A program made the translations under genes and the position numbers. From Terfezia claveryi (lineage: Eukaryota > Ascomycota > Pezizomycetes > Pezizales > Pezizaceae): a stretch of 64,000 nt of DNA. The stretch's first letter is position 1, and each line of letters starts with the position of its first letter. Location: the NCBI GenBank assembly GCA_015179025.1, contig WHUX01000191.1, forward strand, positions 37,359 to 101,358. Reading direction: 5' to 3'. This document shows, in pieces, positions 1-64,000 of this stretch. The notes under the pieces were generated by a model. That model worked only from the letters and a program-made list of their open reading frames with translations, ran no database searches and was not told where the DNA came from.

Positions 1-922
1 CCTATGTCATAGATAATAGTCTATCATCTGTGCTACAAGTAATAACAAAGATAATGGTAATAATAATAAGAGTTGAATGAGAATCTGTTTTACTCTCAAA
101 TAGGAATCAAAAAAGATAATAGGGTGCAATAAAAACAACAACTATACTTGAATAAGTCTGTTCTACTATCAAAAAGATAATATGAGACTCAAATAAAGCT
201 ATTCAAGTTTCTAAATAAGACTAAGAATATAGTTATAATAACTATCTAACTATACCCTTTAATATATCTTTAACTATAAACTTCCTTTTCTTTTTTATAA
301 GAATACTTTATATATACTTTTCCTGAATATATATATTCATATTATGAAATATATTTATGAATATTTATATTATATTAAATAGTTTATATTATTTAATTAT
401 ATATTATTATAATTACTTCCTTTTTTAAGTTTCATAAGACTAAATAAAGCCTACTATACTATTTTATGATAGTAGAGAAAAGAAATATAGAATCTACTAT
501 AAGTACTACTAGTAATATTTATAGTTATACTAAGCTAAATATCTAATACTTATATAATTACTATTTAATATAAAATATTTTACTGTAAAGTAATTTAATA
601 TATTTAATATTTAATAAATTTTATTCTTATTATATAATATAAAGTATATACTTTAAAGATAATATAATTAATAAAAGATTATTTTAAAGACTTTTATAAG
701 TATATAAAGGAATTTCTTTAGTTTTTAATAACTAAATCTTTAAAAGCTATTATAATTCTTATTTTTTATAATAGTACTAGAAATTTTTTAGTAAAAACTT
801 TTTATTAAAAGGATGAGTATTTCTTATTTAGTATTATTACTAAAATTAAAATATATCTTTTGATCTTATGTATATTTTTTAATTGCACTATTATATATTC
901 TTATAATTAATATATAATATAG
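1..922. other. AT-rich decayed block, left part
   Basis: No gene can be read. No CG dinucleotide is visible. In 481-840 I counted 22 cytosines on the top strand and all 22 are followed by T; 21 of 25 guanines there are preceded by A, which is the same context on the other strand. This looks like repeat DNA destroyed by a RIP-like C-to-T process that spares CpT. What the original sequence was cannot be told. Confidence 0.8.
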
Positions 923-1435
923 TGTAACAACCATGTGTTCAGTTGTCATCACCTACGATCGCAGGTGATGGGTCATTGCCATTGTTGTCTTTGTTATCAC
1001 CTACGATCGCAGGTGATGGGTTATTGTGTTATCGTTACCTTGCTTGGCTTCTGAGATAGGGAAGCTTATTTCCCCCATTGCCCTGACCGAGTTATGTATA
1101 TATAGAGCCTGTCCCTCGTACTGTCATTGGATCTCCATCCAACGTCTTATATACCAATACAGGACCTTGCTTCTCCCAGCGCTTGTGCACCTCCCTTGTG
1201 CACATCCTTGTCTCATACAAATAACTCTGCAGCATAGCTGCCTCCCTTGACACACGCGGCAACTGCCTCTGCGTATTTCGTGCCTGTTGCCCTCTGCCTC
1301 TCTTGCCTTCGCCCTTGCCCCCATCCTAGCCTCTCCTCTAGTCACTCACGTAGCATTCCCATGTGTGTGTTACCCTAGTCCTGCCCTTGCCCCGGTGTAC
1401 CCCTTGGTCACCTTGTCCCCTGAGCCCTCGTTACA
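923..1435 (+). mobile_element. Solo LTR with 5-bp target duplication
   Basis: The 513-bp unit begins TGTAACA and ends GTTACA, the usual TG..CA form of LTR ends, and is flanked on both sides by TATAG (918-922 and 1436-1440), a 5-bp duplication typical of LTR retrotransposon integrase. A likely TATA box (GTATATATAGAG) lies near 1097-1108. It has normal base composition with several CpG sites, while the DNA on both sides has none, so it landed after the surroundings had decayed. A diverged relative lies at about 59341-59712 on the other strand. No internal domain is adjacent, so recombination between two LTRs is the simplest origin. Confidence 0.88.
948..1021. repeat. Pair of 26-bp direct repeats, each a near palindrome
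   Basis: Two identical 26-bp copies (948-973 and 996-1021) are 48 bp apart in the upstream half of the solo LTR. Each contains CACCTACGATCGCAGGTG, whose arms CACCT and AGGTG are inverted around a CGATCG core. They could bind a dimeric regulator ahead of the LTR TATA box, but this is inference. Confidence 0.6.
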
Positions 1436-4300
1436 TATAGAATTATTCTTTATTTTTAACTTATATATTACAAATATTAGGAAAAATAGATTTTTACTTT
1501 ATATTAGCTTTATGTTAGCTTTATAAAAGTTATTTAAGGCTTCAGAAGCTTAGTAAAGAAAATATTTTAATTAAAGTACTTAATAAGCCAAAAATTATAA
1601 AACTTTATCTTAATAAGTACTAGAAGATAAATTATAAAACTTTTTTATCTTGATGAACTAGATATTATAGCTAAAATTATATAAACTAAGCTAACAACTA
1701 CTTGATAGTAAGTAACTAGATATCAACTCTACTTTCTTATATATATACCTATATTTTATATCTAATTATTATTCTTTTAAACTCAAATGAAGTTTTATAT
1801 TACTAAATTACTTTAAATGAATCTATATTTTTTACTCTCTATAGTAGTCTAATTAGACTCAAACTTAGTAATTGTATCTTTATAAGACTTAAATACTGAT
1901 ATATCAATAGATATTACTATTATTACTAGCTTACCTCTAATATTACTTTACTTTAATTAAAAGGACTAGTAATTTTGTTTTAGTTATTACTTTTTATCTA
2001 TAAACTATTAAACAATACTTTAAATAGCTAGAATATGGCTAATAAAATATTATTAAATTATTTGACTATATAAGTAATATTAGAAATAATTATTTCTTCC
2101 TTCTATCTTATTTACTAGCTTATTTTAGCTAATATACTAATCTTATATTAATATTTTTAATATTCTAGATATTGTATAATAAGTTTAAAGCTTGTAAGTA
2201 TGTAAAGCTCTTAAATAAGTAAAGCTTTTAAGTAAGTAAAGTCTTTAAGTAAGTAAAGCCTTTAAGTAAGTAAAACTATAAACTTTATAACCTTCAAATA
2301 AGTTCAACAAGTTCTACAACCTCCTAAAACAAGTCTATTTTTTTTTTTTGTCTTAGAAAAATTATAGAGAGAGAGTTATTAGTTAAAATACTTAATTAAA
2401 AATATGAAGTAGTATTAGAATAAAAATCTATACTAAATAACTATCAAGTATTAGTATAAACAGTCTAGTATAAGCTGAATAGAGTACTACAATTTAAATA
2501 AGTTGAAGAATATATATTTAAAATAGCTAAGCTTATATATAGCTAATTAAATATGTCTAAAGCAAAGTCCTTACTTTAAGTAAAAAATGTCAATAAAATA
2601 TTTTTAAGCTATTAAGCTTACTAAGACCCTATTTGAACTTTAAAAGTTTAAAAACTTCTTTTTTCATACTAGTAAGTTGAGTTATATAGTTGGAAAAGTA
2701 TATATTGAATTTTTTCTTATAATATTGGCTTTTTTTTACTAGGTTTCATTATGTAGAAATTTATAATAGTAATAGTATATAGTAGACTTCTTTTCTATTA
2801 AGATTACCTAAATTTGTAATCTATATATATATTATACTTTATATTAAAATTGTTTAAGTACTAGTATAATACTACTATATTTAAGAGATTATCTACTTTC
2901 TTCTGAACTACTTTACAAGCTATTATACTAATAAAAGTATAATATAGTTGAAGTATCTATCCTATATATATAGGTTAGATAAGCCAATAGATATTAGTAT
3001 AAATTATAATATAATTGAGGTTTCTATTCTATATATATAAGTTAGATAAAAGCTAATATATATAAGTATTAAGATATATAATATTATTAAGAGGTCTATA
3101 TCTAAAGGTAGGCTACTAAATATATAATTAAAACTAAAAATATATAAGTACTATAATACTATTAAGATATCTACCTTTATATAGAGTAAAGAGAATAGTA
3201 AAAAAATATTAAGTCAATAATTAATATAATGTAATATATAAAATAAGAATAAATTACAAATAGCTATCTATTTTATATTATATTGCTATATATTGAAGTT
3301 ATTAAATTAAAAGTTAAATAGAATAATAGTAATAGAGTCTAAGTCTATTTAATAAGATTTATACATAATCAAAATATAACTTAACTTATAATAATAGTAC
3401 TTATACTCTATATAAATAAAACTATATTACTATTAAGCTAGTCTAGTTAGTACAATATCTCTATCTACTACTCAGTTAACTAGATTATAATTGATAATAA
3501 TTAAATAAATAATACTTATATTAAGTTTATATTTTATAGATAATATTAATTAGTTTAATACTATTATTATTACTTGTTTATAGTATAGTAAATTGGGTTT
3601 TAAGTTAAAGTTTTATTATAATTAGAAGATTAGAGATTTAATTTATTCTTTTATTTTTTTATTCTAGTTTTTTTTTAGACTTTATTTTACTATTAAGTTA
3701 CTATATAATACTAAGTCTATATAGTACTAAGTTTGCATAATATCAAGCTCATATAGGTTTAAAGTAAAATTAAGACTAGTCTCATTATAAAAGTTAAATG
3801 AATAGTATTTTAAATTAACTAACTTAAGATACTATAGAAGTTAGATATAATAGTATTTTAAATTACCTAGCTTAAGATACTATTGAAGTTAGATATAATA
3901 GTATTTTAAATTAGCTAGTTTAAAATACTATAGAAGCTAGATATAATAGTATTTTAAATTGGTCAGCTTAAAATACTACAAAGACTAGATATAATAGTAT
4001 CTTAAATTAGCTAGCTTAAAATATTGAAAAGGTTAAATATAATAGTATCTAAAATTAGTCAGTTTAAGATAGTATATATAACTTTATTATAAGTAGAATT
4101 TTATTAGATTTTATTCTCTATCTTTATTAAAATATAAGATTTTATGAAGTTTCAATAATATATATAGTAGAAATTCTATATATACTAGTATAAATATAAA
4201 AAATATATACAAACTCTATTATTCTTTACTATATTTTTTAAAAGTGACTATAGTTAATACTAAACTTAACTATAAAATTTATAGTAAGGGAATCTCTTAG
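1436..4300. other. AT-rich decayed block, right part
   Basis: This is about 2.9 kb with no readable gene and no CG dinucleotide until about 4461. Most remaining C residues are in CpT. Traces of old tandem structure survive: a 17-18 bp repeat of AAGTAAGTAAAG type around 2212-2275, two diverged copies of a roughly 65-bp unit around 2940-3067, and the 48-bp array at 3801-4080. Confidence 0.75.
3801..4080. repeat. 48-bp tandem repeat, six copies, each with a hairpin
   Basis: The string AATAGTAT recurs at 3801, 3849, 3897, 3945, 3993 and 4041, an exact 48-bp period. Each unit has inverted arms of the type TAGTATTTTAA and TTAAAATACTA around ATTAGCTAGC. Copies differ mainly by transitions, while spacing is constant, so the array predates or escaped indel decay. 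Confidence 0.85.
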
Positions 4301-4307
4301 AATACAG

Positions 4308-4356
4308 ATAAGCTAAGAATAAGGAATTTATTCAAATCCCTTTATTCTTAGCTTAT
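4308..4356. repeat. Inverted repeat (hairpin)
   Basis: The arm ATAAGCTAAGAATAA at the left pairs with TTATTCTTAGCTTAT at the right over a short AT-rich loop, with a few extra paired bases beyond. It sits at the edge of the AT-rich block. Function unknown. Confidence 0.6.
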
Positions 4357-4460
4357 ATAACTCTTATATGCTACAAGTGCTTTAAATGCATAATATCTCT
4401 ATTAACTTTAGCTCTTATACCTTGAATTTTAATAGTAAGTATTATAAAAAGTACTATAGC

Positions 4461-5668
4461 ACGTTACAGACTACTATTAAAGGACTATATACTGTACTAT
4501 CCCTGGTAAAGGACTCTAGCTAGGCAGTAACAGAAACCTCTCTACCAAAACCCCTCAATATCAACTTCATTGGAGCAGGGGCTTTCACTTACCTTACTAG
4601 AAGGCATAAGCTGAAGCATTAACCCACTCCCTACTGTATCTCATATCACACAAACCTAATCCTATGGGCCGGTCGTGGCGTGTCTCATATAGCCCGCTGG
4701 CAAAACAAAACTATTACCACCATACGTTAATTATTTACCATCAGTCATGCCATGGTTTATGATACTTCAACAATTACCACGATAGCTACATATATAAATT
4801 ACCTCAGTACAATTGAACTCTTGCTCTGAGTTGCATCTCTTCAGGTAAGTACTGGATCAACCCGGCCTCCAATGCCATTCCTGTATGCTATGGTCGTGTA
4901 CTTATATCTCTACACAATCAGTGGTAATGCTCGGTCTGTGTGCAGTTAGTGGGTCGTTCCAGGAGCCCGACAATATTGAACGGTTGGCCAATCGTCTGAT
5001 TGTGGAATGGATGTATCTAAATATACCAAGCATCTCCAATGGGCCAATGGCTTTTCTTTCTAAAAAGAAGTATAATACCTGAAGCCAGTTTAAGTCAATA
5101 GCAGAGGTGGTGCTAGCTAATATTTCCAATAGAATTTGTACATGCTTACAACTGGCGTGGGATGGACGAAGACCTTACATTTGTTCACAGCTAACTTTAC
5201 ATACCTCCACACTAGCGAAATAATTGTTAACCCTAGTTACCAGTGCCCTGCATGTAACGGTATACATAGTTCTTCATCATGTGTAAAGAGGACTGGAGGT
5301 ACCTAGTTGGGCTCCGATTTTCGCTGCTCTATCGGCGAGTAGAACCAAGTTTCCTAGGATAGAAAACCATGCGTCTGCTGTATACAGGCTTGAGCTAGTA
5401 AACGTGACACGACTGTGCGACAGAACATCGAAATCATGGACTGGTAAAAGTGCTGATCATGGACTGATTGGATAAAATGATGTTATATCCGTGCCCGCTA
5501 GACCAGTTATATATGTACCATCTAGATCCAGAGCCCAGTTGTAATACAAGCATCTCGCCGGCTTGGCTTTGTCATTCCCATATCGACAGCGGGGGGAAAT
5601 ATTACACCCACAAGTTGAACAAGTTCCTAAATCAAGAGGAGCAAGATATTGAGAGTCTTCAGGGCATG
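4461..5668. other. Intergenic DNA, no gene recognised
   Basis: Base composition returns to normal from about 4461. Open frames here are short (75 codons or less) and overlap on both strands without recognisable motifs. I see no RNA gene or complete transposon. Confidence 0.6.
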
Positions 5669-5682
5669 GGTCACCGGAGCCA

Positions 5683-5783
5683 CTTGCCTTGTCCCTGAAT
5701 CCACCCGGGTTTCTGGGTGGCTCTTCATGGTCCCCTAAGGGGACAGCATAGGAGAATGAGTAAAAAAAAAAAAAAAAAAAAAA
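5683..5783 (+). mobile_element. Short LINE 3'-tail insertion with poly(A)
   Basis: The unit carries the tail module seen at many sites in the window (GAATCCACCCGGGTTTCTGG and onward, two stem-loops, then GAGTAAAA) and ends in about 22 A. Flanking sequences 5669-5682 (GGTCACCGGAGCCA) and 5784-5797 (GGTTGCCAGAGCCA) match at 11 of 14 bases, all differences being transitions, which fits an old target duplication. Confidence 0.75.
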
Positions 5784-5797
5784 GGTTGCCAGAGCCA

Positions 5798-8203
5798 GGA
5801 TCACAACGGCCATTTTCAGGTTTTGTGTACATACCATACCTCGTTGTAAGAATTTTCCGTAGTCTATCCCAGTCCTTATCATTTTCTTATAACCACCACA
5901 TGTACTTTACTTGTGCAGGGCACTCAAAGCAGTCTTACTAGATATGGTCGCCACCCATGGGCAGTTTGTTTGCCTATGGTTCGTCATAGGTAGATCAGTA
6001 GTAACTACCAGGATGCCTTCGCTCTTAGCAACCGATTACCGCCATGGAATGGGTATGCATGAGCCACGTATGTAGAGGTATTCGCGATCGGCGAGCTCTG
6101 AAGAGTTCAGAGATTCTAACGCATGATCGGCCAGAGCTGATTGATGATCTCGGTGACGTACACAAATATGCCATGATTTCCACAGCACTCACTGTTAAAA
6201 GCCCTAACTCACATTCATCGCCCACTCCAGCCCCGCCGAATTCTTTGGTTATTCTTCATGTGGAGTTGGTAAGCTATGAATAACTAGTCTAGGAACGGTT
6301 CTCTACAAGGGACTAAGTACTAGTTATGAATTATGCAAATGAGCTTGACCGCATAGTGCCCCCAGTAGGTGTTCACATGCATAAGTTATTATTTATCTGA
6401 AAAAACTTATCGTTATTGACGAGAACGCTAGTGCTTAACTACTGCAAGCCCCGTGTCTCCAATGTGCATGCGTCAATTCCCCTGCGGACCGATCGCCATA
6501 CCCATGTAGCTAATTCTAAGCATATCCGTTATGTACTACGTGTCAAATGAAAACTGCAGTAGCTCTGCAGAGCCTCACTGTTTTTTACCATCGTTTGGTC
6601 CCTTTTTGCGGGAATTTCATGGCCAACGTAACCAAGGTCATAGGAAATTCAGAAAATACGACCAAGCAACAGATCTATCAAATTTGTTTAACATCAAAGT
6701 GACCTAAATCGTCATTTTGCAAGGTAATCACTTTACACTTACTTCATAGTGATTTGGGAAGTATACATATAGACATAACGTCAACTCCTTATCACAAAAA
6801 TTCTAATTGGGTCTATTAGCGATCAAACCGAAGCTAATGTAATAGCTCATTAGCGCTAGCACTTAATTCGGTTGCCAACGAAGTTTACAAGGTATAGTCT
6901 GGTTGGCACAAACACCCTCCACAAGGTATATTCTACTGCAAAGTGCCCTCTGCGAGGGGTAGTAAAAGTGATAGAGTACACGATAAGTAAGGGCGCAGTT
7001 TCAACCAAGCACAGCCCCTCACATGCTAGTTGGAAATCGGACTGCCAGTCTGTATGAACACTACAATCGGCACAACATTGACGGGAAGAATAATAGTCTG
7101 CCAGCATGTGGTGCAACTTCGACCTTGAACGACAGGGAAGAGAGAGTTGTCGATAACATGTACCTACCTACATACATACGTACTGTGCTATCAAAACAGA
7201 TATGCAGGCAAAGATATGTAATATATGCATATGTTGTAGTTCCATGCAGGGAGCTCTGCACATGCGCATCATAAAAGCATATGTGTAGGACTCCAATTTT
7301 AGGTTGCAGAGCAGGCAACAATAGCCGCCAAAAGGCGCAAATCCCAACATAAATCCTTAGCTTAAACGGGATCAACCGTATATAGCCGAAGGGATCTATA
7401 ATCTAGAACTATTCAAAAAAATTCAACGACAAATCGGTATCGCGGCCGTCACCAACATTGTGTTTCACTTGGTAAGCTGACATGTACTAGTACATGCGCA
7501 TGATTTCATGTTGGCATGAGACTACTATGATCATGACGGACGACCACACCTACAGTACAGTGCATGACTAACTAGGTATATTTACAGGCCAGATTCCCTT
7601 GGTCAGACAAAACTCAGCTCCCGTCGTACCATTACCAGATATAGCTCAGGCGCGTTTGACGCTGTGAAGTGCTTACCAATCATGGTGCATCAATGCTGGA
7701 CCATCAAACTTCACCTTGCCGATCCATTTTTCTGCAGTTGAATCAGCCTTGACACGTGCAGAGCCACTCGACATCTTTCTTTTTTAACTGCTTCTTCGAA
7801 CCCACGAATCTCAACGCGACTATAACTTGACACACGTTCACCATGCTTATCAGACTTTGAACTCCAGGAACAGAGCGGCAATATCTCAGGTATATTCCCC
7901 AATGTTACTTCAAACATTCCTGTACTAATAACTGCTGTACCATACGTCGCTATTTGCTTTTCAAAAGCAGATTACTCGCATGCAGCGCAGACAATGAAGC
8001 CGCGGGTGCCTAGGAGGCCTTGACTCTTGCATTACCTATTATAACTTCTAATCGGGTTCTCTAGCTGCCGTGGCATGCCACTTACCACTAGAAATAACCA
8101 CTGTTTCTTATATGGAGTTCTAGACCTCCTAGCATACATCTTTCCCCTAATGCGCTCGGAGCTGCTCATGGAGCAGAGGTTCATTCTGCATGTGCCTATA
8201 TGT
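5798..8203. other. Intergenic DNA, no gene recognised
   Basis: Only short overlapping open frames (104 codons at most) without motifs. One 24-bp insertion unit at 6897-6920 is listed separately. Confidence 0.6.
6887..6930 (-). mobile_element. 24-bp micro-insertion with 10-bp direct repeats
   Basis: ACAAGGTATA occurs at 6887-6896 and again at 6921-6930. Between them lie 24 bp (6897-6920) whose reverse complement ends in the shared ..CCAGAC(TA) terminus of the family described in the findings. Confidence 0.7.
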
Positions 8204-8669
8204 TCATGAATAAGTTTTTTTTTTTTTGTTTTTTTTTGAAGTCTGTACGTCTGTGAAGCCTAAGGCTATGAGACGGCCTCGTTCCCTCATCCCAAAGGAC
8301 TCGGTACACCCACGAGACGACGGGCTGCATAAACGCCCTGCCTCCCGAACCAAGGAAAACACCCAAAAGACCCCCCCCTCCGCCACGCTCGCTGTCCGGC
8401 CTCTCCACAAGAATTAAAACTGAACCCCCCCCCCCCCAAACGCCTCCCCCGCCATACCGCCCCGTGCCGCCCCCCCCTTCAATGCTCATCTCAGGTCGAG
8501 ATTGGAGAAGAAGGTTTCTACAAGGTCGACGGCGGTTTCCCTCCCCCCGTCCCTTACCTTCTTGAGCCATTTCCCCCGCTCATCCATCTCTTCCCAGTTA
8601 CCCCACCTCCTGCCGATCTCCTCCCCCCGCGGGCAGACCAGGGCGACATGCCTGCCTGTCATGAATAAG
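8204..8669 (-). mobile_element. 5'-truncated Tad1-type LINE 3' end with 11-bp target duplication
   Basis: TCATGAATAAG flanks the insertion at 8204-8214 and 8659-8669. The 444-bp insert (8215-8658) starts on the plus strand with a T tract, the reverse complement of a poly(A) tail. It then matches, in reverse complement, the last codons and 3' UTR of the LINE ending at 41611: the zinc-knuckle region, a block equivalent to TCTCATAGCCTTAGGCT, and the final CAGACTTC. A homopolymer of about 15 C lies near 8418-8432. This is a textbook target-primed, 5'-truncated LINE copy. Confidence 0.88.
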
Positions 8670-9246
8670 TATACATATGCTCTAGATACAGGAACATGGC
8701 TAGTTCAACTCAGCTCCCAGGATTTCCAAATGTCTGAGTGATGGCATGTTTCACGTACATGCTGCTATCTATTATCTATTCCTGCAGCCAAGGTGCATGC
8801 GGGGTTATGTGACTCAGAAATGGGAAAAGTAAGAACAAAATTCACATCATAAGTGCCCCGCTGTATCTATCAGTCTAGATCCTTCCAGTTTGTACATGGA
8901 AAAACCGGTTTGTTTGAAAGTTGACAATGCTTTATAACAAGTCGCTACAATTGATGGGTCATGTGAAATTCTATTATCGAACAAACATTAGTGGCGGACA
9001 GCTTAGTTGCAGGTCTACACAAGTGAACCATGTTCGGATCTACTTGAGTATGCTATGAGGTTAATCGAATCGATCAAAGAGTGGCTGACATGCAGCGAGC
9101 ACCCATCTAGAATGACCAATTGAATGGCGTAGACCACATACTACAATGCAAGCTTAATAGGGAGTGTGTGATGTTTTGTGTTTATCAGAGATTCCTAGTA
9201 TCATTCAAGGTGGGGTGACTAGAACTAGCCCTGAAGAATCGAGTCT

Positions 9247-9353
9247 TTCTTTTTTTTATTTTTTATTTTTTTTATAAATACTTGTTACTCCTATGCGGCC
9301 CCATCAGGGAGCCATGAGGTATGAGACTCATTGAGGACACGCCCTCAAAATTA
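9247..9353 (-). mobile_element. LINE 3'-tail copy
   Basis: A T-rich tract is followed by AAATACTTGTTACTCCTATG and the second stem of the tail module (GGCCCCATCAGGGAGCC), then sequence that drifts from the family. The far end is uncertain and I found no clear target duplication. Confidence 0.6.
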
Positions 9354-9385
9354 TAGATTCGGCAGTCTGGTTGCACTAGATTCGG
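9354..9385 (-). mobile_element. 14-bp micro-insertion with 9-bp direct repeats
   Basis: TAGATTCGG occurs at 9354-9362 and 9377-9385 around the 14-bp insert CAGTCTGGTTGCAC. It belongs to the same short-insertion family as 6897-6920. Confidence 0.65.
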
Positions 9386-11649
9386 GTACAAGTAATGAGT
9401 TTTGGGAATAAAAAAGTTCCCATGGCATCGCCATTCACTCTCTACTAGTGCAATCTACTACATACTACCCTGTATCTTCGAGAGTGGTCGAGGATGTTTT
9501 GAATACTTACATGTGTTTTTTATTTAGTTTAAAAAACGCCTGATACGCGCGGTCCGCCTGAGGATATGACCGGACCTCTATGCGTAACTGGATTAAAGGT
9601 AGATATAGATTGGGCAGCAGATTTCTAGGAAGTACGTAGCACTCTGCAAAATCCATAAACAAGGTATTTCAATCCCTCACTAGTTGTGAAGTTCTCACAC
9701 GACCGCCTCGACGCCTCCCTTGAGGGGCCAGGAATGCCCACCTGAACAAAGCCCAATGTTCAACGCCCCTAGGATCATAACCTTAGCGTTTGGTTAGTCC
9801 TCAGGCCTGTAGATCTCCATGAAAAGTATCAAGGATCTTCGCATTGGGTATCTAATGGGTAAGATATCGAGAACGTCAAAACTAAAGTATGTCAGCACTG
9901 GCATTCATTGCAAGAACTACACTGCCAATCAACCAACGGTATCGCACACCCCTTTCTTTCCGTATTGTACTGACCTGGAGCTCCTCTGCAGCATAATTAC
10001 TCCTGACTCTTGATGGTGACTCGATTAAGGAAGGAATCCGAACCTTGAGACTACCTTAAACGCAAGGAACTACTCCAGATTTCATTACAATACCATAGGA
10101 GTTATATCCGCGATTCGACTGTTTCGCCGGTGTAGGATCTGGACTACGTCCCGACAATAGATGGAGCTTGTCCTGCTACACGAACAGGCCGTGCATGGGC
10201 AATTGAATCCTCAAATTACGTTGATTCACTCCTATCTAGAAGGCATGTAAGTACAGTGACTCATGCGTTGAGAGTCTAGTTATCAGTATCAATTAGGGCG
10301 TTAGACTTAGACTTTGAGCTGACGATGGGCTAGCATGTCAGTTGATAGAGTCTCTAAGACTCTCTATTACTTGCTCAACAAGCTGGATAGAATGTTGGAT
10401 AGCGTATATCCCCCAAATAGGAAACCTTTACTATTTGCTTCCAAAGGCCTTGGGGTATTGTCTGATTGATCTCTTGCATTGGGGGTTCTCATAAACAGGG
10501 ACCAGGTATATACATGTCTTCTCTCGGTCCCCTAGATCGTATTCTCCACTCAGCCAATAACCCCCTTTACCTGGAAGAAATGCTCTTGCTGTTGCTGCCT
10601 GATACTTACAGCATCTTGCCCGTTGGATATATTGGACTCCGCTGCATGCACACGTACTGGCGAACAAAAAAATAGAATATGTTAATCCGTTTACTAGGTT
10701 CATAGGGACAACTGTGTCGTGATCAAGTATGTAGTTCAAAGGCTGTCATACCATGGTACCGTAAACTTGATAATAAAATTCATTTTCCTGGAGGCGTGAC
10801 TCTACGGTACTCCGCATATCGGCTAACTCACGATCACCTAGATGTGGCGATGAGTGGGGCTGGCGTTATTTATTGTGTAAGTGTCTCTCTGTTCCATCCT
10901 TTAGGGTTTGCTCCCTTGAGCATACTTGGCTGCGCCGGCCTTCTTCCTCATGCTCATTTGAATATGTACTTATACCCTTGCCTAGCTGTATTCATAGTCT
11001 TGTGGTTGATGCGCCTGGGCACGAAACAGAACTTTTGTGCGCAGACCTTCAGGGACTACATTTACAGCCTTATAACGGCTCTGGCTTGTGGGATGTGTCC
11101 TACGTATGTAAAGGGGTGAATGTCTCCGGGCCAAGGTCCAATCTTGCCCCGGCATCCTTCTCAATCAATAGGGTCTTATCTAGGTATCATCTTGCTATGA
11201 ACTTTCTAGAGTGCCGAGTAAGACTGCAGCTTCCGTCCTATATACACACGATCCGGGAGTTTTATAGGAGGGTGATACGGTATAAAATTCCAGGCATAAT
11301 ACTACGATTTCCGCCCCAAAAAATGCTCTGAAATTGCGATTGCAAGGCCCTAGATCCAGGTTGGTCTCATCACACTCGTACATCAGAGGTGTTTAAAAAT
11401 TCTCTCACAGAGGATGTACAGGAGTAGTCTGTTTAATCCACTCTAAGTCATGTGGTGCAGCAGGAGCTTGATTGTTGTTAGGCCTAAACTTCGAGTATTG
11501 ATGTCATAATCATGATGTTCGAATCCATCGTTTGCAACTGTAATCCCACACCTGCGCATCTTTTTATTCCTCATTGAGCTGCATGGCCGTTAGCATACTT
11601 ATATTATATTAGCCAGCCCCCCTAGTTCAGGCACACATCCTTACCACTA
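9386..11649. other. Intergenic DNA, no gene recognised
   Basis: Two overlapping plus-strand frames (10796-11119 and 10873-11331) are the longest, but neither shows a domain, splice pattern or composition that would support a gene. No RNA gene seen. Confidence 0.55.
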
Positions 11650-12160
11650 TCAGATTCTACGGTCCTCATATTTATTACGGTACGTCGGGCCCTGGGTGTA
11701 TCGCACGGGCTGCTGAATGATACTTGGTCCCGTTAGTGGTTCTGCTGGACCATTTTCCGTCATACGATATCCTTGTAGATGTTGAATAGGATGTTTAGTA
11801 GATCCGTCCGCATATCTCTTTGCCTGTCCAGGTCGGCATAAGCGACATTGCCAAAATCGCTTATTATTAATGGTGACTGCTTCACCATACTGCCCAAATC
11901 CAACTTCGTCGTGGTGTATTTCGCATGTGCCATAGGGAGGAGGGTGCTGCTCCTGAACTATCATCACCACCACTTATATCGATTGCGCTCGGAGACTGTT
12001 GACTTGATGGTATTGCGGAAGGCTCCGGATCAAAATTCGTAAATTGACTAGATGATAATTGCGATAGGTCACTTATAGTCTCCTGATCATCATTGAAAAT
12101 CCCCGACATATCCATAGATGAAGTGTCAAAATTATCCATATCTTGCATATGGGTCAGCAT
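11650..12160 (-). pseudogene. N-terminal fragment of a hAT-like transposase, frameshifted
   Basis: Reading on the minus strand, an acidic, Ser/Gln-rich stretch starting MQDMDNFDTSSMDMSGIF (start near 12147) runs into a BED-like zinc finger: W-Q-C-x-x-C followed about 16 residues later by H and then H-L. This order is typical of the N terminus of fungal hAT transposases. The two parts are in different frames, so at least one indel lies near 11950. No catalytic core follows. Because the family is judged from motif spacing alone, another BED-type transposon protein is possible. Confidence 0.5.
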
Positions 12161-12289
12161 ACAGTTTTTTTTGTCACAGAAATAAAATAGGTAGGTACTT
12201 ACCACGATAAGTGACTAAACAGTTGCCTTCATGCGGATTGACCCGATAGCAACGGAAACACCTACAATTATATGCTAATTCCCTTAAGC

Positions 12290-12600
12290 GGCTGTCCTGC
12301 ATAGCCTGGACTGCCGCTTGAATAGCCTGGACCACGGCCTGAATAGCCTGGACCATGGCCTGAATAGCCTGGACTATGGCCTGAATAGCCTGAATAGCCT
12401 GGACCCGGCCTGAATAGCCTGCATAGCCTGGACTATGGCCTGGACGGCCTGAATAGCCTGGACTATGGCCTGGACGGCCTGAATAGCCTGGACTATGGCC
12501 TGGACGGCCTGAATAGCCTGGACTATGGCCTGGACGGCCTGAATAGCCTGGGCCGGCCTGAGGCCGGTCCAGGCTATCCAGGCCTTCTGAGGTCAGGCCG
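12290..12600. repeat. Minisatellite based on GCCTGAATAGCCTGG
   Basis: A 15-bp core (GCCTGAATAGCCTGG and variants) is repeated throughout. From about 12420 it forms a higher-order 42-bp unit that includes ACTATGGCCTGGACG, present about four times almost unchanged, which implies recent expansion. The long minus-strand frame through it is only the repeat read in frame. Confidence 0.85.
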
Positions 12601-12702
12601 GGGCCGGCCCAGGCGGTTTCAGGCCCGCACGGACCTTGGCCCCCAGGCCAGGCTTCAGGCCGCCTGGTCGGCGGCCGGGCCGGGTGAGAACACTGTGTCC
12701 GT

Positions 12703-12870
12703 TGCAAGCCGTATAGCTAGGCATGAAGCAACGATATGAGTGCGAGCAAGGTGTGAAGTACGCAATATGATGTGCAAGCCGCTGCGAGCCGTATAGCTAG
12801 GCAGGAAGCACGCATATGATGTGCAAGCCGCTGACGGCTACATATGGTATAGGTAGCAAGGCATGGACCG
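12703..12870 (-). mobile_element. LTR fragment related to 47903-48290
   Basis: The stretch is the reverse complement of about 47938-48053, for example CCGTATAGCTAGGCATGAAG here against its complement there. An internal part (GTGCAAGCCGC.. TAGCTAGGCA) is partly duplicated. It ends at a LINE-tail-like sequence on the right and at the minisatellite on the left. Confidence 0.6.
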
Positions 12871-12955
12871 AATGGGAGTAATGAGTATCTCTCATGGTCC
12901 TCTTACTGGGACCGAATAGGAGTAATGGCTATCTTAATAATAATAAAAAAAGGTC
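12871..12955 (+). mobile_element. Degenerate LINE 3'-tail copy
   Basis: ATGGTCCTCTTACTGGGACC is the second stem-loop of the tail module in its GGTCC/GGACC form, followed by GAATAGGAGTAATGG and an A-rich end. No target duplication recognised. Confidence 0.5.
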
Positions 12956-13036
12956 TATGTGAGACTGTTTAGCAGCCATTGAGTCGTACACTACGACAGC
13001 CTTCGCTTGTATATATATGTTATTCAATACTTAAAA

Positions 13037-13515
13037 CCGTTAGAATGTCTTTTTTTATTTTTTAAAGAATACTCATTTACTCATATTCGGTCCCAATGAG
13101 GGGACCATGATGAGCCATCCGGAAACCCGGTGGATTCAGAGCGCACCCCTATCCTCCACTACCGAGGCCCATTCGGACTAGTCTCAGTATGAACTTCACG
13201 GCGTTAGAATGTCGCACATGTCATTCCGCCCATACCTAGCAATAACCTTAAGACCCACATGATGTGTGCCCGGCTTTATCCGGCTCAACATATATACCAT
13301 ATGACGGTCCATATGAACTCATATATCCAGATTTCGTCCATACATGTATATATAGCTTGTGTATTTCCCACTTCACTGTCGAGAATTAAGTGAGATCACA
13401 GCTGTTCCATACAAAGCTATCTATTCCTTGGTTCCCTCGGTCATTCCTTCATTATTCTTACCTCGGCCTCCTTCATTGGAATCACGGCTCTCGCTGCTCA
13501 CATATTCTCATAAAA
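13037..13515 (+). mobile_element. Solo-LTR-like insertion inside the hAT derivative
   Basis: It begins CGTTAGAATG (compare TGTTAGAATG at 47903) and interrupts the hAT sequence between ACTTAAAA and AAAGGTAGAG. It has a TATA-like GTATATATAGC near 13347 and is itself interrupted by a LINE tail at 13050-13202. The 3' limit and the target duplication (perhaps TAAAA) are uncertain. Confidence 0.5.
13039..13213 (-). mobile_element. LINE 3'-tail insertion with 11-bp target duplication
   Basis: GTTAGAATGTC lies at 13039-13049 and 13203-13213. The 153-bp insert (13050-13202) starts with a T-rich tract and carries both stem-loops of the tail module, with stem 2 as GGTCCC/GGGACC. It sits in the first bases of the LTR-like repeat, so it is younger than that LTR. 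Confidence 0.85.
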
Positions 13516-13590
13516 GGTAGAGATTCCTTCTCCTCCTTCCCCACTCATTATTTGCACATTCCTGAACTGCATCTCCAATCAGCACAATAT

Positions 13591-13704
13591 TATGAGCCAA
13601 ATTTCCGAGTCGGCTTCTCGTACTCTAGACGATTTTGTGCGAGGGTTAGCGGAAGAGGGTACAGAAGGGGCTATTGACATTGAAGGCGAAGATGATAATG
13701 ATTG
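13591..13704 (+). CDS. 37-residue ORF made by joining hAT transposase N and C termini
   Basis: ATG at 13591 opens a short frame whose first 15 residues (MSQISESASRTLDDF) match the N terminus of the hAT transposase at 59924-62506 and whose last part (EEGTEGAIDIEGEDDND) matches its C terminus. The core, with all catalytic residues, is deleted. A second element at 49533-50015 has the same junction. Whether the peptide is made is unknown. Confidence 0.45.
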
Positions 13705-13722
13705 ATAATTACTAGGTAGGTA

Positions 13723-14192
13723 CAGACCCTAGACATAAGTCTTGGTAAAACGCCAAAACACACCAAAAGTGGCCCTCGTGTGAAAAATGGTAAAAACCGA
13801 GCCCGGCAGATCATTATATCAAAAAAATTGTAGATTTAAGAGAGAAGCACACGGTCTTTCCTCTGATTTTCACAGCCTGGTTAAACGCCTTGGACAGGCA
13901 CAGCAGTCTGTAGAACTAAAGCAAATTCCAATATCGTGGAAATTGCGCTAAACTGTATGGGGAATAACGCGTTTTCGCAACCTTTCAGTTTGCGAGGACT
14001 TCAAAAAATCACCATGGCAGCTGAAGAACTTCTATAGGCCTATAAATCTGGATTTGGAAACTTCATATCAAGCTCAAACTCTATCCAAAAAGTCGTTCGT
14101 AAATTCACAAGGTGAGCGTGATTATGCAGGTATCTACGAAGGGCACTTTTGGTGTGTTTTGGGGTTTTGCCAAGACTTTTGTCTAGGGACTG
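13723..14192. mobile_element. MITE of Tc1/mariner-pogo type, 470 bp
   Basis: Ends are inverted over about 54 bp with few mismatches: left CAGACCCTAGACATAAGTC, right complement CAGTCCCTAGACAAAAGTC. A TA dinucleotide lies on each side (13721-13722 and 14193-14194). No coding capacity. Removing it restores the hAT sequence CTAGGTAG..CTAGCTAGCG, which confirms the boundaries to within a few bases. Confidence 0.85.
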
Positions 14193-14222
14193 TAGCTAGC
14201 TAGCGAGTTTGGATATGATTAT

Positions 14223-14224
<2 letters not shown>

Positions 14225-14258
<34 letters not shown>

Positions 14259-14321
14259 ACTTGTTACTCCTATGCGGCCCCGTTAGGGGGGCCATGAGGA
14301 GCCACCCAGGAACCCGGGTGG
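14225..14321 (-). mobile_element. LINE 3'-tail insertion
   Basis: A tract of 30 T is followed by the best-preserved copy of the tail module: ACTTGTTACTCCTATG, stem 2 GGCCCCGTTAGGGGGGCC and stem 1 CCACCCAGGAACCCGGGTGG. It interrupts hAT-derivative sequence. No clean target duplication was recognised. Confidence 0.75.
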
Positions 14322-14345
14322 AAATTGTGTTGGGTGCTTGAGCCG

Positions 14346-14681
14346 CCCAGGGATGGTTCCTTAATGGGATGAAAAGCCTGCTGTGGGACCCTCGACTAGA
14401 GCCCAACGAGACGGGTGTGGACGCTGAGGTGATGCAATGCCTGCTGCGGAACCCTCGAGACACGAGGGGACTCCACCACTACGGGTATATAATGTTGATA
14501 TATAGTTCTCAGTTAGAAAAGGGCTGACATGCACAACTTGATTTCCCACCTTCCATCAGAGCCCAGAGTCTCAGTGAAAGCCAAGGACAACTGTGGTTGC
14601 AGAGCACTCTCGCATACAGCGGGTGCGGCATTCGAGGATCTGGCCAGGGTGACCGAAATACTTTTGTTCTGCAGGCTCTGC
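14346..14681. other. Spacer between LINE tails
   Basis: A short direct repeat of the form GCCTGCTG(T/C)GG.ACCCTCGA occurs near 14376 and 14439. No gene recognised. Confidence 0.5.
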
Positions 14682-15170
14682 TTTTTTTTTTTTTTTTTTT
14701 ATTTAAAAAAAAAATACTTGTTACTCCTATACTGCCCCGTCGGGGGTGCCATGAGGAGCCACCCAGAAACCCGGGTGGATTTAGGGGTGTGGCAAGTTAA
14801 TCCACCAGACCCGTGCGACCTAAATACAAATAACTAAAAAGGGACGAGACCCCGTGCTGTCATCAACGGACGACCCGATGACCCGAGGGGCCTGACTGGA
14901 CCTCAACCTAGCACTGAACTCGTGAAAATATGAACATGGAAATGGCTGAAATCTAGGTAATCTCGTGATTGATTGACTTAAAAAAGGCCTCTGTTGCCTC
15001 GAAAGAATCCTCTCCCTCCTTTCTCCATTCCCCCTTGTCCAACAATTCCCAGCTCCGTCTGGCTCCGCTTGAGAATGATGCTGATTGATCCTCATACACG
15101 GGATGAGGAGGGAAGGTCACCCCTCGATTGGCCCATGTCTCGTGGAGACTTGAATTCAAAGAGTTTATAT
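14682..15170 (-). mobile_element. 3' end of a Tad1-type LINE, 5'-truncated
   Basis: Reading on the minus strand, the fragment starts inside the ORF2 C terminus, where SWELLDKGEWRKEG and then EATEAFF match the LINE at 62741-63443 (SWKELDRPEWRKEG, EATEAFF). The frame stops at 14953. A 3' UTR with GTGGATTAACTTGCC, the two-stem tail module and an A tail (T tract at 14682-14700) follow. Confidence 0.75.
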
Positions 15171-17021
15171 TCCTTTTTGCAAAATTACATGAGTAAAGAG
15201 TTATCTCCCACGGCTACTGGGCGGAAGCGGAAAATTGCCCTTCCTAGGGACATTGAACCAACCCTATGGGAAACGTATGGCGCTTGACAGGGAATAACTA
15301 GGGACTATGTAGGGATTGACAACTATTGCATAGGGGCAGAGACATAGGGGCAGAGTAAAGGTTGAAAAGCTTAGGAAGGTCATTGAATATTTCAACCACT
15401 GTGTGAGATTTGCCCCTAACTCCATGCTGTTATCTCACGATAAGTCTAGTCTTTTCGCAATTAATGAATCCCTCTTGATCAACTTTTACACTAATACTAG
15501 CAACCATTTCCAGAAACCTTGGTCACTATTGATATTCGTGGTAATCAACTCTGCTAGGGGCAAATTGCAAATATTCACTAGCATTTTAGATGCGTCAATA
15601 TCAACCAGATAGGAGATGACGATCGAGGTGAAGTAGGGTTATAGCTCGGGTGATTTGCTTGTCCAAGACAAATTTTGAAATTTCGTAGAGTGTACATGCA
15701 TAGAGGAATGGGCGGCAGACGTTTTTTACAGCTACCATATACTGTATGTAAGCTATTTGTATCCTTGTCATTGTGTGTTCTAGCTGTTATATCCCCTAGG
15801 GAACACATTTTCCACTCCTGATGTTTTGCAATTGGTTGGAGTTGCAGTTAGACCGCTTTTTGCTATATTGGTGAGATTTATCGATATATTGTAGAATATT
15901 GGGAGGATTCGGACTGATCTGTAAGACCATTAGGCAGCCTCGTGCTATTTGGTAAATAATTGCTTCTCTCTTAGGACTATAGGGGGTATTCAAGTACGAT
16001 TCTGTGGTCCCGATACGACCCGGTTCCGCCCCCTCCTCCCCCAACCACGGTTTATACCATTCTAACCATTTTCATGTCCACCTTAATCTGGTCATGCACA
16101 AATAGCTGGATATGACCCTCAAATCTTCGGTTCCTCTGTGTATTTGCTGGCATTTACCTCACTTTACATCTGCATGCTAGTCCACTGGAGGCATAACTGA
16201 GGAATCTCATTGCAAGGCTACTAATATAAAAGTAAACTGCCAGTAGAGAAACCAATAGAGAAAATAGAGTCCCAATATCACCCCCTTCCAGCGGACCATA
16301 ACTTGCTATGTATATTCTGATACCACCTCCATTAATTCCGGTAAGAGTTATTTCGACGCTTATGGATAACAATAACCTATGCCAGCTAGTATTAGTTAAT
16401 TCAATTCGGAAGCAAAAATCCTCAATGCAAAGCTGGAGAGCTCTGCATGTGGAAAACTGATATTCCACACTAGTTGGGTAGTTTGGAAGAATCAAAAATA
16501 CCAATGTTTGGGATGTTCAGCTGAGTGGTAATAGCATCTGCTGTGCCAACCGCTCGCGCCGTGGGACATGTGATGTAGTATATCTGTTGATCCTTTGAGG
16601 AGGGAAAATAATTATATGTGGCTGCACCTATCATGTGTAACCCCACTAGGACACTTCTGTAAGTCCTCGAAATCTAGGGCAATGTTAGTCCCGCGCCTCC
16701 AACAACCGTCATATTCTCCTCTAAAGTCAGGATTTGTAGAGAGTATTCCAATCGCCTACGGCAATTACATGTACCAATGCTGCCAACTCACCCAAAATCA
16801 ATCATCTAATCATGAGCACTCTCATAGGCATAAAATCTTAATAATTACTAGCGGAGGTGTCTTGTTGTCAAATTCTGATCCTGGCAGAATTATCGCCGCT
16901 AAGTAACCATTGATCTTAACCCTGGAGAAATCTGACTTTTGGATTTTTCTCAACAACCGAACTAGAATTCATGACCGACAATGGACTTGTTAAGTTGGGG
17001 TAAGCTCACCAATCCATAAAC
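15171..17021. other. Intergenic DNA, no gene recognised
   Basis: Frames of up to 116 codons exist on the minus strand (16154-16504) but lack motifs. I see no repeat of note and no RNA gene. Confidence 0.5.
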
Positions 17022-17023
17022 TA

Positions 17024-17420
17024 CAGTCAACTCTTGCTATACCGGACCTCGCTATAACGGATCCCTTGTTATACCGGACGGACCAGACGCTTCCGGATAT
17101 TTACCAGCAAATTGCCTCTCGCTATACCGGACCGGACAGAGTGCTTGAGGAGTGCAGGGGTCTTCTTATCCCTGTCGCCATACATTTCTCCCTCGCTATA
17201 CCGGACTAGGCAGGGAGGGGCTAGTGCAAGCCAGACTAGCATGTCTAGTTGCTGAATAATCGACTCTTAGGCCTATGTGACTCGAAATACCCTTATTGCG
17301 AGGGCAAAATGGGAGTTCTCAGAACCCACGTGACTGGTTAGCCCCTGTCTATCCGGAACCCTTGCTATACCGGACAAAAAGCCCTGGATTTCTGCCATCC
17401 GTTAAAGCAAGAGTTGACTG
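17024..17420. mobile_element. MITE of pogo/Tc1 type, 397 bp, TA target
   Basis: The left end CAGTCAACTCTTGCTATACC and the right end, which reads CAGTCAACTCTTGCTTTAAC in complement, are inverted, with TA at 17022-17023 and 17421-17422. Inside, CTATACCGGAC-like motifs recur at least five times as subterminal repeats, which could be transposase-binding sites. A copy of the CCAGACTA micro-unit is present at about 17214-17238. Confidence 0.85.
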
Positions 17421-17422
17421 TA

Positions 17423-19038
17423 TAAGAGAGTGACCAATTCCATCGGTGATGCCTTACAAAAAGACTAGATCGGCACTTGGTTAACTACTTAAGTCTGGCT
17501 GACTGATTTTCAAGTGCATGTGATTGGAATTCACAAGACAAAGGAATAAGCAGAATAGGCATGCATGCATATGCATTGAGGAATTGAATGATCTGCGTTG
17601 AGCAACAATCACCACCAACGGAGTACGACGTCGATCCCAAAAAAGTCTCCTGCAGTATTGGTGAATTCCTTTCTTTTCAAACCTAATCTCCTAACTCAGT
17701 CGCCCCTTAACTACACGCATCTAATCGAAACAAGCAAACATGCTCCTTCCATCTCATGTGAAAGGGGATTGGCACGCCTCCTCCTTCGGCTCCAGCATTG
17801 TCTCATTCATCTTCAATAAAATTTGCCAAACAAGCGCCCCCTGCGCCATGCGCACATGGCTTTTCTCCTCTAACAGGCACAGGCACATTCGGGAAAAAAA
17901 AAAAAGAACCATTACTTAGGCAGACCGCATGCAGCTTCAATACACCTTGCAGTTGAGAGCAGTAAAGAGCGGATTAACGTCAATATTTGACTAGCCTTTG
18001 AGTAGGAATGTAGAAAATCAAACATACCAGTTACCTACATACATAGAGCACATGCATAGTGCATGTCATCCATGGGTAGTACCTCCTCGTGTATGTATCC
18101 GTGAGAATCATAGGTTCTGGGTTCATGTCGACGCAGACGCGGATATCGAAGCGAGGTGCCTGCCACGCAATATTTTGACTCTACCGGTAATCCCATCTCC
18201 CTAATGTAGATCCATGCATACCTACATACATATTTGCCTACTTATACATACCGTTAACTTTCAAGATTGTACACCGAATGATACCTATACCTATCTCCTT
18301 GGATGCCAAATATTGCTACTGCGGAAACCTCTTATTATATAGATCTCTGGTATGTATCTATCCCTATTTCAAAGTGTCAGGAGACATTATCCAACTTCAA
18401 GTTTGATATATGTACCATTCTTGTGTATGGATCCATAACTTTTGTTAATTAATACACATATGTCAGATACTGGATTGCTGTTTCATGATTAAGTTCATAA
18501 CAAGGTTTAGGTACAACATACAATTGATGCATCAACCCCTCCGGAGGTATGTAACTCTACCCGCCTGGGTTAGAGCACCTACCTACATGCAAATGCATGA
18601 ATGCGATGAAGGTGACACGTACTCTAGAGCCCTCTGCTGCGGGGATTTTCCGCAGTATATACCTACTTCGGTGATCTTGACGCCGAGCAACCGACTGAAG
18701 CATGCTTGCCACGACTTGAGAGAAGAAGACATTGTTCAGCGCAAAATAATGAAATCCGAGTATGTACCATACACATGGTCTGAAGAGACAATCTGTAGAA
18801 AAATAGGAATCATAAACCCCGTAACTATAGCCCTCCCATTTATGTATGGACAGTCGACAGTGAAAGAAAGCATCATGACAAGCCAAGCAGCCAAAAACTA
18901 CCCTACCGCCAAAATCGCCACAAAACATAATAGGGAATAAAAAATAGTGACCCTTGAAAAGCAAACTCCCTGAACCAATGCCAAAACCGGCGCAGCAATC
19001 CATGGTATATCAACCCCTAGCTCAAGCTCCTATTCCAC
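17423..19038. other. Intergenic DNA, no gene recognised
   Basis: Two opposing frames of about 150 codons (18485-18940 plus, 18557-19003 minus) overlap. Neither has a recognisable domain. Confidence 0.5.
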
Positions 19039-20549
19039 TCACACTGGAATTCCTTCCGCCTTCGGCTTTTTTCCATAGACAAACCATCCGTGGCAATAGT
19101 ACTTGCCCGTATCGTGCGCTTGCCTCACGGAATCACACAACTCCTGGATCTCGTTCATAGTCCACCCCTCCCGAGTTAGCAGCAGCGTTGCAAAGGGAAT
19201 CAAACTCTCCAGCGTCCCCATCCTTCCCCACTTGCCCAACTCCTTGAGATGCTTGTCCTTAGGCCATGGACCAAGGGGCCAAATTGCGGTTCGCTCAACC
19301 ACATCCACAAACCCGGCTCTAATTAGCCTGTGTCTCATTCCACGAGCGACAATAAGCGGTCGCCCTGCACGACCAGCGGCTCCCATGACGTAGTGGAAAT
19401 AAGTCCCGATGGGATGTTCAGGGCATTTACCAATAAGCATTGTCCCGTCGCTAGTGAAAACCTCGCAGCCATAATCCTGGAATTCGACGTATCCGCCAGG
19501 AGCAGTTTTCCTACCAACGTCTAACATGAGTTCCAGGAGCCAAATCGTGAGTGGGGGCAAACACGCACTTGTAAGCCTGCGCGAGGATGGCATCCCAGTT
19601 CTCAAAAGCACCAGATAGAGAGCGCATATGGATGTAATCGAAATAATTGTCTGGGTGTGTCCAATCCTCCTCCATATCGTCGATTTCAAATTTCAAGTTC
19701 GGTGGGACCCTAAGAAAAGAACATTATGTTAGACATATATTATGTCTATTCCAAGTAATTCTCCACCGCATACATTGGGCTCAACTTACCATGTTGGTTG
19801 AATTGGACTAACGTCCGTTCCAATCACTTCCGCCTGTGGGTTTTCACTATCCCCCATTCTTACATTAGTATTCAATTTCAATAATTAGATTAGACACGAG
19901 AGCAGCCCACTCTGCAAAATCAATCGCCCAGATACCTGTTCCTGTACCAACGTCAAGAACCCTCTGGGGATTATCCAGAGGTGCGGTCTCTAGCTTCCCT
20001 CCTAAAAGAGTGAGGAAAATGTGATGGTAGAGGTCTAAACGTTCTTGCTCGCTGTCGTCATTCGGCATAAAGTAGTCGGCACGGTGGAAGCGGTCGGCGT
20101 GGTATCGTCGGCCATTGGCATACTTGAAACAGAAAATGCTGGAGCTCACCGAGGTTGTGGAACTACCACCCTCGCTATGGGGAGTGTTAGCAATTGCATA
20201 CGATATTTCCTCATGATTCAAATAATGTTGAATCCACTTACGAGTAGTATGAAGATTGGGCGATTTCATCCTGCAAACGAATCAGCAAGTATCAAGGCTG
20301 TAAGAAACCTCAAGAGACTTGACTTACATCGCTTTCTACCACTGTCCCTTCACCATGGGTCATTTCGGCCACCTCCGTCTGTTCGAATTCTGCTATTTCC
20401 TCCTTTATCGCCGTGGAACTTTTCGCCGCTTGTGCACCTGGCGAACTTGGACCTGATTGTGCACCTGGCGAACTGACGCCTGATTTTGCACCTGGTGAAC
20501 TTGCACCCGCTTGTGCACCCGGCGAGCTTGGGCCTGCTGGTGTCGCCAT
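19039..20549 (-). CDS. LaeA-like S-adenosylmethionine-dependent methyltransferase
   Basis: Six exons are inferred on the minus strand: 20328-20549, 20242-20270, 19911-20174, 19790-19858, 19569-19709 and 19039-19510. All five introns have GT..AG borders, they are 52-80 bp long, and intron 3 has a TACTAAT branch site. The joined frame is open and codes for 398 residues. Motif I of class I methyltransferases is clear (VLDVGTGTGIWAIDFAE), followed by EVIGTDVSPIQPTWVPPN, FEIDDMEEDW, YIHMRSLSGAF and GGYVEFQDYG, the order seen in fungal LaeA/TAM-type enzymes. The N terminus has four copies of a Ser-Pro-Gly-Ala repeat of 9-10 residues. Fungal relatives include the secondary-metabolism regulator LaeA and many paralogues; which of these it is cannot be told. 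No biosynthetic cluster lies beside it. The start is the only ATG giving the full repeat region. Confidence 0.9.
20420..20549 (-). repeat. In-frame 27-30 bp repeat in exon 1 of the methyltransferase
   Basis: Four units encode variants of SSPGAQ(S/A)G. The repeat is in the N-terminal extension ahead of the catalytic fold and is likely disordered. Confidence 0.7.
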
Positions 20550-21033
20550 TGTACTTTCAATGGTTTGGGTGTTACGAGATTTAGTGGCAGGACAATGTAT
20601 AACCCAAAATTGATTTTCTGTGTTTCTTCAGGGTGATATAGAATCAGGAATCAGGGCTTCTTTTAACAAAGTAGGCGCGCCTCAGTAACTAGTCTGTCGC
20701 TTAGGTCGAACCCCCGTCCCGTACAGGATAGGTGGGTTCTTGCTGCACGGGCCAGCACCACTCTGATGAAGCAAAGACATAAACCCCATGCACTGCGGGA
20801 CCACCCCCTTCGGGTTTCGACAAGGGACAGGCCCCGTTGTTGAGGGCCGTTAGCAGACCTTGAATTATTAGAGATCACATGCACCGGAAATAGGCCTGGA
20901 GCAGCAGGTGAGCTGTCTTGCGTGGACGATAGTTGGATTGGGGGGTGATGGTTTTAAGCGGTGGATATGTACGTGGGGGGACGAGTATGATCTCAAGATA
21001 CTGCCCATTCGGGGTCCTAGATACAATATGTAC

Positions 21034-21082
21034 AGGAAGTCAGCCCGTTAAGGGGGGGTTGTGCCAGCCAGACTAGGAAGTC
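21034..21082 (+). mobile_element. 33-bp micro-insertion with 8-bp direct repeats
   Basis: AGGAAGTC lies at 21034-21041 and 21075-21082. The insert ends GCCAGCCAGACT and resembles the core GGGGCTAGTGCAAGCCAGAC with substitutions. Confidence 0.65.
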
Positions 21083-21514
21083 TGCATTGCTCCGGTATGC
21101 AACAGTCTCGTCAATATGCAGCTAGGGCTTGGTACGATGAGCGCTAAGGCAGTAGCAGCCAATACAAAGGGTTCAAGCAAGGGACATCGAATGCGAAGCT
21201 AAATAATGAGCCCTCCTCCCCGGCAAATACTTACAGTAGATCCCTGACCGTAAAAGTCCGAGACGTAATCTGCAACCAGCAGCCACGTCCCTAGTAGATA
21301 GCCTTTGTCGAGGAAAGATGGGGTGAGGGGTGTGCCCACCAGGACGTTTTGGTCTGAAAGTACAGTAGGTAGTCATAGGTACTGTACAGTACATACATAC
21401 TAAGTATGTAAACTATGAAAGGCCACTGCATGCGGTGGACCTATGAGAATCGTATGAGTTAGGGGAATGCGGGACAGGGAACGAACCGAACCTTTTTTTC
21501 GATGGCTGAACTAC

Positions 21515-21541
21515 ACAAAGGTAACCAGACTAAGACAAAGG
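21515..21541 (+). mobile_element. 13-bp micro-insertion with 7-bp direct repeats
   Basis: ACAAAGG lies at 21515-21521 and 21535-21541 around TAACCAGACTAAG. This is one of the shortest members, consisting of little more than the shared end. Confidence 0.45.
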
Positions 21542-21874
21542 GTGAGCTAAATGGCTGAACAACAACAACAGCTGAACCACGGTTATTCGGCATGATCTAC
21601 ATTACATCGTTACTTATTTGTTCTACACCGGCTTGGTGGTGCGGTCTGACACAGACACCCGACAAGCGCGGTGGGATAACACGCTCAAATCGACATGACC
21701 ACGTCGTCGCGCAGGCCTGGATTGATACACTTACCCACCTGCTGAAGCGATATGGAGTAGCCTTGTAGTCTTAATATATTTGTAGAGTTCGTGACCTTGC
21801 AACTCCCCCTATATGTTATATGTCTGCCCCGCTTTCACATTGAACCTGGGAAGGGCCATCGCGACGGTTACCTA

Positions 21875-21904
21875 ATCCTTTTTTAGTCTGGTTGATCCTT
21901 TTTA
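21875..21904 (-). mobile_element. 9-bp micro-insertion with 10-11 bp direct repeats
   Basis: ATCCTTTTTTA (21875-21885) and ATCCTTTTTA (21895-21904) flank GTCTGGTTG, the complement of the shared end. The repeats differ by one T. Confidence 0.45.
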
Positions 21905-24814
21905 GAATCCTTGTGACACAAAAAAGAATTTTAGTTGCAGAATCCTCTCGATGAAGTTGTTACGTAATCTCGGCGTCGGCTCGGCGTCGGCTATCGATAT
22001 CCGCCAAACGCATGAATTCAACAGTGAAAGTTGACATGTTATCTTCAGTTGACGCTGGCGCCTGGTGCCGCGTCATTAAGACTGTCATGCTTCCTGTACC
22101 GCATACTTAGATGTACCTAGGTACAGTACTGTACATATATACGTATCCCTGAGGCAGAGTGATTATGGGAGCTTGTGGATATCGCCATCCAGCCAGCCCA
22201 TCGCCGTTCGCCAAACGATTGCAATAAAGGATCCAAGTATCGGTGAAGACAACCTCATCCTAGGAAAGCCACCCTGCTACCTACCTGAAAGGCGTCATGG
22301 GAAGAGGTTAGAATGCCTCTCAGACATCTACCGGTATACGTGTATAAGTAAATAGCACCATGAGGGCAAACCAATTTTATTCAAATCTAGTTATACCCTA
22401 GGAGCGGTCGGGTTCGAGACTAGTTATACTCTTGTTGAATCCATGACCCAGATTTCCGTACGTGCTTGCGTAATACGCGGGGCTGCCAGGGGGTTCTTGG
22501 CATGAGACTACAAGGAAAAAGTTCCTATTTGCGCTTGCAAATCTGTGTACGTATGGGGCTGGGATCTCTTGATATAGAATTTCTTTGTTCAGTTTTTGGA
22601 ATAAGTAACCTATGCCAGGAATCCTTTTGTAAATGGGTCCGTTTTGGGGTAACAGTATTACTAGTAATACAAAGACTTTTGTTAACATATTATGTACCTG
22701 TCACTGTCGCTTGATTTAAGTGGTGAATCACCCCAATTACAACGGTTCAGCATGCAAAATCTCAGGTTGATTCTCACAAGTTGAAGGAGGCATGGAACGG
22801 CCGACATTACTTGAATACATTCTCCTACTATAAGCAGTAAACCATACTTAGCAATTAACATCCCTCCTAATTGCATGAGGGCCGTCATATACCAAAATTT
22901 GTAGACAAGAGATTACTGGCACCATGATTCAATAATGTGACCATGATAGAGTAGTAGTTCGCATGCAGCTGGTAGACAATTCGAAGTGTAACATGTTTAT
23001 GACTGCTTTGCACAATAAATTTATTTGATATTGGCAATAAGAAAAAAAAACAAAAATCTTGATAATCCAAGTATATCTGAAGAAATTGTGTACAGGGTAC
23101 GTTTTGCTAGGACTTGAAGTACTCGTAGCATTTGGCAAACCGCTTATTAGGTACTGATGGCGGGTATGTGTTCGAGGCCTATCTCGAGGTTTACTTGCTT
23201 GATGATCTGAACTATGTATAAGCGATGGATTATAGACGAAATGAATTTAACTTTCCCGGCAGCTTCGCTATTCCTTGATCCGACAGATCCCCGTCTTCAA
23301 TGTGAACAATTATCCCCACAGGATTATCAGCCACAGAAACATCCTAATACACTCAGCTAAGGTACAATATCTGTACATCAACCCATGATACTTCACTTAA
23401 TACCCATGATAATACTTAACCTCTCATTTCAAGAAATCTGCAGCTCAAGTACCAAGGGCTTCCTATCAGTTCTTACTATTGGTTTGATTGTACTGAAGAT
23501 GCCATCTGCCTGGGGCTTCCCGACGATCGCCTCGACAACACTTAACTTGTAGTTTATACTTATGATAGCTCACCCCTAATATCATGCCGTCTCCGGAATT
23601 TGCCTCCTGGTCCCTTTCAAACCTAACTCGACTAGCTCCTAGGACTCGGTTGAGTAAGAACTAGGGACTTCTTTTCTGTAACTCAGTACTCATTTTCAGG
23701 TTGATCTAACCTATGACGAGGAAGAACTAGGGGCTTCCCGAAACTGAAGTCTAATCTTACCCCTGAGATAGTTACTAAAGAAACAGCCACTCCCCGTCAA
23801 TCCTTCCGTTTCCGATAATCTAAAATTTGGCCTCTTCCATTATCGTATCTTTGGTAGTCTCTCAATAAAGGGTATTTACATACACCCACTATCTCTCTAC
23901 GGTCTCATTATTTTATGCTTCTCGACATCTTAGTAAGCTTGTTGCCTTGGTAGTCTTACTAGCTAGGAGGGTGAGGTGGCCTTGCCATGTTTGAATCTTG
24001 GTTGTCCAGCATGTTCTCTAGTAGGTAGTTTCTTACAACCCATTACTCTCCCGATTGCTACGCAGGTTTAGGTTGGGTTGCCCTCTCGTAACTTGTAGTC
24101 TTGTCGACGTTTCAGAGGTCTTGGATATCTTTGTTTGTGTCGTGACCAGCATAAGATTTGGTAGCAACGTTTCTTCAGGCTCATCCTTGCCAACAAGTAC
24201 AAAGGAATCTCCAATATTGAAGATTGCGGAGTTAATGTGACTATACAATAAATTGGGGTAATGGATATGATATATCTAGGATTGCTTAGCTATACAATTC
24301 GAATGATGGTCAGTATTGCATAATTACCCTGAGCGGTAAAAACAAGATGTTCGCTTTTTATAATACTTTCTTGGTACTCACGAATAAACAGGACTTGATG
24401 TATTAGAGCCTCATACGGGGCTCTTTTACACCATCAGCAATTGAAATATATCCTCTTTGATTCCTTGGCTATCCTGTTATTTAACTACCTCTTGCTTAAC
24501 GGAGAATGATAACTAACCATTCTTGTGGTTGGCACTGGCTGCTCTACCGGTAGGGGCAGTCTGGCTACGGTGGAAACCTTTGATGCTAGAAATAGCACAG
24601 AAACTACCTTTGCTTGATCCAAATTGTAGTGTGCTATCCACGTAGTCGAAACTAAATGCAAAGCCAGCGAAAACTCTTTTTTTGTTACTTCGTACTCATT
24701 AAAGCTATCTCTGCGACCCATCCCTCTTAATGAATTCTTGCAAGGAGGATTCACATAACATAAGAAGGAAAGCACCTTGAGACTGAATGGCTCTGCCATA
24801 TCTCTGCGCCAATC

Positions 24815-24907
24815 TGGATCCTCGTAGATCTGCTCCTCCCCGTGACTTCAGGGATTGCACATGATAATGAGTATTTTTTTATTAAAAAAAAAAAAAAAAA
24901 AAAAAAA
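24815..24907 (+). mobile_element. Degenerate LINE 3'-tail with long A tract
   Basis: A sequence that loosely follows the tail module (ATCCTCGTAGATCTGCTCCT, then AATGAGTATT) ends in more than 20 A. Both stem-loops are eroded. Confidence 0.45.
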
Positions 24908-25070
24908 CCGTAACTAGGGTATTTCAATAAATTCGTTGCGTAACCTGCAGGCCCAGTATACATATGGGTCATCTATCTTCTTGATGTGGTGCCCTGTCCG
25001 TTACAGCATATGCGAGACTCGTAACTGATTTTTTTTTTAAAAAGGAGGCTCATAAGTGCCTGCAGCCCTA

Positions 25071-25657
25071 TTTGATCCGAGACTACGGAGGCTCATACCA
25101 AAAGTCTTTTCCCCTTTCCTTTTTAGGAATCTTGCATATGCAAGCCTATGCACTGTATGCAACTTGGCATTAAAATGGGTTCTAATGACAATGCATCATA
25201 TACCAGCTATGTAACGATTCATTTTACCTTTACTTGTTCCTCGCCTCTAGGCTCGCCTCCTACCCAGTAGCTTCTTTGGGTGCAGAACGTCTTAATTGTC
25301 CTATATTGCTGTATGCAGCGTATGCCAAGGCTGCTTCATTGATGCCAAGCCTGAGTAGATGTGCTTGGCATATGCATCACCAATGCAGTAGCCTTGGTAC
25401 ACTGCCAGCCGCATTATGGACGTCATAAGCCATTTAGGTACTGTATATTCAAGGCAGTCTGGCTATATTCAGGGCAGGGCACAGGCAACAGCAGATTAAG
25501 GCAATAGTAAAGGTAAAACTCATCACTAATTGCCATTGCCACCCGTTTTGGAGCTGAATAATGCCAAGTTGCATGCCGTGCATAGTCTTGCATATGCAGG
25601 ATTCCCAAAAAGGAAAGGGGAAAAGACTTTTGGTGTGAGCCGTACCCGAAGATCAAA
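25071..25657. mobile_element. MITE with about 110-bp inverted repeats, 587 bp, TA target
   Basis: The arms at about 25071-25175 and 25555-25657 are inverted copies: CCAAAAGTCTTTTCCCCTTT on the left is the complement of AAAGGGGAAAAGACTTTTGG on the right, and TGCATATGCAAG.CTATGCA is also shared. Differences are mostly transitions. TA lies at 25069-25070 and 25658-25659. A second inner palindrome (CTTGGCATATGC near 25360) suggests strong folding. No coding capacity. Confidence 0.8.
25444..25476 (-). mobile_element. 7-bp micro-insertion candidate with 13-bp direct repeats
   Basis: TATATTCAAGGCA and TATATTCAGGGCA flank GTCTGGC. The unit is so short that membership in the family is tentative. Confidence 0.35.
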
Positions 25658-26081
25658 TACCTAAATATGCGTCCTGAGGTATCTCCCGCAGCCCCTTCTC
25701 GCCGGCTGACTTATATGCGTGCACGAGCCGGCTTGTACTCAGTGGCCAGAAGACAACAAAGAATTACTAAATGGATACTGAATACGCTATATATCTTATA
25801 TGGCATGAAATAAGTAACAAACGCAGAGTAAGCCAAAATCAAGTCACTCAATCAATCCGCATCCTCATCACCTGCATTTTCCTCCTAACGAGGGTGGTGG
25901 TGTCGGAAGTGCCGCAACTGTGCTCTCGTAGCTGTAAATTTTGCTGCTACTTTCGATGACATGCGAGCGCAGTGTGTACAGTAAATGTGGTGCTCACGTG
26001 ACGTAAGCTGGTATCACGGGAAATGCAGGAACACGGAGATGGCTATTGGACGGACATGGTATGAAACCAGGAGAACCAGAT

Positions 26082-26193
26082 ATGGCTACAAGGGGTTTTT
26101 TTTTTTATTTTTTAAAATACTTGATACTCCTATGCAGCCCCGTTAGGGGGGCTATGAGGAGCCCACGCGGAAACCCGGTGATGGCTACAAGGG
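26082..26193 (-). mobile_element. LINE 3'-tail insertion with 13-bp target duplication
   Basis: ATGGCTACAAGGG lies at 26082-26094 and 26181-26193. The 86-bp insert begins with a T tract and carries the tail module with stem 2 in the AGCCCC/GGGGCT form. Confidence 0.88.
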
Positions 26194-27302
26194 TGGAATT
26201 GGGAAAGGATAAAAGAGCTGGAAATTGTCGGCTGAATAAGGATTCTTTTCTTTAGAGTACTAGGACTATAGCAAGACTATAGCGATAGCTAGATAACTCT
26301 GTTGCTTTTGAATACAGGCACTCTTCTCGCTTCACGATTCCTACGCTCAATAACCTGGATAATAGTTGTTAAACCGGCGGGAGCCAGCTCCAGATCTTGT
26401 ATAGCCATCCTGTAATTCCTGGTATCCCCCCGCCAGGGATGCGATAAATTCCTGAACTGCTGACAGAGTTTGTGTTGCCATTTAAGCGGATATGAGGTAG
26501 CACATATAATAAACGCCGTAGGCAATGGCGGTACTTTGAGCCAGCAGACAGCATATAGGGAAAAAAACATATCTATGGGTGGGAATGCACGGTATTTTGA
26601 ACAGTGGCTACCTTCGGTAATTCAACGGTTGCAACGACCTCCGAGCTCGAGCCACGACTCAAGGCTTTCCATCCCCTTGGCCCGTCTCCTGCCCAGGCGT
26701 AATGCGTGCTCCCCAGGAGCTCTATTATTACTTTGAAGAGGCTCGACTAGGAAGCGAGTATGAGCCGAACGGTTCCAATCAAGAACCGATCACGATCCTA
26801 ACATCCAAGAAGACATTGAGGAGGCTCAGGGCCCATTTGCTTAGAGAATTGTATCTTGACAGTGTGAAATGCCCACGAGCTCAAGGCCCTATTCACCATA
26901 AGCGCCAGCATGCAACAGATGCTAGGTACTGTAGACTTGGATGAAACTCAGGGTCTTACCTTAGCTGCAAACACAGGGTTAAGGAATGAAGGCATGCAGC
27001 TGCAATAGAGAGTGGTCATCACCGCAGGTAATATAAAGGCGAAGCGTGCAGATTCAACACAAAGGCACCTGACCCACATTCAATTGGAGATCGTCTGAAA
27101 GGGTGCCCAGCACAGTGTAGGAACATGTAACGGGGCTATGGCTATGAGCACTTCCAAGGAGCGCAGGCTATGAACTATGATATTAAGAGAGAGTTTCCAA
27201 GGAGGAACGTATTGTATTAGCACGGCTAAGATACAGGACGTTGCGTGAGGAGGGAGTACAAGAGGGTAGCATCGGGGATCCTTTATAGGAGTCCCCGCCA
27301 GT
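26194..27302. other. Intergenic DNA, no gene recognised
   Basis: Frames of about 90 codons occur on both strands (26289-26570 minus, 26470-26736 plus) without domains I can name. Confidence 0.5.
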
Positions 27303-27402
27303 ACCTAAGTGTTCATACTTCTTTCCAACATCCCTAAGTGCTCATGTCTTCCAACATCTCTAAGCGCTCATGCCTTCCAACATCCCTAAGCGCCCATGAC
27401 AT
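27303..27402. repeat. 26-bp tandem repeat, almost four copies
   Basis: Units of the form CCAACATCCCTAAGCGCTCA plus six more bases follow one another at 27325, 27351 and 27377, with a partial unit ahead. Variation is by C/T changes. Confidence 0.8.
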
Positions 27403-27471
27403 ATGTATTGAGCCTACACTTGGAGAGCCGTGACAGAACACTGTGGTTCTAAACACACGCATAAGATAGTA

Positions 27472-30088
27472 CCATTCGCAACCTAGTAGTGATCAGCCAC
27501 TGTCTTATGTCCAGTGTCTAAGACATGCAGCACGCCAACCTCCTAAGCCCTTCAATTGGCCCCAGTCTTGACTCATTACAACTATCATGGCCGCAACCTA
27601 TATCAGCTGAATCACCAAAGCTTAGGCAATATCACCAATATCCCTACCCTACGAGAGATGCCGAAATATACCGAAAAAGACCTGCAGGCAGCCATGAAGC
27701 ATACTCAAGCAGAACTAGACATACCCATTATACAAATAGCTGAGCTGTATAGGGTTGAGCGGCAAACACTACGCTGGAGGCTGCTGGAGACACACTAAGA
27801 GAGGTCTACAGCTCATCGTGATGAGCAATTGCTCTCTCCTGGTGACGAGAAAGCAATTGTAGGCTATGTAGGAATGATGGCTGATACAGGATTTCCATTA
27901 AATCATACCCTTTTATGGCAAATGGCACAAGACATTGTCAATGAGAGGCAAATACTACAGCAAGGCCATGGAGGGGGTATTACAGGCCCCTGAGAGTCAA
28001 CCAGCAACCCCCGGAATCGACGAGAACAACGTATACAATGACAAGGTGCAATTATCCCTCTTCTGCCTTCCAATGACACCTCCCTCACCAGTACCCCCCC
28101 TATTCATATTGTTGGCATCAACTGAGTTAATAGGTTCTTTGATCGTAACCCGGAATCCAAGAAAGGCTTTATTCGATATTAGAAGAGAGTGCAAGCAGCT
28201 ACATCAAATGACATTGAGCTGCAAGCAGATTTTCTCCAAAAGCTTGCAAATCTCATATACCGGAAACAGATATCTCAAGACAATATATGGAATTGTAATG
28301 AGAAAGGTATAACAATAGGCCAGAATAGTACACGAATGATGGCTATTGTGTATACTAGAGGTCGAGCCACTGCAATAACTGAAGGTTCTCATGAATTTTG
28401 CAGTATCTTGGAGACTGTCAGTACTGGTAGAAAGGTTATTCCACCTTTCATTGTATGGCAAAGAAAGTCCCATCAGCAATCTTATTATCTAGAAGACAGC
28501 CTACTAGTAGAAGCTACATTTGCAGTCTCTGAGAGTGGGTATATGGATGATAAGCTGGGGTTGGGGTATATGGTTGAGTACTTTGAACCTTATACTCGAG
28601 TTGAAGCACTGCAGGTTAAAGCCCCTCGCTGTCTTATTGTGGATGGCTATTCTTCATATATTGTATAGAAGATAGTGAGGTATGCACTGGATCATAATAT
28701 TCATATGATTTGTCTTCCCTCGAAGTCTACTTATCTCCTGCAACCTCTTAATGTAGGGTGCTTCGGAGTTCTGCAGAGGGTGTATGAGAGAAACCTCAGT
28801 TCATAGCTTTGGCAAAACCTACTTCAAGTTCTCTCAAAACCATCATTTCTTGAGATCCTTGAAATAACTCAGAATGAGGTTTATACTAAGGATTGTCTTC
28901 TCAAGGCATGGAGAAAATCCCGCTGTTGGCCAATTGATCGCAACTTCAAACCGCTCTCCTCATGCAATATTTCAAACAATGTCCAAGTCTTAGCCAATGA
29001 AATTAGAGTATCCGATACCCCTGGTCAGCTCCGTGCACTCTCCCGATGAGTTGAAGATATCATTCTGTCAAAATTGGATTTTGATGAGAAGGAGTGGGTA
29101 TTTGAGCTTATTGACTTTGCTGGTGAAAAGGTTGCAAAACACAGAGATATTGCCCCTCGTGCTGACACTCTTAGCAGGCTCCAAGATAGGAAGGTATGTT
29201 AAACAAAGAAAGGAAAAAAGCGTATTGGGGAAGCTCGAATATTAATACACAACTATGTTAATGATAGTATTAAAAAGGTTGTGGAGCCTGAGGAAGAGGT
29301 AAAAAAGCTTGTAAGGTAGCAGGCATCAATAGAAAAGAAGCGAATTGCAGATGAGAGAAAGGCTATTCAAGATGCTCTTGAGAAGCAGTAGAAGGCTGAT
29401 CTTAAGAGATATACGGAGGTTGTAATACTTATATGGCAAGCTGAATGTATAAACATTGATACTGCATGGGCTGCTACTAAGCAAATTACTGGTAAGAAGT
29501 GGAGTATGAAAAGACTACCCTACCCTCCTCGACCGAAACGACCTTTAAAGCCTAAAGGGGGGGGTGTTGCAGCTGGTAATCTTTCTATGGTAGTTAAGAA
29601 TGAAGCAAAGGAGAAGGTTGAAGGGGAAGCTGAAGAGGGTGAAGGACAGGTTGATGAGGACATTGATAAAGAGGATTTAGTAGATTCAATAAGAAGTCTC
29701 GAAATTGATCATTTTGCTGCAGTTAGTGCCCTTACCTATTGTACTGCTATTCGATCATATCATAGCCTTCTCTTACCAAATTAATCTGACATCGATACAG
29801 ATGTATGGTTAAGGCGTTCGTATAGTTATGGACTCATTAGCATGATATTCATTATATACAGTTGGGGGAAAGGGCTGGGGGGGGGTCATGGGGTAGGTAT
29901 ATTAAAATAGATAGGTGCTACAGAATTGGTTGATTTTGGTGGAATATAATGGTAACTATATTGTAGAGTGTAATTGTTTCCATAATTGTAGATATAGGCA
30001 GAATAGAACTTTTACCAGACGAGTTAGGTAGGGGGGCTTGCAGGGATGGACATAAGACAGTGGCTGATCACTACTAGGTTGCGAATGG
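27472..30088 (+). mobile_element. Fot1/pogo DNA transposon, 2617 bp, complete ends
   Basis: Perfect 41-bp terminal inverted repeats (27472-27512 and 30048-30088) begin CCATTCGCAACCTAGTAGTG, and a TA lies on each side (27470-27471 and 30089-30090). It contains a decayed DDE transposase on the plus strand. Ends are intact while the coding region is not, so it could be moved only by a transposase supplied elsewhere. Confidence 0.93.
27658..29784 (+). pseudogene. pogo-type DDE transposase, inactivated
   Basis: From ATG at 27658 the frame reads a Psq-like helix-turn-helix (KYTEKDLQAAM, then VERQTLRWRL), a CENP-B-type region (SPGDEKAIVGYVGMMADTG) and a DDE core. Stops interrupt it, the first being TAA at 27796 where Gln is expected. 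At the first catalytic position the motif is NCNEKG with AAT at 28297-28299, and at the third it is LQPLNVG with AAT at 28750-28752. The family has Asp (GAT) at both, so both changes are G-to-A. The second Asp survives in VDGYSSY. The C-terminal tail is Lys/Glu-rich. Confidence 0.85.
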
Positions 30089-30203
30089 TACCTATGGCTA
30101 AGAAAGTACCTAAGCGTGAATAAAGCGATGAGATAGCTTTTAGACAGTCCCATCGATACATTTACTTTTTTTTTGTACATACTCATAAATCCTAGTCCCC
30201 TCG

Positions 30204-30262
30204 ATACAGGACGGATACTGGGACCGAATAGTAGTAAATGAGTATTTAAAATTAAAAAAAAG
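30204..30262 (+). mobile_element. Degenerate LINE 3'-tail copy
   Basis: TACTGGGACCGAATAGTAGT and AAATGAGTATT followed by an A-rich run match the tail variant at 13050-13202. The 5' limit is unclear. Confidence 0.5.
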
Positions 30263-30432
30263 ATATAGGAAGATTGTTTAGCAAGCTGGTCAATTGGCCA
30301 ATTGGCCGGGCCGTAGTCAGGGAACAGTTCTTATTCTAGTTTCACACTTCTTTAGTCTAGGAGGGGAGGTTCAGTCAGGCCTGCGGGTCATCGGCTCGTC
30401 CGTTAATGACAGCATGGGGCCTCATATTCCTT

Positions 30433-30556
30433 CATATTTGTACGTATTTTGCATGGTTCTGGCAGATTAACTTGCCTTAACCTTGAATCCACCCGGGTTT
30501 CTGGGTGGCTCCTCATGGCCCCCCTAACGGGGCCGCATAGGAGTAACAAGTATTTA
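30433..30556 (+). mobile_element. LINE 3'-tail copy joined to LINE RT sequence
   Basis: The complete tail module is present: CTGGCAGATTAACTTGCC, both stem-loops, GAGTAACAAGTATTTA. It has no poly(A), and LINE reverse-transcriptase coding sequence starts at the next base. Either the LINE to the right was joined to it by template switching, or later deletion removed the A tail and what lay between. Confidence 0.7.
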
Positions 30557-32010
30557 ACGGCCACGGAGGTTGCTTTGAGAACGGTAACAAGAGCCCAGAG
30601 GTGCATGGCAAAGGGACGGGCAGTAGGTTGGGCATTCTGGGATGTGAAGGGGGATTTCAGAATGTAAGGGAAGAGGACGTTATTAGGGAGCTAGAGAAGT
30701 CTGAGGAAGGAAAGAGGTGGATTCCTTGGATTCGAGAGTTCTTCCGCGCAAGAGAGTTTGAGCTTGAATGGGATGGCAAAGATAGAGGAAAGGGTAAAAC
30801 AAATGCAGGATCACCGCAGGGATCACCACTCTCACCAGTGATCTTCCTCATCTGGATGGCACCAATAATTCGGAAAATGGAAGAAGGGCTAGCCAAGGCT
30901 TTAGGAAGGAAAGGAGATATCGAGCTCCCGTCATATGTGGACGACCTACACCTTAACATATGCCACTGTGCCACTGGGATGATGATTAAGTCGATCTGGA
31001 TAAATGGTTGGTTAGGGTGGATAGGGTAGTTAACAGGATAGCAGAGGAAAATCACTTACCACTACCTAGAAGATAGTAAGCATAAGAAGCTTGTGTTGAG
31101 GACAAAAAGAGAAGGGAAAAAAGGACGTGAAATGGGTCAAGTGGATCGGGATTATCATGGATGAAGGCCTAACGTTCAAAATGCATTAGAAAAGTAGGAT
31201 CCAGAAGGATCGTAAGATGCTGGGACAGCTACATGGACTAGGGAACTCAAACTGGGGAATGAGCGCTAACAGCTGGAGGGCGGCTTATACTGGGATGATT
31301 AGGGCAGTCGCATTATGGGGCTCAGAACTAGCTGGAGGGGCCAGAAGGATTGGGGAGAAGAGTTTGAAACGCTTCAATACCAGGCCCTCAAGAAGTGTAT
31401 CAATGCGACACATGGCTCGAGGGGAGAGCTAGTTAGCCAGATAGCAAGTGTAGAAAGCCCAAGATTGGTGTTGGACGCAGCACAAGCAAGGCTGATGGGG
31501 AAAATGATGAGGGATCCTGACGCATTAGGGGACCTGTAGTTAGTAGGAGAAGGAAGAAATGCCGAAGAAGGAAGAGCATGGGACTATTTTGGAAGACCTT
31601 ATCCAAACAAGGATGGTTTCACTTCAGTAATGACAGCTATTCGGAGCAAAGCTGGCTTATTGAGGTATGAAGGTAACGAAGAGTTGAGCGTGGGAGGCAA
31701 TGTCCCTATTACCGAGATCCCAATAGTTAATTTGGGCCTGACAAGAGATTCGGTAGTGGACAGGTGGGCAAGAAAGATTGACGAGGTAAGGGAGGACTCG
31801 ACAGCTATATATACTGATGGCAGTATGAGCGAAGACAACAAGGTAAGTGGAGGATGGAGCTCCGAAAGTGGGACTTTGCAAGGGCAGACAGGTTTAGGCA
31901 CAATGTGTACAGTATGAGATGGGGAAGTGGCCGGCATAAGCAAAGCACTTGAGACGGCAAAGCTAGACTGTCATCCTGACGGACTCGCAACCAGCTGTCA
32001 CCGCATTGGT
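30557..32010 (+). pseudogene. Tad1-type LINE ORF2, part 1 (RT to start of RNase H)
   Basis: Reading across frameshifts, one finds the RT motifs AFWDVKGDF (about 30632), GSPQGSPLSPV (about 30810) and the catalytic SYVDDL (about 30936), then the thumb/connector (ALWGSEL, about 31310) and the RNase H start STAIYTDGSMSED (about 31800) with the next acidic residue in EVAGISKALE and LTDSQPAVTALV at the end. The sequence stops at 32010 where hAT sequence begins, and resumes at about 40474. Several stops and frameshifts make it non-functional. Confidence 0.85.
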
Positions 32011-32406
32011 TAGGCCTGGGCACGAGCCCGAGCCCGGAGGTCGTTGCAACCGCGAAATACCGAAGGTACCCGAGGAGTGGAAATCTTCAAAATATGTTGC
32101 AGTCCCACCCTTACTCTGTTTTTTTCACACCTCAATGACACCTCCGCCGGAGTCCACTACACCCCCTCACAACTACAGTTATACAGCTAGGTGGCAATGA
32201 ATTTGGTACCCCGCATAAAAGGGGCGGGTATGCAGCGCGCTTGACTCAGATTTAATGCATTGAACGCGGCTAGCACGTTTGTGGGCGAATGTCTTACCCC
32301 CCCTTAACCACGCAACCAAATACTTAGATATATTATCTATCGGTACCAGTACCAGCAGACAGCTCATGAACTTTAGAGTAAAAGCCTCTGATTCCTCCTA
32401 TATATC

Positions 32407-33598
32407 ATGTCAGAACCTAATCTATCTACAATTCAATTTAATATGCTTTTAGCAGAACTAGACGAGCCTATCATACCCACTACCCAGAAAAAGCGGTTAA
32501 CTGATTTTGAAAAAGGCAAGATTACGCTTCTCTATGAGCAAGGCTGTAGATATGGACAAATTGCCAACCATATCGGTCGACCTAAGTCAACTATCCAGAA
32601 TTTTATCCAACGCTATATAGAATGTGGAACCCATACAAATAAACCACATCCAGGTCGACAAAAGAAGATCTCAAAAGCTACCGAGTATGCAGTTCTAGCT
32701 CTTATTGAAGGGGATGCTTCAATATCTAAGCTAAAGCTTATAGACAATATACTCGAGTTACAAGATATTCATCCACGAACTATCGATCGTATGCTTCGGG
32801 GTAAAGGACTTCGAAAATGGATAGCAAGAAAGCGACCAAAGCTACTACCACGGCATGTTAGTGCAAGGTTAGCATAGGCTTTAGAACAGAGGGATTGGAG
32901 TCTAGAGCAATAGAAAAAACATGTTTGGTCTGATGAGTGCTCAGTAGAGCGTAGTAAAGGAGCAGGGGCAAAGTGGGTTTGGAGAAAAAAGGGAGAGGAT
33001 CGTTATGAAGTGCAGGCAGTAGATCCATGCAGGTATATTACTCCTTTCTTAATTCTTATAATTATTAGATCTAATATTTATATATAGGACGGCTCATGAT
33101 ATCTCTCTCATGGTATGGGGATGTTTTTTTGGATTATCAAGAGGATATTTATGGCCACTACTTGAAGGGCATAATAATGCTATTCGATATATTGAGATTT
33201 TAACACAAGTTCTTCCTAATGTTCATCTGGAAATGAGTGAGTTGATGGGTATTGATGATCCAGTTTTTATGCAAGACAATTCATCAATCTACACCTCCAA
33301 GCTTGCACGCGCATGGTTCAAAGATAATGACTAGGTTGTTGCTAAACATCCAGCCTACTCTCCTGACCTTAATCCAATCAAACATGTTTGGGCATATATA
33401 AAACGCCAACTTCACCGCAGGTATCCGGATTTGATTAATATGCCGGGAAGTCCAGAAGTAGTTAAGGAAGCATTAGCAGATACATTAGCGGAGATTTGGG
33501 AGATTATTCCTGAGTCACTTTTTCATAGTCTTTATACCTCTATGCCTCGTCATGTAGCAGCTGTTATTAAGGCAGAAGGTTGGTATACTAAGTATTAA
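32407..33598 (+). pseudogene. Tc1-like DD34E transposase, inactivated
   Basis: The N-terminal half has a paired-type helix-turn-helix (LYEQGCRYGQIANHIGRPKS). A 55-bp intron (33033-33087) fits GT..AG and keeps the frame into VWGCFFG. The first Asp is in WSDECSVERSKG (GAT at 32932-32934) and the second in FMQDNSSIY (GAC at 33275-33277). At the third position, 34 residues later in SPDLNPIKHVW, AAA (33380-33382) encodes Lys where DD34E enzymes have Glu, a G-to-A change. TAG stops occur at 32876-32878, 32911-32913 and 33332-33334. Confidence 0.88.
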
Positions 33599-33739
33599 AT
33601 TTCTTGTCATTAATTAATGTTTATATAGATAATAGATCATATAAATAACAAATATCTCTAATAGGCCAAAGTTCACTGCTGCCATTTCCTATATAGTATG
33701 TGGGTTGGTTAGCATCTATAGCAACTAAGAAATGAGGAA

Positions 33740-34910
33740 GTGAAGTACTTACTTTTATTACCAGGTCAGCTCTCCCACCAGCAGCCCTCCCCTCCCCCGC
33801 CAGCCCTCCCCCGCCAGCCAGCCCTCCCCTCCCCCCAGCCCTCCTGCCAGCAGCTCTCCCACCAGCAGCCCTCCCCTCCCCCGCCAGCCAGCCCTCCCGC
33901 CAGCAGCCCTCCCCTCCCCTGCCAGCAGCCCTCCCCTCCCCCGCCAGCCCTCCCCCAAACAAAAGAAAACAAATACAAAAGAAAACAGCCCTCCCCCGCC
34001 AGCCCTCTCCCAAACAAAAGAAAACAACCCTCCCCCACCAGCCCTCCCCCACCAGCAGCCCTCCCACCAGCAGCCCTCCCCTCCCCCGCCAGCCAGCCCT
34101 CCCGCCAGCAGCCCTCCCCTCCCCTCCCCCGCCAGTCAGCCCTCCCGCCAGCAGCCTTCCCCTCCCCCGCTAGCCAGCCCTCCCACCAGCAGCCCTCCCC
34201 TCCCCTCCCCCGCCAGCCAGCCCTCCCGCTAGCAGCCCTCCCCTCCCCGCCAGCCAGCCCTCCTGCCAGCAGCCCTCCCCTCCCCCGCCACCCCTCCCCC
34301 AAACAAAAGAAAACAAATACAAAAGAAAACAGCCCTCCCCGCCAGCCCTCCCCCAAACAAAAGAAAACAACCCTCCCCCACCAGCCCTCCCCCGCCAGCA
34401 GCCCTCCCACCAGCAGCCCTCCCCTCCCCCGCCAGCCAGCCCTCCCGCCAGCAGCCCTCCCCTCCCCCGCCAGCCCTCCCCACCCAGCCCTCCCCCGCCA
34501 GCCAGCCCTCCCACCAGCAGCCCTCCCCTCCCCCGCCAGCCCTCCCCCGCCAGCTCTTCCGCTAGCTCTACCACCAGCTCTTCTACCAGCTCTTCCACCA
34601 GCTCTCCCCCCGCCGCCAGCCAGCTCTTCTGCTAGCTCTTCCACTAGCTCTTCCGCCAGCTCTTCTGTCAGCTCTTTTACTAGCTCTTCCACCAGCTCTC
34701 CCTCCCACCGCCAGCCAGCTCTTCTGCCAGCTCTTCCGCCAGCTCTTCCGCCAGCTCTTCTGTCAGCTCTTCTACCAGCTCTTCTACCAGCTCTCCCTCC
34801 CGCCGCCAGCTAGCTCTTCTGCCAGCTCTTTTGCCAGCTCTTCTGCCAGCTCCTCTGCCAGCTCTTCTGCCAGCTCTTCCACTAGCTCTACCACTGGGAA
34901 TTAAATTCCT
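33740..34910. repeat. Large GC-rich minisatellite inside the Tc1 element
   Basis: The left 800 bp is built from CAGCCCTCCC, CTCCCCCGCCAGCC and CCAGCAGCCCTCCC units, with two interspersed copies of a AAACAAAAGAAAACAAATAC block. The right 350 bp is a 12-bp repeat of AGCTCTTCTGCC type. All six frames are largely open across it, which is why long spurious frames appear on both strands. Confidence 0.88.
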
Positions 34911-35238
34911 CCCATAAATACTGGTACTCCAAATCAGGTATTTCTGAATTAGGTATTGTGGAAATCTCCACATCAGACAAATCAAAGTGGTCCATAGACC
35001 CCAGATCAGAGTCGACCCAACTATCAGCCCACCTAACTTTTTTCTGAATTGGCTGACTCAGATAGACCAGTTGTGGTGCTTGCCTTGCGGCTGGAAAATG
35101 CACCAATTGGTCATCGCAATATTGCGAGACCCGTTCCTTGATTCTCACACTCAGACCTTCATAACTCAGATTTACTTGTTCCCAATGAAATCGGTGATCT
35201 AGTTCTGCCAGAAGTTGACAATCTACTGATCTCTGTAT
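34888..35238 (-). CDS. Antisense ORF fragment of unknown function in the Tc1 element
   Basis: On the minus strand an open frame from about 35238 to 34888 reads LLAELDHRFHWEQVNLSYEG, then QYCDDQLVHFPAARQAPQLV and an acidic end (DVEISTIPNSEIPDLEYQYL). It does not look like simple-sequence translation and has no stop for 116 codons. I do not recognise it. It could be a captured host fragment or a second element gene. Upstream it runs into a TGA and the GGTAGT microsatellite. Confidence 0.35.
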   Translation of the reverse strand: MQRSVDCQLLAELDHRFHWEQVNLSYEGLSVRIKERVSQYCDDQLVHFPAARQAPQLVYLSQPIQKKVRWADSWVDSDLGSMDHFDLSDVEISTIPNSEIPDLEYQYLWEEFNSQW

Positions 35239-36401
35239 TAGATCGACTCAGATAGGGGTAGTGGTGGTAGTGGTAGTAGTGGTGGTAGTGGTGGTAGTGG
35301 TGGTAGTGGTAGTAGTAGTAGTAGTGGTGGGATTGGTACGGGTCATGATGGTACTAACCACATGAGTGGTCAATAAGAAAGAAGAATGGTAATGATACAG
35401 AAGTACATGTTGATGTGTGTTAGAGATATTCTGTAATACAGTATGATATTGTGGTATTGTGCAATAGAGGATGTTGTAGTATAGAGGATGTTGTGCTATA
35501 GGGGTAGCATGTTGACGCGTAAATACCTACGCTATCATACGAGAGGCCAGTGCCTGCCAACGTTGGTGTTGTTACTGCCTACTAAACATTAGCGCTAAAC
35601 CTATAATATGCGCGCTAAACCTATAATATACGCGCTAAACCTATAATATGCGTGCTAATGCAAGACTCTTATGCAGGGGGGGTACCAAATTCATTGCCAC
35701 CTAGCTGTACAGTATCTCGCCATGGATCTTGTCGGTTTAACAACTATCTCTGCATTATTTCTTCTCTATAGTTGTAGGCTATTTATTGATCAGGAATCTA
35801 TTCAGGATGAGCCATCGCGTCGCCATATTTATTATGGAAAGTATTTACAAGTGCAATCACTGACAAAACCAACCACGCCTACCAACACAAGAAGAGAAAC
35901 AAAAATCGCTCAGTTACTACAATATTGCGGGCCTATGTATCATCCGATTTCATTGGGTGATAAGGGTACAAATTGATTCTTTCTGTTAGGGGCGAGCTAG
36001 CGATCACGGTGATATCTGTCGGAATATCGATATATAGAGTGCACGAAGGCATAATCACTTGCTCGGGCCTAACTGGGTGCACAATGTGCGAAGAATAATA
36101 GCTTCATTCAAAGTAACCCAGCGATACAAAACTTCGCTCGAGTCTTAGAGAGCAATAGCTAGATACAAGAAGTGGGCATATATATAGGAAAGCGGGGTTG
36201 ACACCTGGCCACCCACCATCGGGTGGCGCCGGCCCGGTCTGCATAATCTCAGCCGTAACATTACTCCCCCTCTGCTAGAGGTCGTCCCGACCGACCAACG
36301 TCACTCACCCTACAATGATTGTATCTTGGCATCTTGGGACATCCCCTTGGCTCTCGGCGACTTGGGACTCCCGCAGCCCTCACCAATCTTGCGCGTGGTG
36401 C

Positions 36402-36701
36402 TCACGTATCTGGCCTCTGCCTATTCCACGGTGGACCTCCACGCCGGACATAGACGCCTCCACGGTGTTGCATAGTCTTGTAGGGTAGTTCGGAAGGAAG
36501 GAGTATTCTCTCAAACTCAGTGGCGTCATGCCAGTGCTCAAACATCAGACCGGGTGGCTTCACTTCTCTGGCGACTTGCCATCGATCCGCTCTCCATGAT
36601 ATGTGGATCAACTGATCCGAGGGTATCTCAAACATGAGGTGCAACATATATATGGATCGTAGATCCGGGGTAATCTTGATAGAGGGGGGGGTATTCCACA
36701 T
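36402..36701 (-). CDS. 99-codon antisense ORF inside the short LTR element
   Basis: The frame reads MWNTPPSIKITPDLRSIYML, then FEIPSDQLIHISWRADRWQV and EHWHDATEFERI. It has ordinary amino acid composition, unlike chance frames, but no recognised domain. It may be a fragment of a host gene captured by the element. Expression unknown. Confidence 0.35.
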   Translation of the reverse strand: MWNTPPSIKITPDLRSIYMLHLMFEIPSDQLIHISWRADRWQVAREVKPPGLMFEHWHDATEFERILLPSELPYKTMQHRGGVYVRRGGPPWNRQRPDT

Positions 36702-36839
36702 GCCATTGCCGTTAAAAACCTCTGCGTGGCAAAACCCTGTGGGAAAAAGCCAACGTCACAGGAAAAGGTTCAATGCATGCTTTCCCAGCTATCCAAGCTA
36801 TCCAACCCGACTTGCCAGTGCAAGGGGGGGGTCTTGTTC

Positions 36840-37080
36840 ATTTGCACGCTCGGGGTGCTCGTTCGGGTCTTTAGCGCTCGCAGCGCTCGTTTGGGTCTTT
36901 AGCACTCAGAGTGCTAGCTTGAGTCTTCGCCCAAGGCGGGGGTCTTTGAGCTTATGAGCTCGAACGGGGCTTTTGAGCTTTGAGCTCGTTCGGGAGCGTG
37001 TAAGCTCGCTCGGAGGCTTGTAAGCTCGCTCGGCGGGGCCTTATAGGCTCGTTCGGGGCCTTAGAAGCCTGGCTAGGAGC
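36840..37080. repeat. CGCTCG/GAGCTCG-rich repeats in the LTR element interior
   Basis: Units such as GTAAGCTCGCTCGG and GAGCTCGTTCGGG recur with complementary partners (AGCGCTCGCAGCGCTCG), so the RNA could fold extensively. Confidence 0.6.
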
Positions 37081-37898
37081 ATGTCGCTCGAGATCTAAGA
37101 CTTAGCAGATCCGGGGATCTCAATATAGGATTAGTAGGTCATTTAGAACAAGCTAATAAGCAAATAGGAGGGGGAAATAATTATTTCCGACGTCGCTCAT
37201 ATTAGCTAATAATCTGTTCCGCCCTTGGGGGATCGTCCGACAGTGTAGGTAGCGAGGGAGGGGTGATTTGACCCAGAATCACCGGTCCCTTTTGTCAAAG
37301 CGAAGTAATGTTAGGGGCGAGCTAGCGATCACGGTGATATCTGTCGGAATATCGATATATAGAGTGCACGAAGGCATAATCACTTGCTCGGGCCTAACTG
37401 GGTGCACAATGTGCGAAGAATAATAGCTTCATTCAAAGTAACCCAGCGATACAAAACTTCGCTCGAGTCTTAGAGAGCAATAGCTAGATACAAGAAGTGG
37501 GCATATATATAGGAAAGCGGGGTTGACACCTGGCCACCCACCATCGGGTGGCGCCGGCCCGGTCTGCATAATCTCAGCCGTAACACTTTCCTATTTCTAT
37601 GTCTGTTTATATCCGTATCTTTCATATTTCTGTGTCTTTCTTATTTTCCATGGCCTACATAGTTATGTAGTGTATGTAAGTAGTTATCTTGCAATTCTCG
37701 TGAGCCGGCTCGAGCCCAAGGTCATACAAGCTCGAGCTGGCTCGAGCCCAATATATATTTGGGCCGCCAAAACCCGGGGATATCCAGGTGTGGGTGCAAG
37801 GGTAGGATCACTGATTATAGCAGCTCCCATCCAATTCAATATACTTTTCGTTACTTCTTCTTCACCCCACAGTATTTGTAAAGCTGCAGCTATCTGTA

Positions 37899-40295
37899 AT
37901 GTCATGTCCTACACCTGCATTGCGCCCTACACCTGTAGTACAAGACTTTATTACTTCACTTGCCAGTCGATATGAAGAACTGCAAGATTCCAACATAGTC
38001 TCAGGTGAGGCATCATGGCACTTTAATAACTATATTTATTCTTGCAAGCTGCTTGTTCAAAAAACAGTAGCGGATGATCTAGGTATGCTATATAAGATAT
38101 AGAATATTTATATAAGTAACATCTAACATTTATTCTAGGATATCATGTTACTTACTGTACATATTGCTATCGGGCTCCATAGAGAGTACGTTCGAATTTT
38201 ACAACTAGTAGTACCCAATTGTGACATTTGTGAAAACATCATCCTTGACTTCCAATAACATAAGCTAAAGAAGATGTAAAATTGTATAAGCTGGATTTTA
38301 CAGGCTCTAGTACTGCAGTTACAACTATACTATTTGCACTCACTGTAGTACAAGGAATAATATGGGGTGGATTATTACAATTCGATACTAAAGTAAGTAT
38401 TTATTAAACAACTTTGATAAGATATATTTTAAAATATATAGGTATTCCGAGAGTATTTAATAGCATTTATTATTAGTTCTAATTCATCTCTCACACTTGT
38501 TGAAAATTTGAATTTTTAGAGATTACTGCAGTATTGCAACAACAAAGTTTGTATAATTTTAAGGCATACTTTAGTTTGAGATATACAAGGTTTATATACT
38601 AATTTATTTCAGTATATCTTAAAATATCTTTAAGACCATTGTAAAGAAGAAGGAAAAATAAGTTTTACTTTAGATGTATGGTCTTCCTTAACTCATATTC
38701 TATTTCTTGGTATTACTGGTTCTTATATAGAGGATAGAAATTGGAAATATCATTCTATATTATTAGGGTTTGAGAGATTACAAGAGTCATATATAGCAGA
38801 TTTATTAAGTTATATATTTCTTTCTGTTTCTAGTACTTTTAGTTAACTAAGTATATACAAGCAGTTACTACTGACAATGTATCTACTAATACTAAGATAT
38901 TATAGCTGCTGGAGAAGTCTTTATCTAGTTTCAAGGTGAGGAACCATTATATTCATTATATGGCTCATATTATTAGTCTGGCAGTTTAGGAGCTATTATC
39001 TTATCTATAGATTACTCCTAATAAGAACTCAAATAATACTCAGTCTGAAACTAATCAAAGTCTAATTAATCAAATTCCTAAAGTATTTTGGTATACATAA
39101 CAAATTATTCAAAGAATATGCTCTTCTAATCTGTTGTAGGAAAGCTTCGAAGCTTAGAGTTTAGCTGCAAAATTACTACCTTTAAAGTTAATCTTAGTTA
39201 TATCTATTCAGTATAGAGTCCTTTAATTTTTTTTCTGTTTTATTAATACTAATTATTAGATTCAGTTGGAATTTGACACATGATATGCTTAATCGGCTTA
39301 TTGAGCTTCGACCTACAGTCCATGCAGTCTGTAGACTTAAACAATCACTCTGATCATATTTGCTGTTAGATGAGGATTGGATCTTACTCAGTCAGCTGCA
39401 GTCTATTCTTGATATTTTTATCAAAGCTACTGAATATTTATCTGGAAGGTCCTATCCCACTCTCTCAGTTTAGCTACCATACTTTGCTGTTTTAGTATTG
39501 AGACTAGAGCAGCTTGTTGACGAGCTCTGAGAAACAGATCCTAATAGCAATTTATTTCAAGCTTTAAACCAAGCATGGATTAAGCTGAATCAATATCATG
39601 TGTAAACCTCAAGTTCTCAAGCAATTGCGACTATTTTGGACCCTCAATATAAGCTTCAGACTTTCCGCAATCTCTCATGGTGAGAAGAGTGGATCACCGA
39701 GGCACAGGCAAGCTTTGTAGAGATCTACAATAATTAATATGCACCAACTCCTTCAGATTCCAACCATCCTAGCACTCCTGATCCTTTTGAAAATGATAGC
39801 CTGGATGATGATTTTATTCTCGCAGTATTTGGCTCACAATCATCTACTTCATCTTCTAATGTGCCATCGGAAATAGAGGTATATCTAGAAGAGCCAGTGG
39901 AAGGGCGAAAGGTAGGTGTTCTACTACCTTATATTAGTTCCTAATTAATTGTCTACTGGCCATTCAGGTAGATCCGATTGAGTGGTGGCGAACCTATGCA
40001 TCCAAGTTCCCACATTTATCACTTATGGCACGAGATTTTCTTGCGGTTCCAGCAACCAGCGTTCCCTCAAAAGCGAATGTTTTCTATTGCTGGTCAGATT
40101 CTCACCAAGCGCCGAAGCTCACTAAGTGAGAATATGATGAATGCACTGATGTGTAGTAAGAATTGGTTGGGATTTCCAGAGGTTACGCAAGAGGAGTTAA
40201 CAGCAGAGCGGGAGCTGCTGGACTGGCTTCAAGAGCTTAGTGTAGATGGTGATATTTCAGGGTTTCCTGCGGAAGGTTTGGATGAGGATGATTAG
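37899..40295 (+). pseudogene. hAT transposase, inactivated
   Basis: The frame starts MSCPTPALRPTPVVQDFITS and, after an intron (about 38084-38138), reads a BED-type finger YHVTYCTYCYR. The middle resembles hAT RNase H-like cores (FTLDVWSS, about 38665). The C-terminal dimerisation region, after a further intron (about 39912-39968), reads EWWRTYASKFPHLSLMARDF, then SKRMFSIAGQ and TKRRSSLSENMM, followed by an acidic tail. Many TAG/TAA/TGA stops interrupt it. Confidence 0.85.
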
Positions 40296-40473
40296 GGTTG
40301 GTTAACTTGGCCTTTGTATTTAGTTCATGTATCATTTTGTTACCTCACGTGTGCAAAAAGCTCGAGCCTGCCTTTCCTTGAGCTCGAGCCGACTCGAGCT
40401 TTACTGTGAATTGTCGAGCCGGCTCGAGCCTACCCCTTGGGCTCGACTCGAGCCGGCTCGTGCCCAGGCGTAG

Positions 40474-41611
40474 GTAAAAGCAGGCAGGAGGGGGAAAGCG
40501 AGGACGAGGGACTTGAGGAAGGCAGTATTAGGAATTAGGGGGAGGCAGGAAGCGATGGGAGGAGGGGCTGTCCGCATTGGCTGGGTGAAAGCACATGTTG
40601 GCATCCCCGGTAATGAAGGAGCAGATGAACTGGCAAAAGTAGGGGCGGAAGAGCTTCTCCCTTCTCACCCAGTGATCACGGGGGGTTTGAAGCGGCAGTG
40701 GAAGAGGTGGAGGGAGGCAGAAAGGAAGGTAGCCGGAACTGGAGGAGGTAGAGTGGTTAGATGGGGAAGAAAGGTGAGAGTTAACTATGTTCACTGCAGG
40801 ACTGGGAAAGGGAATCTCCAGTCCTGGTGGGCAAAACTGGATGATACCATTGACCCTACTTGCCGAACATGTGGAAGACACGTCGAGACCGGCAAGCACA
40901 TAGCACTGGTCTGTCCAAGTGGAGAAGAAATTGGGCGTAGATGGGGGAACTGGGAGGAGATGGATGATCGGAAGAGGTGGTTGAAGAGGGTGAAGGATGG
41001 GGAGGAGGAATACACAGTAGACCTGGTCGAGACGTTCTTCTCGAACCTGGACCTAGCCTGAGGAAGTGAGAGGGTGGGGATGGTGGTGATACTCTAGGGG
41101 ATGGGCTGCTAGGAGCATGGCAGTGGAGGAAGGGTTTATTTCTGTAGTATTGATCTCTTTGGCTTAGGAGGCAGGGCGTTAAGGAAACTCGTTTGGTGGT
41201 CGTTTGTTGAGTCCAGACCTTGAGTGAGATCCTGGCAGTGTCTTCTCCTTGCTATCCTTTACTAGTAGGGCCTCTCCGGAACCACTGTTGAGGAATTACC
41301 TTACGTACTAGTATTGAATGTAGCAAGGATGCCTCCTGGGGAGGGGCTAGTGCAAGCCAGACTAGCAAGGATGTTGGCACCGACAGAGGGTTGTGTTGAC
41401 GTTGTCGAAGAGGGGGGAGGGCTGTGGGCTAAGCATATTGTGGGCCAAGGTTGCCATGGCAGTCACGAAGAGGGGGTTATTTACATAATTTCTTTATTTC
41501 GTTAACGCAATCCGTTGTTCCGTGGATTTACCAAGCCTTTTAAGGGGAGGGAACGGGGCCGTCTCATAGCCTTAGGCTGCATAAGTACGTATAGACTTCA
41601 AAAAAAAAAAA
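40474..41611 (+). pseudogene. Tad1-type LINE ORF2, part 2 (RNase H end, zinc knuckle, 3' UTR)
   Basis: The frame resumes VKAGRRGKARTRD, includes IGWVKAHVGIPGNEGADELA with the last RNase H acidic residue, and a C-terminal CCHC knuckle (CRTCG, then H and C in GKHIALVCPSGEE). It stops at 41059-41061. The 3' UTR has AGTATTGAATGTAGCAAGGA, shared with the LINE at 46286-46880, and ends TAGACTTC plus 12 A. This 182-codon tail is intact. Confidence 0.85.
41321..41373 (+). mobile_element. 31-bp micro-insertion with 11-bp target duplication and empty-site paralogue
   Basis: TAGCAAGGATG lies at 41321-41331 and 41363-41373. The related LINE 3' UTR at 46626-46636 has TAGCAAGGATG once, followed directly by the same TTGG. 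The 31 extra bases end GGGGCTAGTGCAAGCCAGAC. Gain plus duplication is therefore shown by comparison, not only by the flanking repeat. Confidence 0.85.
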
Positions 41612-42180
41612 TGATGAGCCACCCGGAAACCCGGTGGATTCAGGACAAGGCAAGTTAATCTGCCAGGTCTGGCGCCTATGTACCGCGAAAATGAGATTCA
41701 AGAGCCGAAGGGCGGCGACAAATAAAACAAAACGAGAAAAGGGAAATAGCCATGGGAGACCATAGTCTGGTTGGGAGACCAAAGAAGAAGTGAAGAACTA
41801 ATCTCTGCTGTCATTAACCGGGTACCTAATGCCAGATGACCCCGAGAGGCATGACTGAGGTCGCCCCCATCCAATACCGTGCCGAGATATGATAAACCAG
41901 AAATAAGATAAACCGAAAATAAATGGACAAAATCGAGTTCTCAGGGGCTACCCCTCCCTGCTATCTGTCTCATAGGAAACCGAAGAAAGCTTCTACTGCG
42001 TCCCATTCATCCCCGTCCTCCTCTTGGATCCATATGTGCCGATCGAGGTCGAGGTCCTCCCAGTCTTTTATGCTGCCGAGGGCAGCTCTTTGCTCGTTGA
42101 AGTCTGAGCAGTCGAAGATGATGTGTCGTCCGTCTTGTGTGGGTGTCCGCACTGGCATATGGAGGGCCCCATGGTTCCCA
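41612..42180 (-). mobile_element. 3' end of a Tad1-type LINE, truncated at both ends
   Basis: The minus-strand frame ending at 41970 reads HIIFDC, then DEWDAVEAFFGFL, matching the C terminus of the LINE at 46286 (DEWDAVEAYFAYL). The 3' UTR with AGATTAACTTGCC and stem 1 of the tail follows, but the last 40 or so bases of the tail are missing. It abuts the poly(A) of the LINE ending at 41611, so one of the two landed in or next to the other. Confidence 0.75.
41754..41781 (-). mobile_element. 10-bp micro-insertion with 9-bp direct repeats
   Basis: GGGAGACCA at 41754-41762 and 41773-41781 flanks TAGTCTGGTT, the complement of the shared terminus AACCAGACTA. It lies in LINE 3' UTR sequence. Confidence 0.55.
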
Positions 42181-42818
42181 ATATTATTAATTACATATAG
42201 CCCTTTTTATTATATTGCATTCCTTTCATACCCCTGGTTGTTTGGCCTTTGATCCTCCTTTCATGCCTCCGTTTGTTTAGCCTGCGTGATGCAAATCATG
42301 TCTGGCTATGGTGAAATGTATTAGGTTTCAAAGTGATGAATCGGCCGGTCAATGCGCTCGTCTGTGTGCAATTGGTGAGTGGGTCGGCCCTACCGTCAAT
42401 GACCAACGGGCCTGGCCCATTGGCAAATTCAACAGATTGCTGGACGGGTCAGATCCGAGTCTGTGAGATAAGTATCACTAGAGGGCTGAATGTCTCGATC
42501 CCCAATGAGTCGTGAGGGAAGAGATATCTCAATGGGCACAACTTGTCAATGGGTGCACCAAAGCGGGCCCAGTGAATGCGGATCTCGTAGTAACTGACTT
42601 TTCCCTTACTGCTTCAAAGAAAACGCCAACTATAAATTCATGAATAGGGTGTTTGGAAGTCTAAAAATATGAGTCAACAATAGCCTTTGTGTTTTCCGTT
42701 GTGGATGGCGATAAGAGTCCGAAGTATCTCCTATCAGCCAGAATTGCCTACTACACAGACTGTTTGCACTACACAGCAATTCCACTCAAACCCATCGTCC
42801 ACCGCCCCTCACTCTACG
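42181..42818. promoter_or_regulatory. Upstream region of the OTT_1508-like gene
   Basis: No repeat or gene is recognised. A stretch near 42352-42380 (TCTGTGTGCAATTGG..GTGGGTCG) weakly resembles 4938-4965. An ATG-opened frame begins at 42687, 132 bases ahead of the start I prefer, and is in frame with it. Confidence 0.3.
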
Positions 42819-44798
42819 ATGCCCCCCTCTGAAGGGCGAACCCAAGCTCGCCTTCCCCAGCTCTACGACTCACATCCCTTCGAATCCAATCTCTCCACCC
42901 TCTACCAGCTTGACCGTGACGCATCTTTCAGCTCCCAACGGGCCGGCACATCGCGAACAGACCACTCCAAACCGCAGGGGAGACTTGAGCTACTCAACGG
43001 CATCGCCCACATCCTAGCCAAATCCGCTGATCCGGAAAAAAGTCGAATAGCAGTCGGTGCATTCCGCTCCGGGGCAGAGACAACTCGAGGATGTCCTCAT
43101 ACGACGGTTGTGTATTGTAAAGATACCCCGTGCTCGCCGGAACTGAAAAGGTACATTTTTAGGGTGTTGTGGATGTTGAGAGTCGCACAGAGGGAGCCGG
43201 TGTCGAAATGTAGCAATGAGGAGAAGTGGAGACTGAACTTTGTCATCTTGAAGCTGGAGGTTGTTCCATGGTGTTGGAAGAGGATATACGTCCTCGCTGG
43301 GGAGTTGAAGGTAGCATTGGAGGGCTTGAAGGAGGTATATCTTCACCTATGGGATAAACCAGACAGGCTTTTTATTGGTAATAAGAAAGCAGCAGAGTTG
43401 AAAGCGGAGGAGGGGCACTCTACCGTGGGGCAGTTGGTGGTGAATATAGAACAAAGTTTATCACAAGTACTGGAGTTGTCGGTGCCAGCGGATTGTGGAA
43501 GGAAGCATTGTGATGCTAGAAAACGGAGAGACTATCTCTGGAAGAATTGGAAGCCAATCTACCACTTGTTAATTGATTGCGAAGATTTGGTATATAACTC
43601 CGTTCGCAGATATATGCCGTTAGAGCTCTCGTTAACTGAGATCTTGAGTATTAGAATGATCTGGTGAAGTCTAGTGCCGACTCTGATGATACTTGGAGAG
43701 CACCTCTTGAGAAGAAAATGCTTTGGGAGGTTATGTCACGGATAGCTGCTCTGGCAACCTATACTTCAACGACCGCCAGGTTGAGTTACTTTGCAACTCG
43801 GCCAAGTGGAAGAACATATGTGGACTTCAGTAAGGTTAAAATAACAGAGGTAAGACTGCTTTTACTCTTTTTCTTGACCCCATTCTGTCAATCTTAACGC
43901 TGTGTGTAGCAGATAGCATGACTGATGCCACCTTCTCTGAGCATAGGTTCCCTCCGTCCCACCACCGCACCGCGTTTGCATCCCCTCTGAACCCACCTGG
44001 GTCGTGAACGAGCTCCACGCTCGGAAACCCCAGGGTAAACACCCTGGGGACCCTTACACCCAAGCCGAAATCAAAACCGCACTCTACAATTCAAATCCCC
44101 TTGGTTCTCCATGGGACCCCCAACCAAAAACCAAGGATATTGAGAGGATCACCTGCAGGGAACACCCCGAGGTCACGATTGCTCGGGAGACTCTAAGCTT
44201 CTATTCTCCTGTCGGTCGTCCAAACTCGGTGATACGGATATTCATCGGAACGTCCAGCGAGTCGTGCGTCATGTGCCGACGGTACTTAGATCTCCTAGAG
44301 CAGGAATGTGCACCCCCTCTCCCAAATTATCCATTAAAACCAGCCCCACGAAAACGAAGAGTGTGCTTTGTCATTTCGAAATACAGTCAACGTCCGCTTA
44401 TGTGGCAGATGCCGGAGGGGTCATCGGAGGTGATGATGGAAAAGATGACAGAGGGATTGGAGAAGGATTTAGACATGATAGTGCAGCGGTTGAGGAACTA
44501 TTGGGGGTATAGACGACGGAAGCCAAAACCTCCTAAACTAAGAAATGTAGATGAGCTTTGTCAGAGGTTTGCAGTGTGGGGAGGATTAGGATCGATGGCG
44601 AGACCAAGGAGAGTGGGACTGTTGAAAAGATTGGGGCTGATGGGCATTCAGGAGGCGGCTGCGGGTGAAGGGAAGGGGATTGAGAAGGATATTGAGAAAG
44701 TGGATGAAGTGGAGGGAAATGGGAAGACGAGTGGGGAAGAGGCGACTGCAGTTAGCAGGAGAGAGGTAGAGAACGGGAAAGAGCAGTCTGATGACTGA
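42819..44798 (+). CDS. OTT_1508 deaminase-like fungal protein, apparently frameshifted
   Basis: ATG at 42819 (MPPSEGRTQARLPQLYDSHP) opens a frame that reaches a TGA at 43665. The next frame, open from 43655, continues with NDLVKSSADSDDTW, so one base seems missing between about 43650 and 43664. An intron 43850-43946 (GTAAGA..CATAG) then joins to an open frame ending at 44796-44798. Spliced, it would code for about 627 residues. The C-terminal part has EVTIARETLSFY, IRIFIGTSSESCVMCRRYLD and MWQMPEG, the spacing of the fungal OTT_1508-like deaminase fold, with the C-x-x-C pair kept but the usual His-Ala-Glu motif not evident. Real lesion or sequencing error cannot be separated here. Confidence 0.6.
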
Positions 44799-45351
44799 AA
44801 CTGACGGTGGTAGAAACAAATGGAGCAATACGGCATATAAGTGGACCGATCATATGTAGCAATTGGTTAGCCTGAGTGAACATTTGGTACTCTCATCTAC
44901 AGAAATGGTTGATGGTAATTCTGGCTATAATGGCATGAGGAAACAGCTAGCTGGGATTAGATCTACTCGAGCAGTTTTTGCCCTATAGGGCTTGATATTT
45001 CTCGTGCACAGGCTATACTGTTTTCTCATTGTGCTTCAACTTAGATCCGTACCCAGCAAAATCGGCCTGAACAGGAAAGAGGCCACCGAAGCACCTTCAC
45101 AAAAAAAAGACCAACTTGTCCTCCTTCTCCCCAAAATCTCGAACCCTGGTCGATGATAGACCCGGAGGAAATAGGTCAACCATCAATGACATGTTGAATA
45201 AACCAGCTTACACCATATGATATCATCATGGTATAGCGGCCCCACTCATGGCCCCACTCATGGGTCCACGCATATATCATACCTATGCAAGGCATACATA
45301 TGCTCACTCGTTCTTTCATGTATATATATCTACTGTATCTACCTACTTATC
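44799..45351. other. Intergenic DNA
   Basis: No gene. A 15-bp direct repeat CCCCACTCATGG lies near 45240-45265. Nothing else recognised. Confidence 0.5.
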
Positions 45352-45423
45352 TATATGTTCTGTCCTGCCCGGGAATCGGCTGATTCGCGAATGGGACAGT
45401 TCCCGGGCAGGACAGAACATATA
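45352..45423. repeat. Perfect 24-bp inverted repeat with 24-bp loop
   Basis: The arm TATATGTTCTGTCCTGCCCG plus GGAA (45352-45375) is exactly complementary to 45400-45423. The loop is TCGGCTGATTCGCGAATGGG plus four bases. TATC lies on both sides (45348-45351 and 45424-45427), so it may be a tiny foldback insertion. Confidence 0.85.
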
Positions 45424-45452
45424 TATCGGTTGAGGCTATTAAATCAAGTCAC

Positions 45453-46285
45453 TCAATACATTTGAACGCATATCTCTCTCTCTCTCTCGCTCGTGGTTCT
45501 AGTGAAGTCTTCTTCATTGAACCTACCTATTGATTCACGCTGCTCATATACCTTCAATATGACATCCAAGATATGAGGGGTTTTAAGCTTGGACGTGGGT
45601 AGGGAGAATTTACTAAAGGCCTGGTCAATGAATGCAATTCCCGAGGCTCCGCAATCTATAAGAGCTGACATGGTGATTGTTCTATCGTTAATTTTGATGG
45701 AGATAGATACAACAAAGTGCTCACTAAATAGGCGAGATTCATCAACAGATAATGGAGACAGAAAATGCAGACAAAGACAGATGACCTGGGGCAAGTCCCT
45801 TGCTAGTGTCAGTGACTAGGCAAGGGACACCTCTTTTCCCAACTCCTCAATTTCTTCAACCTTTGATTAGAATACCGCATGGGCGGCCAGTGAGCGATTC
45901 TTAGGGATTGGACATGTGGCTATGAAGTGGTCGTTCTTTGCGCATGCGATACATAGTCCGTTGATTCGGTAGCGGTCTCTTTCTTCCTGGGTTAAGCGAG
46001 GTCTGCCAACAGACAGGTCCATAGGGGCAGCCCCACCAGCCACAAGAGAGGAGTGTGCTAGTTTATTGACAGGTGCGGGGGGCTGTTGCTGGATGCACGC
46101 TGTTGGGAAGGTCGTCCGGGGGGTCGTGGTTGGAAAGGTCTTCTGGTGGCCTCGTAGTGCAGCCATCTGCTGCTCCACCTGACTGGTGTGCTAGATAAGT
46201 TCTCCCAAGGTTTTGGTTGGTTGGCAGTAAACCAGAGCTTGTTGAAGTTCAAAGGTGAGGCCGAGCTTTAACTGGTCTAGCTTGG
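45453..46285 (-). pseudogene. Ty3-type gag C terminus and protease, fragment
   Basis: On the minus strand: gag sequence (KLDQLKLGLTFELQQAL), then a zinc knuckle CIACAKNDHFIATCP in 45867-46178, then in another frame a retropepsin start SALIDCGASGIAFIDQAF (45453-45794) with the catalytic Asp in DCGASG. The protease is cut off after about 100 residues; no RT follows. The order gag-protease fits LTR retrotransposons. Confidence 0.75.
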
Positions 46286-46880
46286 AAAGACTGACTCGGC
46301 AGCATGCCCGCACTGTAACCATTCCACCGAGGACGGATACCACGTCACCTTTCACTGCCGCCAGTATCACGAAGAATGCCGCCAGCTCATCGGGACCGCC
46401 CCTACTTGGGAAGAGCTAGACAATCCCATATGGAAGAAAGAAGAGGGACAAGACAACGAGTGGGACGCGGTAGAGGCATATTTTGCCTATCTATGCCGTC
46501 ACCTAGCTGGACGGTAATAGGGGGATCGAATGGGTTGTCGTTAGAAAATGATGTCGGTCTTTCCTTGCTATTCTTTACTTACTAGTAGAGCCTGTTCGGA
46601 CGAACTTATATACTAGTATTGAATGTAGCAAGGATGTTGGAAGACGTTGTGTTGAAATATTGCTGTGTTGTCGCTTCTTGAGGTTGTCGAAGAGGGGTCA
46701 TGGGAGGTAATCCTGTGGAAGGGTAGAACGGAGGTCAGCATGTGAGTGTGGCAATGTCGCTGGACACCAGTTGGGTGGCGTTATCTGTCGTTTTGTTATC
46801 CCTTGAATCCACCCGGGCTTCCGGGCTCGTCATGCGACCCTTAAGGTTGCTTGTAATGAGTTCAAAAAAAAAAAAAAAAA
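46286..46880 (+). mobile_element. 5'-truncated Tad1-type LINE inserted in the Ty3 gag
   Basis: It starts within the ORF2 zinc knuckle (CPHCNHSTEDGYHVTFHC), ends with DEWDAVEAYFAYLCRHLAGR and a stop near 46515, and has a 3' UTR with AGTATTGAATGTAGCAAGGA and stem 1 of the tail, then A tract. Flanks AGCTTGG (46279-46285) and AATTTGG (about 46880-46886) may be an eroded duplication, and gag coding sequence continues on both sides (KL.. and ..WRPAKF). Confidence 0.8.
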
Positions 46881-47290
46881 AATTTGGCCGGCCGCCAACT
46901 TGGAGAATTCCGGGACATAGATTGATAGTTCATTGTGTTTTTGCTTGAGGTCCCGCAGGGCCCGGCTGGCGGTTCCTTTGGGGTCAGGGTCCCCGAAGAC
47001 TCGGTCAAGGATTCCATAAGGGCTAGGATGTCTACCAGGTCGACCCCATTTGCTTTGATGAAAGGTTGAACCTGATCATGGCCTTACCTTCCAGCAGGCT
47101 ATAGACATAGGAGAGCTGGTGTTGGACATAGGAGAGCTGGTGTTGAATGGTAGGAACTTGGCGGAGTCCCCGAAGAGTTTGAGTTGCACAGGATTTTTCC
47201 ATACTTTCAGCTAAACTTTGGGGAGGCTGGTAGGTCTTGCGGCTTTTAAGTCTTTGGGGTGTCTGCTATGTCCAGGACACGAGTCAACCT
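46881..47290 (-). pseudogene. Ty3-type gag, upstream part
   Basis: The minus strand continues the gag interrupted by the LINE, for example RNSPSWRPAKF, VDLVDILALM and TESSGTLTPKEPPAG, with stops. An imperfect 23-bp direct repeat (ACATAGGAGAGCTGGTGTTG) lies at 47104 and 47127. Confidence 0.6.
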
Positions 47291-47299
47291 CTGGATGGT

Positions 47300-47445
47300 G
47301 TTCCTGTTCCGGGCCAGCCGCGAGAACTTAATATTCGCGAGAGGCCTGGCTCGTGGGAGGCCCGGTCGGAGCCGGTCCTGCCGCGAGAACGGTTTATTTT
47401 CTCGCGGCTAGCCCGGGCCCCGCGGGAGGACACGGGAGCACATAA
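47300..47445. repeat. GC-rich palindromic module, two units
   Basis: Two adjacent units carry CCGCGAGAA..TTCGCGAG and GCCGCGAGAA..TTTTCTCGCGGC, each able to form a strong hairpin. A related copy in the opposite orientation is at about 50440-50500. Confidence 0.6.
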
Positions 47446-47681
47446 TTACCCAAGTAATAAAGAACGCAAGGAAATACAAAATGGGAGTAAAGTACAAAAT
47501 GAGATTAGACATTTCGCAGAAGGGCCGCCAACATGTGTAGTCAACAAAAAATTTTAAACACATCGGCACTGACGAACATGAATTGTACTTGATAATAAAT
47601 AAAATACATCAATGCTAGTGATATCATGAATTGTAGTCAATATAAAATAAAATACATCAGCGCTTGCGAATATTGCGAATA

Positions 47682-49039
47682 CAGAGATCTCTCGTTACAA
47701 GCATACCTTCGGTAGTCCCACATAGTAAATAAGCATATTCCCGTTACTAGAATATTCTTATTTTTTTTGCTTAGTCACCATACATATTCTTGTAATAAGA
47801 GTAGCGCCTCGCCATATTGGGATGTTTATCGATAAGAAATAACCCCGCACGAGCTTACGAAGCAACATACGAGTTGAATCTATAGGTGAGTAACATATTA
47901 AGTGTTAGAATGAATGTACATTCCGTTCATTCCGCCCATGCCTTGCAACCTATACCATATGTAGCCGTCAGCGGCTTGCACATCATATTGCGTACTCACA
48001 CCTTGCTCGCACTCATATCGTTGCTTCATGCCTAGCTATACGGCTTGCAACGGACATGTGTTTCTCCTTCTTCTTCATGCTTTAGATGTACGCTCATATA
48101 CTTATGTATATATATCTCGTTCATGTTCCTACTTGTTCGGGATAACAGAAGTCATTACTTCACTCAATACAATACATGCACTCACTGTGTATACGAACAT
48201 CTTCCTCTCTTCAGTGACCAACTCGCTCTGTTCGTACCCTCCTTCAGTGGACACTTGGATCTCTCCGCTCGCCTGTTGCTATTCCTATTCCTATACTAAG
48301 AAGAGAAGCTCAAATGCCTAATTCATGGATCTCTCGAGATCGTCGATTGAAGATGCAATTCTGGCAACCTATCTTCCAATCGCAGTCAATGAAACCGAAA
48401 CTGAGCCACTTCACCTCCTCCGGTAAGTTCAAAAGCAGCGGAGACAGACCTCAGGTCGTACTATGGAACATCACCATCCATTAGATATCGACTTATCTGC
48501 TGATTCCGACCCGCAAACTCTACGTCACAAACACCATACCTGAGAGATTCTTCATCACGAACCCTGGATACTTGGCAGAGGCGCCGCACCCTGCAATGGG
48601 CCATTTCACGGGGATACCAGGGACAGATAGACAATATACCCAACAAGGTTATTAGCCTACATCGAAGGGTTGCTCCTCTTCTCTCTTCAAGCTGTCACAC
48701 CGAACATCACTGAGCTGCAAGATGTCCTCAAGTGGGAGAAAAGACGGATTGAAATTCTTGAGGTTCAGCGCAGAAGTTATCATGTTCAATGCAGGATTAC
48801 TGACTTTGTGCCGGGTCCAGCCTCCTCCTCCTAATATCCCTTCCGCTCATTTAGCTGTCTTTTTTTTGAATATTATCAGTACTCATACTTGTTATTCGGA
48901 TGTCTGTTAGTTATTATCCCATTTTGTAGCCTTTCCTTGCTCTCTCTAATGTATTTCCGTTTCTCTAGATATAAGAATATATTGGTTACAAGCATACTTC
49001 AACTGGTCCGGAGCGTATGCTTGTAACAAGAGATCTCTG
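47682..49039. mobile_element. Non-autonomous DNA transposon, 1358 bp, TA target, with LTR inside
   Basis: The ends are inverted over 25 bp: CAGAGATCTCTCGTTACAAG on the left, CAGAGATCTCTTGTTACAAG in complement on the right, with TA on both sides (47680-47681 and 49040-49041). A further inverted pair GTTACAAGCATAC..GTATGCTTGTAAC lies just inside the right end. The interior has no transposase that I recognise; a short Leu/Arg/Glu-rich frame around 48711-48830 could be a remnant of a pogo-type C terminus, weakly supported. Confidence 0.75.
47903..48293 (+). mobile_element. LTR-like repeat inside the TIR element
   Basis: It starts TGTTAGAATG like the LTR at 13037, shares CATTCCGCCCAT and CCTTGCAACC.. 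with it and with 12703-12870, and has a TATATATATCTCG motif near 48107. TTAAG (47898-47902) and CTAAG at the right are a possible target duplication. The 3' limit is approximate. Confidence 0.5.
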
Positions 49040-49041
49040 TA

Positions 49042-49524
49042 TGAATTGTACTCAACAATGAAATATCACTATAGGAATTCTATCATAAATGTAAGTCTAG
49101 GTGGAAAATAAATACAGAATGCGGAAGACATATTTCATGAACTAAGTGCAGTACGGCGAGAAGCTTCCCGGAGTCTGATATATTGCACAATATCAGGCTA
49201 TGCACACTCAGAAGTAGAAATATTAAATCCTTTCCGAATTCGAATATTAGGTGCATCTAAGGAGTCTGAAATGCATAGTAGCTCACTGATTGGATATTGT
49301 CAATCCAAAAATGCAATGTGGTTAATAAAGCATGGCGGTTTGGATGAGGTTTTCGCACAACGAGACAATAGAGGCATCGGTCATCTGTACCACATGTATC
49401 TTGTCGAGGGATATATACACTAACAATATCTCTGATTACGAAAACCTCAATTGTATGTTGCGCTTCACCATATTTTGATGAGCTTTAGTGGTATTTGAAT
49501 GAACACGTTGGAGAAGGTCTTCGC
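49042..49524. other. Intergenic DNA
   Basis: No gene, repeat or RNA recognised. Confidence 0.5.
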
Positions 49525-49532
49525 AGTTGTGG

Positions 49533-50015
49533 TAGGCCTGGGCACGAGACGTCTCGAGACAATCTCGTAAGTCTCGAGACTTTTGGATATCGAGCACCAA
49601 CCAACACAATCATAACTATATTCGAACTTGCTAGCTAGCTACCTAGTTATTATCAATCATCATCATCTTCGCCTTCGGCGTCAATTTCCTCTTCTATACC
49701 CTCTTCCGCTAAACCTCGCTCTAAAATCATCCGGAGTATGAGCAGCCGACGCAGAAATTTGGCACATTGTGCTGATTGTAGATGTAGTACAGGAAATGCG
49801 GATAATGAGGGGAGAAAGAGTATAATGAAGGGAGAAAGAGAAGAAGGAATCTCTACCTTTAAGTACCGAATAACACATATTTACAAGCGAAGGCTATCGT
49901 AGGCTGCTAAACTGATTGTCGCAATCCATGAAAAGATTTTCGCAGCCACTGAAAAATTTTCACAAAAAGTCTCGAGCGAACTGTCTCGAGATGTCTCGTC
50001 TCGTGCCCAGGCCTA
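49533..50015 (-). mobile_element. Non-autonomous hAT deletion derivative, copy B, 483 bp
   Basis: Ends TAGGCCTGGGCACGAGACG and its inverted partner are flanked by an exact 8-bp duplication AGTTGTGG (49525-49532 and 50016-50023), as hAT elements make. On the minus strand MCQISASAAHTPDDF is joined directly to the transposase C-terminal region (EEGIEEEIDAEGEDDDD in a shifted frame). The full-length relative is at 59924-62506. Confidence 0.93.
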
Positions 50016-50177
50016 AGTTGTGGAGAGGTTATGGAGCTTCTCTGTCAGACTCCGAGTCTTCAGAGTCCAGTAGAGGTTGAGAGAAATCTCTATCGGACTC
50101 TTCATTTTCCACCAGTGAGCCTACCTTAAATGGCCGGCATATGTATCAGGTGGCAGGTCGCCAGAGTCCGTCAACCC

Positions 50178-50319
50178 TACTTTAAGTACCCTGGCCGATT
50201 AACTGGCCTTACTCTTGAATCCACCGGATATCCGTGTGGCTCCTCATAGCCCCCCCATTGGGGCTGCATAGGAGTACTGAGTATTTAAAAAAAAAAAAAA
50301 AAAAATACTTTAAGTACCC
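50178..50319 (+). mobile_element. 114-bp LINE-tail insertion with exact 14-bp target duplication
   Basis: TACTTTAAGTACCC lies at 50178-50191 and 50306-50319. The insert begins TGGCCGATTAACTGGCCTTA, has both stem-loops (stem 2 as AGCCCC/GGGGCT), GAGTACTGAGTATTT and about 22 A. It has no A/B box, so it is not a tRNA-type SINE. Confidence 0.93.
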
Positions 50320-50439
50320 GATGGATAGTCATGTGTCTAGTTTAGGGTAATGAGCTCACCCGATAGCCACATTTATCTAAATTATCAAAATACTGTAAAC
50401 AATCATTTTTCTCATACTCGTGGCTGGCCCGGCCATTCC

Positions 50440-50500
50440 GTATTCTCCCGCGGGGCCCGGGCCACTCGCGAGTTTAATTTTCTCGCGGGGGCCCGGAACA
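50440..50500 (-). repeat. GC-rich palindromic module, single copy
   Basis: TCCCGCGGGGCCCGGGCC, CTCGCGAG and TTTTCTCGCGGG parallel the two units at 47300-47445 in inverse orientation. Confidence 0.5.
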
Positions 50501-50518
50501 TTCCTATCCTGGGCTGCT

Positions 50519-51010
50519 TCATCTTGGAGGAGGGTAATCTCGTCTTCGGTGGACTTGATCCGTTTTTGGGGCTTTCAGGAGGTCTGCGCCTTGTTGCTCA
50601 CCGATGGCATAGGTAGCTGTAAATATGTCGATAACGGTTCGTCGGTAGGCTAACAGTTCTGCTGGTTCGGAGGGGATTGGAGTGGCCCTCCAGGCCTCGA
50701 ATCTGTAAAAGGGCAAATGAGCTGTTTCAGGCATCGTACTAGAGTTGGTCAAGAAGATCCAACGTACCATACTTCACGGGGATGCCGATCATCACTGGGA
50801 AACCGATCAATTTTTCGACTATCTGCCGGACATACGAGATCTAGTTACATAGACCTTAGAAGGAATATGGGAGGTCAGGGAGGGCCCTGGGGTAGGGGAG
50901 GGGGGTGTCTGAGGCCGTTCTGACCCAGCTGGGAGCCCTGTAGCAGGTGTAGCGAGTGTAATTGGCAACGAATTAAATTGGAACGAAGTTTGTTTAAATT
51001 CATTAGACAT
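50519..51010 (-). pseudogene. Unidentified coding remnant
   Basis: Two minus-strand frames (MSNEFKQTSFQFNSLPITLA from about 51010, and HLPFYRFEAWRATPIPSEPA near 50700) have amino acid usage like real protein but are broken by stops between them. I do not recognise a domain. A retrotransposon gag is possible because of the neighbouring modules. Confidence 0.3.
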
Positions 51011-51035
51011 CTTGCACGCTAACGCTATCTTGGCA

Positions 51036-51100
51036 AATATAAGCGAATATTGGCGAATATTGGTCAAATATTGGCAAATATTGGCAAATCTTGGCGAGGG
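51036..51100. repeat. AATATTGGC tandem repeat
   Basis: Five or six units of GCGAATATTGG / CAAATATTGG type with an 11-12 bp period. Confidence 0.7.
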
Positions 51101-51244
51101 CAGCCACGTGATTTGAGGGCAGCCATATGATTAGTGCTAACTACCAAGCACTCCTACCAGCTCACTCACTCTTACTCACCAGTACAAACTACAGCTTCAA
51201 TCGCTCCCACTTGCCAGCACAAACTACAGCTTTAAGTGCTAATC

Positions 51245-54200
51245 ATGAACTCACACCAAATCAATCCTGTTGCTTGCTTAAAGTGTCATATACCTTTCTA
51301 TCCAAAAGCATGGACATTTATGTCAACAGGTGATAGATGGAGGACCTGTGATTACTGCAGGGTTGAAAAATATATTGTTAGGTTAATGGGAAGTTTTTCA
51401 ATTATTTCATTAGATTTATTAACCTCTTAGCTAATATTATATATAAATTTATGGAGCAAACGACAAGAAGAACTTGAGGGACAGCAGTAAAAACCGACTC
51501 AACAACAACTAGCATAGTCTCTCCAACTATTATAGAATACTGAGGCCTCAAATGGAGCACAGCAGTAAGAACAACAACAACAACAACAACTGCAATAATG
51601 ACAACAACAACGAGAACAGCAGCAAGAACAATAGCAATAATAACTATAACATTGAGAATAACAACGAGAACAGTAGCAAGAACAACAGCAACAACAACTC
51701 AATATCGAGAACAACAACGAGAACAGTAGTAGGAACATTAGCAACAACAACTACAATATCGAGAATGACAATGAAAACAGCAGCAAGAATAACAGCAACA
51801 ATAACTATAACATCGAGATCAACAATAACAACAGTAGTAAGAACAATAGCAACAACAACTATAATATTGAGAACAACAATGAGAACAGTAGCAAGAACAA
51901 CTACAACCTAGAGAATGACAACAAGAACAACAGCAACAACAACTACAACCTAGAGAATGACAATAACAAGAACAATAGGATAATATCCAACTCAGAATTT
52001 ATGAGGAGACAACTAGCAATTTACTCTAGAACTTCACTCAAGAATTGTCTAATATGAACTTGGCAGAATGCTCTATATGTGAAGAAGCCGGATTAGCTAT
52101 AAAGACAAAGTAGGTAGATGGAAACTCTATTTGTAAGCATTGTCTTAAAAAAAGAGTAAATAAAGGTTAGATCGGTATATATACCTTTAGTGTATAAAAC
52201 CAAATATCTTCTGGTAAGATACTTAAGGTTCTACTCACAGAAGGAAAACTCAGCCCTATAGAAGCTATGATACTTGCATTAGTACATCCTATTATATAGG
52301 TGTATAAGGTATGGGGATATGGTCAATATAAAAGGGGTAAAGTTTACATAATATATTTCCCTCAAGATCTTATGGAACTTTTCCAGACTATACCTTGATT
52401 ACCCTCTGAAATTTCTGTCATTATTCTACAAATTTGAAAGAGTAGACAGATACTACAACCTTAAGTATAAAAGGATTTTGAGATTAATATTAGGAGAATT
52501 AGAGCTTGGATGCAATATCTCTATAACAACAATCATTAGTACTGTAATGTTGTACAAGATATTACTCGCTTTAATACTTATGTTAATAATCTGTTGAATC
52601 TATCATCCTGACAACAGTTTGAGTTATTGTTAGATGAGAATTGGAACTGTGAAATAGAAAGCAGTAGGTTCTAACATGAAGGACAATCTGATCAGATAGA
52701 GACTAGAGTTTATTAGGGACAAACTACTATTAATGAACGTATAGCTCTACAATGATTTGTATAACAATGATTAGCTTCACAACGATATCCTCCACAAGTA
52801 CTCTACCTACCAGTACAAACTGTTCCAGTCAACAAATTTCAAGAGGAGGGTTATATTGCTAAAGCATTTCCAAGACTTTTTCCTTCTGGTACTGTAGATT
52901 ATCATGCCTCCAGGCCCTGTTTTGTTACACCAATAGAGTATTTTGGCCATTTAACAAGATATTATGATGGAAGATTTGCAAATGATCCTCGATTCATCTT
53001 CTTTGTATTGAATACAAAATATCGTTGGTCCTTAAATACTATAGCAAGTTATTTTATTAAAAGAGGGCACTTTGAATCTATAACAGTTGAGGATTTACAT
53101 GAAGAAGTCAAAAACTCTTTGGAGGTATTAGGACAAAGATTATGTCATTTTGTAGCAAGTATACCTGGGTTGGCACCTTACTGGAATCATAAAAGATCAG
53201 AGTTATCATCGATAGTTCGCTCATCTTGTCTACATGCTTTTGTAACATTTAGTACAGCAGATACTTATTGGTTGGATTTCTATCGAATAATAGAAGAAAA
53301 AAAATCACAGTTATTAGGGATACCAATAGTCGATCTCAATATACTTTCTGAAAGAGAGGCTATTATTCAGTATAATTACAACCTACAACAATACCCTCAA
53401 ATAGCTAGTCAGTTTTTGGTACAGCATTTCAATATATTTCTACAAAAGATTATAATGAAGCATCCAGCTATAAAGGTTACTAATTATTGGTTTTGTTATA
53501 AATAGCAGTTCCGAGGATCAGGTCATCTCCATAGATTTATCTGAATTGATGGAGCACCTTCATTAACTTTTTTAGCTTTAGATAATGAAGAAGATCATTT
53601 AATATTAGAATCATATTGGGATCACAATTGAATTCGAGTTGATACTCTAGTAAAAGGCCTTTATCTTCTACTATAGCACCCATGTCAATATAATCTTTCT
53701 CTTAGTAACAACCTAGATTTGGATCTTTCATATCTTGCTAATCATGTACAAAAATATACCTGTGGGTCTTACTGTTTATGCAAACAATATGGTCAAGCAT
53801 TAGATAATCAAACCTTACATTGCCAATTTCATTTTCCTGTATCACCTTAAGATACAATAAAAATTTATCAGAATCCAGAGCGGCCAGGCAGATGGGTCCT
53901 AAATCTAAAAAGATCAGAAGATGACCTTGATACTAATCAGTATAATCCTTTATATCTATAGGCATTGAGGGCAAATACAAATTTCCACGTAGTCCTAAGT
54001 GTAGATGCTATAGTTAATTATATTACTAAATATGCTTCTAAAGCAGAGACCTCATCAACAAATTTACAAACTGTTATGTATACTGCAGCAGTAAAATGTA
54101 ATGAAGACTCTTCAGCTTAATTGCTTTTTAAGCATATACTATATTCATTTATAATAGAAAGAGACTTTTCAATACAAGAAGCCTACCACATATTGCAAGG

Positions 54201-56470
54201 GATGAGTTTAATACACTCATTATAGAAGGTTGTCACACTGAATCTTTTCAATACTATACTTATTCTACTTACAATGCGTACACTTTAGGAGGCTGAAGAT
54301 GGTACAAAAGTAATACCAGGCCATGGTATTTTACAGAAATATATTTCAAGACAGCCTAATTTAGATAAAATATATTTAGATGATCTTCTATATTCTCATA
54401 TATTTTGTGGACAGATCTGGGTTCTGCAAAGACCTTGAGAATGCAAAACCAGAGTCATAAGAATTTCTTCCAGATCCTCTGATAGATAACAAAAACCCCT
54501 TATTTTGTCGGATTACTTTACTACACTACATTCCATTTAGATGCTTGTCTGAACTTACTGGAATTATTGGAGATAACGAAAATCTAGCAAACAGTATGGA
54601 TGATATAGATTGGACTATGTGGTTGTACTTTTTTATGGAAAAACTTCCTGCACAGCTCCGCAGTATGCTAAATATACAATATTCTAGGGCTCAATTAGAT
54701 GATGAACATGACTCAGATTTTGAATTAGACTATACTACTAATAATCTTGAGTCAGAAGATTGAATGGATATAGCAGGTGTCCAGCCTCATCAAGGACATA
54801 TAGATGATAATGAGAATAATAATATTGATACTATACTAAGGCAACTTGGTCATAGACCTCAAGATATTAAGCATAACTGGAGTAAAGACTTGGATGTGTT
54901 TGGTGGCTATATGAATATTACTTACAGCATTAGTTAGATTCATCAAATAAAACAAAGCTATTCTATTGAGTCTAATATTCTAGAGTTACTACCAGAATCA
55001 TTAAACCGAAAGCAGTGAATTGCCTATGATAAGATCATGCTAGTATAGAATCAAAATCCTAATAATAATAATCAACTTCTTATAGTTGTATCAGGAACTA
55101 CAGGCTCAGGTAAATCCTATCTTATTTAAGTCTTTAGATATACTATTTCAAAAACTCTTCCTCAGGAGTACTCAATTGATGAAGTCTTTCCTGTTCTTGC
55201 ATATACTGGCTATATAGCACATAATGTTGGTGGCGCAACAATACACGGGATGCTACAGATGAGTATAGATACTACTGATGAAGATGATATAAGTCCTTTA
55301 CATATCACTACTCTACAAATAAAGTGTCAACATATAAGGCTTATTATTATTAATGAGAAGTCTATGATAGGACAGAGGTTATTGGCACAAATAGAATGCA
55401 GACTTGCTGTAGTATTTCTAGATCGAGTAGGAAGGCTCTTTGGAGGTATTCATATTATCCTTATGGGAGATTTTGCATAGTTACCTCCAGTCATAGATAT
55501 TCCTCTTTATATTCAGCCTAATCCTGCTAGTATTCTCCAAAAAAACCTTGCAACCCACCTGTTGCAAGACAGAAGTTATTTCCTCTATTAGCAATTCTCA
55601 ACTTTTATTAGGCTATAAGTTAGTATACGTCAGGGAGGGGAATCAATAGAACAAGGTCTTTTTCAATCTATATTGTAACATGCTTGAGATGGAGCCTGAA
55701 CATATAATGACTAGTTAACTATTGTACAATATCGGATTTTGAGAAGGCTTCCAGAGGATGAGAAGAATTTATTTATTGGTGCAACAGCACTAATGTGTAC
55801 TAGGAAAGAGGTAAAAAGCTATAATGCAAAGCACTTACTCTCATTAAAAAATCCTGTCTATGGTGCTCTATCATCACATTCAGTACCCACTTTTATTATA
55901 CAGAAAGTAAGGAAACTTGAGTCAGCTATAGCAGGGGATTTACCTCCTATAATCCTATTAATGATTAGAGTAAGGATTATGATTACAAAGAACCTATGGA
56001 TCAAGGCAGGTATTATTAATAGGGCAATAGAAACCTTGCAGGCGCTCTTACCTAGTATAGAAGTTGAGGGGCTTTCTATGTATCTATTAGTTGAAGTTGA
56101 TCACTACCAAGGTCCTCTATTTCTCGATTCTTATCCTCATGTGATACCTATCACTCCATTAACAGCTTGATTTAAGTATAATTCACAACCATGTTCCTGA
56201 ACTCAGCTCCCTCTAGTACAAGCTTGGGCTCTCACTATCCATAAATCTCAGGGTCTAACACTACCAAAGTGAGTTAGATTCTAAGGAGTACCAGGCTAGT
56301 TTGACTTTTGTTACTCTATCTCAAGTTAAATGTTTAAAGGATCTAGCTTTTCTGAGCCTAGTTTCACTCACTCGCCTGACCTCTATAGCAAAATTGAAGA
56401 ATACTAGTGATAGGTTAGAGGAGAAGTGGCGACTGGACACTCTAAATATTAGGAGAAATCTGCAGTTATA
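51245..56470 (+). pseudogene. Helitron Rep-helicase, decayed
   Basis: The order is right for a Helitron: N-terminal Cys-rich segments (CLKCHIPF..CDYC; ECSICEE..CKHC near 52070-52145), a CAA/CAG-rich linker, a Helitron-like N domain (FPRLFPSGTVDYHASRP, about 52880), the HUH motif GHLHRFI (53521-53541), the two-Tyr motif NYITKYASK (Tyr codons 54019-54021 and 54031-54033), then a PIF1 helicase with Walker A SGTTGSGKSY (about 55091), Walker B-like LIIINEKSMIG (Asn for Asp, about 55352), MGDFA-stop-LPPV, and a final WALTIHKSQGLTL. Dozens of stops are TAG/TAA at Gln or TGA at Trp. The terminal TC and CTRR ends were not located. Confidence 0.85.
51540..51975. repeat. CAA/CAG-type trinucleotide tract in the Helitron
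   Basis: About 430 bp of (CAA)n with CAG, GAG and AAT variants encodes a polyglutamine linker interrupted by TAG and TAA, each one C-to-T step from CAG or CAA. Confidence 0.85.
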
Positions 56471-56494
56471 ACTTTAATATGACTATCATCTTTA

Positions 56495-56695
56495 TGTGCC
56501 ATATATTTCCTGTCTCTATATGCCATATATTTCCTGTTTCTATGCACCGTATGATTTCTGTCTCTATGCACTATATATTTCCTGTCTCTATGTGCCATAT
56601 ATTTTCTGTCTCGCACTGTTTGTTTCCTGTCTCTATGTGCTATATGTTTCCTGTCTATATGCCTGTCTCTATGTGCCTGTCTCTACAATTGAATT
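56495..56695. repeat. Minisatellite after the Helitron helicase
   Basis: Around eight units of the type CCATATATTTCCTGTCTCTATG with a 24-25 bp period, shortening at the right to CTGTCTCTATGTG. Confidence 0.8.
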
Positions 56696-56750
56696 GACAA
56701 GTAGAAAAAGTCAAAAGTTTTAGTAGAATGCAGCACTTTAGTGTTTGAAA

Positions 56751-57020
56751 CTGACAGTAGGTATAGTGCAGTGGTAAGTTCTTTACTTTACAGTTTATGT
56801 TTATTTATTGAGGGCCCGAGTTTGATTCCCAGTAGAGGCAAGAAGTTAATTGCCTTAATATCACTGTTGGCAGACTGGGAGTAGGGTTGTTGGGTATCCA
56901 TTCCTTAATGCTCTAGTTCACTATATCTCCACCAAACTATAAGTTTATAATAAGGGCAACCTAAAAAGTAATGTGATGGTGCTTGGAGTATAGTGAACTG
57001 GGGTAACTCGTTTTGCCTTT
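56751..57020 (+). mobile_element. tRNA-derived SINE-like unit
   Basis: TATAGTGCAGTGGTAAG (56762-56778) fits a polymerase III A box and GAGTTTGATTCCC (56818-56830) a B box, about 42 bases apart as in tRNA genes. The intervening bases do not form a good cloverleaf. The body reads on to about 57020, with a self-complementary pair around AGTTCACTATA (56922) and TATAGTGAACT (56989). No clear poly(A) or duplication was found. A plain tRNA pseudogene is an alternative. Confidence 0.5.
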
Positions 57021-57299
57021 TGACATAAGTATCTTTCTTAGTGAATTGAGACTCCTTTTTTTCTATAACCTTTAATATGACTATGATCTTTGCCCGAATA
57101 GTGATCGTTGCTAAATCAGGGTAACCACATCATTGTCAACTTCAGTTACCTTGTAGTAGATACAATAGAACTAGATGAGGTAATAGAAATAGTTTCCAAA
57201 TCACTATCCTATTCATCAAGCTCTTCCCTACTAATACTTTTTTATTTCTCTCTTCCCTATCCGATGAACAAATAGTGATAAATGAAACTTCCTTACATT

Positions 57300-58990
57300 T
57301 TCCGAATTGCTTGCGGAAGGGATGGAGGCTGGGTTATAGAGGTTTGCCGAGCTGATTAGAGGACTTCTGTAGCTGTTTCTTCTTTTTTGCTTCTATTGCC
57401 TCTCATTCAATATATAACTCCTTAAAGGTCTTTCTCTTTATAACCTGACCATGAAACCTTCTTAGCTCCCTCTGATCAACTTTAGCTTCAAGCTTCTGTG
57501 CTTTTTGCTACTGCTGTAGTATTCTCTGCTCGAGCACCCAGTCCTTATCTGCAGCAATACTAAACTTCTCAAGTTGCTGAATCAAGTCTGCCAAATCTGC
57601 ATGATCAAGGTTCGCTTCTTTGGATTTTAGTCGAAGAGTGGCCTGTCTTACTCATTAATGAAGCTTGGCTGTATTACGAGGTATAGGGGGTTCTAATGGT
57701 GGGGCAGGTACATGGGCTCTTGGCAGAGCTTGTCCATGCATTAACTTATTTAAGACATATCTTGAATTAAATAGAATGAGACCTGCTCCTTGCTATGCAC
57801 TGAGGTTATTCTTCTTAGTATATATTGCAGTTCGTACTATAATAAGCATAAGACGAAAGTTGCCTTTAGTGACTGCCATATTCCCAAACTGAACAAGACA
57901 ATCAACCTGTACTTCATAAGCTTTCTATAGTGGTGAAAATAATTTAATATCATGTAGTTGAAGTAGATGAGTAGAGTGTGCTAGTAAATAGTAGGCAATG
58001 ATGTTGACACTAAGGCAGAATTCAACAAACTCAACTGTAATATGAAATCTATGACTATCCACAATTAGTAGTCTCCATTTTCTACCCATTACTATTCCTT
58101 TTGTTACCTTATAAAAATGTTTAATCTATTCTATCTCAAATATATGACTAGTCTAACCTTTTTTCGAGTAAGTAAACTTCCAGCTATCACAATCTACTTC
58201 TAGATTTTTTAAAGATTGATACCAGCCCATATAATGTCCTGCACCTTTATATATAATTAAAGGAGGTAGTACAATGTCTTCTCCAGATATTTCTTTTACC
58301 ACTGTAATCATTTCTCAATTTCCATCTGTTACTAGTTTACTAGTCATATCTTAACTACATCTTAAGCAAATAACCTTAGCTCGATCTGAAATCCCTTACC
58401 TAAATCCCTTCTCATCTATATTGTAGATTATAGCATCAGTGATTTGGTAAAGCCGCTTAAGCCGTAAAAGCTTATTGAAGTGATCTTGGATAATTTCAAG
58501 ATTGCTAGCCTTGATTCTTTTTTTGTCAAACTGGCTGCTGAGCTTTGAAATAACAAAGGAGTAACGATCTAGAAAGTGAGTAATCCAATTTTTCCCTACT
58601 GCAGATTTTTTATTCTACTCGGTACCCTTTAATAAGACAATACCCTTCTTCACATATAAAATTCGAGAAGAGAATTCCTTCTCCTCTAATTTTAAGATCC
58701 ATCATATAATTGCCTTCTTTTCTACTGGTGTATACAACTGTTGTACAACATGCCCCTTTACACAGGATTCTACACCATTTAACTGCCCATATAATTTAGT
58801 ATAAGAAAGTCTAAAAGCTACTGCTGTCTTCCGAATTGATATGTATTTTCTCTGTTTAAATGCCAAAATTGCACGCTAAATGTACAGCTCTTGTTGAGCC
58901 TCTATAACTTGCTTGCATTGCTTTAGCCTTCCCATTGCTCGTTCCCAGCTTGCACTATTCTTACATTAGCTTATATATTCTACTTGGTCT
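57300..58990 (-). pseudogene. Second pogo-type DDE transposase, inactivated
   Basis: The minus strand reads an N-terminal helix-turn-helix region (AILAFKQRKYISIRKTAVAF), a CENP-B-like part (ASNLEIIQDHFNKLLRLKRL), the first catalytic motif YNIDEKGF (about 58415), LLIVDSHRFH (about 58065), STHLLQLHDIKLFSPL (about 57960) and a coiled, Lys/Glu-rich tail. All three acidic residues are still present, but many stops interrupt the frame. Terminal repeats were not found. It is a different lineage from the element at 27472. Confidence 0.7.
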
Positions 58991-59340
58991 GTTTTCTAAA
59001 CCTCATATAAAGAGTAGATAAATACTACATAATTTTTTCCCAGTGCTCAAATTATGTCTTAGATACACTAAAATATATAGGATCCCTCAGAGTTGATGCT
59101 GCAAGGACTGTTGATTCTAATGTTACCACTGGTATTGAAATCTGTCATAAACTAATATTATTGTAGCCTCAAAATTACCCTGCAATACTGTGCTACTGAT
59201 CGGCATATGGCTGATTGGCATTCCTGTAATGATCGGTATCCCCGTGAAGTATGGTAGTATAATGGGGCTCAGGGAAATATAGCAACCAAGAGATAGGCCT
59301 AGGCCTAGGCAGAGGAAGGGGTAAACTGGAGGCTATGATG

Positions 59341-59712
59341 GTGTCACTGAATGTGAGCAGCTTAATACACACGTAAGCTGACTTATATGTTTGATAGATA
59401 TTCTGCAAGGGGGCAGCAAAACTGCAAAGACTATAAAGCAGGGCAAGAGGGTAAATGAGGAAGGTGCACCAGTGTAAGGAGAGACAAGGAGAAGCAAGGT
59501 CTGTATTCTAGATACAAGACATTGAATAGAGATCCAACTAGAGACCGAAGACAAGAAGATATATATACATGGTGGCTCGAAGAGCCAAGGCCAACAATGG
59601 GATAAGCCTTCTGAGATAGGGAACCTCGATAGTATGCCAGTTCTAGTATGACTCTCAAATGGGGACCAAGGCAATGCTAAGCAACAATAACAATAATAAT
59701 AACAAGACAACA
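59341..59712 (-). mobile_element. Diverged LTR related to the solo LTR at 923-1435
   Basis: In complement it shares with that LTR the TATA region (ATGTATATATA), TTGGATCTC.AT.CAA.GTCT and CCTTGCTTCTCC in the same order and spacing. Differences are largely transitions. Ends and target duplication are uncertain. Confidence 0.6.
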
Positions 59713-59764
59713 GGTCGGGAGCCCGCGAGAGTTATACTAGAACTAGCATGACTCTCAGAGATTC

Positions 59765-59816
59765 AAGGCGATAGTCTGGTTGGCACAAGCCCTCTACAAC
59801 CAGACTACTAAGGTGA
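59765..59816 (-). mobile_element. 38-bp micro-insertion with inverted ends
   Basis: AAGGCGA (59765-59771) and AAGGTGA (59810-59816) flank an insert that begins TAGTCTGGTTGGCACAAGCC and contains CAACCAGACTA near its other end, so here both ends carry the shared terminus. Confidence 0.5.
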
Positions 59817-59827
59817 GACTAGATAAC

Positions 59828-59923
59828 CATTTTTTTTATTATTTTTTTTTAATACTTGTAACTCCTATGTAGTCTCGTCGGGGAGTTATAAGGAGCCACT
59901 CGGAAGCCCGAGTGGATTCAAGG
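59828..59923 (-). mobile_element. LINE 3' tail, separated from its body by a hAT
   Basis: T-rich tract, AATACTTGTAACTCCTATG, and stem 1 as CCACTCGG/CCGAGTGG. It continues at 62515 after the hAT, where AAGTTAATCTGCC, 3' UTR and ORF2 follow. Confidence 0.8.
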
Positions 59924-62506
59924 TATGTCTGGGCACGAGACGTCTTAAGACAAGATAGCACCTGGTCTTGAGACATCTTATTATTTACTAGGCTAGTCTC
60001 GAGACAGTCTCATAAGTCTCGAGACTTTTGCCAATCAAGATCTCCAGATGATAATATTTGAACTCATAAGCTAGCTACCTAATCATCATCAACATCATTG
60101 CCTTCAATGTCTATATTACCTTCTGTTCCCTCTTCTACCAACCCTCAATCTAAAATCATATTTAGCGGTGTAAACTTATCAAACCCTAACCAATACTTAC
60201 AACACATAATTGCATTAGCCATTCCCTCTATCATAGCACTTCTCTGCTTAGTTAATACATTCCCTGCAATAGAAAAACAATACTCAGAAGGTACACTGAT
60301 AGCAGGAATAGCAAAATAATCTCAAGCCATATGACTAAGGTTAGGAAACTGAGACTCATAAGTATGCCACTATTCAATCAGATCAATCTGCAGAAGTTCA
60401 ACCTTTTTCTCTAGAAATATATCTACCTTCGATATCTCTAGAATTGTACTAGCTTGTAAAGAACCAAATACAGCTGTCATAAAGTCGTCTTCGAGATATT
60501 GAGAGCTTGCTGGAGGAGGTGGAGTAGAAAGGTGTGAGGATATAGTAGCCGGAGTATACTGGTTCTGATAAATTCTTTGGATAGCTTCTTTCGCCTCTAA
60601 AATCCACTCAGTTTGCTATCTAAGGTTCTGGAATGTTTGAACTTTACATTGTAGATCTAACATAGTTGCAATTGTTTATACAGAATAAGTTTTACTATAA
60701 TATTCATTAAGCTTCTGCCAGCTAGCGGTACAAGCCTCAAAGAAAATTGATCTTGAAGTAGACTCATGCTCTACTATAGTCTCTAAACGAGTTGATAATA
60801 TTGAGAAGTATGGAAGCTGTGCAAATAAGGTAGGATAGCTACTTCCACTCAAATGTTCAGTAGCTATAATGAAGATATCAAGAATATCTTTGAGTTTTTA
60901 GAGAAGTGACTATTCTTCAGCATGAATTTGTAAATTTTGGAGACGTTCTTCCAATCTAAAGTAGTCAGTATAATTTTTAAAAATCTTGAAGTAAAAATTA
61001 TACATACTTGCATACAGCATCAATTGCAGGACGTAATTCCAATATGCGTTCAAGTATAGTATATATAGAATTCCAGCGTACAGGCATATCAAGGATTAGA
61101 CGTTTGGATGGTATGTATACTGCTTGAGCCTAAGCTTTTAGAGATTCCCAGAGACAATATGATAATCAGATTTTTGCAATGATTTTGTGTACTTTATACG
61201 ATGCATATGCTAGTTAAGTTCCTTCAACCTTAAAGTTTTCTTCATTATCTTCATCATCAGCTAAGTTAGCTTCGTTTTGTATGGGAGTTGTATGGAGGTT
61301 TTTCAATAAGTCTGCACTGCTAGGTTAATAATATGACCTATGCATCCGAATACATGTACATTATTTTGTTTAAATCCAGACAAATTTCCTTCTCTTTCAA
61401 GTCTTCAAAACATAGCAGTATTAACTGAAGTAGAGTCAGCAGTAATAGCATGAATAGCTCTTGCAACATGAAATTTTTGTAAACATGCAACCAGAACCTG
61501 GCCTAAAGCTTGTGTAAAATGACTTCCCTCTAAATATTCAAATTCCCAATAACAATGATTGAAACTACCAAGTTACAGATTCAATAAACATGCAGTAATT
61601 CCAAAAATGGTATCTAATAGATGAACTCCATGCATCTAGAATAATACTAACTCTACCTCCATAAATAACTGTAAACTCACATAGTATATTCTGAATTGAG
61701 GTAACAACTTAGAATATAAACTATAATATCACGAGATGCAGTACGTCTAGATATCATAATAGCAGAGGGATTACAATATTGAAGTAACTCCCGAAAACTA
61801 GAATTCTCAACAACAGATAAAGAAGCATTAGTATTAATTAAAAAAGAAGATATATGCTCGCGTAACACCTTATTATCAAATCGGTCCGCTTGTTTTCTTG
61901 CACTTGCTGTTTTTCCTTGCGCCATTATACTGAATGGAGTCTGCTCTTTTGTTGTTGTACCTGAAGATCTTGCTAGCTGTTCCAATCATTGTATTTCTTC
62001 TTCTTGACTGTTGGAATCAAAGGATGTCGCTGTCGGAGATGTCGCAGCTGTAAACTGGAAAGTAGTAGATTTGGCTCCCACAGTCCACCCTCCTCATGTG
62101 CAGTGTGTACAAAAGATAATATGCTTACTTTCATCATGTTCCAATGTCTTCCGTATTAGTATCTTTCGGGTATAAACATAACTGCTGAATTTCCGTGAGG
62201 CCGCAGTTCCGCTAATAGTACGTGAGTCTTGTAAGGTAGCATAGCGCCCTGCTAAAGCCGCGATATATTCATCTGGTGTACGAGCAGCCGATATGGAAAT
62301 TTGGCTCATGGTGGACATTAGTGAAGGAATGTGCAGATAGAGCGGAGAAGGAGAACTTTAAGTTGCCTGCCTCTAGTAGCGAGAATAACACTAAAATAGT
62401 CCAACCAAACTATAAAATAGTGCTTGAACTTGGATTTCCGCAACCGATAAATTTCTCGAGACTTTTACGCGCAGTCTCGAGACGTCTCGTCTCGTGCCCA
62501 GGCCTA
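59924..62506 (-). mobile_element. hAT transposon, 2583 bp, with 8-bp target duplication
   Basis: Ends TATGTCTGGGCACGAGACG and its partner (GTCTCGTGCCCAGGCCTA) are flanked by ATTCAAGG at 59916-59923 and 62507-62514. It interrupts the LINE whose tail is at 59828. It is the full-length relative of the two deletion derivatives at 12956 and 49533. Confidence 0.95.
60079..62318 (-). pseudogene. hAT transposase of the 59924 element, inactivated
   Basis: Start MSTMSQISISAARTPDEYIA at 62318, then a BED-like start (HIIFCTHC), KQADRFDNKVLREHISSFLI and FRELLQYCNPSAIM in 61677-61985, and a C terminus EEGTEGNIDIEGNDVDDD with stop at 60079-60081. The middle carries many stops. Confidence 0.8.
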
Positions 62507-62600
62507 ATTCAAGGGAAGGGCAAGTTAATCTGCCAAACCCACGCAACTAAATACAAATATAAAGACGCTAGTGAAGGACTGCGCTGGACAAAGGGGACTC

Positions 62601-62648
62601 GTAAATAAGTAAGAAGGGGCTAGTGCAAGCCAGACTAGTAAATAAGTA
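62601..62648 (+). mobile_element. 26-bp micro-insertion with exact 11-bp direct repeats
   Basis: GTAAATAAGTA lies at 62601-62611 and 62638-62648. The insert reads AGAAGGGGCTAGTGCAAGCC plus AGACTA. It lies in LINE 3' UTR. Confidence 0.8.
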
Positions 62649-62843
62649 CAGAAGGAACTGAGAACTCTCGATATGCTGACTCTGAAAACGGAAACTAAAT
62701 GAACTTTCCTAACAAAAACTTGAAAAAGGCCTCTGTGGCCTCATAAGACTCCCCTCCCTCCTTTCTTCACTCCGGTCTGTCCAGCTCCTTCCAGCTGCGT
62801 TTCTCTCCTAGTAGGGCTCTCCGAAAGCGGTTGAAGCGGGGGC

Positions 62844-62918
62844 AGTCGAAGATGTTTTTTTTTTTTTTTTAAAATACTTATTACTCCTATGCAGCTCCGT
62901 TGGGGGGAGTCGAAGACG
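62844..62918 (-). mobile_element. 53-bp LINE-tail insertion with 11-bp target duplication
   Basis: AGTCGAAGATG (62844-62854) and AGTCGAAGACG (62908-62918) flank a T tract plus only 37 bp of the tail module, ending inside stem 2. It interrupts the zinc-knuckle codons of the LINE. Confidence 0.85.
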
Positions 62919-63439
62919 ATGTGTGAACCAGACTCCGAAGGATGGCCATACGCACATGCCTCTGACTCTGCTTTGCCGATATGATGTAGCCAGCTCTTCT
63001 GAGGGCCCTTGTTCGTTCGCATCCATGTGTAGGCTGATAGGGTATGGCGGTCCCATTCCACTCTTCTAGCTCCATATTCTGCTTTCGTTCTCGCCTCTTT
63101 TCGTATGGCTTTGGAGGATGCACGGAGCCCCCCTTCTGTTGCTGTATGCTCTTGGCCTGTGAACTCTCCTAAATGAGACTGGAAGTTCGCAAGCCAGTCT
63201 GCCTTTTCATTCCCTGGAATGCCCAAATGACCCCTGACCCATAATAGCTGAAGGTCTCTATGTGGGTTGGTGGTCAAGCAAGCCTTGATCTCTTTCTCGA
63301 TGCCAGACCTGGGAGGAGAGCCTGAGCTCATGTTGCGGACTGCCTGGATTGCTGCTTGGGAGTCTGATAGAATTGCCAGCATATCTGAGTCCTCCTTGGC
63401 ACTTGCGCAGAGCCAGTTGCATTACAAACAGTTCGCCAT

Positions 63440-63488
63440 CCACTAGGTTAGTCTGGCTTGCACTAGCCCCTCCCTAGCCACAAGGTAA
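63440..63488 (-). mobile_element. 27-bp micro-insertion at the truncated end of a LINE
   Basis: CCACTAGGTTA (63440-63450) and CCACAAGGTAA (63478-63488) match at 9 of 11. The insert is the complement of GGAGGGGCTAGTGCAAGCCA plus GAC. Confidence 0.55.
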
Positions 63489-63527
63489 CCATGGAAGAGG
63501 GGCTAGTGCAAGCCAGACTAGTAACCA
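63485..63527 (+). mobile_element. 29-bp micro-insertion with 7-bp direct repeats
   Basis: GTAACCA lies at 63485-63491 and 63521-63527. The insert ends AGGGGCTAGTGCAAGCCAGA plus CTA. With the neighbouring inverted unit it forms a hairpin of about 25-bp arms. Confidence 0.7.
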
Positions 63528-64000
63528 GCAGTATCTTACTTGGGGTGCTGAATTATTTAATAGTACACCTCGCCTCCTGGTTCCTTTGCAACGATTGGAA
63601 TATCAGGCCTTACGGAAAATCACAGGAGGATACCACGGCAGCAGCCACAACACCCTAGGGTTTATATCCAATATAGAGCCCCTCCAGGACAAACTGGATG
63701 ACATGCAAAGGTCATGGGCGGCCAGGATCGTCAGAACGGGTGATGCACAAGTGAGATCCTATATCGAAAAGGATACCTCATGGTGTGACAGCATCAACAA
63801 CATGCATCTGGCAAGGACCCCTATTTCGAAGGCCTTTTTCCTGATTGGAGTGGACCTGGAAGAAATATCGTGGAGCGATAGGGGTGACACAGCACCATTC
63901 CCCATTATTTACGAGGAAATTTTGGACCCGAAATCTGAGAGATCCAAACTTGTGGGAGTATGGGCAGCTAAGATAGGAGCCATTCTGGAAGAAGGGTGGA
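63520..64000 (+). CDS. Tad1-type LINE ORF2, thumb/connector region, runs off the window
   Basis: An uninterrupted frame of 160 codons without an ATG near its left end reads YLTWGAELFNSTPRLLVPLQ, YQALRKITGGYHGSSHNTLG and ILEEGW at the edge. LTWGAEL and the following helices correspond to the region between RT and RNase H in Tad1 LINEs (compare ALWGSEL at 31310). The RT itself is missing on the left, where micro-insertions mark the break. No lesion is seen, so it may belong to a young copy. Confidence 0.8.

What the first reader, a model, noticed from the sequence alone, without database searches (positions are those of the whole stretch)
6887..63527. A family of 7-38 bp insertions with one fixed end and 7-13 bp target duplications
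At least eleven sites show a short insert flanked by a direct repeat, and all inserts share one terminus, CCAGACTA or its complement TAGTCTGG. Insert positions: 6897-6920, 9363-9376, 21042-21074, 21522-21534, 21886-21894, 25457-25463, 41332-41362, 41763-41772, 59772-59809, 62612-62637, 63451-63477, 63492-63520. The other end is variable, and the longer members share GGGGCTAGTGCAAGCCAGAC. The duplications are different at each site and vary in length like the 11-14 bp ones made by LINE tails in the same window. One fixed end, variable opposite end and variable duplications fit target-primed reverse transcription of a short RNA without a poly(A) tail. The rival idea is solo ends or footprints of a Mutator-like DNA element, which makes 8-11 bp duplications. 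I know of no described element of this size.
Basis: partly seen in the sequence, partly recalled or inferred. Interest (0 to 1): 0.9.

Follow-up and report, generated by a model that had tools for sequence, protein, structure and literature searches.

The report
Tiny one-armed hairpin DNA insertions
This fungus's genome carries thousands of copies of one tiny DNA end sequence, and many sampled copies, some only 7 bases long, sit between 9-base duplications of the site, so they were likely put in by a transposon enzyme that would have joined just one arm of a short hairpin.

Summary
Over 69 sampled copies the duplication is 9 bp, not variable: base matching is 0.84 at position 9 and 0.29 at position 10. 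The end 11-mer CAACCAGACTA occurs 5,960 times in the 72.6-Mb genome (reversed control 57). The likely source is a hairpin: some two-ended copies are perfect 30, 40 and 50-bp palindromes (TAGTCTGG...CCAGACTA). Most sampled sites with a duplication keep one arm, cut near the hairpin tip (22-34 bp) or nearer the end (7-18 bp). A 12-copy repeat family gives empty sites for inserts of 7, 11 and 22 bp.

A 9-bp duplication, a weakly symmetric target and two MULEs with 9-bp duplications in the same genome favour a Mutator-like DNA transposase acting one-endedly on an ultrashort hairpin, over target-primed reverse transcription. The transposase was not found, and loss of one arm is inferred. The listed rows of ten open-access searches (one only on the organism's kin) held no such nuclear insertion. 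Verdict: new variant of a known kind, high interest.

The parts
6895..6919 (-). one-armed insert, 25 bp; duplications 6886-6894 and 6920-6928
   Evidence: TACAAGGTA | insert | CACAAGGTA, 1 mismatch
9363..9376 (-). one-armed insert, 14 bp, end CCAGACTG
   Evidence: TAGATTCGG on both sides, exact
17213..17238 (+). copy of the 22-mer end without detectable duplication
21044..21075 (+). one-armed insert, 32 bp (tip plus 3' arm)
   Evidence: GGAAGTCAG / GGAAGTCTG, 1 mismatch
21522..21532 (+). one-armed insert, 11 bp
   Evidence: ACACAAAGG / AGACAAAGG, 1 mismatch
21884..21894 (-). one-armed insert, 11 bp
   Evidence: ATCCTTTTT on both sides, exact
22399..22422 (+). sister subfamily (GGTTCGAGACTA end), 24 bp
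   Evidence: GTTATACCC / GTTATACTC, 1 mismatch
25052..25085 (+). sister subfamily (GATCCGAGACTA end), 34 bp; boundary ambiguous
   Evidence: AGGAGGCTC / CGGAGGCTC, 1 mismatch
25455..25465 (-). one-armed insert, 11 bp, end CCAGACTG
   Evidence: TATTCAAGG / TATTCAGGG, 1 mismatch
41332..41364 (+). one-armed insert, 33 bp, with hairpin tip CCTCC-TGG-GGAGG
   Evidence: GCAAGGATG on both sides, exact
41763..41772 (-). one-armed insert, 10 bp
   Evidence: GGGAGACCA on both sides, exact
59772..59807 (.). two-ended copy, 36 bp, TAGTCTGG...CCAGACTA
   Evidence: duplication degraded, 3 of 9 mismatches
62401..62412 (+). one-armed insert, 12 bp, end mutated to CCAAACTA; the C90 and C523 copies keep CCAGACTA
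   Evidence: TAAAATAGT on both sides, exact
62610..62637 (+). one-armed insert, 28 bp
   Evidence: GTAAATAAG on both sides, exact
63449..63477 (-). one-armed insert, 29 bp
   Evidence: CCACTAGGT / CCACAAGGT, 1 mismatch
63492..63520 (+). one-armed insert, 29 bp
   Evidence: 7-bp repeat GTAACCA only

Best explanation
The inserts share one fixed end with a short palindromic element (TAGTCTGG...CCAGACTA) and many are flanked by 9-bp target duplications, and they were likely put in by a Mutator-like DNA transposase that usually joined only one arm of that hairpin (one-ended transposition) rather than by reverse transcription. Shown: the fixed end; a duplication whose matching stops after 9 bp; three size classes (end only, tip plus one arm, both arms); arms that agree more often than shuffled arms in two-ended copies; tip sequences that recur at independent sites; and empty sites in repeat copies. 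Inferred: a transposase dimer with a 9-bp stagger joins the 3' end of a hairpin arm (...AGACTA-3') to one target strand; the other arm is not kept; the hairpin is opened at its tip or trimmed further; and the gap is filled to leave 9 bp on each side. Which transposase acts, and whether the donor is double-stranded DNA or a folded single strand, is unknown.
For: Duplication length: 69 copies with a single 6-bp seed match 0.93, 0.81, 0.84 at positions 7-9, then 0.29, 0.25, 0.25 at 10-12; shifted controls find a seed in 5-10 of about 140 places, against 73 of 142. Target: bias is symmetric about the duplication centre, r = 0.56, permutation p = 0.0028, n = 60. Two MULEs, of eight loci fetched, could be given ends; both have exact 9-bp duplications, while 8 and 10 bp were also tried there. 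Two-ended pattern: 308 places against 6 in the control; of 22 distinct printed ones, 10 have arms identical over 12 or more bases (shuffled mean 6.1, p = 0.017), 8 over 15 (mean 3.1, p = 0.0004), and 3 are perfect palindromes. The 50-bp form folds at -28.3 kcal/mol, z = -13. Tips TTAA, TGG and TAC recur at sites with different duplications. Empty sites: 7-bp and 22-bp inserts in 1 of 12 copies each, an 11-bp insert in 5 of 12. Random endpoints at one end are how one-ended transposition of some Tn3-family elements is described (PMC4133298, passage); single-ended events are reported for piggyBac (PMC3952818, passages).
Against: No transposase or longer element with AGACTA ends was found: 0 of 10 tested far-apart pairs of opposite ends share a duplication, and the two MULEs with placed ends end in CGGACTGACTC. 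No one-armed copies of those MULE ends were seen in the loci held. Joining one end should not by itself cut both target strands 9 bp apart, so an extra step is needed. The target symmetry is weak; centres 6 bp left and 5.5 bp right of the middle reach r = 0.53 and 0.52. About half of the CCAGACTA ends (70 of 142) show no 9-bp repeat within one mismatch. A minor class may have 7 bp (9 of 69 runs stop at 7, 3 at 8). In 12 of 22 printed two-ended places the arms agree over only 8-11 bases; some are neighbouring separate inserts, so 308 overstates true hairpins.
Confidence: 0.5

Rival explanations
1. Target-primed reverse transcription of a short hairpin RNA ending in CCAGACUA, with an endonuclease of fixed 9-bp stagger. 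The polymerase stops at about 10-16 nt or at the hairpin tip, giving one-armed copies, and rarely reads through.
For: One fixed 3' end with variable 5' truncation is the normal product of this route (recalled); truncation points of the longer class lie near the hairpin tip. A LINE-type RNase H match lies in the window (just below cut-off).
Against: The duplication is 9 bp, whereas LINE-type duplications usually vary (recalled). Target bias is symmetric, not one-sided, though weak. No poly(A) or simple tail lies next to the fixed end in the listed copies, and there is no Rfam or tRNA match in the window.
Confidence: 0.2
2. Full 30-60-bp palindromes insert normally as ultrashort MITEs, and one arm is later lost by hairpin-driven deletion.
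For: Palindromes are unstable (recalled); copies with a partly deleted left arm exist (TAGTCTG|TGGAGGGG...).
Against: The lost-arm boundary coincides with the duplication edge: 52 of 69 runs reach 9 or more, only 3 stop at 8. In the 12-copy family none of the four main-family sites shows a longer form: 29 bp in 12 of 12, 11 bp in 5 of 12, 22 and 7 bp in 1 of 12 each.
Confidence: 0.15
3. Excision footprints of a longer transposon with CCAGACTA inverted repeats, leaving both duplications and some end sequence.
For: Stowaway and mariner excisions are said to leave a small duplication plus short end sequence (PMC4561436, abstract in listing). A rare cut-and-paste element could leave many footprints.
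Against: Hairpin tips recur at independent sites, which a footprint of a long element would not produce; no long parent was found among 10 candidate pairs.
Confidence: 0.1

Closest known systems
MITEs of Mutator-like elements (MULEs)
   Same: no coding capacity, inverted-repeat ends in the two-ended copies, 9-bp target duplication; MULEs are described with 9-11 bp (PMC3310237, passage)
   Different: at most about 60 bp and mostly one-armed in the sample, down to 7 bp; no MULE with these ends found; MULE repeats are typically 100-500 bp (same passage)
One-ended transposition (Tn21/Tn3 family; piggyBac single-ended events)
   Same: one fixed end, variable other end
   Different: described as an aberrant or alternative reaction of a long element (PMC4133298, PMC3952818, passages); here most sampled sites with a duplication are one-armed, and the likely donor is a short hairpin
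Yeast mitochondrial GC clusters (GC42, GC18)
   Same: about 40-nt mobile palindromes flanked by short direct repeats; an 18-nt form equals one end of the 42-nt form (PMC4478555, passages)
   Different: mitochondrial, with AG or ACT repeats; here nuclear-type contigs with 9-bp duplications
5'-truncated LINE/SINE copies
   Same: fixed 3' end, variable 5' end
   Different: 9-bp duplication, no tail, hairpin source, far shorter

Membership tests
Mutator-like (MULE) elements | 9-11 bp target duplication | tested here: met
   9 bp
Mutator-like (MULE) elements | terminal inverted repeat shared with a MULE-encoding element of the same genome | tested here: inconclusive
   not met for the 2 MULEs with placed ends; PF10551 matches 21 places, 8 were fetched and 6 of these could not be given ends
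MITE | short, no open reading frame, constant target duplication | tested here: met
   7-56 bp; 9 bp
MITE | inverted repeats at both ends of each copy | tested here: not met
   60 one-ended against 7 two-ended site entries (two of the 7 are one site read on both strands, and at least one of the 60 is really two-ended); 308 two-ended places (8-mer ends, upper bound) against 5,960 copies of the 11-mer end
LINE/SINE by target-primed reverse transcription | variable target duplication | tested here: not met
   match rate drops from 0.84 to 0.29 between positions 9 and 10
LINE/SINE by target-primed reverse transcription | fixed 3' end with variable 5' truncation | tested here: met
LINE/SINE by target-primed reverse transcription | RNA intermediate | not testable with these tools
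   no RNA data; no Rfam or tRNA match in the window
Excision footprint | a longer parent element with the same ends and duplication length | tested here: inconclusive
   0 of 10 candidate pairs; a sample, not the whole genome
One-ended transposition | one fixed end, variable other end, duplication of constant length | tested here: met
One-ended transposition | dependence on a named transposase | not testable with these tools
   needs an experiment

The most novel reading that the evidence does not exclude
A new class of nuclear mobile DNA: a 30-60-bp hairpin with only 6-8 recognised end bases (AGACTA), whose ordinary way of inserting is one-armed, so that a 7-bp piece plus a 9-bp duplication is a complete transposition product. 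Sister subfamilies share only AGACTA with the main one. These would be the smallest nuclear transposition products I know of.
Probability: 0.45. Interest if true: 0.87.

Novelty: new variant of a known kind. Interest (0 to 1): 0.76.

Why it matters
If right, a transposase has made thousands of 16-45-bp insertions (insert plus duplication) that would pass as ordinary small indels in this genome and perhaps in others. It would show that a transposase can work from one hairpin arm with very few recognised bases, and would give a natural counterpart to in vitro tagmentation. It also makes an old question testable: how one-ended events resolve in eukaryotes.

Tried and rejected
Chance repeats: rejected by the shuffle and shift controls. 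Variable duplications: rejected after anchoring at the fixed end. LINE or tRNA tail: no support. Autonomous parent: eight MULE loci and ten far-apart end pairs gave none. The CCAGACTA inside the L079 MULE repeat has no 9-bp duplication that I can see and is probably incidental. hAT transposases are common (150 matches scored of 182 candidates); their usual 8-bp duplication (recalled) does not fit. One-armed copies of the known MULE ends: none in the loci held. Abortive events leaving only a 9-bp deletion: two 9-bp deletions appear in the 12-copy alignment, but a second family of 9 sequences has none, so this is left open. Strain comparison: not possible; the only near-identical second copy of part of the window that I compared, C90, is a 99.3% identical contig overlap without a presence/absence difference in these inserts (the mutated copy at 62401-62412 keeps its original end there). 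Viral contigs: 0 matches to one 17-mer. Papers: ten searches, of which I saw the listed rows only, and passages of five papers. Nine searches bore on such insertions, several returning mostly unrelated papers; one search looked only for genome papers of the organism's kin. The library holds open-licence papers only.
Full report
WHERE IT IS. The window is the end of contig C103 of a 72.6-Mb, 794-contig assembly. The nearest protein to one window ORF is from Tirmania nivea, a desert truffle, at 57% identity over 80% of the query (only 2 proteins were found), so the host is likely a relative in the Pezizaceae (family name recalled). A window ORF at 62741-63382 matches RNase H just below the Pfam cut-off, as LINEs carry.

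IS IT REAL. CCAGACTA occurs 14 times in the window against 2.33 expected; 0 of 100 shuffles reach 14. In the whole genome the 22-mer GGGGCTAGTGCAAGCCAGACTA has 181 exact copies (reversed control 0), TAGTCTGGTTGGCACAA 1,616 (control 0) and CAACCAGACTA 5,960 (control 57). In 351,568 bases of window and fetched loci, 54 of 145 non-redundant CCAGACTA ends have an exact 9-bp repeat across a 5-59-bp insert; for other 8-mers the figures are 0 of 17 (CTAGACTA), 0 of 12 (ACAGACTA), 1 of 15 (TCAGACTA) and 0 of 13 (ATCAGACC). CCAGGCTA scores 5 of 20 there; in the window this motif lies in a tandem repeat. A blind search of the same loci for any 9-11-bp repeat pair around a short segment gave 299 segments; AGACTA is an end 6-mer in 46, and no unrelated 6-mer exceeds 5. 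Many loci were chosen because they carry the motif, so these fractions are not genome-wide rates.

THE DUPLICATION IS 9 BP. I anchored the repeat at the fixed end with a 6-bp seed and read on without choosing. The match rate is 0.93, 0.81, 0.84 at positions 7, 8, 9 and then 0.29, 0.25, 0.25, 0.28, 0.20, 0.29, 0.22 at 10-16 (69 copies with one seed; 73 of 142 had any seed; shifted controls 6/142, 6/140, 5/140, 10/140, 5/142). A small 7-bp class is possible (runs: 5 at 6, 9 at 7, 3 at 8, 34 at 9, 12 at 10, 5 at 11, 1 at 12). With one mismatch allowed, 72 of 142 ends have a 9-bp repeat and 70 do not.

THE SOURCE IS LIKELY A HAIRPIN. The two-ended pattern TAGTCTGG-N10-40-CCAGACTA has 308 places against 6 in the reversed control. 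Twenty-three places were printed in full, 22 distinct: 3 are perfect palindromes (30, 40 and 50 bp), 10 have arms identical over 12 or more bases (shuffled mean 6.1, p = 0.017), 8 over 15 or more (mean 3.1, p = 0.0004), and 12 agree over only 8-11. Some of the rest, and one of the 10 (C1:16783, compare), are neighbouring separate inserts, so 308 is an upper bound. Folded as single DNA strands, the 50- and 40-bp forms give full hairpins (-28.3 and -19.9 kcal/mol, z -13 and -9); two one-armed 29-30-mers do not fold better than shuffles. In two-ended copies with a 9-bp repeat the arms share variants: GGCTT with AAGCC, GTTGCAT with ATGCAAC, GGTTGCATGAC with GTCATGCAACC. Partly deleted left arms also occur, e.g. 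TAGTCTG|TGGAGGGGC.

SIZE CLASSES. Among one-ended site entries (60, up to 1 mismatch in the repeat) lengths fall at 7-18 (26 entries) and 22-34 (30), with 4 longer ones (36, 37, 52, 55 bp; some composite or nested). One of the 34-bp entries (L022) is really a two-ended copy whose TAG merges with the duplication. Thirty loci were fetched with the 22-mer, which over-weights the longer class. The longer class runs from near the hairpin tip to the fixed end. Tips recur at independent sites: TTAA in L005, L006 and L022 (L028 in part); TGG in W41332, L001, L004 and L008; TAC in L012, L014, L015, L016 and L023. That repeats the tips, so the mobile unit is likely the short hairpin and not the end of a long element.

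EMPTY SITES. A repeat of about 810 bp with 12 aligned copies carries several insertions. CAACCAGACTA with CCCCTTCAG doubled is in 5 of 12 (with point changes; in two as CAACTAAACTA) and absent in 7 of 12. CAGACTA (7 bp) with GGTCAAACC doubled is in 1 of 12. GAGGGGTAGTGCAACCAGACTA with TAGTATACC doubled is in 1 of 12; its flank also differs by one base from the other copies. A 13-bp TAGTCTCGTGCCC with an 8-bp repeat is in 1 of 12. A 29-bp insert is in all 12, with point changes and one missing base in one copy. No site has a longer form in any of the 12.

SISTER FAMILIES. GGGCACGAGACTA has 232 copies (control 0). Single inserts ending GATCGAGACTA (two), GCACGAGACTA and GGTTCGAGACTA also have exact 9-bp repeats; in all 4 of 27 CGAGACTA ends do. 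They share only AGACTA with the main family.

MECHANISM. A duplication of constant length, a target bias symmetric about its centre (r = 0.56, p = 0.0028, 60 sites; other centres reach 0.53 and 0.52) and the 9-bp duplications of two MULEs in this genome (TTGTTGAGG and TGCTACCTA; 2 of 8 fetched MULE loci could be given ends) point to a DNA transposase of the Mutator kind. MULEs are described with 9-11 bp (PMC3310237, passage read). Random endpoints at one end are how one-ended transposition is described (PMC4133298, passage, citing Avila et al. 1988, not held). That such products also carry target duplications in Tn21 is recalled, not read. I therefore infer one-ended transposition of an ultrashort hairpin. 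What is not shown: the enzyme, the donor form, and how the second target strand is cut when one arm is not kept. The MULEs with placed ends have different termini, and 0 of 10 far-apart opposite end pairs share a duplication.

COMPARISON. The nearest look-alikes are MULE-type MITEs, one-ended transposition products and yeast mitochondrial GC clusters, where an 18-nt form equals one end of a 42-nt palindrome flanked by AG or ACT (PMC4478555, passages). None of these, as I read or recall them, joins nuclear location, a 9-bp duplication and one-armed inserts of 7-34 bp. Nine searches of the open-access library bore on this, and their listed rows held no such description (one search looked for the organism's genome papers); subscription papers were not searched.

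Noticed in passing
L079 (C773), with L090 and L091: A MULE with a 541-aa ORF and a MULE domain lies between inverted repeats of about 1.6 kb made of tandem sub-repeats; the outer ends were not reached.
   Followed up: partly
L074, L075: MULEs with 9-bp duplications and subterminal palindromes GGACAGGTACTTTCTACCTGTCC repeated several times.
   Followed up: partly
L007 and L086 in the 12-copy alignment: Two independent deletions of exactly 9 bp; possibly trimmed rather than filled 9-nt overhangs. A second repeat family showed none.
   Followed up: partly
window 56012-64000: Overlaps contig C90:1-7988 at 99.3% identity: an unmerged contig overlap or a second haplotype; C90 has a 10-bp insertion at window 62457.
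   Followed up: yes
L088, L089: Many C-to-T and G-to-A changes against the other repeat copies, as repeat-induced point mutation would give.
   Followed up: no
window 33740-34813: Long proline- and serine-rich reading frame made of short tandem repeats; the other strand is open over most of it too.
   Followed up: no
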